Source: an uncultured Desulfovibrio sp. (lineage in GTDB: Bacteria > Desulfobacterota > Desulfovibrionia > Desulfovibrionales > Desulfovibrionaceae). From it: 63,390 nt of DNA. A model generated the notes under the pieces. That model worked only from the letters and a program-made list of their open reading frames with translations. It had not been told where the DNA came from and ran no database searches. The DNA is taken from contig NZ_CALUYG010000010.1 of NCBI RefSeq assembly GCF_944324935.1, positions 1 to 63,390 of the forward strand, in the 5' to 3' direction. The translations under genes were made by a program, and so were the position numbers. Positions 1 through 63,390 of this stretch are shown piece by piece (within the stretch, counting starts at the first letter, position 1; each line of letters begins with the position of its first letter).

Positions 1-77
1 CTGTGCCCATACATTCCTTTCGGCAATCCATATTGCTGCCATTGTCATTTTTTACCTTTAATGAGTCCTGATCCTAG

Positions 78-104
78 CGAAAGGGGTTCCCCTTCCCCCA
101 CACT
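78..104. repeat. Fragment of G-rich palindromic repeat family 2
   Basis: This stretch shares AGGGGTTCCCCTTCCCCC with the right arm of the complete copy at 42646-42696. It lies just 3' of the histidinol-phosphatase gene and may help end its transcript, although no T-run follows it directly. The rest of 1-115 holds no recognisable gene. Confidence 0.45.
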
Positions 105-115
105 GACAATAGTCC

Positions 116-946
116 CTAAAACGCTTCCCGCTGCATCCGGCCGCGCACGAACCAGACGCTTTCGGTGATGCCGAAGGCGCGGGCGTAGTTGGCGAGCTGC
201 GGGAAGGCGTAGGCCACTTCCTCGACGCCGTGGGCGTCGGAGGCAAAGCTCACCGGCACATTCAGTTCGGCGGCAAGCCGCATGAAGGTGGGACAGGGAT
301 AGATCTCGCGGCAGGGTTTGCGCAGTCCGGCCGAGGATATCTCCATGCTCATGCCCGCGTCCCGCAGTTCGGCAAGGGCGCTGCGCACCAGCGCCCGACT
401 GTCGGCCCTGGCCAGCCAGACATGGAATTTCTGCACGCTGAACAGCTTGATGATGTCCGGGTGGGCGGCGATGTCGAACAGGCCGGAGGCGATCATGTTC
501 CGCCATGCGGCGAAATAGGCGCGGTAATGCTGCTCGCAGGCATCCTGCGAGATGTCCCAGTCTTCCATCCTGTCGTCGAAGCCCCAGGTGCCGAGATAGT
601 GCACGCTGCCCAGGCGGTAGTCGAAGTCGTACGCGGCAGCGGCGGCGCGCACAAAGGCCTCCTCCGCGTCCAGCCAGTCGAATTCCATGCCGAACAGCAC
701 CTGGCAGCGGGACGGATCCGCCTCAGCCTGCGCCTTGAGGGCCGCTACCTCGCGCACATAATCCTCCATGTGCGCCTCGAGCTGCTCGCGGTATTCGTGG
801 CTGTAGGCATAGCCCCGCGGACGGGGAGAGTGCTCGCTGAAGCCGTAGAGGCGCAGGCCGGCGGCCTCGGCGGCGGCGTACATCTGCGCCGGGGTGTTGC
901 GACCGTGGGAATAGAGGGTGTGGGTATGCAGATCCCGCGGGATCAT
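116..946 (-). CDS. Histidinol-phosphatase, PHP family (HisJ/HisK type)
   Basis: The 276-residue protein is a PHP-superfamily metal phosphoesterase, most like histidinol-phosphatases that remove phosphate from L-histidinol phosphate in histidine synthesis. It starts with the metal-binding DLHTHTLYSHG (residues 5-15). Further PHP ligands are seen in SEHS, GMEFDW, GSVHY, AHPDI and SDAHG, in the expected order. Start: the frame runs open into the next gene, but the ATG at 946 begins directly before the PHP motif, as in the family. It is the last gene of a minus-strand run and is separated from nfnB by a terminator, so it may have its own promoter. The substrate is inferred from family; another sugar or phosphoester is possible. 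Confidence 0.85.
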   Translation of the reverse strand: MIPRDLHTHTLYSHGRNTPAQMYAAAEAAGLRLYGFSEHSPRPRGYAYSHEYREQLEAHMEDYVREVAALKAQAEADPSRCQVLFGMEFDWLDAEEAFVRAAAAAYDFDYRLGSVHYLGTWGFDDRMEDWDISQDACEQHYRAYFAAWRNMIASGLFDIAAHPDIIKLFSVQKFHVWLARADSRALVRSALAELRDAGMSMEISSAGLRKPCREIYPCPTFMRLAAELNVPVSFASDAHGVEEVAYAFPQLANYARAFGITESVWFVRGRMQREAF

Positions 947-1031
947 GGCCAGTCCTTGTGGTTCCGGTCGATGCCGGGAGGGGGTGAGGGGGCTTGCCGC
1001 CGGCGGTGCGCCGCGGCCTGTTGCGCGCAGG

Positions 1032-1079
1032 AAAAAAGAGGAGCGGGAGGGCCCCGGCCGCGCCGAAGGCCTCCCGCTC
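1032..1079 (-). terminator. Rho-independent terminator after nfnB
   Basis: A perfect 10-bp stem (GAGCGGGAGG at 1041-1050 pairing with 1070-1079) is followed on the minus strand by TCTTTTTTC. It lies 16 bases after the nfnB stop codon. Confidence 0.85.
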
Positions 1080-1094
1080 CTGAGCGTATCGCGC

Positions 1095-2513
1095 TTATAT
1101 GCCGCCGAGACGGCGCACGATCTCCTGACCGGCCTTGCGGCCGGCGCCCATGGCCAGGATGACCGTGGCCGCGCCGGTGACGATGTCGCCGCCGGCAAAG
1201 ACGTTGGGCAAGGAGGTCTCGCCCGTCTCCTCATTGACCTTGATATATCCGCGTTCGGTCTTGTCCAGCCCTTCGGTGGCTTCCAGCAGGATGGGGTTGG
1301 AGCGCGTGCCCAGAGCCACGATGGCCAGATCGGTGGGCAGGTCATATTCCGAGCCAGGAACCGGCACGGGACGCCGGCGGCCGGAGGCGTCCGGCTCGCC
1401 CAGTTCCATCTTTTGCAGGGTGACGGAGGTCAGCCGCATCTCCTCGTCGCCGTTGAAGCGGATGGGGGCCGACAGCATGGCGAATTTCACGCCTTCTTCC
1501 TCGGCGTGTTCCACTTCCTCGTGGCGGGCGGGCATTTCCGCGCGGGTGCGGCGGTAGACGATGTGGACGCTGTCCGCGCCCATACGGAGGGCCGTGCGGG
1601 CGGCGTCCATCGCCACGTTGCCCGCGCCGAAGACGGTGACGTTCTTGCCGTGGAAAGCCGGGGTGTCGTGGTTGGGGAAGTCGTAGGCGCGACCGAGGTT
1701 CACGCGGGTAAGGTATTCATTGGCCGAAAAGACGCCCACCAGATTTTCGCCGGGCACGCCGAGGAAGACCGGCAGGCCGGCGCCCACGCCGATGAACACG
1801 GCGTCGTATTCCTTCGCCAGTTCGGTAACGCTCACCGTGCGGCCGCCCACATGGTTGAGATGGAAGTCCACGCCGGTCTGGCGCAGGCCGTCCACTTCGG
1901 TGGCCACCACGTTCTTGGGCAGACGGAAGGCCGGGATGCCGTAGATGAGCACGCCGCCCGGCTCGTGCAGGGCTTCGAACACGTCCACCTTGATGCCCGC
2001 CGCGGCGCAGACGCCCGCACAGGTCAGCGAGGCCGGGCCGGAGCCGATGCAGGCCATCTTCTTGTTGCCCAGCGGCACGGCGCAGGAATTGGTCCCTGTG
2101 ACCTGCTCACAGGCCGAAGAGGCGATGTGGTTGTCGGCCACGAAGCGTTCCAGGCGGCCGATGGCCACAGGCTGGCCCTTGGCCTTGAGCACGCAGTTGC
2201 CTTCGCACTGGTTCTCCTGTGGGCAGACGCGGCCGCAGACGGCGGGCAGGCTGTTGGTGGTCTTGATGATGCGGTAGGCCACATCGAAGTTGCCGCGCGC
2301 CACCTCGCCGATGAAATCGCGGATGGGCACTTCCACCGGGCAGCCCTTGACGCAGCGGGGATTCTTGCATTGCAGGCAGCGGGCGGCCTCCTGCATGGCC
2401 ATTTCCCTGGTATAGCCGAGAGCCACTTCGTCGAAATTGCGCGCGCGCACGTCGGCAGGCTGACAGGGCATGTCCGTACGCGGGGCGACGGTCTTTTTTT
2501 CCTTAGTTTCCAT
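1095..2513 (-). CDS. nfnB: NfnB-type large subunit of NADH-dependent ferredoxin:NADP+ oxidoreductase (GltD-like)
   Basis: The 472-residue protein is of the glutamate-synthase small-subunit family. It has an N-terminal cysteine-rich 4Fe-4S domain (CLQCKNPRCVKGCP, then CGRVCPQENQCEGNC), an FAD-binding GSGPASL motif and an NADPH-binding GAGNVAMDAA motif. The gene next to it encodes the FAD/2Fe-2S partner, so the pair fits NfnAB, a cytoplasmic flavin-based bifurcating enzyme linking reduced ferredoxin, NADH and NADP+. The start ATG overlaps the end of nfnA by 11 bases and has AGGAG upstream, so the two are translationally coupled. Older annotations call such genes gltA/gltD or sudA. No glutamate synthase large subunit is nearby. 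Confidence 0.88.
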   Translation of the reverse strand: METKEKKTVAPRTDMPCQPADVRARNFDEVALGYTREMAMQEAARCLQCKNPRCVKGCPVEVPIRDFIGEVARGNFDVAYRIIKTTNSLPAVCGRVCPQENQCEGNCVLKAKGQPVAIGRLERFVADNHIASSACEQVTGTNSCAVPLGNKKMACIGSGPASLTCAGVCAAAGIKVDVFEALHEPGGVLIYGIPAFRLPKNVVATEVDGLRQTGVDFHLNHVGGRTVSVTELAKEYDAVFIGVGAGLPVFLGVPGENLVGVFSANEYLTRVNLGRAYDFPNHDTPAFHGKNVTVFGAGNVAMDAARTALRMGADSVHIVYRRTRAEMPARHEEVEHAEEEGVKFAMLSAPIRFNGDEEMRLTSVTLQKMELGEPDASGRRRPVPVPGSEYDLPTDLAIVALGTRSNPILLEATEGLDKTERGYIKVNEETGETSLPNVFAGGDIVTGAATVILAMGAGRKAGQEIVRRLGGI

Positions 2514-3342
2514 GCTGGCTCCTGTACTGATCAAGGGAGATCTTCTCCTGTTCGCGGAAAGCGCCGAGGCGGCGGCGCAATTCGGCAAAATCCACCTGAT
2601 GGCCGTCGAATTCGGGGCCGTCCACACAGGCGAACTTGGTCTTGCCGCCCACGGTCACGCGACAGGCGCCGCACATGCCGATGCCGTCCACCATGATGGG
2701 GTTGAGGCTGACGGTGGTGCGCACGCCGAAGGAGCGGGTGGTCTCGGCCACGGCGGCCATCATGGGCACAGGGCCCACGGCCACCACTTCAAAGACGTCC
2801 TTGTCCGTTTCCAGACGTTCGCGCAAAAGGTCGGTCACAAGGCCCTTGCGGCCGTAGCTGCCGTCATCGGTGGAGATGAGCAGTTCATGGGCGAAGCTGG
2901 AAAGCTCCTTTTCAAAGAGCAGCAGATCCCTGGTGCGCGCGCCGATGACGCCCACCACGCGGTTGCCCGCCCGCCAGTGTCCCTTGGCGATGTGGTGCAT
3001 GGCGGCGATGCCCGTGCCGCCGCCCACACAGACGACGGTCCCGTTTTTCTCGATATGGGTGGGCTTGCCGAGCGGCCCGCAGACATCAAGGATGCTGTCG
3101 CCGGCCTTGAGATCCTCCAGCAGGGCCGTGCTCTTGCCCATGACCAGGTAGACGATGACGATGGTCCCTTTTTCGGGATCGGTATCGGCGATGGTGAGCG
3201 GGATACGCTCGCCGTTGGCATTCATGCGCAGCATGACGAAATGCCCGGGCCGGGCGTTGCGTGCAATCTGCGGCGCATGGAGGACCAGTTTGCTGGTCCT
3301 GCCAGGGATGAGGCTTTCCTTCTCCAGTATGGGTGTCGGCAT
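2503..3342 (-). CDS. nfnA: NfnA-type small subunit, FAD/NAD- and 2Fe-2S-binding
   Basis: The 279-residue protein resembles dihydroorotate dehydrogenase electron-transfer subunits. It has an N-terminal FAD-binding beta-barrel, a nucleotide-binding CVGGGTGIAA motif in the middle, and C-terminal cysteines MCGAC...FACVDGP that would hold a 2Fe-2S cluster. Paired with nfnB it forms the small subunit that exchanges electrons with NAD(H). The ATG at 3342 has AGGAGT upstream and follows a good promoter. A longer in-frame extension upstream lacks family similarity and was excluded. The alternative older name is sulfide dehydrogenase subunit SudB. Confidence 0.88.
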   Translation of the reverse strand: MPTPILEKESLIPGRTSKLVLHAPQIARNARPGHFVMLRMNANGERIPLTIADTDPEKGTIVIVYLVMGKSTALLEDLKAGDSILDVCGPLGKPTHIEKNGTVVCVGGGTGIAAMHHIAKGHWRAGNRVVGVIGARTRDLLLFEKELSSFAHELLISTDDGSYGRKGLVTDLLRERLETDKDVFEVVAVGPVPMMAAVAETTRSFGVRTTVSLNPIMVDGIGMCGACRVTVGGKTKFACVDGPEFDGHQVDFAELRRRLGAFREQEKISLDQYRSQHGN

Positions 3343-3378
3343 GGGGCCACTCCTGCAAAAAAATTGAATGTGGGGCAA

Positions 3379-3407
3379 ATGATAGCCAAGGTTGCTGCCG
3401 GGCGCAA
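3379..3407 (-). promoter_or_regulatory. Sigma-70 promoter of nfnAB
   Basis: Reading the minus strand, TTGCGC (3402-3407), a 17-base spacer and TATCAT (3379-3384) lie about 37 bases before the nfnA start. The spacing and the -10 hexamer fit a housekeeping promoter. Confidence 0.7.
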
Positions 3408-3470
3408 CAAGCATTGTGCCTTCAGGCACAAATGCCGTGCCCGGATGTCCGCGTCCGCATGCCGGCAATG

Positions 3471-3495
3471 AAAAAGGCCCTGCCGGAGCAGGGCC
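3471..3495 (-). terminator. Rho-independent terminator after ackA
   Basis: An 8-bp stem GGCCCTGC/GCAGGGCC with a 4-base loop is followed on the minus strand by TTTTTC. It lies 25 bases after the ackA stop codon and separates ackA from nfnA. Confidence 0.88.
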
Positions 3496-3519
3496 ATACG
3501 GACGGGGAAAGGGGGGCGG

Positions 3520-4731
3520 CTAGCGGCCCACGATCTCCAGCGTGGCCTGGGCGATCTGGAGTTCCTCGTTGGTGGGGATGACCAGCACCTTCACCCGGCT
3601 GTCCGGGGTGGAGATGGTGCGGGCGCCAGGGCGGCGGGTGGCGTTTTCGGCCGTATTGAGGCAGATGCCGAATTCTTCCAGCCCCTTGCAGACGGCGGCG
3701 CGCACGATGTCGTCATTTTCGCCGATGCCGGCGGTGAAGACGATGGAGTCCACCTTGCCGTCCAGCAGGAAGAAGTAGCTGCCGAGGGTCTTTTTGATGC
3801 TGCGCACGAGCATGTTGAGGGCCAGTTTGGCGCGCTTGTTGCCGTTGTCCACTTCCTTGTGCACGTCGCGCATGTCGGTGAAGCCGCACAGGCCGAGCAG
3901 GCCGGACTTCTTGTTCATCAGCGTATCCATCTCGGCGGGGCTGAGCTTCTTCTTTTCCATGACGAAGGGCACGATGGCCGGGTCGATGGAGCCGCAGCGC
4001 GTGCCCATGATGAGGCCTTCGAGAGGGGTGAGGCCCATGCTGGTATCCAGGCACTTGCCGTCGCGCACGCAGCTCATGGAGGAGCCGTTGCCGAGATGCA
4101 TGGTGATGGAGCGCAGTTCCTTCAGCGGCTTGCCCAGATATTCGGCGGTCTTCCTGGCGATGTACTTGTGGGAGGTCCCGTGGAAGCCGTAGCGGCGGAT
4201 GTGCAGCTCTTCATAAAGTTCGTAGGGCAGGCCGTACATGTAGGCTTCCTGTTCCATGCCCATGCCGAATTCGGTGTCGAACACGGCCACATTGGGCACG
4301 CCGGGGAAGAGCTTCTCACAGACTTCGATGCCCATGAGGTTGGCCGGGTTGTGCAGGGGGCCGAGCAGGAAGCAGTCGCGGATGATCTTCTTGACGTGAT
4401 CATCCACCTTCACCGGGTCGGTGATGGATTCGCCGCCGTGCAGCACGCGATGACCGATGGCGTGAATCTCGCTCTTGTCCTTGATGACGCCCTTTTCGGC
4501 ATCGGTCAGCAGGGCGATGACCAGTTCCATGGCTTCCACGTGGGTGGGGAAGGGGGCTTCCTTGACGATCTTTTCTTCCTGATCCGTATCAGGGGCCAGC
4601 TTGTGGGAGAGACGGCCCATGTCCTGGCCGATGCGTTCGGCCACGCCGGAGCAGAGGACGGTCTCGGTCTCCATCTCCAGCAGCTGGTATTTGCAGGAAG
4701 AGGAACCGGCATTGATCACAAGAACTTTCAT
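3520..4731 (-). CDS. ackA: Acetate kinase
   Basis: This 403-residue enzyme converts acetyl phosphate and ADP into acetate and ATP in the cytoplasm. It has the family's normal length and the typical motifs: NAGSSSCKYQ at the N-terminus, GFHGTSHKY, and HLGNGSS of the ASKHA phosphate-binding fold. It lies 80 bases after pta on the same strand, so the two form the usual phosphotransacetylase-acetate kinase pathway. The gap between them holds a strong hairpin. Confidence 0.97.
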   Translation of the reverse strand: MKVLVINAGSSSCKYQLLEMETETVLCSGVAERIGQDMGRLSHKLAPDTDQEEKIVKEAPFPTHVEAMELVIALLTDAEKGVIKDKSEIHAIGHRVLHGGESITDPVKVDDHVKKIIRDCFLLGPLHNPANLMGIEVCEKLFPGVPNVAVFDTEFGMGMEQEAYMYGLPYELYEELHIRRYGFHGTSHKYIARKTAEYLGKPLKELRSITMHLGNGSSMSCVRDGKCLDTSMGLTPLEGLIMGTRCGSIDPAIVPFVMEKKKLSPAEMDTLMNKKSGLLGLCGFTDMRDVHKEVDNGNKRAKLALNMLVRSIKKTLGSYFFLLDGKVDSIVFTAGIGENDDIVRAAVCKGLEEFGICLNTAENATRRPGARTISTPDSRVKVLVIPTNEELQIAQATLEIVGR

Positions 4732-4754
4732 GGCAAGACTTCCTTATGGTTGAT

Positions 4755-4790
4755 GCCGCCCGGACGCGGCGGAAATGGCGTCCGGGCGGC
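4755..4790 (-). other. Perfect 13-bp hairpin between pta and ackA
   Basis: GCCGCCCGGACGC (4755-4767) pairs with 4778-4790 across a 10-base loop. No T-run follows; the ackA ribosome binding site AAGGAAG comes just after it on the minus strand. It is more likely an mRNA processing or stability structure than a terminator. Confidence 0.6.
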
Positions 4791-4811
4791 GTTGGTGTGC
4801 GGGGATCAGAC

Positions 4812-6911
4812 CTACTTGTGCTTTTCGGCGGCGGCCTGCACGGCGGTGATGGCCACGGTGTTCACGATGTCCGGCACGGTGCAGCCGCGCGAGAGGTCGT
4901 TGACCGGCTTGTTGAGGCCCTGGAGCACCGGGCCGATGGCCACGGCCTCGGCGGCGCGCTGTACGGCCTTGTAGGTGTTGTTGCCCGTGTTGAGGTCAGG
5001 GAAGATGAAGACCGTGGCGCGGCCGGCCACCTTGCTGTCGGGCAGCTTGGTCTTGGCCACGGTGGGGTCGATGGCCGCATCGTACTGGATGGGGCCTTCG
5101 AGCAGGAGGTCGGGGGCCATCTCCTTGGCGATGGCCGTGGCTTCCTTGACCTTGTCCACATCCACGCCCTTGCCGGACGTGCCGGTGGAGTAGGACAGCA
5201 TGGCCACGCGCGGCTCGATGCCGAACACCCGCGCCGTGTGGGCGGAGGCGATGGCGATCTCGGCCAGCTGCTGGGCCGTGGGATTGGGGTTGACCGCGCA
5301 GTCGCCGAAGGCCAGCACGCGATCCTTGAGGCACATGAGGAAGACCGAGGAGACCACCGAGAAGCCGGGCTTGGTCTTGATGAACTCGAAGGCTGGGCGG
5401 ATGGTGTGGGCGGTGGTGTTCACCGCGCCGGAGACCATGCCGTCGGCGTCGTCCTTCTTGACCATCATGGTGGCGAAGTAGGTGGCGTCGCTCATGGTGT
5501 CGCGGGCGGTCTCGGGGGTGATGCCCTTGGCCTTGCGCAGTTCGTAATAGGTATTGGCGTAATCGTCGAACTTGGGCGAGGTGGTGGGATCCACGATGGT
5601 CGCGCCGGAGATGTCCAGATTATGGTCGCGCGCCTTCTGGTGGATGACGTCCGGGTTGCCCAGCAGGATGATGTCCGCCACGTCGCGGCGCAGCAGCACG
5701 TCCGTGGCCTGGAGGATGCGCTCTTCCTCGCCTTCGGCCAGCACGATACGCATCTTTTTGGTCTTGGCGCGCTCGATGAGGTTGAATTCGAACATCATGG
5801 GCGTCATGCGCGAGCTGTTGGAGCTGAACTGCAGGCGCTTGCTGATCTCCTTGGTGTTCACATGGTGGGTGAACAGGCCAAGCACGGTATTGATCTTGCG
5901 GGTGTCCGTGGGTTCGATGTAGCCGGACACTTCATGCAGGGCCATGACGCTCTGGTAGGTGAGCATACTGGTCATAAGGATGGGCAGCGGCGAATTGGTC
6001 CAGCCCTCGATGAGCTCGCAGACTTCGACGGGCGGCTTCATGCCGCCGGTCAAGAGCACGCCGGCGATGTCCGGCTTGGAGGAGGACATGCGGGTGCCGA
6101 TGGCGGCCAGCAGGATGTCGGTGCGGTCGCCGGGCGTGATGATGAGCTGATCCTTCTCCACATACTTGAGGAAATTGTCGATGTGCATGGCCGCGATGAG
6201 GTAGGAGCCGACCATGGTGTCGAGGCGGTTCTCGCCGTAGAGGACTTCCGCGGCGAGGCTCTTGCGCACATCGTACATGGTGGCCTTGGCGATGGTGGCG
6301 TCATCGGGGATGGCGTAGACCAGGGCGCGGCGGTTCTCGGTGCTGAGCGCGTCGCGGATCTCGTCCAGTTCCATCTGGGAGAGATGGCCGCGGTTGATGA
6401 TGGTGGCGATGACCTCCAGGGAGTTCTCGTTCATGGTGTCCATGACGTTCTGGAGGCTCTGGCGCAGGTCGTCGGCCGGATGGTCGCCGTTGACGACCAG
6501 CATGACCGGGCAACCGAGGTTGGAGGCGATCTCCGCGTTGAGTTCGAATTCGTAGACCGCGTCCTTGCCCAGGAAGTCCGTGCCTTCCACGAAGACGAAT
6601 TCGTGTTCGGCCTGGAGCATCTTGAACTGCTTCATGATGGTCTCGATGACCAGATCATGGTCGCCGCGGTTGATGACCTTGCGGGCTTCCTCATGGGTAT
6701 AGACGAAGGTCTCCGCATAGTCCTGACGCAGTTTGAACTGTTCCATCATAAGATGGATGTCCGGGTCGCGGTCGGTCATCTGGGGGGTATTGATGATGGG
6801 CCGGAAAATGGCCACGTCGCGCATACTGAGGTTGAGCATGTGCATGATGCCCAGAGCCGCGGCGGTCTTGCCGGACAGGGGGCCTGTGGCGGTGAGATAC
6901 AGGGCGTTCAT
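4812..6911 (-). CDS. pta: Phosphate acetyltransferase, long form
   Basis: The 699-residue enzyme exchanges CoA for phosphate on acetyl-CoA to give acetyl phosphate. The N-terminal part (to about residue 200) is a P-loop BioD-like domain beginning with ATGPLSGKTAAALG, followed by a DRTGG-type regulatory domain. The C-terminal half (from about 365) is the PTA/PTB catalytic domain with VLAEGEEERIL and YSTGTSGKGVDV. The length matches the long Pta class of E. coli. The ATG at 6911 has GGAGGAAAC upstream. It lies between por and ackA, giving the whole pyruvate-to-acetate route in order. Confidence 0.96.
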   Translation of the reverse strand: MNALYLTATGPLSGKTAAALGIMHMLNLSMRDVAIFRPIINTPQMTDRDPDIHLMMEQFKLRQDYAETFVYTHEEARKVINRGDHDLVIETIMKQFKMLQAEHEFVFVEGTDFLGKDAVYEFELNAEIASNLGCPVMLVVNGDHPADDLRQSLQNVMDTMNENSLEVIATIINRGHLSQMELDEIRDALSTENRRALVYAIPDDATIAKATMYDVRKSLAAEVLYGENRLDTMVGSYLIAAMHIDNFLKYVEKDQLIITPGDRTDILLAAIGTRMSSSKPDIAGVLLTGGMKPPVEVCELIEGWTNSPLPILMTSMLTYQSVMALHEVSGYIEPTDTRKINTVLGLFTHHVNTKEISKRLQFSSNSSRMTPMMFEFNLIERAKTKKMRIVLAEGEEERILQATDVLLRRDVADIILLGNPDVIHQKARDHNLDISGATIVDPTTSPKFDDYANTYYELRKAKGITPETARDTMSDATYFATMMVKKDDADGMVSGAVNTTAHTIRPAFEFIKTKPGFSVVSSVFLMCLKDRVLAFGDCAVNPNPTAQQLAEIAIASAHTARVFGIEPRVAMLSYSTGTSGKGVDVDKVKEATAIAKEMAPDLLLEGPIQYDAAIDPTVAKTKLPDSKVAGRATVFIFPDLNTGNNTYKAVQRAAEAVAIGPVLQGLNKPVNDLSRGCTVPDIVNTVAITAVQAAAEKHK

Positions 6912-6965
6912 GTTTCCTCCGTAAGGGCGGCAGCGGGGCTGCCATACTCAAAGCCCGGGCTGCGC

Positions 6966-6999
6966 GAAAGGGGGGGACGGCGCGGGTCGCCGTCCCCCC
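6966..6999 (-). terminator. Hairpin after por, possible weak terminator
   Basis: A perfect 12-bp stem (GGGGGGACGGCG, 6971-6982, with 6988-6999) lies 18 bases after the por stop. Only CTTTC follows on the minus strand, so termination may be partial and allow reading on into pta. Confidence 0.55.
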
Positions 7000-7016
7000 G
7001 TGGGGTGCGTTATGGG

Positions 7017-10721
<3,705 letters not shown>

Positions 10722-10745
10722 TCATGTCCAGAGCCTAGCAAGAAA

Positions 10746-10761
10746 TTGTTTGATTGAACAG
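10746..10761. promoter_or_regulatory. Palindrome upstream of por, possible redox-regulator operator
   Basis: TTGTT-N6-AACAG forms an imperfect palindrome in an AT-rich island (10733-10835) about 200 bases before por. The shape resembles operators of Rex or CRP/FNR-type regulators, but this is inference. The rest of 10551-11032 holds no gene I can support. Confidence 0.3.
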
Positions 10762-11032
10762 TCTATTTTGACGCATTTTCTGAAAACTTTCTGTTTTTCT
10801 TAAAATATAAATAAAATAAAGTTGTTGAGAATTTGACGGGCAGACGCCTGAACCGGCAGGCCGCAGGTTCTTTGCCTGTCCTGCCTCACATTAGCCTGTC
10901 TTGGACAGGGGTGCAAGCACTGTGCGGCGTTGCACGCGGAAGTCGGGAAAAAGAGCGCGCGCTCGCAAGGGGGCATGGTGGGCCGGCAGGCCGGCGCACG
11001 GGCGAAAACGGCGTACCCGGCATGCGGCGGAC

Positions 11033-11066
11033 AAAAAAAGAGGGAGAACGCTCACCGCTCCCCCTC
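11033..11066 (-). terminator. Rho-independent terminator after dnaJ
   Basis: On the minus strand a stem GAGGG.GAGCG pairs with CGTTC.CCCTC around a GTGA loop and is followed by seven T. It begins 22 bases after the dnaJ stop. Confidence 0.8.
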
Positions 11067-11087
11067 CTTGACGCGCGAAAGGATATG

Positions 11088-12203
11088 TTAGTCGAGGCCG
11101 ATCTTCTTGCCGATCTTCCGGCCGACCTTCCTGGCTTTTTCGAGGAGGCTCTCCTCGCCGAGGGATTCGAACTCCCGCAGCAGCTCGATCTGACGCTCGG
11201 AAAGGCGGGTGGGCGTCAGCACCTTCACCACCACCAGCAGGTCTCCCCGCTGGCTGCGGCCGGGGTAGGGCATGCCCTCGCCCTTGAGGCGCAGCGGCGT
11301 ACCGCTCTGGATGCCCTTGGGGATCTCCAGCGGCAGGGGGCCGTTGAGCCCGGGCACTTCGACGCGGTGGCCCAGTGCGGCCTGAACGAAGCTGATGGAG
11401 CACTCATGGATGAGGTCCTGTCCCTGCCGTTCATATTGCTTGCTGGGGGCCACATGCAGCACCACATAGAGATCGCCGGGCGGGCCGCCGTGCACGCCGG
11501 CTTCCCCCTCGCCGCGCACGCGCAGGCGCGTACCGGTATCCACGCCGGCCGGGATGCGCACCACGATCTCGCGGATGTTCTCCACCACGCCGTCGCCCTT
11601 GCAGCGGGGACAGGGCGTGGCGATGACCTGCCCCGTGCCATGACAGGACGGGCAGGGCATGGCCAGCTGGAAGAAGCCCTGCGTGCGGCGCACCTGCCCC
11701 GTGCCGTTGCACTGGCGGCAGGTCTCCGGCTTGGTGCCGGGGGCGGCGCCGCTGCCCTGACAGTCGGGGCACTGTTCATGGCGAGGCAGCTTGAGCGGAA
11801 TCTCCGCGCCGGTGGCCGCCTGCTCGAAGCTGATCTCCAGATTGTAGCGCAGATCGGCTCCGGCCATGGGCCGGGGCCCGCTGCGGCCCGTGCCGCCGCC
11901 AAAGCCGAAGAGATCGCCGAAGATGTCGCTGAAATGGGCAAAGATATCGTCCGTGCTGCCGAAGCCGCCCGCGCCCCCCTGCACGCCGGCATGACCGAAG
12001 CGGTCATAGCGGGCGCGCTTGTCGGGGTCACGCAGCACATCATAGGCCTCCGCGGCTTCCTTGAACTTGCGCTCGGCCTCGGCGTCCCCGGGGTTGCGGT
12101 CCGGGTGATACTGCATGGCGAGCTTGCGGTAGGCCTTTTTTATCTCGTCTTCCGAAGCGTCGCGGGCCACGCCCAGCACTTCGTAATAATCGCGTTGCGC
12201 CAT
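11088..12203 (-). CDS. dnaJ: Chaperone protein DnaJ
   Basis: This 371-residue Hsp40 co-chaperone stimulates DnaK ATPase and delivers unfolded proteins. The J domain (1-70) has the HPD motif at 33-35, followed by a Gly/Phe-rich linker (70-115). The zinc-binding region (145-205) has all four CxxCxGxG-type repeats: [24 protein letters not shown] and CPRCKGDG. The C-terminal substrate-binding domain follows. The complete zinc region marks it as DnaJ rather than CbpA. It starts 2 bases after rpoZ and is probably co-transcribed with it. No dnaK or grpE lies in the window. Confidence 0.95.
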
Positions 12204-12205
12204 GA

Positions 12206-12445
12206 TTAGCCTTCGCTGTTGGGGGCCTCTTGACCTTCAGGCAGCGGCGTGTACAGGCTCATGTCCTCGGGCATGACCTTGCCGGCGGCGATCTCGCGCA
12301 GGGCGGTCACCACTTCCTTGTTGCGGCTGTCCACCAGCGCCTCGTAGCCTTCACGATACTGGCGCACGCGCTTTATGGCCATCTGCACCAGCAGAAAGCG
12401 ATTGTCCACGCGTTCCTGACAATCTTCCACAGTAATACGGGCCAT
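12206..12445 (-). CDS. rpoZ: RNA polymerase omega subunit
   Basis: The 79-residue protein fits the omega subunit, which helps assemble RNA polymerase. It begins MARITVEDC, followed by [12 protein letters not shown] and a [14 protein letters not shown] stretch, all typical of RpoZ. It is the first gene of an operon with dnaJ and follows a near-consensus promoter. This pairing is unlike the usual rpoZ-spoT or gmk-rpoZ order. Confidence 0.93.
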
Positions 12446-12604
12446 GCGTCCTCCTTCTGGGTTGGCGCGGGGCTGTCGCGGGACGGCTCCGACAGGGGCC
12501 TTGTCCGCCCTGCCGGCCTTTGCCCGTCCGCCGGGCCAAGGGACGAAAAGAGCCGTGCCCGGGAACGGACGCGGCGGCAGGGCTCACATTTGTTGTAACG
12601 CATA

Positions 12605-12633
12605 ATCTTATGTGTCTGCCGCCCGTCTGTCAA
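12605..12633 (-). promoter_or_regulatory. Strong sigma-70 promoter of rpoZ-dnaJ
   Basis: On the minus strand a perfect TTGACA (12628-12633), a 17-base spacer and TAAGAT (12605-12610) lie about 160 bases before rpoZ. The rest of 12446-12824 holds no gene I can support. Confidence 0.82.
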
Positions 12634-12713
12634 GGGAAGATGCGGACTTTCTCCGTGCGCTCCGGGCGTGCGGCCTCTCCCCCTTTCCCGTACGCGGCAG
12701 CCGTGCGCGGCCA

Positions 12714-12767
12714 TGATGCGGCCATGACGCGGCCTTGCATGCGGCCTTGCATGCGGCCTTGACGCGG
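12714..12767. repeat. Short tandem repeat, 12-bp unit
   Basis: The unit ATGCGGCCTTGC and close variants repeat about four times (ATGCGGCC, ACGCGGCCTTGC, ATGCGGCCTTGC, ATGCGGCCTT). It lies in the intergenic stretch before the TtcA-like gene and could vary in copy number. Confidence 0.6.
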
Positions 12768-12824
12768 GCCCTGCCTTCATGTGAAATGCCGCCGTGCGGG
12801 AACCGCCCGCGGACAAGGGGGACC

Positions 12825-13631
12825 ATGCGCGAAAAACGATCCTATGCCCAGGAAGTCTGCGTCAAGGGCGCGGGCAAGGCCATGCAACAGGCGGGCATGC
12901 TCTGGCCGGGATGCCGGGTGGGCGTGGCCGTCTCCGGCGGCGTGGACAGCTTCGTGCTGCTGAAGAGCCTGCATATCCGGCAGGGCATCGTCCCCTTCCG
13001 TTTCGAGCTCATGGCCATTCACCTCAATCCGGGATTCGACCCGCACAGCCACGCCGCGCTCCTGCCGTGGCTCGCGCGGCACGGCATCGCCTCCCATCTG
13101 GAAGTGACGGATTACGGCCCGCACGCCCATTCGGAGGAGAACCGGCGCCGCTCTCCCTGTTTCCGCTGCGCCTGGCTGCGCCGCAAGCGGCTTTTCGAGC
13201 TCTGCGCCCGCTACCGCCTGACCCATCTGGCGCTCGGGCACAATGCCGACGACCTCGTGGAGACCTTCTTCCTCAATCTCTGCCGCAACGGCCGCGTGGA
13301 CGGCATGAGCATGAACGAACCCTTTTTCGGCGGCAGGCTGCGGCTTATCCGCCCGCTGCTGCTGGTGGAGAAGAAATACATCCGCAAGGCCGCCCAGCAA
13401 TGGGAGTTGCCCATCTGGGCCAACGTCTGCCCCTCGGCCGGGCATTCGGCCCGCAGCGACATGAGCGCCACGCTGGAACATCTCTACGCCGTGGCCAGGG
13501 ATTCGCGCCGCTGCATCGGCAACGCGCTTACCCGCTGGCAACTGGACAAGCACAGGGAAAGCGCCGTGGCGCAGGAGGAGGCCGCGCTCCTTTCCCGGGC
13601 GGGCCGCCGGCCCGGCGGCGAGTCGCGTTGA
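12825..13631 (+). CDS. TtcA-like tRNA sulfur-transfer (2-thiocytidine) PP-loop protein
   Basis: The 268-residue protein is a PP-loop ATPase, most like TtcA, which thiolates cytidine 32 of tRNA using a 4Fe-4S cluster. It has the PP-loop SGGVDS at 37-42, CFRC at 112-115 and a single later cysteine in WANVCPS (C202). This matches the CxxC plus one cysteine that bind the cluster in TtcA. TtcA usually has SGGKDS, so this is a divergent member; TilS- or TtuA-like roles are possible. The ATG at 12825 has AGGGGGA upstream. The frame stays open 30 codons further, without similarity there. Confidence 0.75.
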   Translation: MREKRSYAQEVCVKGAGKAMQQAGMLWPGCRVGVAVSGGVDSFVLLKSLHIRQGIVPFRFELMAIHLNPGFDPHSHAALLPWLARHGIASHLEVTDYGPHAHSEENRRRSPCFRCAWLRRKRLFELCARYRLTHLALGHNADDLVETFFLNLCRNGRVDGMSMNEPFFGGRLRLIRPLLLVEKKYIRKAAQQWELPIWANVCPSAGHSARSDMSATLEHLYAVARDSRRCIGNALTRWQLDKHRESAVAQEEAALLSRAGRRPGGESR

Positions 13632-13665
13632 CAGCGGCCCGCATGGCGGCTTAGAAGCAGAAGGT

Positions 13666-14562
13666 ATGCTCCTCGGCAAGTACCATATCGTCATTTTCCG
13701 CGAAGGACGCAGCGGCAGCCGCAATGTGCGGTTGCGGGGCTGGCTCGGTTTCGTCTCCTGCATCGTCGTGCTGGCGCTGGCGGGCTGCAATGTCTGGTTG
13801 TGGCAGGAATGGCTGAGGAGCCGCCACCTTGAGGAGTCCCTTGCCAATACCGAGCGTCGTCTGGAAGACCAGCGCCGACAGCTTTCCCTGCTGGGCGGCA
13901 AGCTCGGCGAGGTGACGCAGGATCTGCAGCGGGTGCGCAATTTCGACAGCAAGCTGCGCATTATGATGAATATGGAGCAGGACCCCGCCGAAGTGGGCGA
14001 CGATCAGGTGGGCAGCTTCGCCCATTCCTACCTGCCCATGCACCGGCAGGAGCTGGCCGCCCGCAGGATGCAGGATTTTCTGGACTCCCTTTCCGATGCC
14101 GTGCGCCTTGAGGAGGTGCGTCAACAGGATCTGCTCCATGCCCTGCGCGACAACCGCGACGCCCTGTCCACCCTGCCGACCATCTGGCCGGTGGTGGGCT
14201 TCGTCACGTCGGGCTTCGGCGCGCGTTCCGCGCCCTTCGGCGGGGGGCGGAGGCAGTTCCACAAGGGCCTCGACATCTCCAACCGCACGGGCACGCCCAT
14301 CATGGCCACCGCCCAGGGGACCGTGCTCAAGGCCGGGCATGACGGCGCCTACGGCCTCTGCGTGGAGATCAACCACGGCGGCGGCATCGTCACCAAGTAC
14401 GCGCATATGCAGCGCTTCGTCGTGCAGCCCGGCCAGTACGTCAAGCGCGGCGAGGTCATCGGCTATATCGGCATGACCGGCCGCACCACCGGCCCGCACC
14501 TGCATTACGAGGTCATGCTCAACGGCGTGCCCGTCAATCCCATGCGCTATATCCTCGAATAG
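13666..14562 (+). CDS. M23 family peptidase with coiled coil, membrane-anchored
   Basis: The 298-residue protein is probably a periplasmic murein endopeptidase or a regulator of one. It has one membrane segment (about 25-45), a coiled coil (50-95) and a C-terminal LytM/M23 domain. The zinc ligands are present: HKGLD (H199, D203), YAHM (H247) and PHLH (H278, H280), so it looks catalytically able. The order of membrane anchor, coiled coil and peptidase resembles shape- or division-related M23 proteins. Its TAG stop codon coincides with the first bases of a dispersed repeat element. Confidence 0.88.
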   Translation: MLLGKYHIVIFREGRSGSRNVRLRGWLGFVSCIVVLALAGCNVWLWQEWLRSRHLEESLANTERRLEDQRRQLSLLGGKLGEVTQDLQRVRNFDSKLRIMMNMEQDPAEVGDDQVGSFAHSYLPMHRQELAARRMQDFLDSLSDAVRLEEVRQQDLLHALRDNRDALSTLPTIWPVVGFVTSGFGARSAPFGGGRRQFHKGLDISNRTGTPIMATAQGTVLKAGHDGAYGLCVEINHGGGIVTKYAHMQRFVVQPGQYVKRGEVIGYIGMTGRTTGPHLHYEVMLNGVPVNPMRYILE

Positions 14563-14710
14563 AGCGTGCTCGCTGTGAAAAAGCGAAAACGCGAGGCGGC
14601 CGGCACAGCACCACCCGACAAAAACCACGCGGAAACACAGCGTTTTTTCCGTGAAACACCAGGCCGTGTGGCGTGAAGCGCGAAACGTTTCACACGGAAA
14701 ATGCTCGAGG
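14560..14710 (+). repeat. Dispersed repeat family 1, copy a (MITE-like)
   Basis: About 150 bp beginning TAGAGCGT and ending near AAAATGCTC. It shares with the copies at 42365 and 55291 the block ACGCGAGGCGGC-GGCACAGC, a GTGAAAAA loop inside a 5' hairpin, a T-rich second hairpin (GCGTTTTTTCCG) and a third inverted repeat (GTGTG...CACAC). It lies between the peptidase and the symporter. No protein-coding potential is evident. Confidence 0.75.
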
Positions 14711-14804
14711 GGCGACGTCGCGTTGCGCGCGTCGCCGCACTGCGCTATACAGGTCCCGGCCCGTACTCCCGCGGGCCCGAACATTCCATTTTCGGAGGTG
14801 CGGT

Positions 14805-16031
14805 ATGGCTGCCAAGGCAGGAGATTTCTCCCTGATCCTCAAATTGCTGGCCGGCATCGTCATCGGCGCGCTGGTCGGCACATACATCGGCAACAATGCC
14901 GACAGCTCGCTCAACCACATTATGGACGTGGTGGTGTCGCTGCGGCATATTTTCGGCCAGATCATCTTCTTCCTTGTGCCGCTGGTCATCGTCGGCTTCA
15001 TCACGCCGGCCATCGTGCGTCTGGGCCAGAACGCGAGCAGGATCCTCTTCACCGCCGTGGCGCTGGCCTATGTCTCTTCGCTGGGGGCGGCGCTCTTTTC
15101 CACCCTCTCCGGGTACGCCATCATCCCCCATCTTTCCGTGGTCAGCGAGACGGAACCCCTGCGGAAACTGCCGGAAATGGTCTTCCGCCTGGACATCCCG
15201 CCGCTGTTCAGCGTTATGAGCGCGCTGGTACTGGCCCTGCTGTTCGGCGTGGCCATCGCCTGGACCCGGTCCGAGACCCTGAGCCGTCTCTTCAGCGAGC
15301 TGGAACGCGTTATGAGCGCGCTGGTGGTGCGCATCATGATTCCCATCCTGCCCTTCTTCGTGGGGCTTTCCTTTCTCGGTCTCGCCTATGAAGGCTCCCT
15401 GAGCCTGCATCTGCCGGTCTTCGTCTCCATGGTGCTCATCGTCATCGTGGGCCATTTCATCTGGCTGGCCCTGCTCTACGGCATCGGCGGCCTGCTCTCC
15501 GGGCGCAATCCCTTTGAGGTCTTCCGGCACTATACGCCCGCCTACCTCACCGCCGTGGGGACCATGTCCAGCGCGGCCACCCTGCCCGTGGCCCTGGAAT
15601 GCGCCCGCAAGTCCCGCGTGCTGAGCCGCAACATGGTGGAATTCATGGTGCCGCTGGGCGCGACCGTCCACCTCTGCGGTTCCGTGCTCACGGAGACCTT
15701 CTTCTGCATGACCCTGCATCTCATGCTCTACGGCAGCCTGCCCAGCGTGGGCGTGATGCTGCTGTTCTGTGTGCTGCTGGGCATCTTCGCCGTGGGCGCG
15801 CCCGGCGTGCCCGGCGGTACGGTGGTGGCCTCGCTGGGCATCGTGACCGGCGTGCTGGGCTTTGATCAGAACGGCGTGGCCCTGCTTATCGCCATCTTCG
15901 CCCTGCAGGACAGCTTCGGCACCGCCTGCAACGTCACCGGCGACGGCGCGCTGACCCTCATGCTGGAAGGCCTGTTCAATCGTAACGGCGAGCTGGGCCC
16001 GTTGCAGAACGGCACCTCGGAGCAGGCATGA
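14805..16031 (+). CDS. Dicarboxylate/amino acid:cation symporter (DAACS family)
   Basis: The 408-residue inner-membrane protein is a glutamate-transporter-fold symporter that uses a sodium or proton gradient to import an acidic or small neutral amino acid. It has about eight hydrophobic helices. The family's substrate-site segments are seen in FMVPLGATVHLCGS and in NVTGDGALTL near the C-terminus. The ATG at 14805 has GGAGG upstream, so a longer upstream reading was dropped. It overlaps the cysteine desulfidase gene by 4 bases (ATGA), suggesting that it imports cysteine, serine or a related amino acid. That substrate is inference. Confidence 0.88.
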   Translation: MAAKAGDFSLILKLLAGIVIGALVGTYIGNNADSSLNHIMDVVVSLRHIFGQIIFFLVPLVIVGFITPAIVRLGQNASRILFTAVALAYVSSLGAALFSTLSGYAIIPHLSVVSETEPLRKLPEMVFRLDIPPLFSVMSALVLALLFGVAIAWTRSETLSRLFSELERVMSALVVRIMIPILPFFVGLSFLGLAYEGSLSLHLPVFVSMVLIVIVGHFIWLALLYGIGGLLSGRNPFEVFRHYTPAYLTAVGTMSSAATLPVALECARKSRVLSRNMVEFMVPLGATVHLCGSVLTETFFCMTLHLMLYGSLPSVGVMLLFCVLLGIFAVGAPGVPGGTVVASLGIVTGVLGFDQNGVALLIAIFALQDSFGTACNVTGDGALTLMLEGLFNRNGELGPLQNGTSEQA

Positions 16032-17317
16032 GTCTGACCCCTGAAGACCGTGCGGCCATCATCGGCCTGCTGCACAAGGAAGTCGTGCCCGCGCTGGGCT
16101 GCACGGAGCCCATTGCCGTGGCGCTCTGCGCGGCCCGCGCCGCCGAGGCCCTCGGCCGCCGGCCCCAGTCGCTGGATGTGGCCGTGAGCGCCAATCTGCT
16201 CAAGAACGGCATGGGCGTCATGGTGCCCGGCACCGGGGAGATGGGCCTTGCCGTGGCCGCCGCCGCCGGGGCGCTGGGCGGCAAAAGCGCCCTTGGCCTG
16301 GAATGCCTGCGCGATCTGGATGCCGCTGCCGCGGCAGCCGCCCGCGACATGGCCGCCGGCGAGGCCGTCGTCCTCCATCTGCCGGACAATGAGGACCTGC
16401 TCTACTGCCTCGTGACCGCCTCGGCCGATGGCCAAACCGCCGCCGCCGAACTGCGCGACAGCCACGACAACATCACCCGCGTCTGGCAGGACGGCGCGCT
16501 GATCAGCGACACGGCGACCGCTCCCGCCCGGCAGGACGACGCGACGGCCGTCTGGCCCCTGAGCATGGCCCGTATCGACGAATTCGCCCGTACCGCGCCG
16601 CTTGAGAACATCAGCTTCATCCTGGATGCCGCCCGCATGAACCGGCGCGTGGCCGAAGAAGGCCTGCATACGCAATACGGCCTCGGCGTGGGCAAGATGG
16701 TGGACGCCCAGATCCGCCGGCATGTGATCGCCGACGATCTGCCCACCTTCGCCGTCAAGCTCACCGCCGCCGCGGCCGACGCCCGCATGGCCGGCGTCAT
16801 GATGCCGGTGATGAGCAATTCCGGCAGCGGCAACCAGGGCATCACCTGCACCATGCCCGTGGTGGCCTGCGCCATACGGCAGGGCTGCGACGACGAACAG
16901 CTGACGCGCGCCCTCATCGTCAGCCATCTGACCTCCATCCATATCAAACACCACCTGGGCCGTCTCTCCGCCCACTGCGGGGCTATGGTGGCCGCAACCG
17001 CCGCCGCCTGCGGCATGGCCCTGCTCATGGGCGGCGGCCTGCCGGACATGGAACGCACCATCCGTAACATGGTCGGCAACGTGGCCGGCATGATCTGCGA
17101 CGGCGCCAAAAGCAGTTGCGCCCTCAAGGTCGCTACCGCCGTCAGCGCCGGCATACAGGCCGTGCTGCTGGCCCTCGACGGTATCGTCGTGCCCGGCAAC
17201 GAGGGCATCGTGGACGACGATATAGAATCCTGCATCGCCAACCTCGGCCGCCTCGGCTCCACCGGCATGAAGGAAGCCGACAAAGTCATCCTCGACATCA
17301 TGCTGCACAAAGCATGA
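16028..17317 (+). CDS. cyuA: L-cysteine desulfidase / serine dehydratase-alpha family protein (CyuA/YhaM)
   Basis: The 429-residue protein belongs to the UPF0597/CyuA family, iron-sulfur enzymes that split L-cysteine into pyruvate, ammonia and sulfide. The signature PALGCTEP is present with C25. Conserved cysteine-containing segments lie near the C-terminus (HCGAMVAATAAACG and SSCALKVATA). The length is normal. It is coupled to the upstream symporter by an ATGA overlap, so the pair probably takes up and degrades cysteine or serine. Activity on serine rather than cysteine cannot be excluded from sequence. Confidence 0.85.
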   Translation: MSLTPEDRAAIIGLLHKEVVPALGCTEPIAVALCAARAAEALGRRPQSLDVAVSANLLKNGMGVMVPGTGEMGLAVAAAAGALGGKSALGLECLRDLDAAAAAAARDMAAGEAVVLHLPDNEDLLYCLVTASADGQTAAAELRDSHDNITRVWQDGALISDTATAPARQDDATAVWPLSMARIDEFARTAPLENISFILDAARMNRRVAEEGLHTQYGLGVGKMVDAQIRRHVIADDLPTFAVKLTAAAADARMAGVMMPVMSNSGSGNQGITCTMPVVACAIRQGCDDEQLTRALIVSHLTSIHIKHHLGRLSAHCGAMVAATAAACGMALLMGGGLPDMERTIRNMVGNVAGMICDGAKSSCALKVATAVSAGIQAVLLALDGIVVPGNEGIVDDDIESCIANLGRLGSTGMKEADKVILDIMLHKA

Positions 17318-17365
17318 TGTTCGCGTGGCTGTTTGCGTTCTTTTTTCGGGGAGGGGAACCTTTGC

Positions 17366-17472
17366 GGCAGATTGTCAATTAAAAGTCAACAGAGGGCTTG
17401 CCAAAAAAAGAACGCCCCATGACAAGGGAAGACGGGGTCTTCTTTGTGTCAACTTTCATTTGACAATCTGCC
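17366..17472. repeat. Inverted-repeat element / long hairpin after cyuA
   Basis: GGCAGATTGTCAA (17366-17378) returns inverted at 17460-17472, and the match continues imperfectly for about 10 more bases on each side. An inner AGAA..CCCC/GGGG..TTCT pairing lies in the centre. The whole 107 bp could fold as one long hairpin. It may be a small non-autonomous element or an unusual transcript end. Confidence 0.55.
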
Positions 17473-17795
17473 TTACTGTTCTCGCTGTCCGTCAGCCTTT
17501 GCGATGACTTAGAAGGGGGCTGCTTTTTGTCCCAACCCCTTACCGGAGCGACGTCCTCCACCGTATGCGTATTCCGTCATCCTGCTTGCCGCCGTAAGCG
17601 CGTCATGGCGCGGAGGAGATCGCCGCGCCGGAGGCGCGGAAGCTCCGACGCCGCCCGGACGCTCGTCCCGGGAGAAGGCGGGACAGCGGGAGGGCGATGC
17701 CGTATGACGCGCGGCAGGGAGGAGAGCAGGGGAAGACAGTCGCCTGCCGGATGTTCGTCAGGGTTGGCTGTCCCAAGGCGGGGTTGGGGGTCGTA

Positions 17796-17828
17796 GGGGG
17801 TAAGGGGCCGCCGAGGCCCCTTATCCCC
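17796..17828. other. 14-bp hairpin in the cyuA-autotransporter gap
   Basis: TAAGGGGCC and its complement, extended by GGGG/CCCC, form a strong stem around GCCGA. The GGCGGGGTTGGGGGT just before it (from 17777) resembles the core of repeat family 2, so this may be a diverged copy. No gene is supported in 17318-17945. Confidence 0.4.
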
Positions 17829-17889
17829 TGCCGCCCGCCGCGCAGGCGACCCGGCCCGGACGCCGGGCTGAAGCCGCCATCCAGCGACA

Positions 17890-17918
17890 AAAACAAAAAA
17901 GGGGGGATCGCTCCCCCC
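17890..17918 (-). terminator. Rho-independent terminator after the autotransporter gene
   Basis: A 7-bp stem GGGGGGA/TCCCCCC with loop TCGC (17901-17918) is followed on the minus strand by TTTTTTGTTTTT. Confidence 0.85.
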
Positions 17919-17945
17919 AGGAAAAGGCCGTGATGGCGACAGGAC

Positions 17946-20900
17946 TCAAAATTCCCAGCCGAGACTCAGGCTGGCATTGACGGCGGCGGCATCCGTGCGA
18001 AAAAGCTCGCCGCCCACATCGACCTGAGTGAAGAAATTGCCGGGATGGCGCAGACGCAGACTCCCCTGAAGGAGCAGGGCATCACGCCCCACAAGCTCCG
18101 TGGCCGAGTCGAAACGATATGCGTCGTAGCCCTGGAACGCCGCCGTGGTGCGGAAGGTCCCGTCCAGCAGCTCATGCCGCCAGGCGGCAAGCACATCCAG
18201 GCCCAGCGCCGTGCCGTTTTCCAGCGTGACGTCCCAGCCGGCATGCGCGCCCAGGGAGAGCAGCAGGGAGTCGTACAGGCTGTCGTCCACCTGCAGGCGG
18301 CTGGCCTGTCCGTCCTTTTCCGTGAACCCGGGGCGGCGCAGGAAGGCGTATTCCAGCCAGCCCAGCGGCCCGGCACTGAGGGAGCCGCCTGCAAACCGCC
18401 GGCTCCAGTCCTTGCCGCCACCCAGCATGGCGCTGCCGGTGAGGCCTGTCCAGCGGCTTTCGTTGTGGCGAAGGTAGGCATCGCCCACGCTGACGTTGCG
18501 ATCCATCTCGCCTTGTTCCATACCCAGGCGGGCCTGTGCCGTGAGGTAGAGGCCGTCCCATTGTTCGGGGGCCAGCAGTCCCTGTACGCCGGCAAGGGCG
18601 GACTGCGTGTCGGCGGTGGCGTCATGCGCGCCATCGATGGTGGTACGGCGGGCGGCCAGGGCCAGATGGAATCCGAGGCTCAGGCCGGAAGCAAAGGAGC
18701 GGTCCATGCCGGCCAGCAGGCCGACGCCGGCGCTGTTCCAGCCGGAAGCGCCGCCGTGATCGCCCTGCCGGCTGGCGGCCCCGTAGGGAGTGGCCCAGGC
18801 TTGCCAGGGGCCCGCATCAGGGCTGTCCTGCCCGTTACCGGCGATGTGCGCCGCGTGCCGTGCCCGTTCGCCGGCCAGCATGCGCCGCAGCAGCAGAACG
18901 GTGAATTCGTTCTGCTGCCCCAGAGAGGCGCGGGCGGAGGCATCGTAGGCTTCCGGTCCGAGCTGGCGCAGCGCCCGGCGTACGCCGTCGCCGCTGCGGG
19001 GCGACCAGTCGATGGCGGCGAGCATCTGTCGCATGTCGCCCTGAGCCGCATCGGCAATGCCGCGGAGCGCGCGTCCCAGGGAGGCTGTGCCGGAGCTGTC
19101 GGCATACCGGCTGTAGGCGTCTGCGGCGCGGGAGACGGCCAACTGCGGCGCGGTGGGGGAGGACGGGAGCAGACTGAAGTCCAGCGTGGGCGACAGGTTG
19201 GCGGCAAGGCTGACGGAGGAGAAAGCGCCGTTGATGCTGGATGCCGTCACCGGTTGCGCCGGACTGATGAGGGCATTGCTGGCGTAGAAGTCCGGGAGGG
19301 GCCGCAAGGCCCAGTTTCCGGCCAGGGTGGCCGTTTCGGCGGTGATGCCGGCCACGCTGCCGTCGGCCATGACGCCGGTCTCCAGTGTGGCGCCGGCATT
19401 GTTGACGAAGGATGTGGCGACATCGGCGGCCGTGCCGGAGGGCGTCAAGCCGCCGAGGGCCAGATGGCCGAAGTTGGCAAGGCTGTAGACGGCAAGCGGC
19501 CCGGTGACGGAAAGGTGGCCTGCGGCAAGCGTCATGTCGATGCTGTCGGCCCCGTAGACGCCGCCGTTGAGGGTCATGTCGAAGGCGGCATCCGGGCTGA
19601 TGCCGGCGCTGCCGTCAGCCTGCGGCGCGAGGCCGAAGGTCAGCGCGGTGTGCAGATCAGTCGAGGGACCGGTATACTGGATGGCGGGGTTTTCGGGATC
19701 CCAGTCGGAAATGATGTCGCCAGTGATGGACGCCCCGGAAAGGACGTTGATCTTGCTGACGAGGGCGTTCTCCGAAATGTAGATGGCGGCCGCGCTGCCG
19801 TTCAGGCTGCCGCTCACGTCGAAGGTCGAGACCAGCGGGCCGTCGAGATTGAGGGGCAGGCCGGAGTCGTCAAGGTTGTTGCTGCTGCTCAAGGGTCGCG
19901 TATTCCCGGTCACCGACCAGATCCAGGAGCCGCGGTATTCCTCGGCATCACTGAGCAGATTGTGCCCGAAGTCGAAGCGGGCGGCCACACCGCCCGGGCC
20001 GGTGGCTTCGATGTCCCCGCCGCTGATGATCTTCTGATCCTTGCCGTAGGCCACCAGCAGCCCCGTACCGCCTGTGCCGTTGGCGCTCACGCGTACGCCG
20101 GGGGCTATGCGAAGGGTATTGTCGCTGCCGTCCACGCGTATGCCGGTCCCCGCGATGCCGTCGGCCAGCAGGTCGGCGACCTGGGTCACGTCGTTGTTCT
20201 TGCCGTAGATGTGCAGGCCGACGCCCAGGGTGGCCGTATTGCCTTGCCCGGTCAGATAGGCGGTGCCGTCGGCGTTGCGGGCAAAGTAGCCGTTGTGGTT
20301 GATGATGGTCCCGCCATCGCCGTAGACGGAAAAGCCGAAGAAGTTCCGGCGGTCAAGGCGGTAGCCCAGATCCTGCAGGGCGGCCAGCTCCGCCTCCATG
20401 AAGGTGGTGTAGTTGCGGTAATACTGGTGGCTCATCAGGCTGTGCTCAAGCTCGATGTGCGAGAGGTCCGCGTAATCCTCCTCATAGCCGTTGATGGGCA
20501 GGCCTTCACCGGCTCCCATGACGTCCGCCACATGTTCGCCCTGAAAGGTGACGCCGCTCTGCGCGCCTTCTCCCACGATGAAATCCGTGCCCGGCGTGCC
20601 TTTACCCTCCTTGACGATGCTCATGCCCGGCCTGAGCCAGGTGCCGTACCTGTCTCTGAGGTGCACATCCCATGTGCCCAGGCTTGGATTGTCCGTCGCC
20701 GAATTCTGGGACAATACGCCAAGGGCATGGCCGAGCTCATGGTAAAGCGTGGCGACCAGATTGAAGCCGGTGACGGAAGGCAGCGGCGAAAGCGTATCCT
20801 GGATGGCGAAGTCAAGCTTGCCGATGCGGATGACCCCCGGCAAGTCCGGCTCGACGCCGTTGATGATGGCATCCTCCACGCCGGTGGGGAAGATCCGCCC

Positions 20901-21308
20901 CGCGACGGGCTCGCCGTTGGGCTCGCTCGAGGCGTCGGCATTCGGAAAGAGGTACGTGCCCACGTTGATGGGGATGGGGGCGGTATTGCGGCTGCCGGGG
21001 CCGAGCACCTCCGCCCAGAGGGCGGCGGCCCTGGCGACGGCATCCTTCTGGGCGCTGCTGAGCTGCCAGGGGGAGTAGCCCGGGATTTCAGGATCCTCGT
21101 AGTCTCCGTAGCGTTCTCCCAGATCGAAGAAATGCAGCGCGAAAAGTGGAGAACCGTCCGGCTTGTTCACGATGCGCTCGTCACTGGCACGCACGTCAGC
21201 GGCCCGCAGGGGAGAAAACAGCGCGAAGCCCCCGAGCAGAGCCGCGCAGAGAGCCGTTATCGCCCTCTTCTTTCCGGTCCCTGGTCCTTGGCAAGCGGTT
21301 GCAGGCAT
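17946..21308 (-). CDS. Autotransporter with N-terminal zinc-metalloprotease-like domain
   Basis: The 1120-residue protein has a signal peptide (about 14-36, ending LRA-AD), a zincin-like domain with HELGHALG at 190-197, a possible Met-turn (SLMSH, near 292), and a long Gly/Asn/Asp-rich passenger (about 330-760) like pertactin-type beta-helix proteins. A C-terminal autotransporter beta-barrel of roughly 270 residues ends in ...LGWEF, with the terminal Phe expected for barrel assembly. It would be exported through Sec and displayed on the outer membrane. The third metal ligand of metzincins is a serine here, so protease activity is uncertain. The ATG at 21308 has GGAGG upstream. It stands alone between terminators. 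Confidence 0.85.
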   Translation of the reverse strand: MPATACQGPGTGKKRAITALCAALLGGFALFSPLRAADVRASDERIVNKPDGSPLFALHFFDLGERYGDYEDPEIPGYSPWQLSSAQKDAVARAAALWAEVLGPGSRNTAPIPINVGTYLFPNADASSEPNGEPVAGRIFPTGVEDAIINGVEPDLPGVIRIGKLDFAIQDTLSPLPSVTGFNLVATLYHELGHALGVLSQNSATDNPSLGTWDVHLRDRYGTWLRPGMSIVKEGKGTPGTDFIVGEGAQSGVTFQGEHVADVMGAGEGLPINGYEEDYADLSHIELEHSLMSHQYYRNYTTFMEAELAALQDLGYRLDRRNFFGFSVYGDGGTIINHNGYFARNADGTAYLTGQGNTATLGVGLHIYGKNNDVTQVADLLADGIAGTGIRVDGSDNTLRIAPGVRVSANGTGGTGLLVAYGKDQKIISGGDIEATGPGGVAARFDFGHNLLSDAEEYRGSWIWSVTGNTRPLSSSNNLDDSGLPLNLDGPLVSTFDVSGSLNGSAAAIYISENALVSKINVLSGASITGDIISDWDPENPAIQYTGPSTDLHTALTFGLAPQADGSAGISPDAAFDMTLNGGVYGADSIDMTLAAGHLSVTGPLAVYSLANFGHLALGGLTPSGTAADVATSFVNNAGATLETGVMADGSVAGITAETATLAGNWALRPLPDFYASNALISPAQPVTASSINGAFSSVSLAANLSPTLDFSLLPSSPTAPQLAVSRAADAYSRYADSSGTASLGRALRGIADAAQGDMRQMLAAIDWSPRSGDGVRRALRQLGPEAYDASARASLGQQNEFTVLLLRRMLAGERARHAAHIAGNGQDSPDAGPWQAWATPYGAASRQGDHGGASGWNSAGVGLLAGMDRSFASGLSLGFHLALAARRTTIDGAHDATADTQSALAGVQGLLAPEQWDGLYLTAQARLGMEQGEMDRNVSVGDAYLRHNESRWTGLTGSAMLGGGKDWSRRFAGGSLSAGPLGWLEYAFLRRPGFTEKDGQASRLQVDDSLYDSLLLSLGAHAGWDVTLENGTALGLDVLAAWRHELLDGTFRTTAAFQGYDAYRFDSATELVGRDALLLQGSLRLRHPGNFFTQVDVGGELFRTDAAAVNASLSLGWEF

Positions 21309-21563
21309 GGGTAGGCCTCCTCAATGTGGGACGACCTCCGCAGGCGCGGGGTGTGGGAAAACATGTTGATGTCGCTGCCGTTGAGTCCTGTTTCTGTCAT
21401 GCAGGCAAAAAAACGGCATGTTGCGGCCGGCACGGCGTCGTGCCGCTCTCCACGGCCCGTTTGGTCTAGCAAAAGAGCCCTCTGCCCACAAGAGAAAGCG
21501 TCGGTATTCGTTTGTGTCGGAAAAGGCTCCGGCCGATGCCGCGTACCAGTCCGGCCCGCAAGG

Positions 21564-21593
21564 AAAAGGGCCCGTCCGTCGGCGGGCCCTTTT
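21564..21593. terminator. Bidirectional terminator
   Basis: AAAAGGGCCCG (21564-21574) pairs perfectly with CGGGCCCTTTT (21583-21593), giving T-runs on both strands. It ends the minus-strand gene at 21686. The rest of 21309-21685 shows no gene I can support. Confidence 0.8.
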
Positions 21594-21685
21594 CGCGAGG
21601 CGGATGGTGTGATGCAACGGCATGTGTCATGCCGCGAGGTGTGGGAGGGTATGACATCTCCGGCGGGAAACGATCCGCCGGGAGC

Positions 21686-22030
21686 TTATTGGCCCATTTC
21701 GTGCCGCAGCCAGTTCTTGATGGCGGGCGTGGGCTCGCTGATGCCGCGACAGGTCCCGTGCACGGCATGGAAATCCTCCAGCAGGGCATCCGGCAGCGGT
21801 ACGGAGATGAGATCTTCCGCATTTTCGGAATTGCGGCGCACGAGGCGCACCACAGGCTTCTCGCCCCAGTTGTCCACCACGAAGTAGTAGGACACGTCCT
21901 CTTTGGAGCGCACCGGCGGGTATTCCGCGTGCCAGTCGTTGTTGCCCCATTCCAGATACATGGTCACGGCATGTTCCGGCGACAGATTCCACGATATATC
22001 GTATAAGGCAAAGTCCTTCAGGCTCGGCAT
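21686..22030 (-). CDS. Conserved hypothetical protein, 114 residues
   Basis: I recall similar short proteins from Desulfovibrio genomes (a DVU0772-like family, from memory only), but no function. The sequence is soluble-looking and acidic, with many aromatics (MYLEWGNNDWHAEYPP, SYYFVVDNWGEKP) and a conserved-looking VRLVRRNSENAEDL segment. There is no signal peptide and no membrane segment. The ATG at 22030 has AAGGAGG upstream. It is a single-gene unit with its own promoter and terminator, which suggests individually regulated expression. Confidence 0.75.
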   Translation of the reverse strand: MPSLKDFALYDISWNLSPEHAVTMYLEWGNNDWHAEYPPVRSKEDVSYYFVVDNWGEKPVVRLVRRNSENAEDLISVPLPDALLEDFHAVHGTCRGISEPTPAIKNWLRHEMGQ

Positions 22031-22052
22031 GGTATGCCTCCTTGTTGAAAAA

Positions 22053-22081
22053 ACAGTAACTATTCCTAAAAAGGAAGTCAA
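22053..22081 (-). promoter_or_regulatory. Sigma-70 promoter with palindrome in the spacer
   Basis: On the minus strand TTGACT (22076-22081), 17 bases and TACTGT (22053-22058). The spacer contains TTCCT-N4-AGGAA, which could be an operator for a repressor or for a spacer-twisting activator. Confidence 0.65.
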
Positions 22082-22144
22082 GCCTTTTCCGACTGAAAAA
22101 GTGGGAAACGGCAGCCTTCGCCGGATGCCGGGCCGGAGCCGCCG

Positions 22145-22176
22145 AAAAAAGGGACCGCCTGCGGCGGCAGGCGGTC
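22145..22176 (-). terminator. Rho-independent terminator after the TPR membrane gene
   Basis: GACCGCCTGC (22153-22162) pairs perfectly with 22167-22176, followed on the minus strand by CCTTTTTTC. Confidence 0.9.
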
Positions 22177-22191
22177 GGAAGCGGGCGGATC

Positions 22192-24939
22192 CTAGTTGTC
22201 TTCCATGCGGCGGCGCAGTTCTTCCTGGCGCTGGCGTTCGGCTTCGGCCTCCTGCATGCGCCGGGCATTCTCCGCCTCCATCTGGCGCTGGCGGCGGATG
22301 CGGTCAAGGCGCATCTGCTGGGCCTTCTCGCGCTGTTCGCGGGCCTCGTTGAGCAGCTTTTCCCGCTTGGAGTCAAAGACCAGGGTGGAGCGCAGGGCGG
22401 CGATGCCGAGGGCGATGACGGAGATGATGAAGACCAGCACCTTCTGGATGCCCCACTGGTTTTCCCCGATGAGATCGCGCAGCCAGCCCATGTAGAAATG
22501 CTGGCCCCAGAGCACCACGGCGGGCACGCCGAGGAAGCAGAGCAGCAGCCCCACCAGCTCGACCCAGAGAAAGGTCTTGCCCATGGTCATCACGAAAAGG
22601 GTGGCGTCGCGCACCATGCGCAGGAACTTGAGGCGCTTGCGCAGATCCCGCAGGAGCTGGTTGAGGCGCGGCGTGGTGGTCTGGGCGCGCTTGAAGGTGG
22701 CGGCATCGTTGAAGTTGCAGGCAAAGGCCCAGTTGATGATGCCCGCGCACTCGTTGAACTCCTGACTGAATTCCTTGAGCGCCGAGGGGAAGGGGAACCA
22801 CGAGGCCTCGTCGCGCACTTCCTGCAGGCGTTCCAGATAGCCCTTGTAGCGTTCACGCAGATCGTCCACCTCATGCTGGATGCATTCGTCGAGTTCCTTT
22901 TCCAGCGGCGGCGTTTCCTCGACTACGCGCAGGAAGGCCGTATAGTTCTTGACCTCGCTCATCTGCTTGAGCTGGGCGATGCGCTTGCCGAGCTTGATAT
23001 GGACGGGATGATCCTCCTCGAACCACTGGCCGAGGCGTTCCTCCATCTCGCTGATGCGGCCGGTCTCGTCCAGGGCGCGGCTGTGGGCGGCATCCCAGAT
23101 GTCGTAGAGCGAGGAGAGGATGAGCAGACGTCCGCGCTCCAGAGCCGGATCGATGAGGATGCGGTTGAAGAAGGCCGGCTCGTCCTTGACCAGCTTGGTG
23201 ATCTGGTCGAGCACCTGCTCGCCGAAGCCCATCTTCACCTTGCAGACGATTTCCCGGTAGCGCAGGTCGTGCCACTGGGGCATGAGGCGCAGCACCTGGG
23301 CATATTGTTCGAGGGCCTGCGCATAGTGGCCGAGTTCTTCATGCAGGCGGCCCTGAAGGTATTCGTTCCAGGCCTGGAGGGCGGGCGAGGGGGTGAGGCT
23401 GGCCGCCTCCCGGAAGGACTGGGGCGCATGGGCGTAGTCGCCGCGCTCCACCTGCAAAAAGCCGAGCACCGTCCTGAGGCGCGGGTCGCGCGAGTGCCGG
23501 GTGATGGACTCATTGATGGATTTTTCCAGGGAAAGGAGGCCTTCCGGCGGCGTCTGGGCCAGCTTGTCGAGGAAATCCCAGGCCGGGCTGTCGTCCCGCT
23601 GGACGTTTTCGTCCTCGTCCGCATCGCGCATGCGGTAGAGCCACTGCCGGGGCACGTTGCGCAGCTGGCCGGCGCCGTTGAGGTCGAGCACCGCTTGCAG
23701 GAGGGTGGCGGTGGGGCCGGGGGTGCTCAGCAGCTCCCCGTAGCCGTCCAGCCCCCTGGCGACCAGCATGTGTTCGATCTGCCGGAAGCCCTCGTTGATG
23801 GTGTCCAGATCGAGCGCGGCCAGCTCGTCCCAGATCTGGGGACGGCTGGGGGCGTAGGTGCGGGTCGGGCACTGGGCGGCGGTGTGGGTGCGTATGCCGC
23901 AGTAGAAGCAGCCGGCATCGGACGAGCCGGCCGCCAGATGTCCGGCCATGAGCAGGGGGATGGAGCGGTGGCTGACGCTGTTCTCGTCAAGGATGATGTT
24001 GCACCAGCTGTCGATGCTCGACTGGTCGCCGGAAAAGGCGATGTCCCGGATGGTGAAGCCCTCGCCCAGCAGGTAGGCGTTGCGATAGCTCATGTAGGGA
24101 AAGTCGGGCATGAGGTTGTCCCACTTCAGGCCGACTTTCCTGGGCAGATCATTGTTGAAGTTGAAATTCTTGCGATCCGTCACCACGCAGACGCAGGGCC
24201 AGCAGGGGGCCTTCTGGTCGCTTTCGCGGTCGAAGGTCTGGAGGTAGTCGCGCAGGAAGGTACGCAGCATGAGCAGGTTTTCCACGGCCACCATGACGAA
24301 GGTCTCGTGGACGATGAAGCGCATCTTGTGTTCCTGGAAGAGGCTCTCCAGGCGCTCGAACATGGCGGGCCAGCCGGCCTGGTATTCCTTGTCCAGCGGG
24401 CTGCCCAGGGGGTGGAGGATGGCGAACCACGACTGGGTGGACGTGTAGGGCATGCGCACGTCCGCCTTGAGCAATGCCCAGTCCAGATGCGCTATTCCCT
24501 GACGGGGCGCGGCCTTTTCAAAGTCGATGCCGGGCAGGGTGTTCTTGCCTTCGCGGCTCTTGGGATGCACCCAGACTTCCAGGCTCTCGGGGATCATCAT
24601 CTGCTGGGCGGCCAGCTTGCCGTCCACCCAGAGGTTCATTTCCCGGCGCGCGCCGAACTGCAGACGCCCGGGGAAGATCTCGATGGCGACGGGCAGGTCG
24701 TTGAAATTGCCCCAGACGGAGAGGCGCGCCAGCGCCAGGAAGGCATCGTCGGTAAAGAAGAACCACAGCGCCTGGTCGCCTTCTTCGGTCAGCAACATGC
24801 CGCCGTAGTTGAGCAGCGTCTGGTTGACGGCCGCAGGCGGGGTCTTTTGCCAGCACACCCAGACGGCATGCCCCATGGTGCTCATGCGGACCACGGGAAT
24901 TTCAGGCAGGCGATTGAGAAGCTGCGACAAATTGGCCAT
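22192..24939 (-). CDS. TPR-containing membrane protein with CCHC zinc knuckle
   Basis: The function of this 915-residue protein is unknown to me. An N-terminal region (1-330) is followed by CFYCGIRTHTAAQC at 344-357, which exactly fits the CX2CX4HX4C zinc knuckle. Tetratricopeptide-like repeats (about 490-580) come next, then a helical region with coiled-coil character (650-760). Two membrane segments follow (about 790-825 and 845-870). A highly charged C-terminal coiled coil rich in Arg, Glu and Gln (870-915) ends the protein. It lacks a signal peptide, so the N-terminal bulk is probably cytoplasmic. It is divergent from the MoaE-like gene and ends with a terminator, so it is a single-gene unit. 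Confidence 0.85.
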   Translation of the reverse strand: MANLSQLLNRLPEIPVVRMSTMGHAVWVCWQKTPPAAVNQTLLNYGGMLLTEEGDQALWFFFTDDAFLALARLSVWGNFNDLPVAIEIFPGRLQFGARREMNLWVDGKLAAQQMMIPESLEVWVHPKSREGKNTLPGIDFEKAAPRQGIAHLDWALLKADVRMPYTSTQSWFAILHPLGSPLDKEYQAGWPAMFERLESLFQEHKMRFIVHETFVMVAVENLLMLRTFLRDYLQTFDRESDQKAPCWPCVCVVTDRKNFNFNNDLPRKVGLKWDNLMPDFPYMSYRNAYLLGEGFTIRDIAFSGDQSSIDSWCNIILDENSVSHRSIPLLMAGHLAAGSSDAGCFYCGIRTHTAAQCPTRTYAPSRPQIWDELAALDLDTINEGFRQIEHMLVARGLDGYGELLSTPGPTATLLQAVLDLNGAGQLRNVPRQWLYRMRDADEDENVQRDDSPAWDFLDKLAQTPPEGLLSLEKSINESITRHSRDPRLRTVLGFLQVERGDYAHAPQSFREAASLTPSPALQAWNEYLQGRLHEELGHYAQALEQYAQVLRLMPQWHDLRYREIVCKVKMGFGEQVLDQITKLVKDEPAFFNRILIDPALERGRLLILSSLYDIWDAAHSRALDETGRISEMEERLGQWFEEDHPVHIKLGKRIAQLKQMSEVKNYTAFLRVVEETPPLEKELDECIQHEVDDLRERYKGYLERLQEVRDEASWFPFPSALKEFSQEFNECAGIINWAFACNFNDAATFKRAQTTTPRLNQLLRDLRKRLKFLRMVRDATLFVMTMGKTFLWVELVGLLLCFLGVPAVVLWGQHFYMGWLRDLIGENQWGIQKVLVFIISVIALGIAALRSTLVFDSKREKLLNEAREQREKAQQMRLDRIRRQRQMEAENARRMQEAEAERQRQEELRRRMEDN

Positions 24940-25021
24940 GAAAAAATCCTTTATGCCGGACGGCGATATATGTAGACTGACACGTCAGGCCGCCGTGCCC
25001 CCAACAGGAGAAACAACACCT

Positions 25022-25387
25022 ATGGACATCACCAAAACGCTACAGGAACTGAAACAGCGCCCCGGCTTCAGCGATCATGTGGGCATGATGCTGGTGCACA
25101 ACGGCGTCGTGCGGGGCTGGTCCCGCAAGGAGCATGCCGCCGTGGGGCGGGTCATCGTCCGACCCGACCGTGAACGGATGGAGGCCATCCGCCGTGAGAT
25201 GGAGGGCCGGCCCGGCATCTTCGCCGTGCTGGCGGAAGCCGCCGAAGGCGAGCGCCGCCCCGGGGACGATCTGCTCTTCCTTGTGGTGGCCGGCGATCTC
25301 CGTGAGAACGTGAAAGCCGTCTTTGCGGAGCTGCTGGACCGCATCAAGTCCGAGGCCGTCATCAAGGAGGAGCTGCCGCCCGCCTAG
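25022..25387 (+). CDS. MoaE-like molybdopterin synthase large subunit family protein
   Basis: The 121-residue protein resembles MoaE, which with MoaD adds the dithiolene sulfurs to precursor Z in molybdenum cofactor synthesis. The MoaE-like pattern is in the C-terminal half: LLFLVVAGDLRENVKAVF, then LLDRIKSEAVIKEE, matching the family's Asp-x-x-Lys and final Lys-Glu region. The N-terminal part is short and divergent (MLVHNGVVRGWSRKEH). The ATG at 25022 has AGGAGA upstream. No moaD or other moa gene is adjacent, so a related role outside molybdopterin synthase is possible. Confidence 0.75.
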   Translation: MDITKTLQELKQRPGFSDHVGMMLVHNGVVRGWSRKEHAAVGRVIVRPDRERMEAIRREMEGRPGIFAVLAEAAEGERRPGDDLLFLVVAGDLRENVKAVFAELLDRIKSEAVIKEELPPA

Positions 25388-25483
25388 GCCGGTTCGCGCA
25401 ACCCGTCAGTTCCTTTCCTCTTTATCGGCATCACGGGGCGGGACATTAGCGCCGCCGGCCCTTTTCCGCAAAGATTTCCGGCA

Positions 25484-25511
25484 TTGCCAAACGGCAAAGG
25501 CTGCCTATACT
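25484..25511 (+). promoter_or_regulatory. Sigma-70 promoter of secA
   Basis: TTGCCA (25484-25489), a 16-base spacer and TATACT (25506-25511), about 85 bases before the secA start. Confidence 0.75.
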
Positions 25512-25596
25512 ATGGGAGCAGGCCGGGGCGTCGCCCCTCTCCGTGAACCCCTCTCTTTCGGCCGTGCGTCCACGGTCGTTCTTCCCAGGAGTCCCG

Positions 25597-28122
<2,526 letters not shown>

Positions 28123-28500
28123 TCCGCAGGGCGGACGAGGGGACGGACGCGCCGCGCGGAGCCGCGCCGGGGCCGTCTCCTCGAAAGACGTCGTCACGGC
28201 GTCGTCCGGCGGGGAGGCGGCTTTTGACGGGCGGCCCTCCCGCCCGCCGTCCTCGCGGGATATTCGCCGGGGGCTGCCGGGCCGGGCAGGAGACTTTCCC
28301 TTTGCGCCTGACGGAAAATATGCTAGAGCGGTCCCACTGTGAAAGGAGCCGCGCCGGACTGGCGCAGGCGCGCAATGCCCGCCTCCGCCGTCCGGCGGGA
28401 GGCGGCAAAACGGCCGCCGTGCCGGCGTCCCGCGCCCGTCGCGCGCGTCCCGCGAAGACGCGCTGACGGACGGGGAACGTCGCGCGGGGGGAGAGGTGCT

Positions 28501-29498
<998 letters not shown>

Positions 29499-29502
<4 letters not shown>

Positions 29503-30161
29503 TCGACCAGCAAACCCTTGAAATGCTGCTGGGCGGCGTGTGGGATACCCTGTACATGACCCTGGTGGCCACGTTCTTTTCCTACGTCTTCGGCCTGATC
29601 ATGGGCGTGGCGCTGGTCATCTGCCGCAAGGACGGCATCCGCCCCAATGCGCTCGTCTACGGGGTGCTGGATGTGGTGGTCAATCTGACTCGCTCCTTCC
29701 CCTTCCTCATCCTTATGATCGCGGTCATCCCCTTCACCCGCTTCCTGGTGGGGACCACCATCGGCAACAACGCCACCGTGGTTCCGCTGGTGCTGGCGGC
29801 CGCGCCCTTTGTGGCCCGTCTGGTGGAATCCTCCCTGCTGGAGGTGGACGCCGGCGTGGTGGAGGCCGCGCAGAGCATGGGGGCCTCCACCTGGCAGATC
29901 ATCACCAAGGTGCTGCTGCCCGAAGCCCTGCCCTCGCTCATCAACGGCAGCGCCGTGTCGGCCATCACCATTCTGGGGTACTCGGCCATGTCCGGCGCCG
30001 TGGGCGGCGGCGGCCTGGGCAAGCTGGCCATCATGTACGGCTACAACCGCTATCAGACGGACATCATGGTTATGACCGTCGTGCTGCTCATCATCATCGT
30101 GCAGGCCTTCCAGAGCTTCGGCAACTGGGCCACCCGACGCAGCGACAAGCGCGGCTCCTGA
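29499..30161 (+). CDS. metI: Methionine ABC transporter permease MetI
   Basis: The 220-residue inner-membrane permease has about five membrane helices and the ABC permease EAA-like loop (EAAQSMGASTWQIITKVLLPEALP). The Gly-rich SGAVGGGGLGKLA segment after it is typical of MetI. It partners MetN, and its start overlaps the metN stop (ATGA). Confidence 0.95.
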
Positions 30162-30201
30162 GCGGCCGCGTGACACCCTTTAGCCTGTGGGAGACACAGC
30201 C

Positions 30202-30990
30202 ATGAAAAAACTGCTTCTGACGCTGGCGGCCCTGTTGCTGCCCCTTTCCGCCCAGGCGGGCAATACCATCGTGGTGGGCGCTTCGCCCACGCCGCATGCC
30301 GAGATACTGGCCGAAGCCGCCAAGCTCCTCAAGAAGGACGGCTATACCCTGAAGATCGTGGAATATTCCGACTATGTCCAGCCCAATGTGGCGCTGGACG
30401 GCAAGGAGCTGGACGCCAACTACTTCCAGCACAAGCCCTATCTGGACGACTTCAACGCCCAGAAGGGCACGAAACTCGTGAGCATGGGTGGCGTGCACTA
30501 TGAGCCCTTCGGCATCTACGCGGGCAAGTGCAAGAACCTCAAGGACCTGAAGGACGGCGCCATGGTGGCCGTGCCCAATGACGCCACCAACGAGGGTCGC
30601 GCGCTCCTGCTCATGGAGGCCGTGGGGCTCATCACGCTGAAGAAGGATGCCGGTCTGGCCGCCACCCGCCGCGACATCGCCGACAATCCCAGGAAGCTCA
30701 AGATCGAGGAGATCGAGGCCGCCCAGCTCGTGCGCGCCCTGCCCGACGTGGACGTGGCCATCATCAACGGCAACTACGCCATCCTCGGCGGGCTGAAGGT
30801 GGCCAACGCCCTGGCCGTTGAGGCCGCCGACTCCGTGGCCGCCGCCACCTACGCCAATATTCTGGCCGTGCGCGCCGGCGACGAGAAGCGTCCCGAGCTG
30901 GTGGAGCTCTACAAGGTGCTGACCGGCCCCGAACTGGCCGAATTTATGAAGAAGAAGTACGCCGGCGCGGTGCTGCCGGCCCACAAGTAG
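30202..30990 (+). CDS. metQ: Methionine-binding protein MetQ (periplasmic)
   Basis: The 262-residue solute-binding protein delivers methionine to MetNI. It has a clear signal peptide (MKKLLLTLAALLLPLSAQA) and family motifs TIVVGASPTPHAEIL, YVQPNVALDGKELDANYFQH and VAVPNDATNEGRALLLM. Many MetQ proteins are lipoproteins, but no lipobox cysteine is present here, so it should be soluble in the periplasm. The ATG at 30202 lies 40 bases after metI. Two strong hairpins follow the gene. Confidence 0.94.
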   Translation: MKKLLLTLAALLLPLSAQAGNTIVVGASPTPHAEILAEAAKLLKKDGYTLKIVEYSDYVQPNVALDGKELDANYFQHKPYLDDFNAQKGTKLVSMGGVHYEPFGIYAGKCKNLKDLKDGAMVAVPNDATNEGRALLLMEAVGLITLKKDAGLAATRRDIADNPRKLKIEEIEAAQLVRALPDVDVAIINGNYAILGGLKVANALAVEAADSVAAATYANILAVRAGDEKRPELVELYKVLTGPELAEFMKKKYAGAVLPAHK

Positions 30991-31002
30991 CCGCGTTGCC
31001 CG

Positions 31003-31024
31003 GGCCGCCCGTCAGCGGGCGGCC
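31003..31024 (+). terminator. Hairpin after metQ
   Basis: A perfect 9-bp stem GGCCGCCCG/CGGGCGGCC with loop TCAG, 13 bases after the metQ stop. There is no T-run, so it may protect the mRNA end. Confidence 0.45.
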
Positions 31025-31035
31025 GGAGGACGGAA

Positions 31036-31074
31036 GGAAGGGGGCGTCTGCCGCTGGCGGCAAACGCCCCTTCC
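31036..31074 (+). terminator. Second, larger hairpin after metQ
   Basis: GGAAGGGG-GCGT-TGCCGC pairs with GCGGCA-ACGC-CCCTTCC with small bulges, giving about 17 pairs. No T-run follows. Together with the hairpin before it, it probably marks the end of the met operon. Confidence 0.5.
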
Positions 31075-31213
31075 CGTTGCCGGGGACTGACGGCAGACCT
31101 GCGGCCTGCGGAGGGTTCGCGCCCGGCGGCCTCCGGTCGGGCGGGCTTGACCGCGCGGCCGTGTTGTGAAAGACATAGGCCATCAAACCCGTTAACGAAA
31201 GACGAGGCATCAA

Positions 31214-32143
31214 ATGACCGCGCAAAGCTATCGCTGCGGCTGGGTGGCGCTCATGGGACCGCCCAATGCGGGCAAATCCACCCTGCTCAACGCGCTGCTG
31301 GGGCAGAAAGTCACCATCGTGACCCCCAAGCCGCAGACCACGCGGAACCAGATCGTGGGCATCCATACCGACGAGACGGCGCAGACCATCTTCATGGACA
31401 CGCCGGGGCTTTCGCAGGTGCGGGGACGGTTGAGCAAGGCCATGCTCCAGGCCGTATGGCAGAGCCTCAATCAGGCCGACGTCATCATGCCTGTGCTGGA
31501 CAGCCATCTCTATATCCGCCATCCCGACTATCTGGAACGCGACCTCGCGCCGGTGGCCGAGGCGCTGGCCAGCGAGGAGCGGCCCATGATCGTGGTGGTC
31601 AACAAGGTCGATCTCTTCGCGGACAAGAGCCGCATGCTGCCCCTGCTGACCCGCCTGAGCGAGATGTGGCCCACGGCGGAGATATTCCCGGTGTCGGCCC
31701 TTATGAAGGACGGCCTGCCCGCCCTCATGGAGCTTATCCGCTCGCGTCTGCCCGAAGCCGAGGCCCAGTTCCCCGACGATCAGATCTCCACGGCGCCGGT
31801 GCGCTTCATGGCGGCGGAGATCATCCGCGAGAAGCTCTTCCTGCACCTGCGGCAGGAAGTGCCCTACTGCATCGCCGTGGAGGTGGAGCACTGGGAAGAG
31901 GATGCCGCGCGGGGACAGACCGTCATTCACGCGGTGATCTATGTGGCCCGCCCCATGCACAAGGGGATGGTCATCGGCAAGGGCGGCAGGGCGCTCAAGC
32001 AGGTGGGCACGGAAGCCCGCAAGGACATCCAGGAGCTTTTGGGCGGCAAGGTGCATCTGGAGCTCTGGGTCAAGGTGCGGGAAAACTGGACGGAAGATTC
32101 GGCCTTCGTGCAGGAAATGACCCGGGTCGGGGAGGTATTGTAA
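31214..32143 (+). CDS. era: GTPase Era
   Basis: The 309-residue GTPase acts in 16S rRNA maturation and 30S assembly. G-motifs: GPPNAGKS (15-22), TTRNQIVG switch, DTPG and NKVD. The C-terminal KH domain has [13 protein letters not shown] and binds the 3' end of 16S rRNA. GAGG precedes the ATG. The gene is followed after one base by a PLP-binding protein gene, so they are probably co-transcribed. Confidence 0.96.
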
Positions 32144-32144
32144 G

Positions 32145-32852
32145 ATGGATGTGCGTGCGCGGTATGCGTCCGTGCTGGAGCGGCTGGACAAGGCCGTGGC
32201 CGACGCGGGACGCAAGCGGGAGGAAGTAACCCTGGTTGCCGTCTCCAAGCTGCATGCGGCGGAGGATGTGGCCCGTGTGGCCGCCGCCGGCCAGGTGGAT
32301 TTTGGCGAGAACTATGTCCAGGAGGCCCTGCAGAAACGGCAGGATCTGGCCGGCGACCCGGCCTGTGCCCATATCCGCTGGCACATGATCGGGCATGTGC
32401 AGAGTCGCAAGGCCCCGCTGGTGGCCGGCGCCTTTGCCCTGCTCCATACCCTGGATTCGCGCAAGCTGGCCGACGGGCTGGAAAAGCGCCTTGCCGCGCT
32501 CGATGCGCGTCAGCCGGTGCTCTTTGAGATCAACGTGGGGGCCGAGCCGCAAAAATCCGGCATCATGGCTGAAGATTTGCCGGAACTTGCCGATTATATT
32601 CTGGAGCACTGCCCGCACCTGGATGTGCGGGGCCTTATGTGTCTGCCGCCGGTCTTTGATGCCGGGGACGCCGCGCGCCCCTATTTCGCGCGCCTGCGCT
32701 GCCTGTGCGAGGATCTGCGAACGCGTACCGGACTGGCCTTGCCGCATCTGTCCATGGGCATGTCCGGCGATTTCCCGGCGGCGGTGGCCGAAGGCTCGAC
32801 CATCGTCCGCATCGGGACGGATATTTTTGGTCCGCGCCCGCCAAAAGTCTAG
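32145..32852 (+). CDS. YggS/PLPBP family pyridoxal-phosphate homeostasis protein
   Basis: The 235-residue protein binds pyridoxal 5'-phosphate and buffers vitamin B6 and amino acid balance; no enzyme activity is known for the family. The PLP lysine lies in VAVSKLHAAEDV (K35). FGENYVQE, WHMIGHVQSRK, SMGMSGDF and the final phosphate-binding STIVRIGTDIFG are all present. It starts one base after the era stop. Confidence 0.95.
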   Translation: MDVRARYASVLERLDKAVADAGRKREEVTLVAVSKLHAAEDVARVAAAGQVDFGENYVQEALQKRQDLAGDPACAHIRWHMIGHVQSRKAPLVAGAFALLHTLDSRKLADGLEKRLAALDARQPVLFEINVGAEPQKSGIMAEDLPELADYILEHCPHLDVRGLMCLPPVFDAGDAARPYFARLRCLCEDLRTRTGLALPHLSMGMSGDFPAAVAEGSTIVRIGTDIFGPRPPKV

Positions 32853-32970
32853 CATGGCGCGATTATTGCAAGAGCTTTTGTGGATCCACGAGGCGAAGAG
32901 GCCGCGGCGGTGCCTGCGGCAGGACGGCGCGGACGCTTTTTCGGAATACCGCCAACGGTAAGGAGCAGCT

Positions 32971-33615
32971 ATGGCAGCCAAAGACGGCAGCAAGGAATCG
33001 CAGGCCCTTCCTCCGGGAAGCGGCGCGGCAGACACCCCCAGGAAGAAGTCCCGCGCCAAACGGATCGTCATATTTTTGGCGATCCTGCTCATTACCCTGA
33101 GCGCGGCGGGGGGCGCGGCCTACTGGTGGCTTTTTCTGCGCACGACTGATGGCGTGACCCCGGAAAGCCCTGCCGCCACGGCATCGGCGCAAGACGCCGC
33201 GACGCCGGCGGGGCAGTCCGCTCCGGCAGGCGCCGCGCCCGGGAAGGCGTCCCCGGTTCCGGCAGCCGGGCAGGGGTCGCCCCGCATCGAGGCACAGCCG
33301 GAGATGCCGCGCAGCGCGGGCATCGTGCTGCCGCTGCAGCCCATCCGGGTCAATCTCACCGATCCCAGCGGGCGGCGGTATCTCACCGTCGGCATGGAGA
33401 TCGAGGTCAACAGCGATGTGTCGAAGGAGCTCAAGGCGCAGGGCGCCCGCATCAACGACACCATCATCATGCTGCTGGCCGGGAAGACCTTCGGCGATAT
33501 CTCCACGCCGGAGGGCAAGGTGTTGCTCAAGCATGAGATCGCCGCGCGTCTCAACCAGATTCTGGGCGCGCAGCGGGTCATCCGGGTCTACTTTACCAAC
33601 TTCGTGGTGGAATAG
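32971..33615 (+). CDS. fliL: Flagellar basal body-associated protein FliL
   Basis: The 214-residue protein has a basic N-terminus (KKSRAKR), one membrane segment (about 32-55), a low-complexity Ala/Pro linker (60-110) and a C-terminal FliL domain (LQPIRVNLTD...YLTVGMEIEV...RVYFTNFVVE). FliL sits around the stator and supports motor torque. AAGGAG precedes the ATG. It opens a flagellar run fliL-fliN-fliO-fliP-fliQ; fliM, often between fliL and fliN, is absent here. Confidence 0.9.
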   Translation: MAAKDGSKESQALPPGSGAADTPRKKSRAKRIVIFLAILLITLSAAGGAAYWWLFLRTTDGVTPESPAATASAQDAATPAGQSAPAGAAPGKASPVPAAGQGSPRIEAQPEMPRSAGIVLPLQPIRVNLTDPSGRRYLTVGMEIEVNSDVSKELKAQGARINDTIIMLLAGKTFGDISTPEGKVLLKHEIAARLNQILGAQRVIRVYFTNFVVE

Positions 33616-33646
33616 CTTCCCCCACGCCTGAAACGAGGATGTGAGC

Positions 33647-34189
33647 ATGGCGCAGGACGATCAGGACGATTTGGCCGCACAGTGGGCGGCTCAGCTGGAT
33701 GGGAGCGGAGGAGCGGACGACCTGCTCGCCGATGTCGACCTCGGGGGGGATACCGACAAACCCGCGGGAGGCGAGGACGAGTCGCTGGCCTCGGAATGGG
33801 CCGAAGCGCTTGCCAATGATGAAAAGAGCGGCGGCACGGACAAGCTGACGAGCTTTGCCGAACAGGCCACGGATGCCCAGTTCAAGGACATGACGGAGGC
33901 CGCCCGGCAGCCGCACGACCAGAAGCTCAAGCGCGAGCTGGACTTCATTCTGGACATCCCGCTGGATGTTTCGGCCGAACTGGGCCGGACCCGTCTGCTC
34001 ATCAACGAGCTGCTGCAGCTGGGTCAGGGCTCGGTGGTGGAGCTGAACAAGCTGGCCGGCGAGCCGCTGGAAGTCTTTGTGAACGGCAAGCTGGTGGCCC
34101 GCGGCGAAGCCGTGGTCATCAACGAAAAATTCGGTGTCCGGCTGACGGACATCATCAGCCCCATTGAACGAGTGAAGCAGCTTGGCTAA
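33647..34189 (+). CDS. fliN: Flagellar motor switch protein FliN
   Basis: The 180-residue protein has a long acidic N-terminal part (1-95, rich in Asp, Glu and Gly) and a C-terminal SpoA/FliN domain (LDFILDIPLDVSAELGRTR...INEKFGVRLTDIIS). It forms part of the rotor C-ring. The ATG at 33647 is preferred over the GTG 6 bases upstream because CGAGGA is 7 bases before it. Its end overlaps the TTG start of fliO. Confidence 0.93.
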   Translation: MAQDDQDDLAAQWAAQLDGSGGADDLLADVDLGGDTDKPAGGEDESLASEWAEALANDEKSGGTDKLTSFAEQATDAQFKDMTEAARQPHDQKLKRELDFILDIPLDVSAELGRTRLLINELLQLGQGSVVELNKLAGEPLEVFVNGKLVARGEAVVINEKFGVRLTDIISPIERVKQLG

Positions 34190-34682
34190 CCGTTCTCAAC
34201 GCCGCAATGCCATCCTGACGGCGGCATGCGCGGGGATCTGGGCGATCGGGGGGCTTCCTCCGGTCGCCCTGGCCGCTGAAGGAGGCGTCCCCGATGCGGG
34301 CGCGCCCCTGGGGCAGCCCATGTTCTCCTGGGGCAGCTATGTGCAGGCCCTGGCCATCCTGTGCCTGCTGTTGGGGCTGCTCTGGGTGGGCGTGTGGCTC
34401 CTGCGGCGGTATGGCCGCTTCAACTTTATCCCGCGGCCCGGCAACCTGCCGCGCGACGCGCTGATGATGGAGGCGCAAATGCCGCTGGGCCCGCGCAAGG
34501 GGCTCATGGTGGTGCGCTTCATGAACCGCAGGCTGTTGCTCGGCGTGACCGAACAACAGATCATCCTGCTGACGGAGGAGAGCCCAGACCATGAAACGTC
34601 TCGTCAGGATTTTCAGCACCTCCTGGAGCAGAGCGTTGCCGCTGCTGCTCGCGACGCTGGTGCTGACGGTCCTCGTGCCTGA
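34182..34682 (+). CDS. fliO: Flagellar biosynthesis protein FliO
   Basis: The 166-residue protein has a signal-like N-terminus, one main membrane segment (about 50-72: YVQALAILCLLLGLLWVGVW) and a short cytoplasmic domain (LMMEAQMPLGPRKGLMVVRF), as in FliO, which helps assemble FliP rings. The start is TTG within TTGGCTAA, overlapping the fliN stop; no ATG gives the membrane part with its N-terminus. Its last 92 bases overlap the beginning of fliP, an unusually long overlap. Confidence 0.85.
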   Translation: MANRSQRRNAILTAACAGIWAIGGLPPVALAAEGGVPDAGAPLGQPMFSWGSYVQALAILCLLLGLLWVGVWLLRRYGRFNFIPRPGNLPRDALMMEAQMPLGPRKGLMVVRFMNRRLLLGVTEQQIILLTEESPDHETSRQDFQHLLEQSVAAAARDAGADGPRA

Positions 34683-35388
34683 GCAGGTGGGGGCCGCGCA
34701 GGATCTAACCCTGCCCAGCATGCAGCTTACGCTTTCCGGCGGGGCGACCGAGCCGAGCAAGGTCTCCGTCCTGCTGGAGATCCTTTTCCTCTTGACCGTT
34801 CTGTCCGTGGCGCCGTCCATCATGCTCACGGTCACGAGCTTCACGCGCATCATCATCGTGTTCAGCTTCCTGCGGCAGGCAATGGGCGTGCAGCAGCTGC
34901 CGCCCACCCAGGTGCTGGCCAGCCTGGCCGTCTTTATGACGGTGGTCATCATGTTCCCCGTGGGCAAACGCATCAACGACGAAGCACTGCAACCCTACCT
35001 CCAGGAGCAGATCGATTACAAGGTGGCGCTGGACAGGGCCCAGGAGCCGCTGCGCGTGTTCATGTTCAAACATACGCGCGAAAAGGACATCTCGGTCTTC
35101 TACGCCATCTCGGGCATGGAAGCGCCCCGGAACAAGAATGAAGTGCCCACCATGATGCTGGCCGCCGCCTTTGTGATCAGCGAGCTCAAGACGGCCTTCA
35201 CCATCGGCTTCCTTATCTACATCCCCTTTCTCGTGCTGGACATGGTCATCTCCAGCGTGCTGCTGGCAATGGGGATGATGATGCTGCCGCCCATGATGGT
35301 CTCCATGCCGTTCAAGCTGCTGCTCTTCGTCATGGTGGACGGCTGGAACCTGCTTGTGGGCTCGCTGGTCAACAGTTTCCTCTTGTGA
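34591..35388 (+). CDS. fliP: Flagellar export apparatus protein FliP
   Basis: The 265-residue protein is part of the FliP-FliQ-FliR export gate. It has a cleavable signal peptide (about 1-36, ending GAA), as known for FliP, and four membrane segments. Motifs are SVAPSIMLTVTSFTRIIIVFSF, EAPRNKNEVPTMMLAAAF, FVISELKTAF and LPPMMVSMPFKLLLFVMVDGW. GGAGGAG precedes the ATG at 34591, which lies inside fliO. Confidence 0.97.
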   Translation: MKRLVRIFSTSWSRALPLLLATLVLTVLVPEQVGAAQDLTLPSMQLTLSGGATEPSKVSVLLEILFLLTVLSVAPSIMLTVTSFTRIIIVFSFLRQAMGVQQLPPTQVLASLAVFMTVVIMFPVGKRINDEALQPYLQEQIDYKVALDRAQEPLRVFMFKHTREKDISVFYAISGMEAPRNKNEVPTMMLAAAFVISELKTAFTIGFLIYIPFLVLDMVISSVLLAMGMMMLPPMMVSMPFKLLLFVMVDGWNLLVGSLVNSFLL

Positions 35389-35401
35389 CGGGAGGGCGGA
35401 C

Positions 35402-35671
35402 ATGACGACGGATTTTGTCATCGGTTTCGGCAGGCAGGCCATCGAGCTCTGCCTGATGATGGCGCTGCCCATGCTGGCCGTGGGGCTCGGCGTCGGCGTG
35501 GTGGTGAGCATCATCCAGGCGGCCACCCAGATCCAGGAGACCACGCTGAGCTTCATCCCCAAGATCATCAGCATGTTCATCGCGCTGTTGCTGGCCCTGC
35601 CCTGGATCATGGAGCGGGTGGTCACGTTCACCCGTGAGGTGTTCATCAACATCCCCAATTACGTCCAATAG
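35402..35671 (+). CDS. fliQ: Flagellar export apparatus protein FliQ
   Basis: The 89-residue protein has two membrane helices and the family pattern: MTTDFVIGFGRQAIE, VVSIIQAATQIQETTLSFIPKI. It completes the FliPQ part of the export gate; fliR is not adjacent in the window. GGAGG precedes the ATG, 13 bases after fliP. An in-frame upstream reading inside fliP was dropped. Confidence 0.95.
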   Translation: MTTDFVIGFGRQAIELCLMMALPMLAVGLGVGVVVSIIQAATQIQETTLSFIPKIISMFIALLLALPWIMERVVTFTREVFINIPNYVQ

Positions 35672-35763
35672 CCCGCCAATGTGCCGGCGGGGGCGTCGCG
35701 CGGGCGGGCTTTCCGCCCGAAGGCATCTTGCCTAACCGGCCCGGCAATGCTATGAATGGACGC

Positions 35764-36009
35764 ATGGATGTTCTTGAGCAGCTGGAAGTCCGTGTTTCGG
35801 AGCTTTTGCGCAAGCTGGAGGCCATGCAGGCCGACAGCGCCCGGCAACAGGCCGAAATGGCGGCGGCTGCCAGAGAAAACGAGGCTCTTGCGGCCAAAAA
35901 TGATGCGCTCACGCAGGCTCTGGCCCGGGAAAGGGCATGGCGGGCCGAGGCTCTTGCCCGGCTGGACGCCCTGATTCAGGCTGTGGAAGAGCACGAGAGC
36001 GCGGAGTAG
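35764..36009 (+). CDS. ZapB-like small coiled-coil protein
   Basis: The 81-residue protein is almost entirely coiled coil (LEQLEVRVSELLRKLEAM...), like ZapB or DUF904 proteins that work with ZapA at the division ring. It ends directly before zapA (TAG, then ATG), which supports the division role. The start is uncertain: ATG at 35752 is also possible, and neither has a clear ribosome binding site. Assignment to ZapB is by shape and neighbour only. Confidence 0.7.
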   Translation: MDVLEQLEVRVSELLRKLEAMQADSARQQAEMAAAARENEALAAKNDALTQALARERAWRAEALARLDALIQAVEEHESAE

Positions 36010-36015
36010 ATGCCC

Positions 36016-36297
36016 ATGAGCCTGGAGAACGCGAGCAGGCTGACCGTCCTGGGGACTGATATCTTCTTTCGTCCCGGCGCGGATCTGGAAAAGTTCCGGG
36101 CTACCATCGCACTGGTGGAAGAGCGGTTCGCCGATTTGAAACTGAGGTCCCACGGCGCGCAGACCAAAGATATTCTGCTGACGTACTTGGCCCTTGGGCT
36201 GGCGGAAGATTTACTGCAAGCGCAGAAAAAGCAGGAGGATGTACAGGATCGCATCCAGAACCTGCTTACGCAAATAGAAGAGTCGCAACCTCTTTAA
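36016..36297 (+). CDS. zapA: Cell division protein ZapA
   Basis: The 93-residue protein stabilises FtsZ bundles. It has an N-terminal ZapA fold (RLTVLGTDIFFRPGADLEKFR) and a C-terminal dimerising coiled coil (LAEDLLQAQKKQEDVQDRIQNLL). The ATG at 36016 is 9 bases after GGAG. The ATG at 36010 is in frame but too close to that site. The gene lies just before 6S RNA, the classic zapA-ssrS order. Confidence 0.9.
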   Translation: MSLENASRLTVLGTDIFFRPGADLEKFRATIALVEERFADLKLRSHGAQTKDILLTYLALGLAEDLLQAQKKQEDVQDRIQNLLTQIEESQPL

Positions 36298-36470
36298 CTC
36301 CCTGGGGTGTGCGTGATTTATGTCTCGGTGCTGACCTTACAAGCATACATAAGGGAGCCGTATCCGCTACCGGTGAGCATGCCCGCAAGGGAAGCCTGAT
36401 GGGAGCGTCTCGGCGCCCACCTGGGAAACCAGGTTCTGCACCGAAGACATGACACGGCATCCTGGGGCAT
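36296..36470 (+). ncRNA. ssrS: 6S RNA
   Basis: The stretch after zapA matches 6S RNA, which binds sigma-70 RNA polymerase by mimicking an open promoter. The conserved GGTGAGCATGC-CCGC and GGGAAGCCT are seen at about 36372-36396. The closing stem is clear: ATGTCT-CGGTGC (36320-36331) pairs with GCACCG-A-AGACAT (36438-36450). The apical ACCTGG...CCAGGT hairpin (36419-36434) corresponds to the CCTTGAACCAAGG part of the E. coli RNA. The exact ends are estimated. Confidence 0.88.
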
Positions 36471-36608
36471 TTGCCCCGGAGACCTCCGGGTGTGCCTGTC
36501 CTGCGCCGTTCGGGCGCGTCTCTACCTGCCCCCGCCGTGGTTACACGCTGACCGCTGCGCCTCTTGGTGCGGCGTTGGGCGGCCTGGCCGCCATTCCGGG
36601 GGGAAATT

Positions 36609-38168
36609 ATGGATATCATGACCATCGTGTCGGCTGTGCTGGCGCTCCTCGTGGGCGGGGCGCTCGGCTATGTATTGCAGAGCCGGGCGACCACCAAGCG
36701 CATCGGCGATGCGGACGAACTGGCAAAGCGCATCGTCGAGGAGGCGCGCAAGGAAGCGCAGGCGCAGAAAAAGGAAATCCTCCTGCAGGGACAGGACGAT
36801 CTCTATAACCAGAAGCGCGAGCTGGAGAACGAGTTCAAGGAGCGCGAGCGGGACGTCAAGAACCGGGAGCGCAAGCTTGAGGAAATGGGCGACCGGCTGG
36901 AAGAGCGGCTGGGCAAGGCCACGGAAAAGGAGCACGAGCTCCTGGCCACGGAAAAGGATCTGGCTCGCAAGGAACGCCAGCTCGCGGAAAATGAAGAGTA
37001 CCTCCAGGGACGCATCGAGGAGCAGGAACAGCGCCTCGCCGAGATCGCCGGCCTCACCGCGGACGAGGCCCGGGAGCGCCTCCTCGCCGAGATCGAGGCC
37101 CGCACGCGCCATGAATCCGCGCGCATGATCCGCCAGATCGAGACCGAAGCCCGCGAAACGGCCGACCGCAAGGCCAAGGAGATCTTGTGCAGCGTCATCC
37201 AGCGCTATGCCGGCGACTACGTCAACGAACAGACGGTGACGGCGGTCAGCCTGCCCAGCGAAGACATGAAAGGCCGCATCATCGGGCGTGAAGGCCGCAA
37301 TATCCGCGCGCTGGAAGCGGCGACCGGCGTGGACCTCATCATCGACGACACGCCGGAGACGGTCATCCTCTCCGCCTATAGTCCCTTGCGGCGTCAGGTG
37401 GCCAAGATGGCGCTGGAGCGCCTCATCCAGGACGGCCGCATCCATCCCGCACGCATCGAGGACATCGTGCAGAAGTGCGAGCAGGAGCTCGACACGCAGG
37501 TACGCGAGGTGGGCGAGCAGGCCACCTTCGACGCCGGCGTGCACGGCATCCATCCCGAGATCGTCCGCCTGCTGGGCCAGCTGCGCTACCGCACCTCCTT
37601 CACCCAGAACGTCCTCCAGCATTCGCTGGAAGTCTCGGCCCTCTGCGGCATGATGGCCGCCGAACTGGGCATGGACGTCAAAAAGGCCAAGCGCGCCGGC
37701 CTGCTGCACGACATCGGCAAGGCCGTGGACCACGAGGTGGAAGGCCCGCATGCCCTCATCGGCGCGGACATCGCCAAAAAATACAACGAGGCCAAGGACA
37801 TCGTCCACGCCATCGCCGCTCACCATGAGGATCAGCGCCCCTCCACGGCGCTGGCCGTGCTCGTGCAGGCGGCGGACTCCATTTCCGGGGCCAGGCCCGG
37901 CGCGCGAAAGGAACTGCTGGAGAACTACGTCAAGCGCCTTGAGGACCTGGAGAACATCGCCACCTCCTTTGACGGCGTCGCCAAGGCCTACGCCATCCAG
38001 GCCGGGCGCGAGATCCGCGTGATGGTCAATCCCGAAAGCGTGGACGACGACACGACCTACCTGCTCTGCAAGGACATCGCCGAAAAGATCGAGAAGAACC
38101 TGACCTATCCCGGCCAGATCCGGGTTACGGTCATCCGGGAGCGGCGGGCGTCGGGCTTCGCCAAATAG
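36609..38168 (+). CDS. rny: Ribonuclease Y
   Basis: This 519-residue endoribonuclease starts mRNA decay at the membrane. It has an N-terminal membrane segment ([21 protein letters not shown]), a long charged coiled coil (about 25-190), a KH domain ([24 protein letters not shown]) and an HD domain with [13 protein letters not shown] and the second AHHED. The ATG at 36609 follows the 6S RNA by about 140 bases. It appears co-transcribed with a TRIC-like gene and ended by the terminator at 38904. Confidence 0.96.
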
Positions 38169-38176
38169 GAGCTGGA

Positions 38177-38821
38177 GTGGACTCGCCCTGGTTGCTGTTT
38201 CTGCTGGGCTCCGAGCTGCCGGTCGTCTTCCTGCTGGCCTTTGCCGCGGCCTGCCGGGCCGGTATGGGCGGAGCGCGGCGCGGCGCGGCCCTGCTGACGG
38301 CAATGCTGACGCCACTGGCCGCGGAGGTGCTGCGTCATCTCCTGCTGCGCAGCGGGCAGTACCTGTTCCTCGTGCATCCCGTCGAGGTGCTGGCCTGCCT
38401 GCTGGCCGGCGGGCTGCTGGGCTGCGCGGCATCGCGGGGGCGGCGCGCGCCGCTCGTGTCCATGCTGGCCGATACGCTGGGGCTGTTCCTTTTTTCCGCC
38501 CTGCTGGTGCATGCCGGCCTGGGGTCGGGCCTGTATCGGCCGCAGGATGTGGGGCTGGTGCTGCTGGCATGGCTGGCGGCCTGCCTGACGGCCCTGCTGC
38601 GGGATACACTCAATGCCGACAGTCCCCGCATCATGGACGAACAGGTCTACGCGACGGGCATGGCCCTCGCGGCCCTGCTGGTGCTGACCGCCCGGCTGCA
38701 CTGGCCCGCTGCCGGGCCGGCTGAGCAGCTGGGCATACTCTGGGGTGCCGCCATGCTGCCCCTGCTGTTGCGCTGCGTGTGGCTGCGTCGGCAGCCCGGA
38801 CGGCAGTGTCCCTGGCAATAG
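38177..38821 (+). CDS. TRIC/YicG-like (UPF0126) integral membrane protein
   Basis: The 214-residue protein is very hydrophobic with about six or seven membrane helices. Two halves look like the internal repeat of trimeric intracellular cation channels and the related YicG glycine-transporter family. The second repeat is clearer (DTLGLFLFSALLVHAG ... LTALLRDTLNADSP ... YATGMAL). In the first, the glycine-rich loop has become TPLAAEVLRHLLL. The start is GTG with AGGAGCTG upstream, 8 bases after rny. Function is uncertain because both glycine loops are poorly kept. Confidence 0.6.
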   Translation: MDSPWLLFLLGSELPVVFLLAFAAACRAGMGGARRGAALLTAMLTPLAAEVLRHLLLRSGQYLFLVHPVEVLACLLAGGLLGCAASRGRRAPLVSMLADTLGLFLFSALLVHAGLGSGLYRPQDVGLVLLAWLAACLTALLRDTLNADSPRIMDEQVYATGMALAALLVLTARLHWPAAGPAEQLGILWGAAMLPLLLRCVWLRRQPGRQCPWQ

Positions 38822-38843
38822 CAATACGGCCAGGCGGCAGAGT

Positions 38844-38881
38844 AAAAAACCGTGCGGGCGGCGCATTTCACGTCGCCCGCA
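38844..38881 (-). terminator. Terminator-like hairpin on the minus strand with no gene before it
   Basis: On the minus strand TGCGGGCG...CGCCCGCA is followed by CGGTTTTTT. All annotated genes here are on the plus strand, so it could end an antisense or small RNA made from about 38882-39100. Confidence 0.4.
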
Positions 38882-38903
38882 GCAAGGCGGAGAGGAGAGG
38901 AAG

Positions 38904-38944
38904 CTTCCTTTCGAACGGATTCGCTCGAGAGGAGGGTTTTTTTT
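38904..38944 (+). terminator. Rho-independent terminator of the rny operon
   Basis: A 14-bp stem (38904-38917 with 38922-38935, one mismatch and two G-T pairs) around a GATT loop is followed by eight T (38937-38944). Confidence 0.85.
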
Positions 38945-39105
38945 GTGCAAAAACTGCTGGTGCGGCAAACCGCACGGCACGCCCCCGGAAGGCCGCCGCG
39001 TCGCACCGGCCCGGACCGGCCGCGCGTCCGCGCAGGCAGCGGCCCGCTCCCCGCATGACGGAGGACGGCTGCCGCCTTCACCTTAAGAACAAAGAAGGGA
39101 TGTCC

Positions 39106-41364
39106 ATGATTCCCATGCCTGAACAGCTGCCCCATCCGCAGCTTACCCCCAATATCGAAGTCGTTCTGAAAAAGCGTTACCTGCGTAAAAGCCTGGACGG
39201 CCTTTCCGCTGAGGAACCGCGCGACCTGTTCTGGCGCGTGGCCGCGGCCATTGCCGCCGTGGACGGCGACTACGGCGCCACGCCGGACCAGCAGGCGGCG
39301 ATGGCCCGCCGTTTCTATGATCTTATGACCTCCTGGCAGTTCCTGCCCAATTCGCCCACGCTTATGAATGCCGGAACGGAGCTCGGGCAGCTTTCCGCCT
39401 GTTTCGTCCTGCCGGTGGGCGACTCCATCGAGGAGATCTTCGACGCCGTCAAATACGCGGCCATGATCCACAAATCCGGCGGCGGCACGGGCTTTTCCTT
39501 TTCGCGACTGCGCCCCAAGGCGAGCCGTGTGGGCTCCACGGGCGGCGTGGCCTCCGGGCCCGTTTCCTTCCTGCGCATCTTCAATACGGCGACCGAGCAG
39601 GTGAAGCAGGGCGGCACACGGCGCGGGGCCAACATGGGCATCCTGCGTGTGGATCATCCCGACATCGTGGAATTCATCCGCGCCAAGGAAAAGGACGGCG
39701 AATTCAACAATTTCAATCTCTCGGTGGGCCTGACGGAAGCCTTCATGCAGGCGGTGGAGGCGGATGAGGAATACGAACTGCGCTCCCCGCAGAACGGCGA
39801 GGTGGTCAAGCGGCTGCGCGCCCGGGATATCTTCGACCTGCTTGTCCGCAAGGCCTGGGAGTCCGGCGATCCGGGCATAATCTTTCTGGATCGCATCAAT
39901 CGCGACAATCCGACGCCGGAACAGGGAGAGATCGAGTCCACCAATCCGTGCGGCGAGCAACCCCTGTTGCCCTACGAGGCCTGCAACCTCGGCTCCATCA
40001 ATCTGGCCTGCTTCTACCAGCCCGGGCACAATGAGGACGCCGATCCCGCCGCCAGAGGCATCGACTGGGAGGCCCTGCGGGAGGTCGTGCGCTTGTCCGT
40101 CCACTTCCTCGACAATGTGGTGGACGCTTCCCGCTTCCCGCTGGAGCGCATCGCCGAGACCGTGCGGCGCAATCGCAAGATCGGCCTCGGCGTCATGGGC
40201 TTTGCCGACCTGCTCTATCAGCTGGGCATCGCCTATGACTCGGAAGAGGGGACCGCCCTTGCCGAACGCATCATGGCCTTCATCAATGCCGAAGGGCACG
40301 CCGCCTCTGCCGAACTGGCCCGCGCGCGCGGCCCCTTCCCCGCCTATGCCCAGTCCACCTATGCCGCACGCGGCGAAGGCCCGTATCGCAACGCCACGGT
40401 GACGACCATCGCGCCCACGGGAACCCTGTCGCTCATCGCGGGCTGCTCCTCCGGCGTGGAGCCGCTTTTCGCGCTCTGCTTCACCCGCAACATACTCGAT
40501 GGCGAACGCCTGCTGGAGGTGAACCCCTATTTCGAGGCGGCCGTGCGCGAGGCCGGGCTGGACGGCGAGGAACTCATGGAGCGCGTGCTCGAAAAAGGTT
40601 CCATCCAGGACATGGACATCCTGCCCGAGGACATGCGCCGCGTCTTCGTGACCGCTATGGACATCGCGCCCGTCTGGCATCTGCGCATGCAGGCCGCCTT
40701 CCAGCGGCATACGGACAATGCCGTGTCCAAGACCGTCAATTTGCCCCATACCGCCACGGAACAGGACATCCACCAGATCTACTGGCTGGCCTATAAGGAA
40801 GGCTGCAAGGGCGTCACCGTCTACCGCGACGGCTGCAAGGCTCAGCAGGTGCTGGCCACGGGAGAGGGCCAGCGCAAGATTGACGGCGAACCGGCAAAAC
40901 CCACGGTCTCAGCGGTGCGTAAGCGCCCGGACGTGGTGCAGGGCTTCACCCAGAAAGTGCAGACCGGCCTTGGCGCCATGTATCTGACGGTGAACGAGGT
41001 GGACGGCAAGCCCTTTGAAGTCTTCGCCACCATCGGCAAGTCCGGGCGCTCCATCACCGCCAAGGCCGAAGCCATCGGCCGCCTGGTCTCCCTTGCCCTG
41101 CGCTCCGGCGTGGAAGTGCGGGACATCGTGGCCCAGATCAAGGGCATCGGCGGCGAACACCCCGTCTTCCGCGGCAAGGGCCTGCTGCTCTCCATCCCCG
41201 ACGCCATCGCCTGGGTGCTGGAAAAGCGCTACCTCAAGGATCAACAGCTCGGCATCGGCGTGACCGACATCGAACAGCAGCACTGCCCGGAATGCAACGC
41301 CGTGCTGGTCTTCCAGGAAGGCTGCCTCATCTGCCCCACCTGCGGCTTCTCCCGCTGCGGGTAA
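39106..41364 (+). CDS. nrdJ: Adenosylcobalamin-dependent (class II) ribonucleotide reductase
   Basis: This 752-residue enzyme makes deoxyribonucleotides without oxygen using B12. Motifs are PNSPTLMNAG, SACFVLPVGDS, KSGGGTGFSFSRLRP, the active-site NPCGEQPLLPYEACNLGSINL and PTGTLSLIAGCSSGVEP. The C-terminus has a zinc-ribbon-like CPECNAVLVFQEGCLICPTCG, common in NrdJ. The ATG at 39106 is preferred to that at 39100, which is only one base after AGAAGG. A cobaltochelatase gene lies at 62.5 kb. I see no cobalamin riboswitch or NrdR box upstream. Confidence 0.96.
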   Translation: MIPMPEQLPHPQLTPNIEVVLKKRYLRKSLDGLSAEEPRDLFWRVAAAIAAVDGDYGATPDQQAAMARRFYDLMTSWQFLPNSPTLMNAGTELGQLSACFVLPVGDSIEEIFDAVKYAAMIHKSGGGTGFSFSRLRPKASRVGSTGGVASGPVSFLRIFNTATEQVKQGGTRRGANMGILRVDHPDIVEFIRAKEKDGEFNNFNLSVGLTEAFMQAVEADEEYELRSPQNGEVVKRLRARDIFDLLVRKAWESGDPGIIFLDRINRDNPTPEQGEIESTNPCGEQPLLPYEACNLGSINLACFYQPGHNEDADPAARGIDWEALREVVRLSVHFLDNVVDASRFPLERIAETVRRNRKIGLGVMGFADLLYQLGIAYDSEEGTALAERIMAFINAEGHAASAELARARGPFPAYAQSTYAARGEGPYRNATVTTIAPTGTLSLIAGCSSGVEPLFALCFTRNILDGERLLEVNPYFEAAVREAGLDGEELMERVLEKGSIQDMDILPEDMRRVFVTAMDIAPVWHLRMQAAFQRHTDNAVSKTVNLPHTATEQDIHQIYWLAYKEGCKGVTVYRDGCKAQQVLATGEGQRKIDGEPAKPTVSAVRKRPDVVQGFTQKVQTGLGAMYLTVNEVDGKPFEVFATIGKSGRSITAKAEAIGRLVSLALRSGVEVRDIVAQIKGIGGEHPVFRGKGLLLSIPDAIAWVLEKRYLKDQQLGIGVTDIEQQHCPECNAVLVFQEGCLICPTCGFSRCG

Positions 41365-41451
41365 GGTCTGCCGCTGCGGGATGGGGGTTCAGCAGGGAAA
41401 AGGGGGACCCAGCGCTTCATGGCACGCGTAGCACCCCGCGCAGTGGTTTTC

Positions 41452-41533
41452 GCAGGGGGAAGGGGGACCCCCCGCCTCGCGCGGGTGGGGTCCCCCTTCC
41501 CCCTGCACCCCCAACCCCTCCCCGGCGCGCTTT
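41452..41533 (-). repeat. G-rich repeat family 2, copy a
   Basis: A perfect 20-bp inverted repeat (41452-41471 with 41487-41506, 15-base loop) is joined on its right to the core AAAGCGCGCCGGGGAGGGG read on the minus strand (41507-41533). It lies downstream of nrdJ. A shorter AAAAGGGGGACCC motif precedes it near 41400. Confidence 0.7.
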
Positions 41534-41680
41534 ATTTGTTCGGGATCGGAGGCAGCCTGAGCGGCCTGGAGTCTTACGAGCGCGGTCGTTGCCCATGTTT
41601 GCCGACTGCGGGCGCTGGGATGTGTGCGAGCGGTAGGCGGGCTTTCTGATGGCTCTCCCGCGCCGGCAGCGACCCAGCGG

Positions 41681-41806
41681 GCGGCCGGAGGCCGTGCCCG
41701 TTGCGACGCAGGAAGCTACGGGCATCGACAGCAGCGCGCGACCGAAAGGCGGCCGGAGGCCGTGCCCGTTGCGACGCAGGAAGCTACGGGCATCGACAGC
41801 AGCGCG
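41681..41806. repeat. Direct repeat, 58 bp identical with 68-bp period
   Basis: 41681-41738 is repeated without change at 41749-41806. Each copy contains GCCGGAGGCCGTGCCCGTTG, which returns once more at 42530-42549. The frames through it look coding by chance only. The rest of 41365-41866 shows no gene. Confidence 0.85.
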
Positions 41807-41866
41807 AGGGATTCCTTCCCCTCAAAGTAACGCATCTTGATTTCAACTCGTTCCAAAGGAAGACGC

Positions 41867-42367
41867 ATGAAATGGATGACACATCAGGCGGCGGCGGTCG
41901 GCATGGCGTTGGTGCTGCATTTGCCGGTGGAGGGGGTGCTTGCCTCCTGTTTTGGAGCCGTGCTGCCGGACATGCTGGACCAGCGAGCCTCCCGGATGAC
42001 GCGCAATCCGCAGCGGACCTTCAACCGCATCCACCGGGGGGTGACGCACTGGTTCGGCTGGTGGCTGGGGCTTTTTCTGGTGGCGGGCCTGTTGCCGTTG
42101 CCGCCACACTGGCGTGCGGTAGTGCTGGGGGTGGGCTTTGGCGCGCTGAGCCACATCGTGCTGGATATGCTCAATCCCAGTGGCGTGCCGCTGCTGCCCT
42201 TCAGCCGCAAGAACCGTCTGTCCCTGCGGCTTTGCTCCACGGGCAGCGTCGGGGAGTACATCTTTCTGGCGGCCATGCTGGGCTGTTTCGTGCTCTTTCT
42301 GGGGCCGCGTTTCTGGGACATCCTGCATCAGGCCGAACGCTGGGCCGGGCACGCGCTGCGCTTTTAG
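41867..42367 (+). CDS. YdjM-like inner-membrane metal-dependent hydrolase family protein
   Basis: The 166-residue membrane protein resembles the YdjM/DUF457 family. It has an N-terminal MTHQAAAVGMAL segment, a GAVLPDMLDQ motif, an RIHRGVTHWFGWW motif with conserved His, and SHIVLDMLNPSGVPLLPF, all typical. About four membrane helices are seen. The biochemical activity of the family is not established. AAAGGAAG precedes the ATG. The TAG stop coincides with the left end of a repeat element. Confidence 0.85.
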   Translation: MKWMTHQAAAVGMALVLHLPVEGVLASCFGAVLPDMLDQRASRMTRNPQRTFNRIHRGVTHWFGWWLGLFLVAGLLPLPPHWRAVVLGVGFGALSHIVLDMLNPSGVPLLPFSRKNRLSLRLCSTGSVGEYIFLAAMLGCFVLFLGPRFWDILHQAERWAGHALRF

Positions 42368-42513
42368 GGCGTTTTATCTTTGAAAAAGATAAAACGCGAG
42401 GCGGCGGCACAGCGCCGTCCGGCCAAAAGTGAGCGGAAAAACGGCGTTTTTTCCGCGAAGCGCCAAGTCGTATGGTTTGAAACGCCAAGCGTTTCAAACA
42501 GAAAATGCCCAAG
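42365..42513 (+). repeat. Dispersed repeat family 1, copy b (MITE-like)
   Basis: About 149 bp with near-matching ends GGGCGTTTT and AAAATGCCC. It holds three hairpins: CGTTTTATCTT/AAGATAAAACG (42370-42396), GCGGAAAAA...TTTTTTCCGC (42433-42456), and GTTTGAAACGC/GCGTTTCAAAC near 42475-42499. The central ACGCGAGGCGGC-GGCACAGC block is shared with the other two copies. Confidence 0.78.
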
Positions 42514-42614
42514 GCCCTCCCGCGCCGGGCCGGAGGCCGTGCCCGTTGGAGTTTACTCATAAAACGTTCTGTATTTTGTGGAGAAATGTTTTTTGCATGG
42601 TTCGCCCCCCTGGT

Positions 42615-42696
42615 AAAAGCGCGCTGGGGAAGGGATGGGGGGCTTGGGGGGAAGGGGAACCCCTCCCGCGCCGGCGGAGGGGTTCCCCTTCCCCCC
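42615..42696 (+). repeat. G-rich repeat family 2, copy b
   Basis: The core AAAAGCGCGCTGGGGAAGGG (from 42615) is followed by ATGGGGGGCTT and a perfect 21-bp inverted repeat (42646-42666 with 42676-42696, 9-base loop). AAAAAAAC follows. It has no coding potential I trust. Confidence 0.78.
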
Positions 42697-42733
42697 AAAA
42701 AAACTGCACACAGAGGCAGCACGCCATATACAG

Positions 42734-42762
42734 AAAAGCCGCCGGGGTGACCGGCGGCTTTT
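42734..42762. terminator. Bidirectional terminator after cheZ
   Basis: AAAAGCCGCCGG pairs perfectly with CCGGCGGCTTTT around GGTGA. It ends the minus-strand ileS-to-cheZ run about 100 bases after cheZ and could also stop plus-strand transcripts. Confidence 0.82.
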
Positions 42763-42864
42763 CCGCAGTGTCAGGCATCACGCTATGGCGGGCAAGGATG
42801 CGGGGCCTGACGACGTTACAGGCAGCAGGCCAGCAGCGGCTGCCGCCGTAGTGCCTTTTCGGGT

Positions 42865-43500
42865 TTACAGGCCGAGCTGGGCCAGCATGTCGTCGATGGC
42901 TCCCTGAGAGCAGCCGTCGGCGCTGGGGCCCTTGAGGGTGCTGCTGGTCTGGCGGGAGTTGCGGAAGTCTTCCACCGCCTTGCTGACTTCATCGCGCAGT
43001 TCCTGCGCGTCCTTGGTGGGGTTCTTTTCCGCGCCGTCCAGGAAGAGGCCGGAGGAAACATAGAGCTCCACCACCGTGCCTTCGATGCGGTTGAGGGCCT
43101 CCACGACCTTCTTGATGCGCTGGCCGGTGATGTCCTGGAAACTCAGCGTGGTGAGCACATTGGTCAGGTCGTCGCCAAGACCGGTGTTGATGGCCTTGAG
43201 GCGTTCCATCTGCTCCGGCGTGCCCTTGCCGCCCATGAATGCCTCAATGAGTTCGGCGGATTCGATCTGAAGCTCAAGCTGCTTTTCCACCACCTCCAGG
43301 ATGCTCATGGTCGCCTTTTCCGTGGCCTGCATGACTTCGCGCAGCTGATCCGAAGCTTCATTGAAAAGGTGGTCCGCCTCGTCACAGCCCAGCATCTGTC
43401 CGCTGGTCGCCTCGGAAATCTGCTGATAGATGCGCTTGAGTCCTTCACGCATATCGTCATTGAGCTGACGATAGACGCTCTGATGCTCTGATCCGCTCAT
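42865..43500 (-). CDS. cheZ: Chemotaxis protein phosphatase CheZ
   Basis: The 211-residue protein speeds removal of phosphate from CheY-P and so resets the flagellar motor. It is mostly helical, with the CheZ active-site helix LTTLSFQDITGQRIKKVVEAL and a C-terminal CheY-binding helix (IDDMLAQLGL) after a flexible linker. It follows cpoB by 12 bases and lies far from the flagellar genes near 33-36 kb. Confidence 0.92.
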   Translation of the reverse strand: MSGSEHQSVYRQLNDDMREGLKRIYQQISEATSGQMLGCDEADHLFNEASDQLREVMQATEKATMSILEVVEKQLELQIESAELIEAFMGGKGTPEQMERLKAINTGLGDDLTNVLTTLSFQDITGQRIKKVVEALNRIEGTVVELYVSSGLFLDGAEKNPTKDAQELRDEVSKAVEDFRNSRQTSSTLKGPSADGCSQGAIDDMLAQLGL

Positions 43501-43512
43501 GGCAAGCCTCCG

Positions 43513-44487
43513 TTACTTGTTGGTCTTGAGGAACGTCTTGGCGCGGGCCGCTTCCGGCGAATTGGGATACTTCTTGATCAGTTCCTGCATGCGGGCCTTG
43601 GCGGCGGCCGTCTGCTTGAGCTTGCTGAAGCAGATGCCCTGCTTGAGATAGGCCCCCGGCGCCCGCGAGGATTTGCCGTACTTGGTGATGACCGTGTCGT
43701 AGGCCAGGGCGGCATCGGCGAACTGATTGCGCTGGAAATAGCATTCCGCAAGATGATACTGCGCCTCGGCGGTCATGGTGTGGTTGGGATAGTTCTTGAC
43801 GAAATCCGAAAAGGAGCGCTGGGCCTCGTCGTATTTGCGATTGGTGAAGGCGTTGATGCCGGCGTCATACAGGGCCATGGAAACGTCCTTCTTCGCAACC
43901 GGGGCCTGCTGAGGCTGCGGCGTGGGCTGTCCCCAGGTAGAGCCCTGATCCACGGCGGCGGTCCCCGCGGCGGCCGCGCCGGTGGTCGCCGTGGCGGTGA
44001 GGGCGGTGCTGGGCTGGCCCCAGGTTTCGCCCGTGCCGGCGGCCGCGGCGGACTGCGGCGCGGTGGCGGAGGTCTGGCCCCAGCCGTCCGAGAGAGCGGG
44101 CGCGGCCACCGGGGCCGGCGCGGAGGAAGCGGCGGGCAGGGCGGGCAGCGGGTCGCCCAGATTCAGGTTGAGGGCCATGCTGGTTTCCACCTGGCGCAGG
44201 GCGGCGTCATGCTTGTTCAGGCGTTCCACCACGGCACGGGCGCCGCCCACCTGTTGCAGGTCGTAGACCTGCCCCTTGAGGGATTGGACTTCCTGCCGCA
44301 GGGCCTGCACCTGATTCCACATCTCCGCCTGCGCGGGCTGGAGCTGACGGAGCTGGGAGTCCTGCTGCTGTACGCGCTGCTCCAGATCCAGCGAGGACGA
44401 GGAAGACGAACTGCCCGCCACGCAGCCGCTCGCGAGCGACGCGCTGCACAGGAGGCCAAGGGCGGTAAGGAATCGACTGTGTTTCAT
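43513..44487 (-). CDS. CpoB/YbgF-like TPR lipoprotein
   Basis: The 324-residue protein has a lipoprotein signal (lipobox LASGC, Cys22), a Ser run, a trimerising coiled coil (about 35-95), a low-complexity Ala/Thr/Pro linker with three GWGQ/TWGQ-P/T repeats (about 135-200), and C-terminal TPR repeats (about 205-320, YDAGINAFTNRKYDEAQRSF). This matches CpoB, the periplasmic partner of Tol-Pal that coordinates peptidoglycan synthesis with outer-membrane constriction. The ATG at 44487 overlaps the gene before it by 4 bases. No tol or pal genes are here. Confidence 0.85.
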   Translation of the reverse strand: MKHSRFLTALGLLCSASLASGCVAGSSSSSSSLDLEQRVQQQDSQLRQLQPAQAEMWNQVQALRQEVQSLKGQVYDLQQVGGARAVVERLNKHDAALRQVETSMALNLNLGDPLPALPAASSAPAPVAAPALSDGWGQTSATAPQSAAAAGTGETWGQPSTALTATATTGAAAAGTAAVDQGSTWGQPTPQPQQAPVAKKDVSMALYDAGINAFTNRKYDEAQRSFSDFVKNYPNHTMTAEAQYHLAECYFQRNQFADAALAYDTVITKYGKSSRAPGAYLKQGICFSKLKQTAAAKARMQELIKKYPNSPEAARAKTFLKTNK

Positions 44488-44705
44488 GAAGCACCTCGAA
44501 ATGACGGAAAGGGATCGCCGGCCTTGCGGCGACCGGTAAAGATGTAGATCAGCCCGCCCAAAACGGGCACGAAAACCACAAGAAGCAGCCAGAGGGAGCG
44601 TTGCAGCGGGCCGGAGAACTGATGCCGCCAGATGTGCATGATGCTCCAGAGGGTCGGCAGCATGGGCAGCAGGGCCAGCGGGATGTGCCACCAGGCAAAG
44701 GTCAT
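44484..44705 (-). CDS. PLDc_N domain small membrane protein
   Basis: The 73-residue protein has two membrane helices ([21 protein letters not shown] and [23 protein letters not shown]). The P-LGG-IYxFTGRRK ending is typical of the phospholipase D nuclease N-terminal (PLDc_N) domain, which here stands alone without a catalytic part. It overlaps both neighbours (lspA and cpoB) by ATGA, so it is tightly coupled to them. Function unknown. Confidence 0.82.
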
Positions 44706-45202
44706 GTGCGCTCCTCGTTTTCCGGGTGCGGGCGGGGGGATCGCCAGAGCAGCAGGCAGGCCAGCCCGGCCCCTATGCAGATGGCCATATCGGCCACATT
44801 GAACGCCGGCCAGTGCCAGTCCCCCACATAGATGTCCAGAAAATCCACCACGGCCCGGAAGCGTATGCGATCGACGAGATTGCCCAGTGCGCCCCCCATG
44901 ACGAGCCCCAGCGCCCGGAAGAGCCAGGGCTGTTCCTGCGCGGTGCGGACCAGCAGGATGATGGCCGCCGCCGCCGCCAGCGTGGCCGGCAGGAAAAGCC
45001 AGAACTGCCAGTCGATGTCCGGGCTGTTGAGGAAGCCGAAGGCCGCCCCCCGGTTGCGGATGTTGACGAGATCCAGCAGGCCGGGGATGACGGTGACGGG
45101 CTTGTGCTCGGGGATGGCGGCCAGCACCCAGAACTTGGTCAGCTGATCGAGCAGCAGGGCCAGCAGGGCGTAGCCGCCGAGCAGTCGGTAACGGGCTTGC
45201 AC
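44702..45202 (-). CDS. lspA: Lipoprotein signal peptidase
   Basis: The 166-residue inner-membrane protease removes signal peptides from prolipoproteins. It has four membrane helices, NRGAAFGFL, and the catalytic Asp pair in AVVDFLD (D120) and FNVADMAI (D138). The start is GTG inside TAGTG, sharing bases with the ileS stop, which gives strong coupling. The downstream CpoB-like lipoprotein is a likely substrate. Confidence 0.95.
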
Positions 45203-48015
45203 TAGGACAGTTCCTTCATCACCGCCGCGCAGCGGGGGCAAAGGGTGGGATGGGCGGCATCCTGACCCAGTTCCGTGCTGAAGATCCAGCAGCGTTCGCA
45301 CTTTTCGCCTTCCGCCCTGGCCACGCCCACGGCCAGCCCCGGCACGTCGGCATCCCGCAGGGCCGAGTCAGGCGCTTCGGCCAGCGGGGCAAGCCGGATC
45401 TGCGAGACGATGCAGAATTCCCGCAGGTCCGCGCGCAGGCTCTCCACCCGTTCGCGCAGTTCGTCGCTCACATAGAGGGTGACGCTCGTATCCAGCGAGT
45501 GACCGACCACGCCGTCCCGCCGCAGGGGCTCGATGGCGCGGGTCATGGCGCCGCGTACGCCCATGAGCACGTTCCAGTCGTCGCGCACGCCGTCCTCCAG
45601 TAGGAAGGGGCTGACGTCCGGCGCGGGCAGGGCAAAGACCGTGGGCGCGTCCGCGCGCAGGTCGTTGGGCAGGGCCAGATAGATCTCCTCCGCCGTGAAG
45701 GAGAGCACCGGGGCCATGTCCCGCATGAGCAGGCAGGTCAGGTGATAGAGGGCCGTCTGGGCCGAGCGGCGCTCCCGGCTGCCGGGCGCTGAGGCATAGA
45801 GGCGGTCCTTGAGTCCGTCCAGATAGACGCCGGACAGGTCGGTGGTGCAGTAATTGTGCAGGGAGTGGTAGACCTTGTGGAACTCATACTCCGTGTAGGC
45901 CTGCTGGATGCGCTGATGCAGGCGGGCCGCCACATCGAGGGCGTAGCGGTCAAGCGGCAGCAGCTCGCCGACGGGCAGCAGGTCCTTGCGGTGCAGGTCG
46001 GCCAGGTTGCCGAGCATGAAGCGGGCCGTATTGCGGATGCGGCGGTAGGCATCCACGAGGCGGCCGAGGATCTCGTCGGAGATGCGGACGTCTTCGCGGT
46101 ATTCAACGGAGCTGACCCAGAGACGGATGATCTCGGCCCCGAATTTGTCGATGAGCTCTTGCGGCGCGATGACATTGCCCACGGATTTGGACATCTTGCG
46201 CCCGTTGCCGTCCACCACATAGCCGTGGGTGAGCACGGCCCGGTAGGGCGGCGTGCGGCGCGTGCTTTCGGCCACCAGCAGCGAGCTGTGGAACCAGCCG
46301 CGGTGCTGGTCCGAGCCTTCCAGGTAGAGGTCGGCCGGGAAGGAGAGCTCGGGCCGGGCCTCCAGCACGGCGGCCCAGCTCGTCCCCGAATCGAACCAGA
46401 CGTCGAGGATGTCGCTTTCCCGCTTCCAGTGGTTGCCGCCGCATTTGGGGCAGGTCAGCCCGGCGGGCACGATGTCCTCCAGCGGGGCTTCGTACCAGTA
46501 GTCGCAGCCGGTGGGGTGTTTGGCGAAGCGTTCGCTCATCTCGCGCATCCAGGCGGCGTCGTTCCAGGCCTCGCCGCAGTCCTCGCAGAGCAGGGCCATG
46601 ATGGGCACGCCCCACTGGCGCTGACGCGAGATGCACCAGTCCGGGCGGAATTCGATCATGTTGTGGATGCGGTCCCGGCCCCAGGCCGGGATCCAGCGCA
46701 CCTTCTCGTCGATGGCCGTGAGGGCGCGGCGGCGCAGGTCGTTCTTTTCCATGCTGATGAACCACTGGGTGGTGGCCCGGAAGATGACCGGTTTCTTGCA
46801 GCGCCAGCAATGCGGGTAGGAGTGGGAGATGTTCCCGGCGTGCAGCAGGTTGCCCACTTCCTTCAGCTTGTCGATGACCGGAGCATTGGCCTCAAAGACG
46901 TTGAGCCCCGCGAAGAATTCCACGCTGGGCAAAAAGCGGCCCGCGTCGTCCAGGGGGGAGTAGATGTCCAGCCCGTAGGCCAGGCCCACCTCGTAGTCCT
47001 CGCGGCCGTGGCCCGGCGCGGTATGGACGCAGCCCGTGCCGGCATCCAGGGTGACGTGACGGCCCAGCACCAGCGGCGAGGGGCGGTCATGGAAAGGATG
47101 GCGCGCCGCGAGACGTTCCAGCTTTTCGCCCGTGGCGCGGGCCACCACGCGGACATCCTGCCAGCCGAAGACGCGGGCGCAGCTCTCCAGCAGCTCGGCG
47201 GCCAGCAGATACTGTGCGCCGGCGGCTTCCACCAGCACATATTCGAATTCCGGGTGCAGGCAGACGGCCATATTGTCCGGCAGGGTCCAGGGGGTGGTCG
47301 TCCAGATGACCACGAAGGCCCGCGCCGGATCGGCCCCGGGCAGGACCTCGGCCAGACGGGCGTCCGTCAGCGGGAAGCGTATGAAAACGGAGGGCGAGGT
47401 GTGGTCGGCGTACTCCACTTCCGCCTCGGCCAGCGCCGTATGGCAGGAGCAGCACCAGTAAATGGGCTTCTTGGCCCGGATGACGTTGCCCGCATCCACC
47501 ACATTGGCCAGCTCGCGGGCCGTGGCGGCCTCATAGGCCGGGGCCATGCTCATGTAGGGATGTTCCCAGTCGCCCAGCACGCCCAGGCGCTTGAATTCCT
47601 TGCGCTGGGTGTTGATCCACTTGCCGGCGTATTCCCGGCAGAGCTTGCGCACCACATGGGCGGGCAGTTCCTTCTTCTTTTCCTTGAGCTCCTGCTCGAC
47701 CTTGAGCTCGATGGGCAGGCCGTGGCAGTCCCAGCCGGGCACATAGCGGGCTTCATGGCCCTGCATGTTGCGGGCCTTGATGATGATGTCCTTGAGGATC
47801 TTGTTGAGGGCCGTGCCCATGTGGATGTGCCCGTTGGCATAGGGCGGGCCGTCATGCAGCACGAAGGGGCCCATGCGGGTATCCCGCTCGATCATGGCGC
47901 GGCAGGCGTCGATGTCTTCCCAGTGCTTGAGCATCTGCGGTTCGCGCTGGGCAAGATTGGCCTTCATGGGGAAGGCGGTCTGGGGCAGATTCAGGGTCTT
48001 CTTGTAGTCGCTCAT
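45202..48015 (-). CDS. ileS: Isoleucyl-tRNA synthetase
   Basis: This 937-residue class I synthetase charges tRNA-Ile. The HIGH-like motif is in [18 protein letters not shown] is present ([11 protein letters not shown]), the editing domain [11 protein letters not shown] is complete, and a C-terminal zinc finger CERCW...CPRC follows. The ATG at 48015 is chosen; an upstream in-frame extension is not family-like. It leads the ileS-lspA-PLDc_N-cpoB-cheZ run. No T-box is seen. Confidence 0.97.
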
Positions 48016-48189
48016 GCTGGCTCCCGAAGCGGATGGGACGCTCCGTGCGGTTCCCTTTGGTTGTGCCGTCTCCCGCCGGCGCGGCCGCACGGAAAGCCGC
48101 ACGCAGGGCGCGGCTGTGCGGTCCGCCGGGGCGGCGGCCGTCATGACGTCGGCGCAGCGGCGCGCCCCCGATGGGGCGATGCCCTGCCT

Positions 48190-48236
48190 GTGTTATAAGG
48201 TGACGATTTTCCGCAAAGACGCGCGCAAAGTCAAGG
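48190..48236 (-). promoter_or_regulatory. Possible ileS promoter region
   Basis: On the minus strand TATAAC lies near 48193 with a weak TCTTTG 16 bases upstream, and a TTGACT occurs further up (about 48230). I cannot decide which hexamers are used. The rest of 48016-48291 holds no gene. Confidence 0.35.
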
Positions 48237-48291
48237 GATGGCGGCAGGCGGGCAGGGCGCGCGGCCTTGCCGGTCCTCCCTGGCCGACCGG

Positions 48292-49140
48292 TCAGTCCTC
48301 CGGCTCCAGATGCGCCAGGAAGGACAGCAGGTTGCCTTCGCCCGCGGCACGGCAGCTCAGGTAGCAGCGGGCGTAGGCGGCGGCGGTCATCCGCCGGGCA
48401 AAGATGCGGTAGCGGCGTTCCCGGCCGGCAAAGGGCAGGGCCAGGCCGCCGTCGCTCTCCGGCAGGCCCAGGGCGGGCGGCAGCGGCAGCCAGAAGTCCT
48501 CCTGCGGGTGGACATAGGCGCGGGCGACATCGTCCGGCAGGCCGCCCAGCCCCAGCAGGCGCAGCACGCAGTCGGCCACATGCAGCACGAGCCGCCGTCC
48601 CGGGTGGTTGACCGTGATGAAGAGCTGTTCCGTGCGCCAGTATTCGCGCACGAGGGGCGCGCAGCGGATGGGCGCGTCCTGTTCCTTCGCTTCTTCGCGC
48701 CGCAGGGAGGCTTCGGCGATGTCGGGCAGGGAGCCGAAAAGGGCGGGGCCGGCCCGCTGGTAAACGAGGCTGGCCTCCAGCGGGGAGAGGCCGCGCCGCA
48801 ACAGCTCCTCCAGCAGCGTGTCGGCAAAGTCCACGCCCGGCAGGCGGGTCCAGGTGGGCCAGTAGCCCTGAAAGAAGAGGTTGGGCAGGCGCAGCGTCTG
48901 ACAGGCGGGCGGCAGGCGCCGCAGGATGTCGGCGCTGGAGAGCTCGCCCCATTTGGCGCCGAGTTCCTGGTGCAGATAGAGGGCGCAGCCGTCCAGCAGA
49001 TCGTCCGGCAGGGCGGCGCGGGTGTAGTTGAGCACATGCAGCACGCGAAAGTGCCGGGCAAAGGCCGGACTGGCCTCCAGCAGGGGGCGCAGGGCCTCCC
49101 CCTGACAGTTGGCGTGCAGGAGGCAGAGAGCGCGCGGCAT
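48292..49140 (-). CDS. WcbI-like polysaccharide biosynthesis acetyltransferase family protein
   Basis: The 282-residue protein has the N-terminal LLHANCQGEALRPLL motif, close to the GNCQ signature of WcbI proteins, which are linked to acetylation of capsular sugars. A further LRLPNLFFQGYWPTW segment fits the family. No signal peptide or membrane helix is seen. No clear ribosome binding site precedes the ATG. It lies 18 bases after the queD stop in the same reading frame, so it may be translated by re-initiation. Confidence 0.75.
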   Translation of the reverse strand: MPRALCLLHANCQGEALRPLLEASPAFARHFRVLHVLNYTRAALPDDLLDGCALYLHQELGAKWGELSSADILRRLPPACQTLRLPNLFFQGYWPTWTRLPGVDFADTLLEELLRRGLSPLEASLVYQRAGPALFGSLPDIAEASLRREEAKEQDAPIRCAPLVREYWRTEQLFITVNHPGRRLVLHVADCVLRLLGLGGLPDDVARAYVHPQEDFWLPLPPALGLPESDGGLALPFAGRERRYRIFARRMTAAAYARCYLSCRAAGEGNLLSFLAHLEPED

Positions 49141-49158
49141 GGCTGCGGACGGGCCCCG

Positions 49159-49572
49159 CTACTCGTTCCATTCAAGATAGGTGGCCGTCTGCCGTCCCTT
49201 TTCGGAAACGGAGACGCTGACCACGGCTACCTTGCGGGCCTGCGGGTCGGAGTGCCGCCGCAGCCGCTCGGCCACGCTCCGCCAGATGTGGCGGGCCAGG
49301 TTCTCCGACGAGGGGTTGACGCTGTCAAAGGGCGGCGTCTCGTTGAGCACGCCGTGATCCAGCGTATCCAGCGTGTCCTTGAGCACCTGCCGCAGCACCT
49401 TGAAATCCAGCAGCAGTTCCGTGTCCGGCAGCAGCTCTTCGCCCTGGACGGTGACTTCCACGCCGAAATTGTGTCCGTGCAGATGTTCGCACTTGCCCTG
49501 GTAGTGCCGCAGGGCATGGGCGGAGCAGAATTCGTCCCGCACGGTGAGACGCCAGCATTTTTTCTTGTTCAT
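49159..49572 (-). CDS. queD: 6-carboxy-tetrahydropterin synthase QueD
   Basis: The 137-residue enzyme makes 6-carboxy-5,6,7,8-tetrahydropterin in queuosine synthesis. Zinc ligands and the catalytic Cys are in FCSAHAL and GKCEHLHGHNF; the LLDFKVLRQVLKD and LDHGVLNE segments are typical. The start at 49572 overlaps the stop of a 52-residue membrane-protein gene (ATGA) and has no ribosome binding site of its own, so it depends on that gene for translation. Confidence 0.92.
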   Translation of the reverse strand: MNKKKCWRLTVRDEFCSAHALRHYQGKCEHLHGHNFGVEVTVQGEELLPDTELLLDFKVLRQVLKDTLDTLDHGVLNETPPFDSVNPSSENLARHIWRSVAERLRRHSDPQARKVAVVSVSVSEKGRQTATYLEWNE

Positions 49573-49727
49573 CGGAGGATCCAGTACATGCAGATGGCCG
49601 CAATGATCATAACGATGATGGCCAGAATGATACGCGCATTCTGATCCCATTCATAACTTGCGTCGCTTTCAGGGTCATCGTCCAGCGGCGGGGAGACAAT
49701 GTTCTGCAACCATGAGAACAGGGACAT
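49569..49727 (-). CDS. Small single-pass membrane protein, 52 residues
   Basis: This short gene begins MSLFSWLQNIVSPPLDDDPE, has an acidic middle, and ends with a membrane helix (IILAIIVMIIAAICMYWIL-R). GAAGGAG lies 6 bases before the ATG at 49727, and the TGA overlaps the queD ATG. The function is unknown. The fixed coupling to queD and the good ribosome binding site argue that it is real. Confidence 0.8.
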   Translation of the reverse strand: MSLFSWLQNIVSPPLDDDPESDASYEWDQNARIILAIIVMIIAAICMYWILR

Positions 49728-49812
49728 GGCAGGCTCCTTCGGCTAAAGGGGGGGATTTCGTCAAAACGTCGTCCTGCGAAAACCGCATTCAAAAATCGTA
49801 CCCTGCGGCCCA

Positions 49813-52800
49813 TCACGACGCCCAGGCCGCCAGCGCCCTGTCCAGTTCGGGGCCGGGAGCCACCCGGAATTGCGGGCCAAGGCGGAGGAGGCAGCGGTAA
49901 CCGTCCAGCAGGACGACGGCCTGCGCTTCCACCTCGCCGGGGTGGGCGGCCAGGATGTTTTTCAGGCTCAGGATATGCTCGCGGCCCAGCCGTCCGGCCG
50001 GGATACGCACGCAGATGGGCTGATCGCTCTGGCCGCAGGCCTCGCGCAAAAGCTGCACGCTCTGGCCAAGCAGCTTGACGTCGCGGGGGGCCTCCTCGCC
50101 GTCCTCGTCGCTGTCGCGCGCGCTGTCCTCCTGCTTGTCCAGGCGGGCCCGCAGGCAGAGGGGCTGCTCGCTCTTCAGCAGTTCGCGCGCCTCGGCATAG
50201 GGCTTGGGGAAGAAGGTCACTTCGGCATGCCCGGTGAGATCCTCGATGCTCACGAAGGCCATGCGTTCGCCCTTGGACTTGGTGATGACCTCCTTGATGC
50301 CGGTGACCAGCGCCGGGCAGGAGATCTCCGCGCCGGGGAAGAGGTCGCGCGCGTCCTCCAGCGTGCTCAGGCCGATACGGCGGATCTCGCGGCTGAAGGG
50401 CTGGAGAGGATGGCTCGTGAGGAAGAAGCCCAGCGCTTCCTTTTCGAAGCGCAGCTTTTCGTCGTTGTCCCATTCGGGCATGGCGGCCTCTGGGCAGTCC
50501 ATGCCGATGCCGGGCAGGGGGGCGGCCTCGGTGCGGGGGGCCAGCGCCAGCAGGGAGACCTGATTGGATTCCTTTTCCCTGGCCTTTTTCTGGGCCCGGG
50601 CCACCACCCCGTCCAGGGTGGCGATCAGGGCGGCGCGGCTCACGCCGAGGCAGTCGCAGGCCCCGCCCTTGATGAGCGATTCCAGTACGCGCTTGGTGAC
50701 CTTGCGCAGGTTGACCCGGCAGCAGAGGTCCAGCAGGGAGGCGTACGCGCCGCCTTCGGCGCGGGCTTCCATAATCTCGCGGATGGCTTCGTCCCCCACG
50801 TTCTTGATGCCGCCAAGGCCGAAGACCACCTTGCCGTCCTTGGCCGAGAAGGCCCGCTGGCTGTCGTTGATGGACGGTTGCACCACGTCGATGCCCATGT
50901 CCTTGCAGCAGGAGACGTACTTGAGCAGCTTGTCCTGATTGCCCATTTCCGACGTCATGAGCGCGGCCATGAATTCCACCTTGTGGTGCACCTTGAGATA
51001 GGCCGTGAAATAGGACACCAGCGCGTAGGCGGCCGAATGGGACTTGTTGAAGCCGTATGCCGCGAATTTTTCCATGAGGTCGAAGATCTCGTCGGCCTTT
51101 TCCCGGCCGATGCCGTTGGCCCTGGCCCCGTCCACGAACTTGACGCGCTCCTTGGCCATGGCCTCGGCCTTCTTCTTGCCCATGGCCCGTCGCAGCAGGT
51201 CGGCGCCGCCGAGGGTGTAGCTGGCGATGATCTGGGCGATCTGCATGACCTGCTCCTGATAGACGATGACGCCGTAGGTGTCCCGCAGACAGTCGCTCAG
51301 GGAGTCGTGCGGATAGACGACCGGCACCTGCCCGTGCTTGCGCTTGATGAATTCGTCCACCATGCCCGAGCCCAGCGGGCCGGGACGGTAGAGGGCCAGC
51401 ATGGCGATGACGTCCTCGAAGCAGGAGGGCTTGAGCATACGCAGATACTGCCGCATGCCCGAACTTTCCACCTGGAAGACGCCGTCCGTGTCCCCGCGCG
51501 AATAGAGCTCATAGGTGGCGGCGTCGGTCAGCGGCAGATTGTCGAGGTCCGGTGGCGTCTGTCCCTGGAGGCTGATGTTGTCCAGCGTGTCCTGGATGAG
51601 CGTCATGGTCTTGAGGCCGAGGAAGTCGAACTTCACAAGGCCGGTCTGCTCGGTCATGGGCCCGTCGAACTGGGTGACGAGTTCGCCGCGTTTGCCCGTA
51701 TAGAGCGGCAGGTATTCGTCCATGGACTTGTCCGACACCACGAGCCCCGCCGCATGGGTGGAGGCGTGCCGCGCGAGCCCCTCCAGCCGCCGGGCCGTAT
51801 CCAGCAGCTTGGTCACCTGCGGGTCGCTGTCGTAGAGCTTTCGCAGTTCCGGTTCGGCATCCAGCGCCTTGTCGATGGTCATCTTGAGGTCGTCGGGCAC
51901 CATCTTGGCGATGCGGTCGGTCTCGGCGAAGCTCATGCCCAGGGCCCGGCCCACGTCGCGCACCACGCCCTTGGCCTTCATGGTGCCGAAGGTGGTGATC
52001 TGCGCCACGCTGTCCTTGCCGTAGGTATCGACCATGTGCTGGATGACTTCCACGCGGCGGCGTTCGCAGAAGTCCACATCAATATCGGGCAGGCTCACGC
52101 GTTCGGCATTGAGGAAGCGCTCGAACAGCAGGTTGTAGGGGATGGGGTCGAGGTTGGTGATGCGCAACGCCCAGGCCACGAGGCTGCCCGCCGCCGAACC
52201 GCGGCCCGGCCCCACGGGGATGCCGTGGTCCTTGGCCCAGTTGATGAATTCCTGTACGATAAGGAAATAGCCCGGGAAGCCCATGTTGCAGATGACGTCC
52301 AGCTCGTAGCGCAGGCGCTGGCGGTAGGCGTCCGCATCGAGGGAGGCCGGGTCGGGGTGTTTCTGCAGGCGCTGTTCCAGGCCCTCCTCGGCCAGCCGCC
52401 GGAATTCCGATTCCAGCGTGGCCCCTTCGGGCAGGGGGTAGACCGGGAAATAATGGTGGCCGAAATCCAGCTCCACATTGCACTGTTCGGCGATGCGCAT
52501 GGTATTGGCCAGCGCTTCCGGCACATGGCTGAAGGCGGCCTCCATCTCCTCGGCGCTCTTGTAATAAAGTTCCGTGGTCTCGAAGCGCATGTGCCTGGGA
52601 TCGTCCAGCGTGGTCTGCGTCTGGATGCAGAGCAGCACCTCGTGGGCTTCCACGTCGTCGGCATTGAGGTAGTGGCAGTCGTTGGTGGCCACCAGCGGCA
52701 GGTGGAGCTGTTCGGCGATCTCCATGAGGCCGTCGTTGACCGTCACCTGTTCCTGCAGGCCGTTGGATTGCAGCTCCAGATAGAAGCGGCCGGGGTAGAT

Positions 52801-53289
52801 GTCCGCGTATTCCCGGGCCAGCGCGCGGGCCTTGTCCATGTCGCCGGCCTGGATGGCGCGCGGCACTTCGCCCGCGATGCAGGCCGAAAGGCAGATGAGC
52901 CCCTCGGCATACTGGCGCAGCAGGGCCTTGTCCACGCGCGGCTTGTAGTGGAAGCCCTCCAGAAAGCCCTTGGTCACCAGCTTGACGAGGTTGTGATAGC
53001 CCGTCTCGTTCTGGGCCAGCAGGATGAGATGGTTGCGCCTGCGGGCCAGCTCGGACGTCTTGTCGAAATGGTCATGGCAGACGTAGACCTCGCAGCCGAA
53101 GATGGGCTTGATGCCGACCTCGGCGCACTGCTTGGCGAAGTAGGCCGCGCCGAACATGTTGCCGTGATCGGTGATGGCACAGGCGGGCATGCCGAAATCC
53201 TTGGCGCGGTTGCACAGGTCCTTGAGGCGGATGGCCCCGTCCAGCAGGCTGTATTCGGTATGGCAGTGCAGATGCACGAAATCGGACAT
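49813..53289 (-). CDS. dnaE: DNA polymerase III alpha subunit
   Basis: The 1158-residue replicative polymerase begins with a PHP domain (FVHLHCHTEYSLLDGAI) and continues with the polymerase core including the catalytic PDIDVDFCE. It goes on to the HhH and OB-fold regions (SCPALVTGIKEVITK, HAEVTFFPKPY). The length matches the DnaE class, not PolC. The ATG at 53289 has AGGAAT upstream; 35 upstream in-frame codons were dropped. No terminator is clear before the next genes. An operator-like palindrome lies about 140 bases upstream. Confidence 0.97.
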   Translation of the reverse strand: MSDFVHLHCHTEYSLLDGAIRLKDLCNRAKDFGMPACAITDHGNMFGAAYFAKQCAEVGIKPIFGCEVYVCHDHFDKTSELARRRNHLILLAQNETGYHNLVKLVTKGFLEGFHYKPRVDKALLRQYAEGLICLSACIAGEVPRAIQAGDMDKARALAREYADIYPGRFYLELQSNGLQEQVTVNDGLMEIAEQLHLPLVATNDCHYLNADDVEAHEVLLCIQTQTTLDDPRHMRFETTELYYKSAEEMEAAFSHVPEALANTMRIAEQCNVELDFGHHYFPVYPLPEGATLESEFRRLAEEGLEQRLQKHPDPASLDADAYRQRLRYELDVICNMGFPGYFLIVQEFINWAKDHGIPVGPGRGSAAGSLVAWALRITNLDPIPYNLLFERFLNAERVSLPDIDVDFCERRRVEVIQHMVDTYGKDSVAQITTFGTMKAKGVVRDVGRALGMSFAETDRIAKMVPDDLKMTIDKALDAEPELRKLYDSDPQVTKLLDTARRLEGLARHASTHAAGLVVSDKSMDEYLPLYTGKRGELVTQFDGPMTEQTGLVKFDFLGLKTMTLIQDTLDNISLQGQTPPDLDNLPLTDAATYELYSRGDTDGVFQVESSGMRQYLRMLKPSCFEDVIAMLALYRPGPLGSGMVDEFIKRKHGQVPVVYPHDSLSDCLRDTYGVIVYQEQVMQIAQIIASYTLGGADLLRRAMGKKKAEAMAKERVKFVDGARANGIGREKADEIFDLMEKFAAYGFNKSHSAAYALVSYFTAYLKVHHKVEFMAALMTSEMGNQDKLLKYVSCCKDMGIDVVQPSINDSQRAFSAKDGKVVFGLGGIKNVGDEAIREIMEARAEGGAYASLLDLCCRVNLRKVTKRVLESLIKGGACDCLGVSRAALIATLDGVVARAQKKAREKESNQVSLLALAPRTEAAPLPGIGMDCPEAAMPEWDNDEKLRFEKEALGFFLTSHPLQPFSREIRRIGLSTLEDARDLFPGAEISCPALVTGIKEVITKSKGERMAFVSIEDLTGHAEVTFFPKPYAEARELLKSEQPLCLRARLDKQEDSARDSDEDGEEAPRDVKLLGQSVQLLREACGQSDQPICVRIPAGRLGREHILSLKNILAAHPGEVEAQAVVLLDGYRCLLRLGPQFRVAPGPELDRALAAWAS

Positions 53290-53431
53290 GCGGCATTCCT
53301 CGGCCGGGCGTTCCCGGCGGCTGGCGATACGGAAAAGGGGGCGCGGGTTCATGCGCCGGACAGCAAGGATAGCATGCCTCGTCCCGAGGCTCAAGGCACG
53401 GGAAAAGCGGTCCGACCGCCGGAAAAAACTT

Positions 53432-53457
53432 TACAAAACCACTTTACTAGTTTTGTA
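53432..53457. promoter_or_regulatory. Operator-like palindrome between dnaE and the PH-like gene
   Basis: TACAAAAC-N10-GTTTTGTA, an 8-bp perfect inverted repeat with 10-base spacing, in an AT-rich island between two divergent genes. It could bind a dimeric regulator of one or both. Confidence 0.45.
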
Positions 53458-53517
53458 GCTTATACGACTTTTCTCTCCGAAGATGACGGCACATCCGCCG
53501 CCGAGGAAGCGCCTGTC

Positions 53518-54024
53518 GTGCCGGCCAAGACCGCGCCATGCTCCGAGGGAGTCGCGGCATGTGAGGACGCGCCTGCCACGACGGCCGAAACGCCGCTTGC
53601 GGCCTACCGCTTCATGGATGAGCGGGTATGGGGCTGGACGCTCGTGCTGGGGAGCCTCGCGCTCTTCTTTTTCGCATTGTACCATGGCACGGGGATCATG
53701 TCGGGGAGCATACTTTGTTTCATCATGGGCATCATCAGGCTCGTCCAGGCCCAGCAGCGTTTGGGCAGGCATGCCTGCATCCTGTACCGGGATCATCTGG
53801 AGTGTGTCTCCGGCGCTTGGACAAGCGATCTTGTCAGCATCCCCTACGCCAGCATCCGCGAGGCCAGATATTCAAGCTCCAAGCTGCGGCTCCTGCTTGC
53901 TTCCGGGGACGGGACGACCAGGTTCAACGTCTATTTTTATGTGTTGGAGGGCGACAAGCGCGATGAGGCCCGCGCCGTCCTGCGGGACAAGATGCGTGAG
54001 CTGGGCGTGCTGCGCGAAGACTGA
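53518..54024 (+). CDS. PH-like domain membrane protein, hypothetical
   Basis: The protein has two membrane helices (VWGWTLVLGSLALFFFALYHG and SGSILCFIMGIIRLV) followed by a small beta-rich domain (ACILYRDHLECVSGAW...VSIPYASIREARYSSSKL...FNVYFYVLEGDKRDE), like bacterial PH (bPH) membrane proteins. The start is uncertain: GTG at 53518 has GAGGAAG upstream and gives 168 residues; ATG at 53614 gives 136 without a ribosome binding site. It is divergent from dnaE. No function is known. Confidence 0.6.
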   Translation: MPAKTAPCSEGVAACEDAPATTAETPLAAYRFMDERVWGWTLVLGSLALFFFALYHGTGIMSGSILCFIMGIIRLVQAQQRLGRHACILYRDHLECVSGAWTSDLVSIPYASIREARYSSSKLRLLLASGDGTTRFNVYFYVLEGDKRDEARAVLRDKMRELGVLRED

Positions 54025-54148
54025 CGGACGGCATCCGGTGGGGGCGGCGCGGCGTTTGCGCCTTTCGCGAACGTGCCTGCGGCGGCTCCTGCGCTATGGC
54101 GGGGCCGCCGGCGGATAACGGCCCTGCCACAATCCGGGAGCGGGGCGC

Positions 54149-55282
54149 TCATGCCGTCTCCGTCCGCCCGTCGGGCGTGAACGTGCCGCAGCGTGCCACA
54201 TTGAGCAGACCGCCGGCAGCGCGCTCCGCTGCGCCTTCAATACGGCAGTCGCCGAAAAAGGCGGGCAGCAGGGCGCGCAGCATCGCGTCGTATCCCTGCC
54301 AGTAGTACGGACTGCCCATACGTTTAACCATATCGGGGAGCGTCTTGTTGTCGAAGGGCCCTTCCAGCTTGCGGGCGATATGGAAGTCGGGCCGGGGGCT
54401 GTTCGGCGGTATGCGTTGCCTCCAGGTCGCAAAGTCGTTCCTGTCCTGGCGGGAGCTCTGGTGATAGGTAAGGAAGGGCAGCACGCGCAGCCGGAGCATG
54501 AGAGAGGTCGTGAACACGCCGGAAAGGGGAGAGGTCACGATGCAGTCCGCCGCAAATCGCATGGCGTTGGGAGAGATGTGGACGGTGTCCCTGATGGCGT
54601 GGACGCCGGGATGTCCGGTCAGCCCGTCATAGTCCGGGTGGTCGTAGAAGGGCTTGAAAAGGACCGTGCGGGCAGCGGCCAGCTGCCGTACGGCATCGAC
54701 CTGTTCCTGCGGGTTGTCGTTCAGCCCGCCGCAATAGAGGACCAGTTCCCTGTCCGCCGGTATCCGTGCATCGAGATGCTCCTCCAGGAGCTGGCGCAGC
54801 CGCTCCCGCGGAAGCCGTCGTCCGTCTTCCCAGGGGCCGAGCTGGTAGGTCCCGGCGGGATGGATCTCCCGCACAAGCTTCCCGTTTGCAGGCGCTTCCG
54901 GCTGTTTCCCCAGATTGATCTGTTTTGCATACTGACAAAGGATATGGGTGAAGGGGGCATCGTCCGGCATGAAGACGAACGCCGAGGCATGCAGCATCAG
55001 GATACGGCGATCGGCCAGCGAGGCCAGGGCCGGGTGGCGTTCCAGATCCTGCTGACCGGCAACTCCTACCGCGCCATACCTTCCCCCGGCCTGCCCCACG
55101 GGAAAGAACTGGTAGCCGGTGTCCGCGAGTTCCCGGTAGGCGGGACAGGTAGCTTTGCCTTCCAGCAGAAGGCCGTCCGGGACGAAGATGTCCACGGCGT
55201 CGACCGGCATGTGACCGATGACATGCTGGAAATACAACAGACTGCGCGACGCGAGGTAAAGGGCGAGGCGGTGTGCGTTCAT
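54149..55282 (-). CDS. Hypothetical protein, glycerophosphotransferase-like C-terminus
   Basis: I do not recognise this 377-residue protein with certainty. The part from about residue 245 (LFKPFYDHPDYD...ISPNAMRFAADCIVTSPLSGVFTTSLMLRLRVLPFLTY) has the layout of CDP-glycerol glycerophosphotransferases and related glycan transferases. There, an Asp/Ser-rich loop follows a predicted strand. No membrane helix or signal is seen. The ATG at 55282 lies directly behind a copy of repeat family 1. With the similar protein at 57025 and the nucleotidyltransferase at 58952 it suggests a surface-glycan role. Confidence 0.65.
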   Translation of the reverse strand: MNAHRLALYLASRSLLYFQHVIGHMPVDAVDIFVPDGLLLEGKATCPAYRELADTGYQFFPVGQAGGRYGAVGVAGQQDLERHPALASLADRRILMLHASAFVFMPDDAPFTHILCQYAKQINLGKQPEAPANGKLVREIHPAGTYQLGPWEDGRRLPRERLRQLLEEHLDARIPADRELVLYCGGLNDNPQEQVDAVRQLAAARTVLFKPFYDHPDYDGLTGHPGVHAIRDTVHISPNAMRFAADCIVTSPLSGVFTTSLMLRLRVLPFLTYHQSSRQDRNDFATWRQRIPPNSPRPDFHIARKLEGPFDNKTLPDMVKRMGSPYYWQGYDAMLRALLPAFFGDCRIEGAAERAAGGLLNVARCGTFTPDGRTETA

Positions 55283-55290
55283 GGTGTCCT

Positions 55291-55435
55291 TAGAGCGTTT
55301 CCCATTTGAAAAGTTTTGTGTCCCGATCTGTACGGCCTGGCGTTTCGCGGAAAAAAACGCGGCTTTTCGCTCAGTTCGGGCCGGGCGGCGCTGTGCAGCG
55401 CCTCGCGTCATGTTTTTTCACCGGCAAGACGCTCT
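55291..55435 (-). repeat. Dispersed repeat family 1, copy c (MITE-like)
   Basis: About 145 bp with terminal inverted repeats AGAGCGT...ACGCTCT. Read on the minus strand it shows the GTGAAAAAA loop, ACGCGAGGCG-TGCACAGCGCC block and GCGTTTTTTTCCGCG hairpin in the same order as copies at 14560 and 42365. It lies between two divergent genes. The remaining 55436-55620 shows no gene. Confidence 0.75.
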
Positions 55436-55620
55436 GGTGCTGGAGAGCGCGAGGTGCGCGGACGGGGCCTGCGGACGGCCTGCGGCGGCGCAGCCGCAAA
55501 AGGCGTCTTCGACTATGCCCGGGGCACGGCGAAAAGTCGAGGCATCCGTCGACAGGGCCGTGCTTGCGGCAGCGCCGATGAGCCCTTGCCGACGCCTTTC
55601 CCGGGGGGTATACCGCTTCC

Positions 55621-56448
55621 ATGAAAACGTCATTTCTCCCGGAGATCGAAGACATCTCGTCACACGAAACCTGGTTTGCCGGCTATGTCGAAGGGCAATA
55701 CGCTCTTTGTGAGGGCGATGCCGGGCCCATGCGCCTCAAGGCGACGCACACGCTCGCCGTGCTCGGCCATGCCCGGCGCATAGCGCGGGAAGAAGGCTTC
55801 GCCCCGCATATCGTCCGCGCCTGCCTGCTGGCGGCCCTGTACCACGATGTGGCCCGCTTCGCGCAGTATCTGCGCTATGGCACGTTTCGCGATCGGGATT
55901 CCCGCAACCACGGCCTCTGGGGCGCGGCCATCCTCAAGCGGGAGGGACGCCTTGCCCGGGAGGAGAGGACGGTGCGGCGGCTGGTGCTGGCCGCCGTTGC
56001 CCTGCATAACCGCTATGCCCTGCCGGCCGCGCTGCCTGCCGAGATGGCCTGCGTCGCCTCGACGGTGCGGGATGCGGACAAGCTGGATATCTTGCGGGTC
56101 ATGGACGAGCATCTGTCCGGGCCGCGCCCGTATTGCCCCACCGTGGTGCTGGGGCTGCCGGATGCCGCGGACAGGGTGAGCGAAAAGGTGCTGGAGGATG
56201 CCCGGCGGGGAAGGGTGGCCGCGTATGCGGATCTGCGCAGCGTCAATGATTTTCGTGTGCTGCTGGGGACCTGGATCGACGACATGCACTTTGCGAGCAG
56301 CCGGCGTCTGTTCGCCGCAAGCCCCCATGCCGTGCGTCTTCTGGCGGACCTGCCGCGACGAGGGCCCTATGCCGGCGTGCGTGCCTGCCTGCTGGAGCGG
56401 CTGGCGCGGGGACGTCGGGAAGACGCGCTCCCGGACGGGGACGCCTGA
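55621..56448 (+). CDS. HD domain phosphohydrolase
   Basis: The 275-residue protein has the HD-superfamily metal ligands: THTLAVLGHARRI, ALYHDVARF (the HD pair), a later VALHNRYALP and RDADKLDILR. The family cleaves nucleotides or other phosphoesters; the substrate is not evident. The stop overlaps the start of the next gene (TGATG), so both are translated together. Confidence 0.88.
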   Translation: MKTSFLPEIEDISSHETWFAGYVEGQYALCEGDAGPMRLKATHTLAVLGHARRIAREEGFAPHIVRACLLAALYHDVARFAQYLRYGTFRDRDSRNHGLWGAAILKREGRLAREERTVRRLVLAAVALHNRYALPAALPAEMACVASTVRDADKLDILRVMDEHLSGPRPYCPTVVLGLPDAADRVSEKVLEDARRGRVAAYADLRSVNDFRVLLGTWIDDMHFASSRRLFAASPHAVRLLADLPRRGPYAGVRACLLERLARGRREDALPDGDA

Positions 56449-57035
56449 TGCGGGTCGGCGACAGGTTGCCGGAGGCCGTGCGCGGGCGTCTGGAGGCGTT
56501 TGCGGCGGCTTGCGGCGGGGACTGGGGGGGCGAGTACGGCCCGGGAGCCGGAGTGCGGCGTTTCCTGCGTGGTCGTGTTCCCTGGCCGGGGGGCGGCAAG
56601 GCGGACAGGCCGCCAGCGCTGGACGACGTGCTGGCCCTGCCGGTGGACGCTCTGCCCGTGCTGCGGCTGGGCTATGTGCTGCATGTGCTGCCGTTTGCCG
56701 AAGCCTGCGCCGTGGCTCTGGCCTGCGCCTGCGCCTGCCGGGAGCTCTGGCTGGCGGACATCGTGCCCGCCGAGCGCAATCTGGGACTTGCCGCGGCCTG
56801 CGCCGTCCGCCTGCTGCCCGGTCTGCGGCCGTGGGGCGGCACATCGGCCGCCGGGCGGGAGTGGCTGGCGCATGGCGGGCTGGAGGGCTGTCTGTACGGC
56901 GCGGGACTGCGCTGTCTGTCGCGTCGGACATTGCTGGGCGGCGCGGCGCTGCTGGTGCGCTGCGCCGTGATGCCGCGGGGCGGAGCCGGCGTACGCCATG
57001 AGGCGTCGTCTGGCGATCGGGACGCTACCCGGTGA
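56448..57035 (+). CDS. Degenerate methyltransferase-like protein
   Basis: The 195-residue protein resembles the C-terminal part of class I SAM methyltransferases (VLRLGYVLHVLPFAEAC..., DIVPAERNLGLAAACAV, GGLEGCLYGAGL). However, the N-terminal glycine-rich SAM-binding motif is missing. The first 60 residues are low-complexity Gly/Ala/Arg. It may be an inactive remnant or a specialised partner of the HD protein, with which it is coupled. Its last 11 bases overlap the end of the convergent gene at 57025. Confidence 0.55.
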   Translation: MRVGDRLPEAVRGRLEAFAAACGGDWGGEYGPGAGVRRFLRGRVPWPGGGKADRPPALDDVLALPVDALPVLRLGYVLHVLPFAEACAVALACACACRELWLADIVPAERNLGLAAACAVRLLPGLRPWGGTSAAGREWLAHGGLEGCLYGAGLRCLSRRTLLGGAALLVRCAVMPRGGAGVRHEASSGDRDATR

Positions 57036-58566
57036 GGTAAAGCTCCCTGCTGATCCGCAGAGGGTCTTCTATGTTTTTCAGCAGGGAGAGCAGGATGTTG
57101 CAGAGGGCGGCGTCGTTCTCCTGCCGGGCCACGCGCAGGGACTGGAGCAGAAGCGGTTTGAGCATGCCGGCATCGACCTCGCTGAAGGTCTTCTCTTCCG
57201 AAAGCGGCGTTCCCGTCATCCGTTCCATGTACTCACGCTGAGCCTGGGTAAGCTCGGCGCAGATGCGGTAGGGCGGGTAAATGGTGCGCATGACCAGAAG
57301 AAAGACGGCCAGGGCCGCGGGTTCGTCGGGATAGCTGCGCCAGAAATCACGGGCGCAATGCTGCTCAAGGGATCCGGAACGGAGGATGCGGAGCAGGAAG
57401 TCTTTTTTGTCCCACGCCTTTTTTTTGCCTTCGACCCGCTGTACGGCAACGGATTCACGCAGGCTTTCCCCCCGGGATACGGCAAGGAGCGCCTGCCGTA
57501 TGCGCGGCATGGTCTGGGCGGGATCGTAGATATACTGTCCGTAGCAGGTACGAATATGCCGCCCCCAGCGTTCTTTGGGCATATCAAGAGCGATCTTGAC
57601 GGACTTGGACACATGGTCGAGCACGCTGACCTGGACGCCGGTGGGGGTGATGCTCAGGTGTTTACGCTGCGCTTCCAGCGTCCGGCGTATCTCAGGGCGC
57701 AGGGCCGAGAGCGCGAACACTTCGCCGATATTGGAATATTCGGTGATGAGGGTGGCGGCACGCGCAAATTCGGGCAGGTGGTCGAAATCGCGGCTGACGG
57801 CAAAGCGGGGATGCCCTTCAAAAAGGGAAATGAGCTTCTGGACATCCGGGTGGTTCCATGAGGTGACGCAGGGCCGGAAGCAGACGCGGTAGGCCGGGAA
57901 ATCCTGGAGCAGGGCGTCGATCATGGCCGGCGCGAAGTCGCCGATCATGCGGTTGCGGGGGTCGTTGGGATTGGCCCAGTAGCCGGTGGGCGCATACAGG
58001 ATGGAGTCCTGTTCGCAGGTCATTTCTTTCAGATGGGCCTGCACAGTGGCGATGCGCGGGCAGCCAACGGGAAAAAACGTATAGAACGGGCGCTTGCGCC
58101 GGACATGCGCGGGGTTGCAGCTGCCCTCCAGCTCTTTACGGATCAGGGCGGCATCCCTGAGCGTTTGCGGCGTGGTGGTGAAGTAGGCATCCTGAAAGAA
58201 CATCCGGCGCTGCCAGCCGGGGAAGGCCAGGGGGGAGCTGTAGCCGAGAAAGGAGTGCGGGAAGGCCGCCACATAGGCCGCATCTGGGAAGTCGTTTTCG
58301 TACTGGTCGGTACAGACGAAGACGCGCACCCCCCGCAGATCCTTCAGCTGCTGCCGGTCCACCCGAAAAATGGGGCCGGGCATGGAGAAGCTTTCCGGCT
58401 CAAGCGTGGAAAGCGTGCACAGGGCGAAATCATCCGCGATATGGCGGTAGATCTCCCGGAAATATTCGTCCGGGATACGGTCTGTCCAGTGAATGCAGAA
58501 ACAAAGAACCGGCCGCCGGGGAGACTGACTGTCGATCCAGGCCTGCGCTTCCTTCAACTGATCCAT
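57025..58566 (-). CDS. CDP-glycerol glycerophosphotransferase-like protein
   Basis: The 513-residue protein has features of TagB/TagF-type transferases. It shows ILYAPTGYWANPNDPRN, a VCFRPCVTSWNHPD strand-loop and EFARAATLITEYSNIGEVFALSALRP, which mirrors the family's ITDYSS-FDF motif with a nearby Pro. A helical C-terminal region (about 400-513) is extra. Such enzymes move a phospho-alcohol from CDP to a glycan. AGGAACAGG precedes the ATG. It converges with the methyltransferase-like gene. Confidence 0.72.
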   Translation of the reverse strand: MDQLKEAQAWIDSQSPRRPVLCFCIHWTDRIPDEYFREIYRHIADDFALCTLSTLEPESFSMPGPIFRVDRQQLKDLRGVRVFVCTDQYENDFPDAAYVAAFPHSFLGYSSPLAFPGWQRRMFFQDAYFTTTPQTLRDAALIRKELEGSCNPAHVRRKRPFYTFFPVGCPRIATVQAHLKEMTCEQDSILYAPTGYWANPNDPRNRMIGDFAPAMIDALLQDFPAYRVCFRPCVTSWNHPDVQKLISLFEGHPRFAVSRDFDHLPEFARAATLITEYSNIGEVFALSALRPEIRRTLEAQRKHLSITPTGVQVSVLDHVSKSVKIALDMPKERWGRHIRTCYGQYIYDPAQTMPRIRQALLAVSRGESLRESVAVQRVEGKKKAWDKKDFLLRILRSGSLEQHCARDFWRSYPDEPAALAVFLLVMRTIYPPYRICAELTQAQREYMERMTGTPLSEEKTFSEVDAGMLKPLLLQSLRVARQENDAALCNILLSLLKNIEDPLRISRELYLTG

Positions 58567-58805
58567 GCCTGTTCCTTTTTTCCCGCGCCGTCCCGTTGCA
58601 GACGTCCACGAAGCCGGAAGCTCCCACGCAGCGTGCGGATCCGTGTCGGCACGTCCGTCATGGCGGCGGCCCTCTCCGGCGTGTCGTCCCTGCGCCACGC
58701 CGGAGGCGGGTGCGGTCCCTTCGCGCTGTCCGCGGACGCATGCTGCCGGCGCGGAAGGGCCCGGCCTTCTCGCAGCGGAGCGAGAAAAGGCGTTCCCGTC
58801 ATTCT

Positions 58806-58843
58806 TTCCCCAAGCCCCCCATACCTTCCCCAGCGCGCTTTTG
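58806..58843 (-). repeat. G-rich repeat family 2, copy c
   Basis: On the minus strand this reads AAAAGCGCGCTGGGGAAGGT then ATGGGGGGCTTGGGG, nearly identical to 42615-42650. The large inverted repeat of other copies is replaced by a smaller GC-rich hairpin (about 58768-58795). No gene is supported in 58567-58951. An AT-rich stretch near 58905-58945 holds TTGACA on the minus strand. Confidence 0.75.
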
Positions 58844-58951
58844 CCAGGAAAGAGTCGGGAATACGAGGCGTCCCCGCCCCCAACGACAAGCGGAGCATGT
58901 ACAACTTGCCGTATTTATTGAAATCGTCTGCAAAATTTGTGTCAATGCGCC

Positions 58952-59752
58952 CTAATCGTTGGGCGTGGTGATGCGCCAGTCGTGCGACCAGCCCTCGCGC
59001 TCGATGGCCCGCTTGTAGATGTGGTAGTCCTCGCGGGTGTCCACTTCCACCCAGTGGCCGACCACCGGTACGGCCTGCACAAGGACGTCGTCATCCACCA
59101 GCCCCTGGATGAAGGTGGTCATATCCGTATGGTCGCAGGCGCTGCCCAGCTTGTTGAGGTGCTTCTTGGCGTATGTCCACCCCTTGGGGGAAAAGCGGAT
59201 GAGCCCCATGTACTGCCCCTGGATGTCGTCGGGATCTTCCGGGCGGAAGCCCACTTCCAGCAGGCGGCCGTCCTCGTGCACAAAGGTCTCGGCATTCATA
59301 AGCGGATCGCCGAAACGCTGCATCCACAGGGTCTGCCAGCGGGTGTCGTAGGTGATGGCGACGGGTTCCACGGCATTGGCCAGCGCCAGGATGTGGTTGG
59401 CCGGATAGAGGGCGTCGGCATGGCTGACGATGATGCCGTCCTCGTCTTCGGCCAGGGCCATGTCGATCCACGGCGCCACGCAGCGCAGGCCGGACAGGAG
59501 GCTGCCGTGCAGCCAGTCCGTATTTTCCACGGTCTCAAAGGCGTTGGGGGGCAGGCCCGCGGCCTCGGGGGTGAGCTGTTCGGAGCGGTAGCCGCGCACC
59601 ACGCAGATGCGGCGGGCCCTGGCTGCTTCCAGCGCTTCGCACTGCCAGCGGACCAGCGTCTTTCCTCCCAGTTCGATGAGGCTGGTGGGCTTGTCTTCGG
59701 TGAGTTCCTTGAGACTGGCGCCGCGGCCTGCGGCCAGGATGATGGCGATCAT
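58952..59752 (-). CDS. Nucleotidyltransferase, phosphocholine cytidylyltransferase-like
   Basis: The 266-residue protein is a sugar-phosphate/alcohol-phosphate nucleotidyltransferase (IILAAGRGASLKELTEDKP, then ELGGKTLVRWQCEAL; the HADALYPANHILAL metal-binding segment; and a final VGHWVEVDTREDY). It is most like the LicC-type phosphocholine cytidylyltransferase family. It could supply the CDP-linked group for the glycerophosphotransferase-like protein next to it. AGGGAGC precedes the ATG at 59752. The true substrate is inferred. Confidence 0.78.
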   Translation of the reverse strand: MIAIILAAGRGASLKELTEDKPTSLIELGGKTLVRWQCEALEAARARRICVVRGYRSEQLTPEAAGLPPNAFETVENTDWLHGSLLSGLRCVAPWIDMALAEDEDGIIVSHADALYPANHILALANAVEPVAITYDTRWQTLWMQRFGDPLMNAETFVHEDGRLLEVGFRPEDPDDIQGQYMGLIRFSPKGWTYAKKHLNKLGSACDHTDMTTFIQGLVDDDVLVQAVPVVGHWVEVDTREDYHIYKRAIEREGWSHDWRITTPND

Positions 59753-59839
59753 GCGACTTGCTCCCTTTGTCGTTTCCCCGGGCTCGGGAGAAGGAATTTT
59801 TGCGGAGTATACGGAGAAAGTGTCCTTCCCGCAAGTCAC

Positions 59840-59887
59840 AGGCCGCCGTTTTCTCTTCTGCCGGGCGGCAGGAGAAAACGGCGGCCT
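59840..59887 (-). terminator. Long hairpin terminator after the DUF3179 gene
   Basis: AGGCCGCCGTTTTCTC pairs perfectly with 59872-59887, and an inner CTGCC/GGCAG extends the stem. A T-run lies inside the arm. It begins 20 bases after the stop of the DUF3179 gene and separates it from the nucleotidyltransferase gene. Confidence 0.65.
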
Positions 59888-59906
59888 GGATGAGGATGCG
59901 GACTGG

Positions 59907-61556
59907 TCAGTTTTGCGCGGGGGCGGCGTTCGTGGGTGCGGCAGGCATGGGAAACGGCGCCAGCGCCGCTCCGGGCGGCACGACGGCCCCGACGCCCGTG
60001 CTGCCGCCCGTCGCGCCGGCGGCTGGTGGCGTCGCGGTCTGCGGCGTTCCTGCCGGGGCGGCGAGCGGAGGTGTCGGCGCGTAGCCGCCGGGAGAGATGC
60101 CGTATGCCGGAGCTGTGCCGCCTGCCGCCGTCGGCAGCGAGCCTGTCGGCTGGCCCGCAGGCGCTGCGGGAGCGGCAGGCGCCGCCCGGGGGACTGCGCC
60201 GGGAAGCGGCGCGGCGGGCTGAGCGGCGGCGGAATCGGGCACGACGCCGGGCACAACGCCGGGCGTGGGCAGGGCGGCTCCTCCGGGAACGATCTGTCCC
60301 GGGTAGGGCGCGGTCTGGAGTCTGCCCTGTGGCAGGCTCCCGGGCAGGGCCCCGGCGGGGATGGCTGCCGGCGCTGCGGCGTCCGGTTGGCCGGGGAGGC
60401 TCGCACCGGCCGGCCGGTTTTCCGGCGTCGGGCCCAGCGGACTGATCTGCAGGAGATTTTCGGGGACTTCACCGGGGCCGGGGATGAAGAGGGTCTCCGG
60501 GTTCATGCTGGCCCAGGCGAACCACATGGAGTAGCTGCCGTAATACTGAGGCAGGCTGGCCCCCTTGAGGTTGCCTTCCAGACAGATGCCCGTGGCCGGG
60601 TCCCAGATGCTGCGGGTGGTGATGTCCATGAACTGATTGCCGGAATAGACGAAGAGGAAGGGTTCCGCCCAGACCTGCCGGTTGAAGACGCGCACCACGT
60701 CCAGCTTCTTGTCATGCACGGCGATCAGGGCCGATGGCCCCACGAAGAAGTTGACCGCTCCTTTTTTCTTGACGTAGGCGATGTCCACGGCGATCAGCGA
60801 GCCCTGATGCTCAAGGCAGAGCATGGGCGTCTTGCGCGGGAAGCGTTTGTCTATCCGCTCCACGGGGTAGACCAGCTCGTCATTGGTGTAGTAGGTGTCC
60901 GGTTTGCGGTAATCCCCGTAGGGATCACGGCCGTAGGGGCGGCGTCCCGGCGGCCGCGAGAGCACTTTGGCGCCGGGGAAGGTGCGTTTGGCCGGTTCCC
61001 AGGTCGTCCAGTAGCTGGGCACGAGGGGCATGCCGCGTCCCAGCAGGCTGCCGTCAAAGGCCATGCCCAGTTCCTGGAGCCAGAGGCTGCCCGAATTGCG
61101 GTCGATGAGCACGCTGTTGCCGTCGTACAGGCGGCCTTCGGCGTCAAAGATGAGGTTCAGCCCGCCCATGGAGGAGTCGTAGGCGGCAAAGCCGCCGGTG
61201 ATGGGGCTGTACGTGATGGCATAGGCGTGATCGTCCACCACCTCGTTGATGACCTGATGCCAGACAAGATATTTTTGCGGATAGATGCGCGGCCCGTCAG
61301 GCAGCATGACCACGAAGACCACATCGTCGCCGTTCATGCTGAGGCCGGCGTCCTGCATGCGGTCGAAGCGGGGCCGGTAGAGGGAGGGGATCTGCCCGTA
61401 CTGGATGCCGCTCTCCGTCAGTTTCTTGTTGATGTCGGCCAGTTCCTGCAGGTTTTGGGGGCGGGCCGCGGCGGTCTCGCTCATCAGCACGAGGCTGAGC
61501 AGCAGGAGGGGCAGGATGCGCCCGGTCAGGCGGCCCATTCGCAACAGCTTCAGCAT
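59907..61556 (-). CDS. DUF3179-family exported protein with Pro/Ala-rich tail
   Basis: The 549-residue protein has a signal peptide (about 8-32: ILPLLLLSLVLMSETAAA). A DUF3179 domain (about 35-340) follows, with DDVVFVVMLPDGPRIYP, AITYSPITGGFAAYDSSMGG and LVPSYWTTWEPAKRTFPGAKVLS. A long low-complexity tail (about 370-549) of Pro, Ala, Gly and Thr ends the protein. The family has no known activity. The start overlaps the end of the rmlD-like gene by 7 bases, so the two are coupled. The tail suggests a wall- or matrix-spanning or otherwise flexible extracytoplasmic part. Confidence 0.82.
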   Translation of the reverse strand: MLKLLRMGRLTGRILPLLLLSLVLMSETAAARPQNLQELADINKKLTESGIQYGQIPSLYRPRFDRMQDAGLSMNGDDVVFVVMLPDGPRIYPQKYLVWHQVINEVVDDHAYAITYSPITGGFAAYDSSMGGLNLIFDAEGRLYDGNSVLIDRNSGSLWLQELGMAFDGSLLGRGMPLVPSYWTTWEPAKRTFPGAKVLSRPPGRRPYGRDPYGDYRKPDTYYTNDELVYPVERIDKRFPRKTPMLCLEHQGSLIAVDIAYVKKKGAVNFFVGPSALIAVHDKKLDVVRVFNRQVWAEPFLFVYSGNQFMDITTRSIWDPATGICLEGNLKGASLPQYYGSYSMWFAWASMNPETLFIPGPGEVPENLLQISPLGPTPENRPAGASLPGQPDAAAPAAIPAGALPGSLPQGRLQTAPYPGQIVPGGAALPTPGVVPGVVPDSAAAQPAAPLPGAVPRAAPAAPAAPAGQPTGSLPTAAGGTAPAYGISPGGYAPTPPLAAPAGTPQTATPPAAGATGGSTGVGAVVPPGAALAPFPMPAAPTNAAPAQN

Positions 61557-62416
61557 TGCGCTCCCCCTTCACGAAAAAGGTAATCCCGCAGGGCCTGCGG
61601 CCACGGGCGCGGCTTTTCGCCGAGGAATCGTGCCAGCTTGTCGCAGTTGAGCACGGAAAAGGCCGGCCGGCGGGCCTTCTGCGGCCATTCGGAGCCGGGG
61701 ATGGGCTGTACGCGGCAGGGGCTGCCCGCCAGGGCGACGGCCTCGCAGGCAAGTTCGCACCAGCTGGCGCGGCCGCTGTTGGCGGCGTGCCAGAGGCCGG
61801 TCTGTCCGGCTTCGGCCAGCCTGGCGCTCCAGTGGGCCAGGTCGAGCGTATAGGTCGGCGAGCCGTTCTGATCATGCACGACGCTGATGACATCCCGCCG
61901 CCGGCAGGCGTCAAGGATGGTCTGCACGAAGTTCCGCCGCCCGGGACCGAACAGCCAGGCCGTGCGCAGCACGAGGGAGCGCTCCGGCAGGTCGTTGAGC
62001 ACGGCCTGTTCGCCGGCGAGTTTGGTCTTGCCGTAGACCGATGCCGGGCAGGGCGTATCCTCTTCGGTGAGCGCCCTGCCGCTGTTGCCGCCGAACACGA
62101 AGTCCGTGCCGTAATGCACCAGCAGCCCCGAGCCGATGTTGCGCAGCAGCCGGGCAAGGGCATCGGGCAGCGTACGATTGATGAGCATGGCTTCCTCGGG
62201 GTGGTCTTCCGCCTCGTCCACCTGCGTCCAGGCCACGGTATTGAATACCACATCCGCTTCGGCCCGCTCCAGACGCTGCTGCAGGAAATCCATGTTCTGC
62301 AGATTGCCGTCGCAGCGTCCCAGCGTTTCCACCTGCCAGCCACGGTGGGACAAGACCCGTACGAGGGCCTGTCCCAGCAGCCCGGTGGCGCCTCCAAGAA
62401 CCAGCGCTTTGGCCAT
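61550..62416 (-). CDS. rfbD: dTDP-4-dehydrorhamnose reductase (RmlD/RfbD)
   Basis: The 288-residue short-chain reductase makes dTDP-L-rhamnose for surface polysaccharide. It has the NADP-binding GGATGLLGQAL, a HYGTDFVFGG motif, the catalytic YGKTK (Tyr-x-x-x-Lys) and QNGSPTYTLDLA near the C-terminus, all typical. No rfbA, B or C is adjacent. AGGAGG precedes the ATG at 62416. Confidence 0.9.
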   Translation of the reverse strand: MAKALVLGGATGLLGQALVRVLSHRGWQVETLGRCDGNLQNMDFLQQRLERAEADVVFNTVAWTQVDEAEDHPEEAMLINRTLPDALARLLRNIGSGLLVHYGTDFVFGGNSGRALTEEDTPCPASVYGKTKLAGEQAVLNDLPERSLVLRTAWLFGPGRRNFVQTILDACRRRDVISVVHDQNGSPTYTLDLAHWSARLAEAGQTGLWHAANSGRASWCELACEAVALAGSPCRVQPIPGSEWPQKARRPAFSVLNCDKLARFLGEKPRPWPQALRDYLFREGGAQC

Positions 62417-62514
62417 GACAACCTCCTCTTTTCATGTTACCTCCGCGCATTACGGCGGTCAACACCAGAGGCGCCCGCCTTGCTTCCCCGCGCCAAGTGG
62501 CCTATACGGAAAAC

Positions 62515-63291
62515 ATGAAATGCGCTATCCTGCTGGTGGCTTTCGGGGCGACGGGGCAACAGGCCCGGGGAACCCTGCGCGATTTTGACGCGCAGGTGCG
62601 GGCGGCCTTTCCCGACTGGCCCGTGCGCTGGGCCTATACCTCGCTGCTCCTGCGCGAGCGGCTGGCCCGGGCCAGGCAGAAAAGCGATTCCGTCCTCAAG
62701 GCCTTGCGGCGTCTGCAATTCGAAGGCTTCCGACAGGTCGCCGTGCAGCCGCTGCACAGCATCCCCGGCGATGAGAACGGCGAGGTTCGGGCCGTGCTCG
62801 AGGAAGTGGCGGCCACCTCCGCCATGCGCCTGCAACTGGGCGCGCCCCTGCTCGACGATCCCGAGGATGTCGAGGAGGCGGCGCGGGCCGTGCTGGCCCA
62901 TCTGCCGCCCGAGCGGCAGGCCGGTGAGGATGTGGTGCTCATGGGGCACGGCGCGCGGCATCCGGCCATGTCGCGTTACGAGGATCTTGCCCGCGCCGTG
63001 GACCGGCTGGACGCGCATATCCATGTCGGGGCCATGAGCGGTCCGCTGGAGCTGGACGCCCTGCTGTCCCGCCTGACCTCCCGGCGGGTATGGCTCATGC
63101 CGCTGCTGTCGGTGGTCGGCAGGCACGCCCTGGAAGACATGGCGGGCGAACAGGAGCATTCCTGGCGGTCGCGGCTGGAACGGGCCGGGCATGATTGCTG
63201 CCCGATCCTGCACGGCATGGCGGAATATTCCGGGTTTGCCGCCATCTGGCTGCGTCATCTGGCGCAGGCCGTGGCGCGTTTCACTTCATAA
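62515..63291 (+). CDS. cbiK: Sirohydrochlorin cobaltochelatase CbiK
   Basis: The 258-residue protein inserts cobalt into sirohydrochlorin in anaerobic B12 synthesis. Family features are LLVAFGATGQQARGTL, PLHSIPGDENGEV and LMGHGARHPAMSRYEDL with metal-site His residues, then VWLMPLLSVVGRHALEDMAG. No signal peptide is present, so it resembles the cytoplasmic CbiK form known from Desulfovibrio. GGAAAA precedes the ATG at 62515. It is followed by a lipoprotein gene. Confidence 0.92.
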   Translation: MKCAILLVAFGATGQQARGTLRDFDAQVRAAFPDWPVRWAYTSLLLRERLARARQKSDSVLKALRRLQFEGFRQVAVQPLHSIPGDENGEVRAVLEEVAATSAMRLQLGAPLLDDPEDVEEAARAVLAHLPPERQAGEDVVLMGHGARHPAMSRYEDLARAVDRLDAHIHVGAMSGPLELDALLSRLTSRRVWLMPLLSVVGRHALEDMAGEQEHSWRSRLERAGHDCCPILHGMAEYSGFAAIWLRHLAQAVARFTS

Positions 63292-63309
63292 ATATCAGGA
63301 GATGGGGTC

Positions 63310-63390
63310 ATGTTGCAGCATTGTTTACGGACGGGGATCGTGCTGGGTTGTCTGATGACGGGCGGTCTGCTGAGCGCCTGCGGCTTCACG
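63310..63390 (+). CDS. Lipoprotein, partial (5' end)
   Basis: Only the first 27 codons are in the window. They encode a lipoprotein signal peptide: a short charged start, a hydrophobic stretch (GIVLGCLMTGGLLSAC) and a lipobox LLSAC-G. AGGAGATGGGG precedes the ATG, 18 bases after cbiK, so they may be co-transcribed. Function cannot be told. Confidence 0.75.
   Translation, partial: MLQHCLRTGIVLGCLMTGGLLSACGFT

What the first reader, a model, noticed from the sequence alone, without database searches (positions are those of the whole stretch)
14560..55435. Dispersed ~145-150 bp structured repeat in three copies (14560, 42365, 55291)
Three intergenic copies share ordered blocks: a 5' hairpin with a GTGAAAA-like loop, ACGCGAGGCG, GCACAGC, a T-rich hairpin and terminal inverted repeats (AGAGCGT/ACGCTCT). 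The 5' stem is kept although its sequence differs: CGTTTTATCTT/AAGATAAAACG in one copy, GCGT..CGCT/AGCG..ACGC in another, GCGTC/GACGC in the third. Preserved pairing suggests selection on structure, as in a non-autonomous mobile element or a structured RNA family. A short degenerate fragment may lie near 28322.
Basis: seen in the sequence. Interest (0 to 1): 0.75.

Follow-up and report, generated by a model that had tools for sequence, protein, structure and literature searches.

The report
Short jumping-DNA repeat ending bacterial genes
The three repeats are copies of a small parasitic DNA element of gut Desulfovibrio bacteria; it inserts at the letters TA, very likely with a borrowed enzyme, and when it lands in a gene's stop signal it supplies a new one, so it looks like a new member of a known kind with an unusual habit.

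Summary
The three copies (14560-14708 +, 42365-42512 +, 55291-55436 -) belong to a ~148-bp family with 95 matches (E<=0.001) in this genome. It is a MITE of the IS630 (Tc1/mariner-like) type. Both ends read TAGAGC...; the outer TA is the duplicated target: tandem copies share one TA and empty sites in other genomes have one. An IS630-family element in a genus-mate has the same 21-bp left end as the commonest MITE variant. No catalytic IS630 transposase was found in this genome, whose copies are diverged.

"Preserved pairing, so selection on structure" is mostly not supported: stems evolve no slower than loops, private mutations are hardly compensated, and the commonest recent variant matches the IS end but pairs perfectly in 0 of 48 copies.

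Most striking is the stop codon. Targets favour YTAR, which includes TAA and TAG; the element begins TAG, and copies 1 and 2 supply their genes' stops. In this genome 13 of 19 left ends that keep TAG close a long stop-free frame (2 of 10 right ends). Closest in kind: pneumococcal RUP.

The parts
14560..14708 (+). MITE copy 1, full length; its first three bases TAG are the stop codon of the M23-peptidase gene 13666-14562
   Evidence: model score 134.9 bits; BLAST query that found 40 places in the genome; ORF end at 14562; Peptidase_M23; sister locus in G182 ends in TAA with no element, G183 keeps only both ends of the element
42365..42512 (+). MITE copy 2, best preserved of the three; its first three bases TAG are the stop codon of the YdjM-like gene 41837-42367
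   Evidence: model score 169.9 bits; ORF end at 42367; PF04307 YdjM; shared with sister G183 and absent in G182
55291..55436 (-). MITE copy 3, minus strand; its right end (GCTCTA) lies 8 bases upstream of an ATG (55282) of the minus-strand ORF 54149-55411, next to AGGA
   Evidence: model score 107.5 bits; sequence; ORF list. That this ATG is the real start and AAGGA its ribosome-binding site is read by eye; no family matched the protein
42365..42385 (+). left terminal inverted repeat of copy 2 (TAGGGCGTTTTATCTTTGAAA), 18 of 21 bases as in the IS630-family element L165 (counted by eye)
   Evidence: alignment A1; IS end in L165
42369..42397 (+). subterminal hairpin H1 (left end and its inverted copy)
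42400..42419 (+). hairpin H2 around GCACAGC
42433..42456 (+). A/T-rich hairpin H3
42475..42499 (+). subterminal hairpin H4 near the right end
42501..42512 (+). right terminal inverted repeat of copy 2, changed (GAAAATGCCCAA against GAAAATGCTCTA)
13666..14562 (+). M23-peptidase gene whose stop codon is the TAG of copy 1
41837..42367 (+). YdjM-like gene whose stop codon is the TAG of copy 2

Best explanation
[quoted passage not shown] It codes for no protein of its own; its ~21-bp ends (TAGAGC[A/G]TTT...TTTGAAA) mimic the ends of an IS630-family insertion sequence, whose transposase moves it in trans into TA dinucleotides, best in YTAR context, duplicating the TA. Insertions in genes are purged, so copies pile up between genes and in stop codons: TAA and TAG both fit YTAR, and since the element has G after the TA, landing in such a stop codon leaves TAG. 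In this genome the family looks fossil (transposase not found, copies diverged), while two window copies still serve as the stop codons of their genes. Shown: family, ends, TA duplication, empty sites, matching IS end, in-frame stops. Inferred: mobilisation in trans by that kind of transposase, purging, and loss of the transposase here rather than a gap in the assembly.
For: 95 matches at E<=0.001 in the genome; 8 in sister G182, 150 of 150 scored in sister G183. Tandem copies share a single TA. Junction search: of 223 copies, 44 gave a hit across the joined flanks, many of them tandem neighbours or copies inside other repeats; five are between different named genomes at unique-looking sites, with one TA in the empty allele: L058/L070, L147/L138 twice, L069/L153, L095/L112. 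Window copy 1: G182 has TAA and no element, G183 only both ends of it; copy 2: present in G183, absent in G182. IS630-family element in G022 (L165 1396-2390; catalytic ORF above the NF033545 and DDE_3 cut-offs) has the left end TAGAGCGTTTCAACTTTGAAA, the commonest MITE left end (31 of 184 named copies), and right end TAGAGCAATTCAACTTTGAAA. Nearest-neighbour identity: own median 84%, 0 of 56 at >=95%; named 94%, 58 of 194 at >=97%; G183/G182 loci 9 of 36 at >=97%, best pair 100%. Target context Y before, R after the TA (87% and 80% of 76 sites).
Against: No transposition was observed. Of the IS630-type loci whose ends I looked at only L165 in G022 matches closely; other IS630-family genes in G020 and G022 (L308, L312) have no such ends. 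G183, with at least 150 copies and some near-identical ones, has no catalytic IS630 match, so the enzyme there is unknown or unassembled. Homology between MITE and IS is limited to the ends. Of 184 named full-length copies checked, 90 have TA at both ends, 71 at one, 23 at neither. A sixth inter-genome junction, L120/L113, has CA instead of TA in the empty allele.
Confidence: 0.93

Rival explanations
1. A structured RNA family (riboswitch, sRNA or 3'-UTR element) kept by selection on its folded RNA, spread by duplication.
For: Copies fold better than shuffles (z -1.9, -5.4, -2.9); covariation above shuffles; more G-T than A-C over all alleles (154 to 108 in H1-H4 of own copies, 280 to 166 of named copies); hairpins with strongly conserved loops.
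Against: No Rfam family at gathering threshold in the window but 6S RNA at another place; scattered sites that differ between sister species; stems no slower than loops; private one-sided stem changes in H1-H4: 13 G-T against 16 A-C (own) and 22 against 41 (named); both-sides private changes 0 in own and 7 in named copies, 3 of them standard pairs; commonest variant never perfectly paired.
Confidence: 0.04
2. Not exclusive of the best explanation: a MITE whose subterminal hairpins are themselves needed for transposition (for example extra transposase sites or single-strand folding), so that pairing is kept in mobile lineages only.
For: Both ends have the same design, TAGAGC end plus a palindrome containing TTTGAAA; double changes follow sublineages; head GCATTTTGC keeps a perfect arm in 11 of 15 named copies.
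Against: No such hairpin is seen at the left end of the IS itself (by eye); the most frequent recent head (GCGTTTCAA) keeps the arm of another head in 37 of 48 copies. Template-switch repair of near-palindromes could give the same pattern (recalled, not tested).
Confidence: 0.3
3. A REP/BIME-type element mobilised by a RAYT (Y1) transposase.
For: Palindromic, mostly intergenic, many copies.
Against: Length ~148 bp, inverted terminal repeats and TA duplication do not fit; the PF01797 family was not searched.
Confidence: 0.01

Closest known systems
RUP (repeat unit of pneumococcus) with IS630-Spn1
   Same: Short non-coding repeat (107 bp), about 110 copies, ends like those of an IS630-family element, TA at the target; proposed to be moved in trans (passages of PMC2229807, and PMC3049150)
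   Different: Other host phylum; the present one is 148 bp and supplies stop codons. I saw only passages of these papers, none of them reporting stop-codon supply by RUP; sequences were not compared
Correia/NEMIS elements of Neisseria
   Same: 107-155 bp, terminal inverted repeats, TA at the ends (passages of PMC2229807)
   Different: Different host; sequences were not compared; the passages seen name no moving enzyme
Nezha MITE of cyanobacteria
   Same: MITE proposed to be moved by ISNpu3-like elements with like ends (one passage of PMC3049150)
   Different: Different host; details not read
ISY100 (IS630 / Tc1-mariner)
   Same: TA target duplication; transposase binds the 24-bp ends and needs no other protein in vitro; mini-elements with 30 bp of each end move (passages of PMC2170065)
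   Different: Autonomous element, not a MITE

Membership tests
MITE | short (<~200 bp), no transposase gene, many copies | tested here: met
   148 bp, 95 matches in the genome
MITE | terminal inverted repeats | tested here: met
   TAGAGCRTTTT / GAAAATGCTCTA in the consensus
MITE | target-site duplication and empty sites | tested here: met
   TA; five inter-genome empty sites (one further junction without TA) and the loci of window copies 1 and 2
MITE | ends match an autonomous element | tested here: met
   21 of 21 bases between the commonest named left end and the IS630-family element in G022; window copy 2 has 18 of 21; no such element found in the window's own genome
IS630 (Tc1/mariner-like) group | TA target duplicated | tested here: met
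IS630 (Tc1/mariner-like) group | moved by an IS630-family transposase | not testable with these tools
   only end identity; no transposition assay
IS630 (Tc1/mariner-like) group | partner encodes an IS630-family transposase | tested here: met
   L165 catalytic ORF: NF033545 123 bits against cut-off 100, DDE_3 116.1 against 28.6
RUP | sequence relation to RUP / IS630-Spn1 ends | not tested
   no RUP sequence was fetched
structured RNA family (Rfam) | match to a curated family | tested here: not met
   at gathering threshold only 6S RNA elsewhere in the window
structured RNA family | stems conserved in resident copies beyond loops, private changes compensated | tested here: not met
   covariation between sublineages does exist
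REP/BIME | RAYT transposase | not tested
   PF01797 was not searched

The most novel reading that the evidence does not exclude
A MITE adapted to stop codons: its YTAR target preference and its TAG ends let it use gene ends as safe havens, leaving an intact stop whenever it lands in TAA or TAG, and a sizeable share of old copies has become the permanent stop codon plus hairpin-rich 3' end of the host gene.
Probability: 0.3. Interest if true: 0.55.

Novelty: new member of a known kind. Interest (0 to 1): 0.4.

Why it matters
It identifies an abundant class of repeats in gut Desulfovibrio genomes that Rfam does not cover at its thresholds, gives a case in which covarying hairpins come from mobile sublineages rather than from RNA function, and offers a clear, testable case of mobile DNA rebuilding host stop codons and 3' ends.

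Tried and rejected
Rfam scan of the window at gathering threshold: only 6S RNA. One copy against phages, plasmids and E. coli genomes: no match. IS5-type (PF13586) transposases of G000 as partners: six matches, with no TAGAGCRTTTT-like end at up to one mismatch in those six loci apart from one in L187 that belongs to a neighbouring MITE; one search compares the six loci. N-terminal IS630-like matches in G183 (L310) and G000 (L311, L315): below cut-off, no matching ends; the second half of the L310 ORF shows no recognisable catalytic part by eye. Internal homology of MITE and IS: only an 11-base near-match (E 2.5), not counted. The fragment near 28322: not supported. RNAalifold's own consensus (17 pairs) was less complete than the structure I set by hand on one row, which is therefore favoured in the slid control.

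Stop-codon statistics: first version, 201 ends, 12 tandem ends dropped; own and named apart; ends with under 310 bp of flank dropped, ends without TAG and tandem ends left out of the frame counts; frames are stop-free stretches, not proven genes; gene caller of my own, probably missing genes: 24 of 152 elements at a called stop, against 4.1% of stop-plus-intergenic TAs; 62 deduplicated sites with TA at both ends and long flanks; the target profile was made symmetrical by adding reverse complements: 23 sites at in-frame stops of >=150 open codons, against 10.3% expected with target weighting. The expectation includes coding TAs, which selection purges; allowing for that (9078 of 16208 TAs coding) I estimate roughly 20-25%, so stop targeting beyond YTAR plus purging is not proven.

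Literature searches that listed no Desulfovibrio MITE of this kind: (open-licence PMC papers only); for stop codons supplied by MITEs: listings and abstracts only.
Full report
Observation. The three copies are real and full length: window 42365-42512 + (169.9 bits), 14560-14708 + (134.9) and 55291-55436 - (107.5) in a covariance-model search of the window, and they match one another by plain BLAST. The model R1 was built from 32 full-length copies of this genome, the three included (alignment A1; 41 copies were in the first alignment, nine partial or poorly aligned ones were left out). It finds 95 matches at E<=0.001 in the 2.7-Mb genome (150 candidates scored), 8 in G182, and in G183 all 150 candidates that were scored. 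In a family-wide draw 20 of 119 genomes match (12 of 44 genera; many at low scores, probably related but distinct repeats); in a phylum-wide draw 3 of 198, one genus. BLAST of one copy matches 11 of 61 relatives, own genome included, all in one genus.

Anatomy. The consensus is 148 bp: TAGAGC[A/G]TTTT, a palindrome that contains TTTGAAA (H1), a hairpin around GCACAGC (H2), an A/T-rich hairpin (H3), a second subterminal palindrome (H4), and GAAAATGCTCTA. Both ends thus carry the same signal. Tandem copies overlap in one TA, which marks the outer TA as the target.

Empty sites. I joined the flanks of 223 copies with one TA and searched all loci held: 44 copies had a hit across the junction. Many of these are tandem neighbours or copies inside other repeats. 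Five are between different named genomes and show one TA in the empty allele: L058/L070, L147/L138 (two sites), L069/L153, L095/L112; a sixth, L120/L113, has CA there. In L069/L153 the empty allele reads TTAATG where the filled one has the element at the TA. For the window: at copy 1, sister G182 ends the same gene in TAA and has no element, and G183 has TAGAGCGT directly followed by AATGCTCCAG, that is, both ends of the element without its middle; at copy 2, G183 has the element at the same place, G182 has none and ends the gene in TAG. Most simply, both insertions predate the split from G183 and postdate the split from G182.

Partner. An IS630-family element lies in G022 (L165 1396-2390): left end TAGAGCGTTTCAACTTTGAAA, right end TAGAGCAATTCAACTTTGAAA, transposase in two overlapping frames, catalytic part above the NF033545 and DDE_3 cut-offs. 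Its left end is the commonest left end of the named MITE copies, 31 of 184. An IS630 element in G025 has similar ends (L171); IS630-family genes in G020 and G022 at L308 and L312 have none that match. In the window's genome no DDE_3 match was found, none to the L168 transposase, and only two short N-terminal matches under the cut-off to NF033545. The own copies are old: median nearest-neighbour identity 84%, 0 of 56 at 95% or more; in the named loci 58 of 194 reach 97%; in the G183/G182 loci, the best-scoring ones, 9 of 36 do and the best pair is identical. G183 therefore seems to have been recently active although no catalytic IS630 gene was found there: the enzyme may be unassembled or different. 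This is the main gap.

Structure. The pairs covary more than shuffled ones (41 double-change cells against 17.4 +/- 3.3; score 0.202 against 0.153 +/- 0.007; but 13 pairs with a double change against 10.7, reached by 94 of 500 shuffles). It follows sublineages. Taking as private the alleles seen in at most 2 of 61 own copies or 3% of 230 named copies, one-sided private stem changes in H1-H4 are 13 G-T, 16 A-C, 2 standard pairs and 53 others in own copies, and 22 G-T, 41 A-C, 11 standard pairs and 136 others in named copies; both-sides private changes number 0 and 7, three of the seven standard pairs. Paired columns differ by 13.1%, unpaired by 15.5% (p=0.54; named 9.1% and 9.4%, p=0.13). Of 195 named copies with both H1 arms 33 pair perfectly, of 47 own copies 9; of the 48 named copies with the IS-like head none does, and 37 keep the arm that fits another head. 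There the ends follow the transposase, not the hairpin. Counter-evidence: over all alleles G-T exceeds A-C (own 154 to 108, named 280 to 166 in H1-H4), and head GCATTTTGC keeps its perfect arm in 11 of 15 named copies.

Stop codons. ORFs 13666-14562 and 41837-42367 end exactly at the TAG of copies 1 and 2. In the own genome, of 103 ends with enough flank 29 keep TAG; of the 19 left ones 13 close a stop-free stretch of at least 150 codons in frame against 2 and 1 in the other frames, of the 10 right ones 2 against 2 and 1. In the named loci the left ends give 32, 5 and 8 of 109, the right ends 23, 11 and 11 of 103. The target context is Y before and R after the TA (87% and 80% of 76 sites), also in the 32 sites away from stops, so TAA and TAG are favoured targets in either direction. 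At 23 of 62 sites an end closes a frame of at least 150 codons, against 10.3% expected with target weighting over all TAs, by my estimate 20-25% once purged coding sites are allowed for. With my own gene caller 24 of 152 elements sit at a called stop and 1 of 152 inside a called gene. Preference for YTAR, purging from genes and retention of used stops together could explain most or all of this.

Verdict. An IS630-type MITE, close in kind to RUP of the pneumococcus (passages read). I found no report of it in Desulfovibrio (searches, open-licence papers only). The new part is the stop-codon habit, which is supported as a pattern; that it is an adaptation is not shown.

Noticed in passing
L246 about 1483-1500 (G183, locus orthologous to window copy 1): A relic of the element: both ends joined without the middle, the TAG still being the gene's stop codon. 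Suggests loss by internal deletion.
   Followed up: partly
window 42616-42634, 41515-41533, 58823-58841: Another dispersed repeat, AAAGCGCGCTGGGGAAGGG and reverse, three places in the window at up to 3 mismatches against 0.03 expected; several MITE copies elsewhere lie next to it.
   Followed up: partly
L074, L109, L142, L149, L159, L185, L291: A further repeat, AATTTGTGTTAACAGGCCC, exact in 7 of 319 loci; variants lie beside several MITE insertions.
   Followed up: no
window 36296-36472: 6S RNA gene (RF00013, 105.7 bits).
   Followed up: no
L171 1164-1312 (G025): A different short element with like ends (TAGAGCATTTTGCTTTTGAAA ... TTTTTCAAAGGCAATTCGCTCTA) at whose TAG an ORF of 386 aa ends (6-1166, M23-peptidase-like by eye); the habit may be shared by several such families (ends read by eye).
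   Followed up: no
L310 1009-1956 minus (G183): ORF with an IS630-type DNA-binding half but no recognisable catalytic half, beside a regulator-like ORF, no matching ends: perhaps a domesticated or decayed transposase.
   Followed up: partly
window 55282-55295: Copy 3 ends so close to a possible start codon that its terminal TA adjoins the presumed ribosome-binding site (by eye).
   Followed up: no
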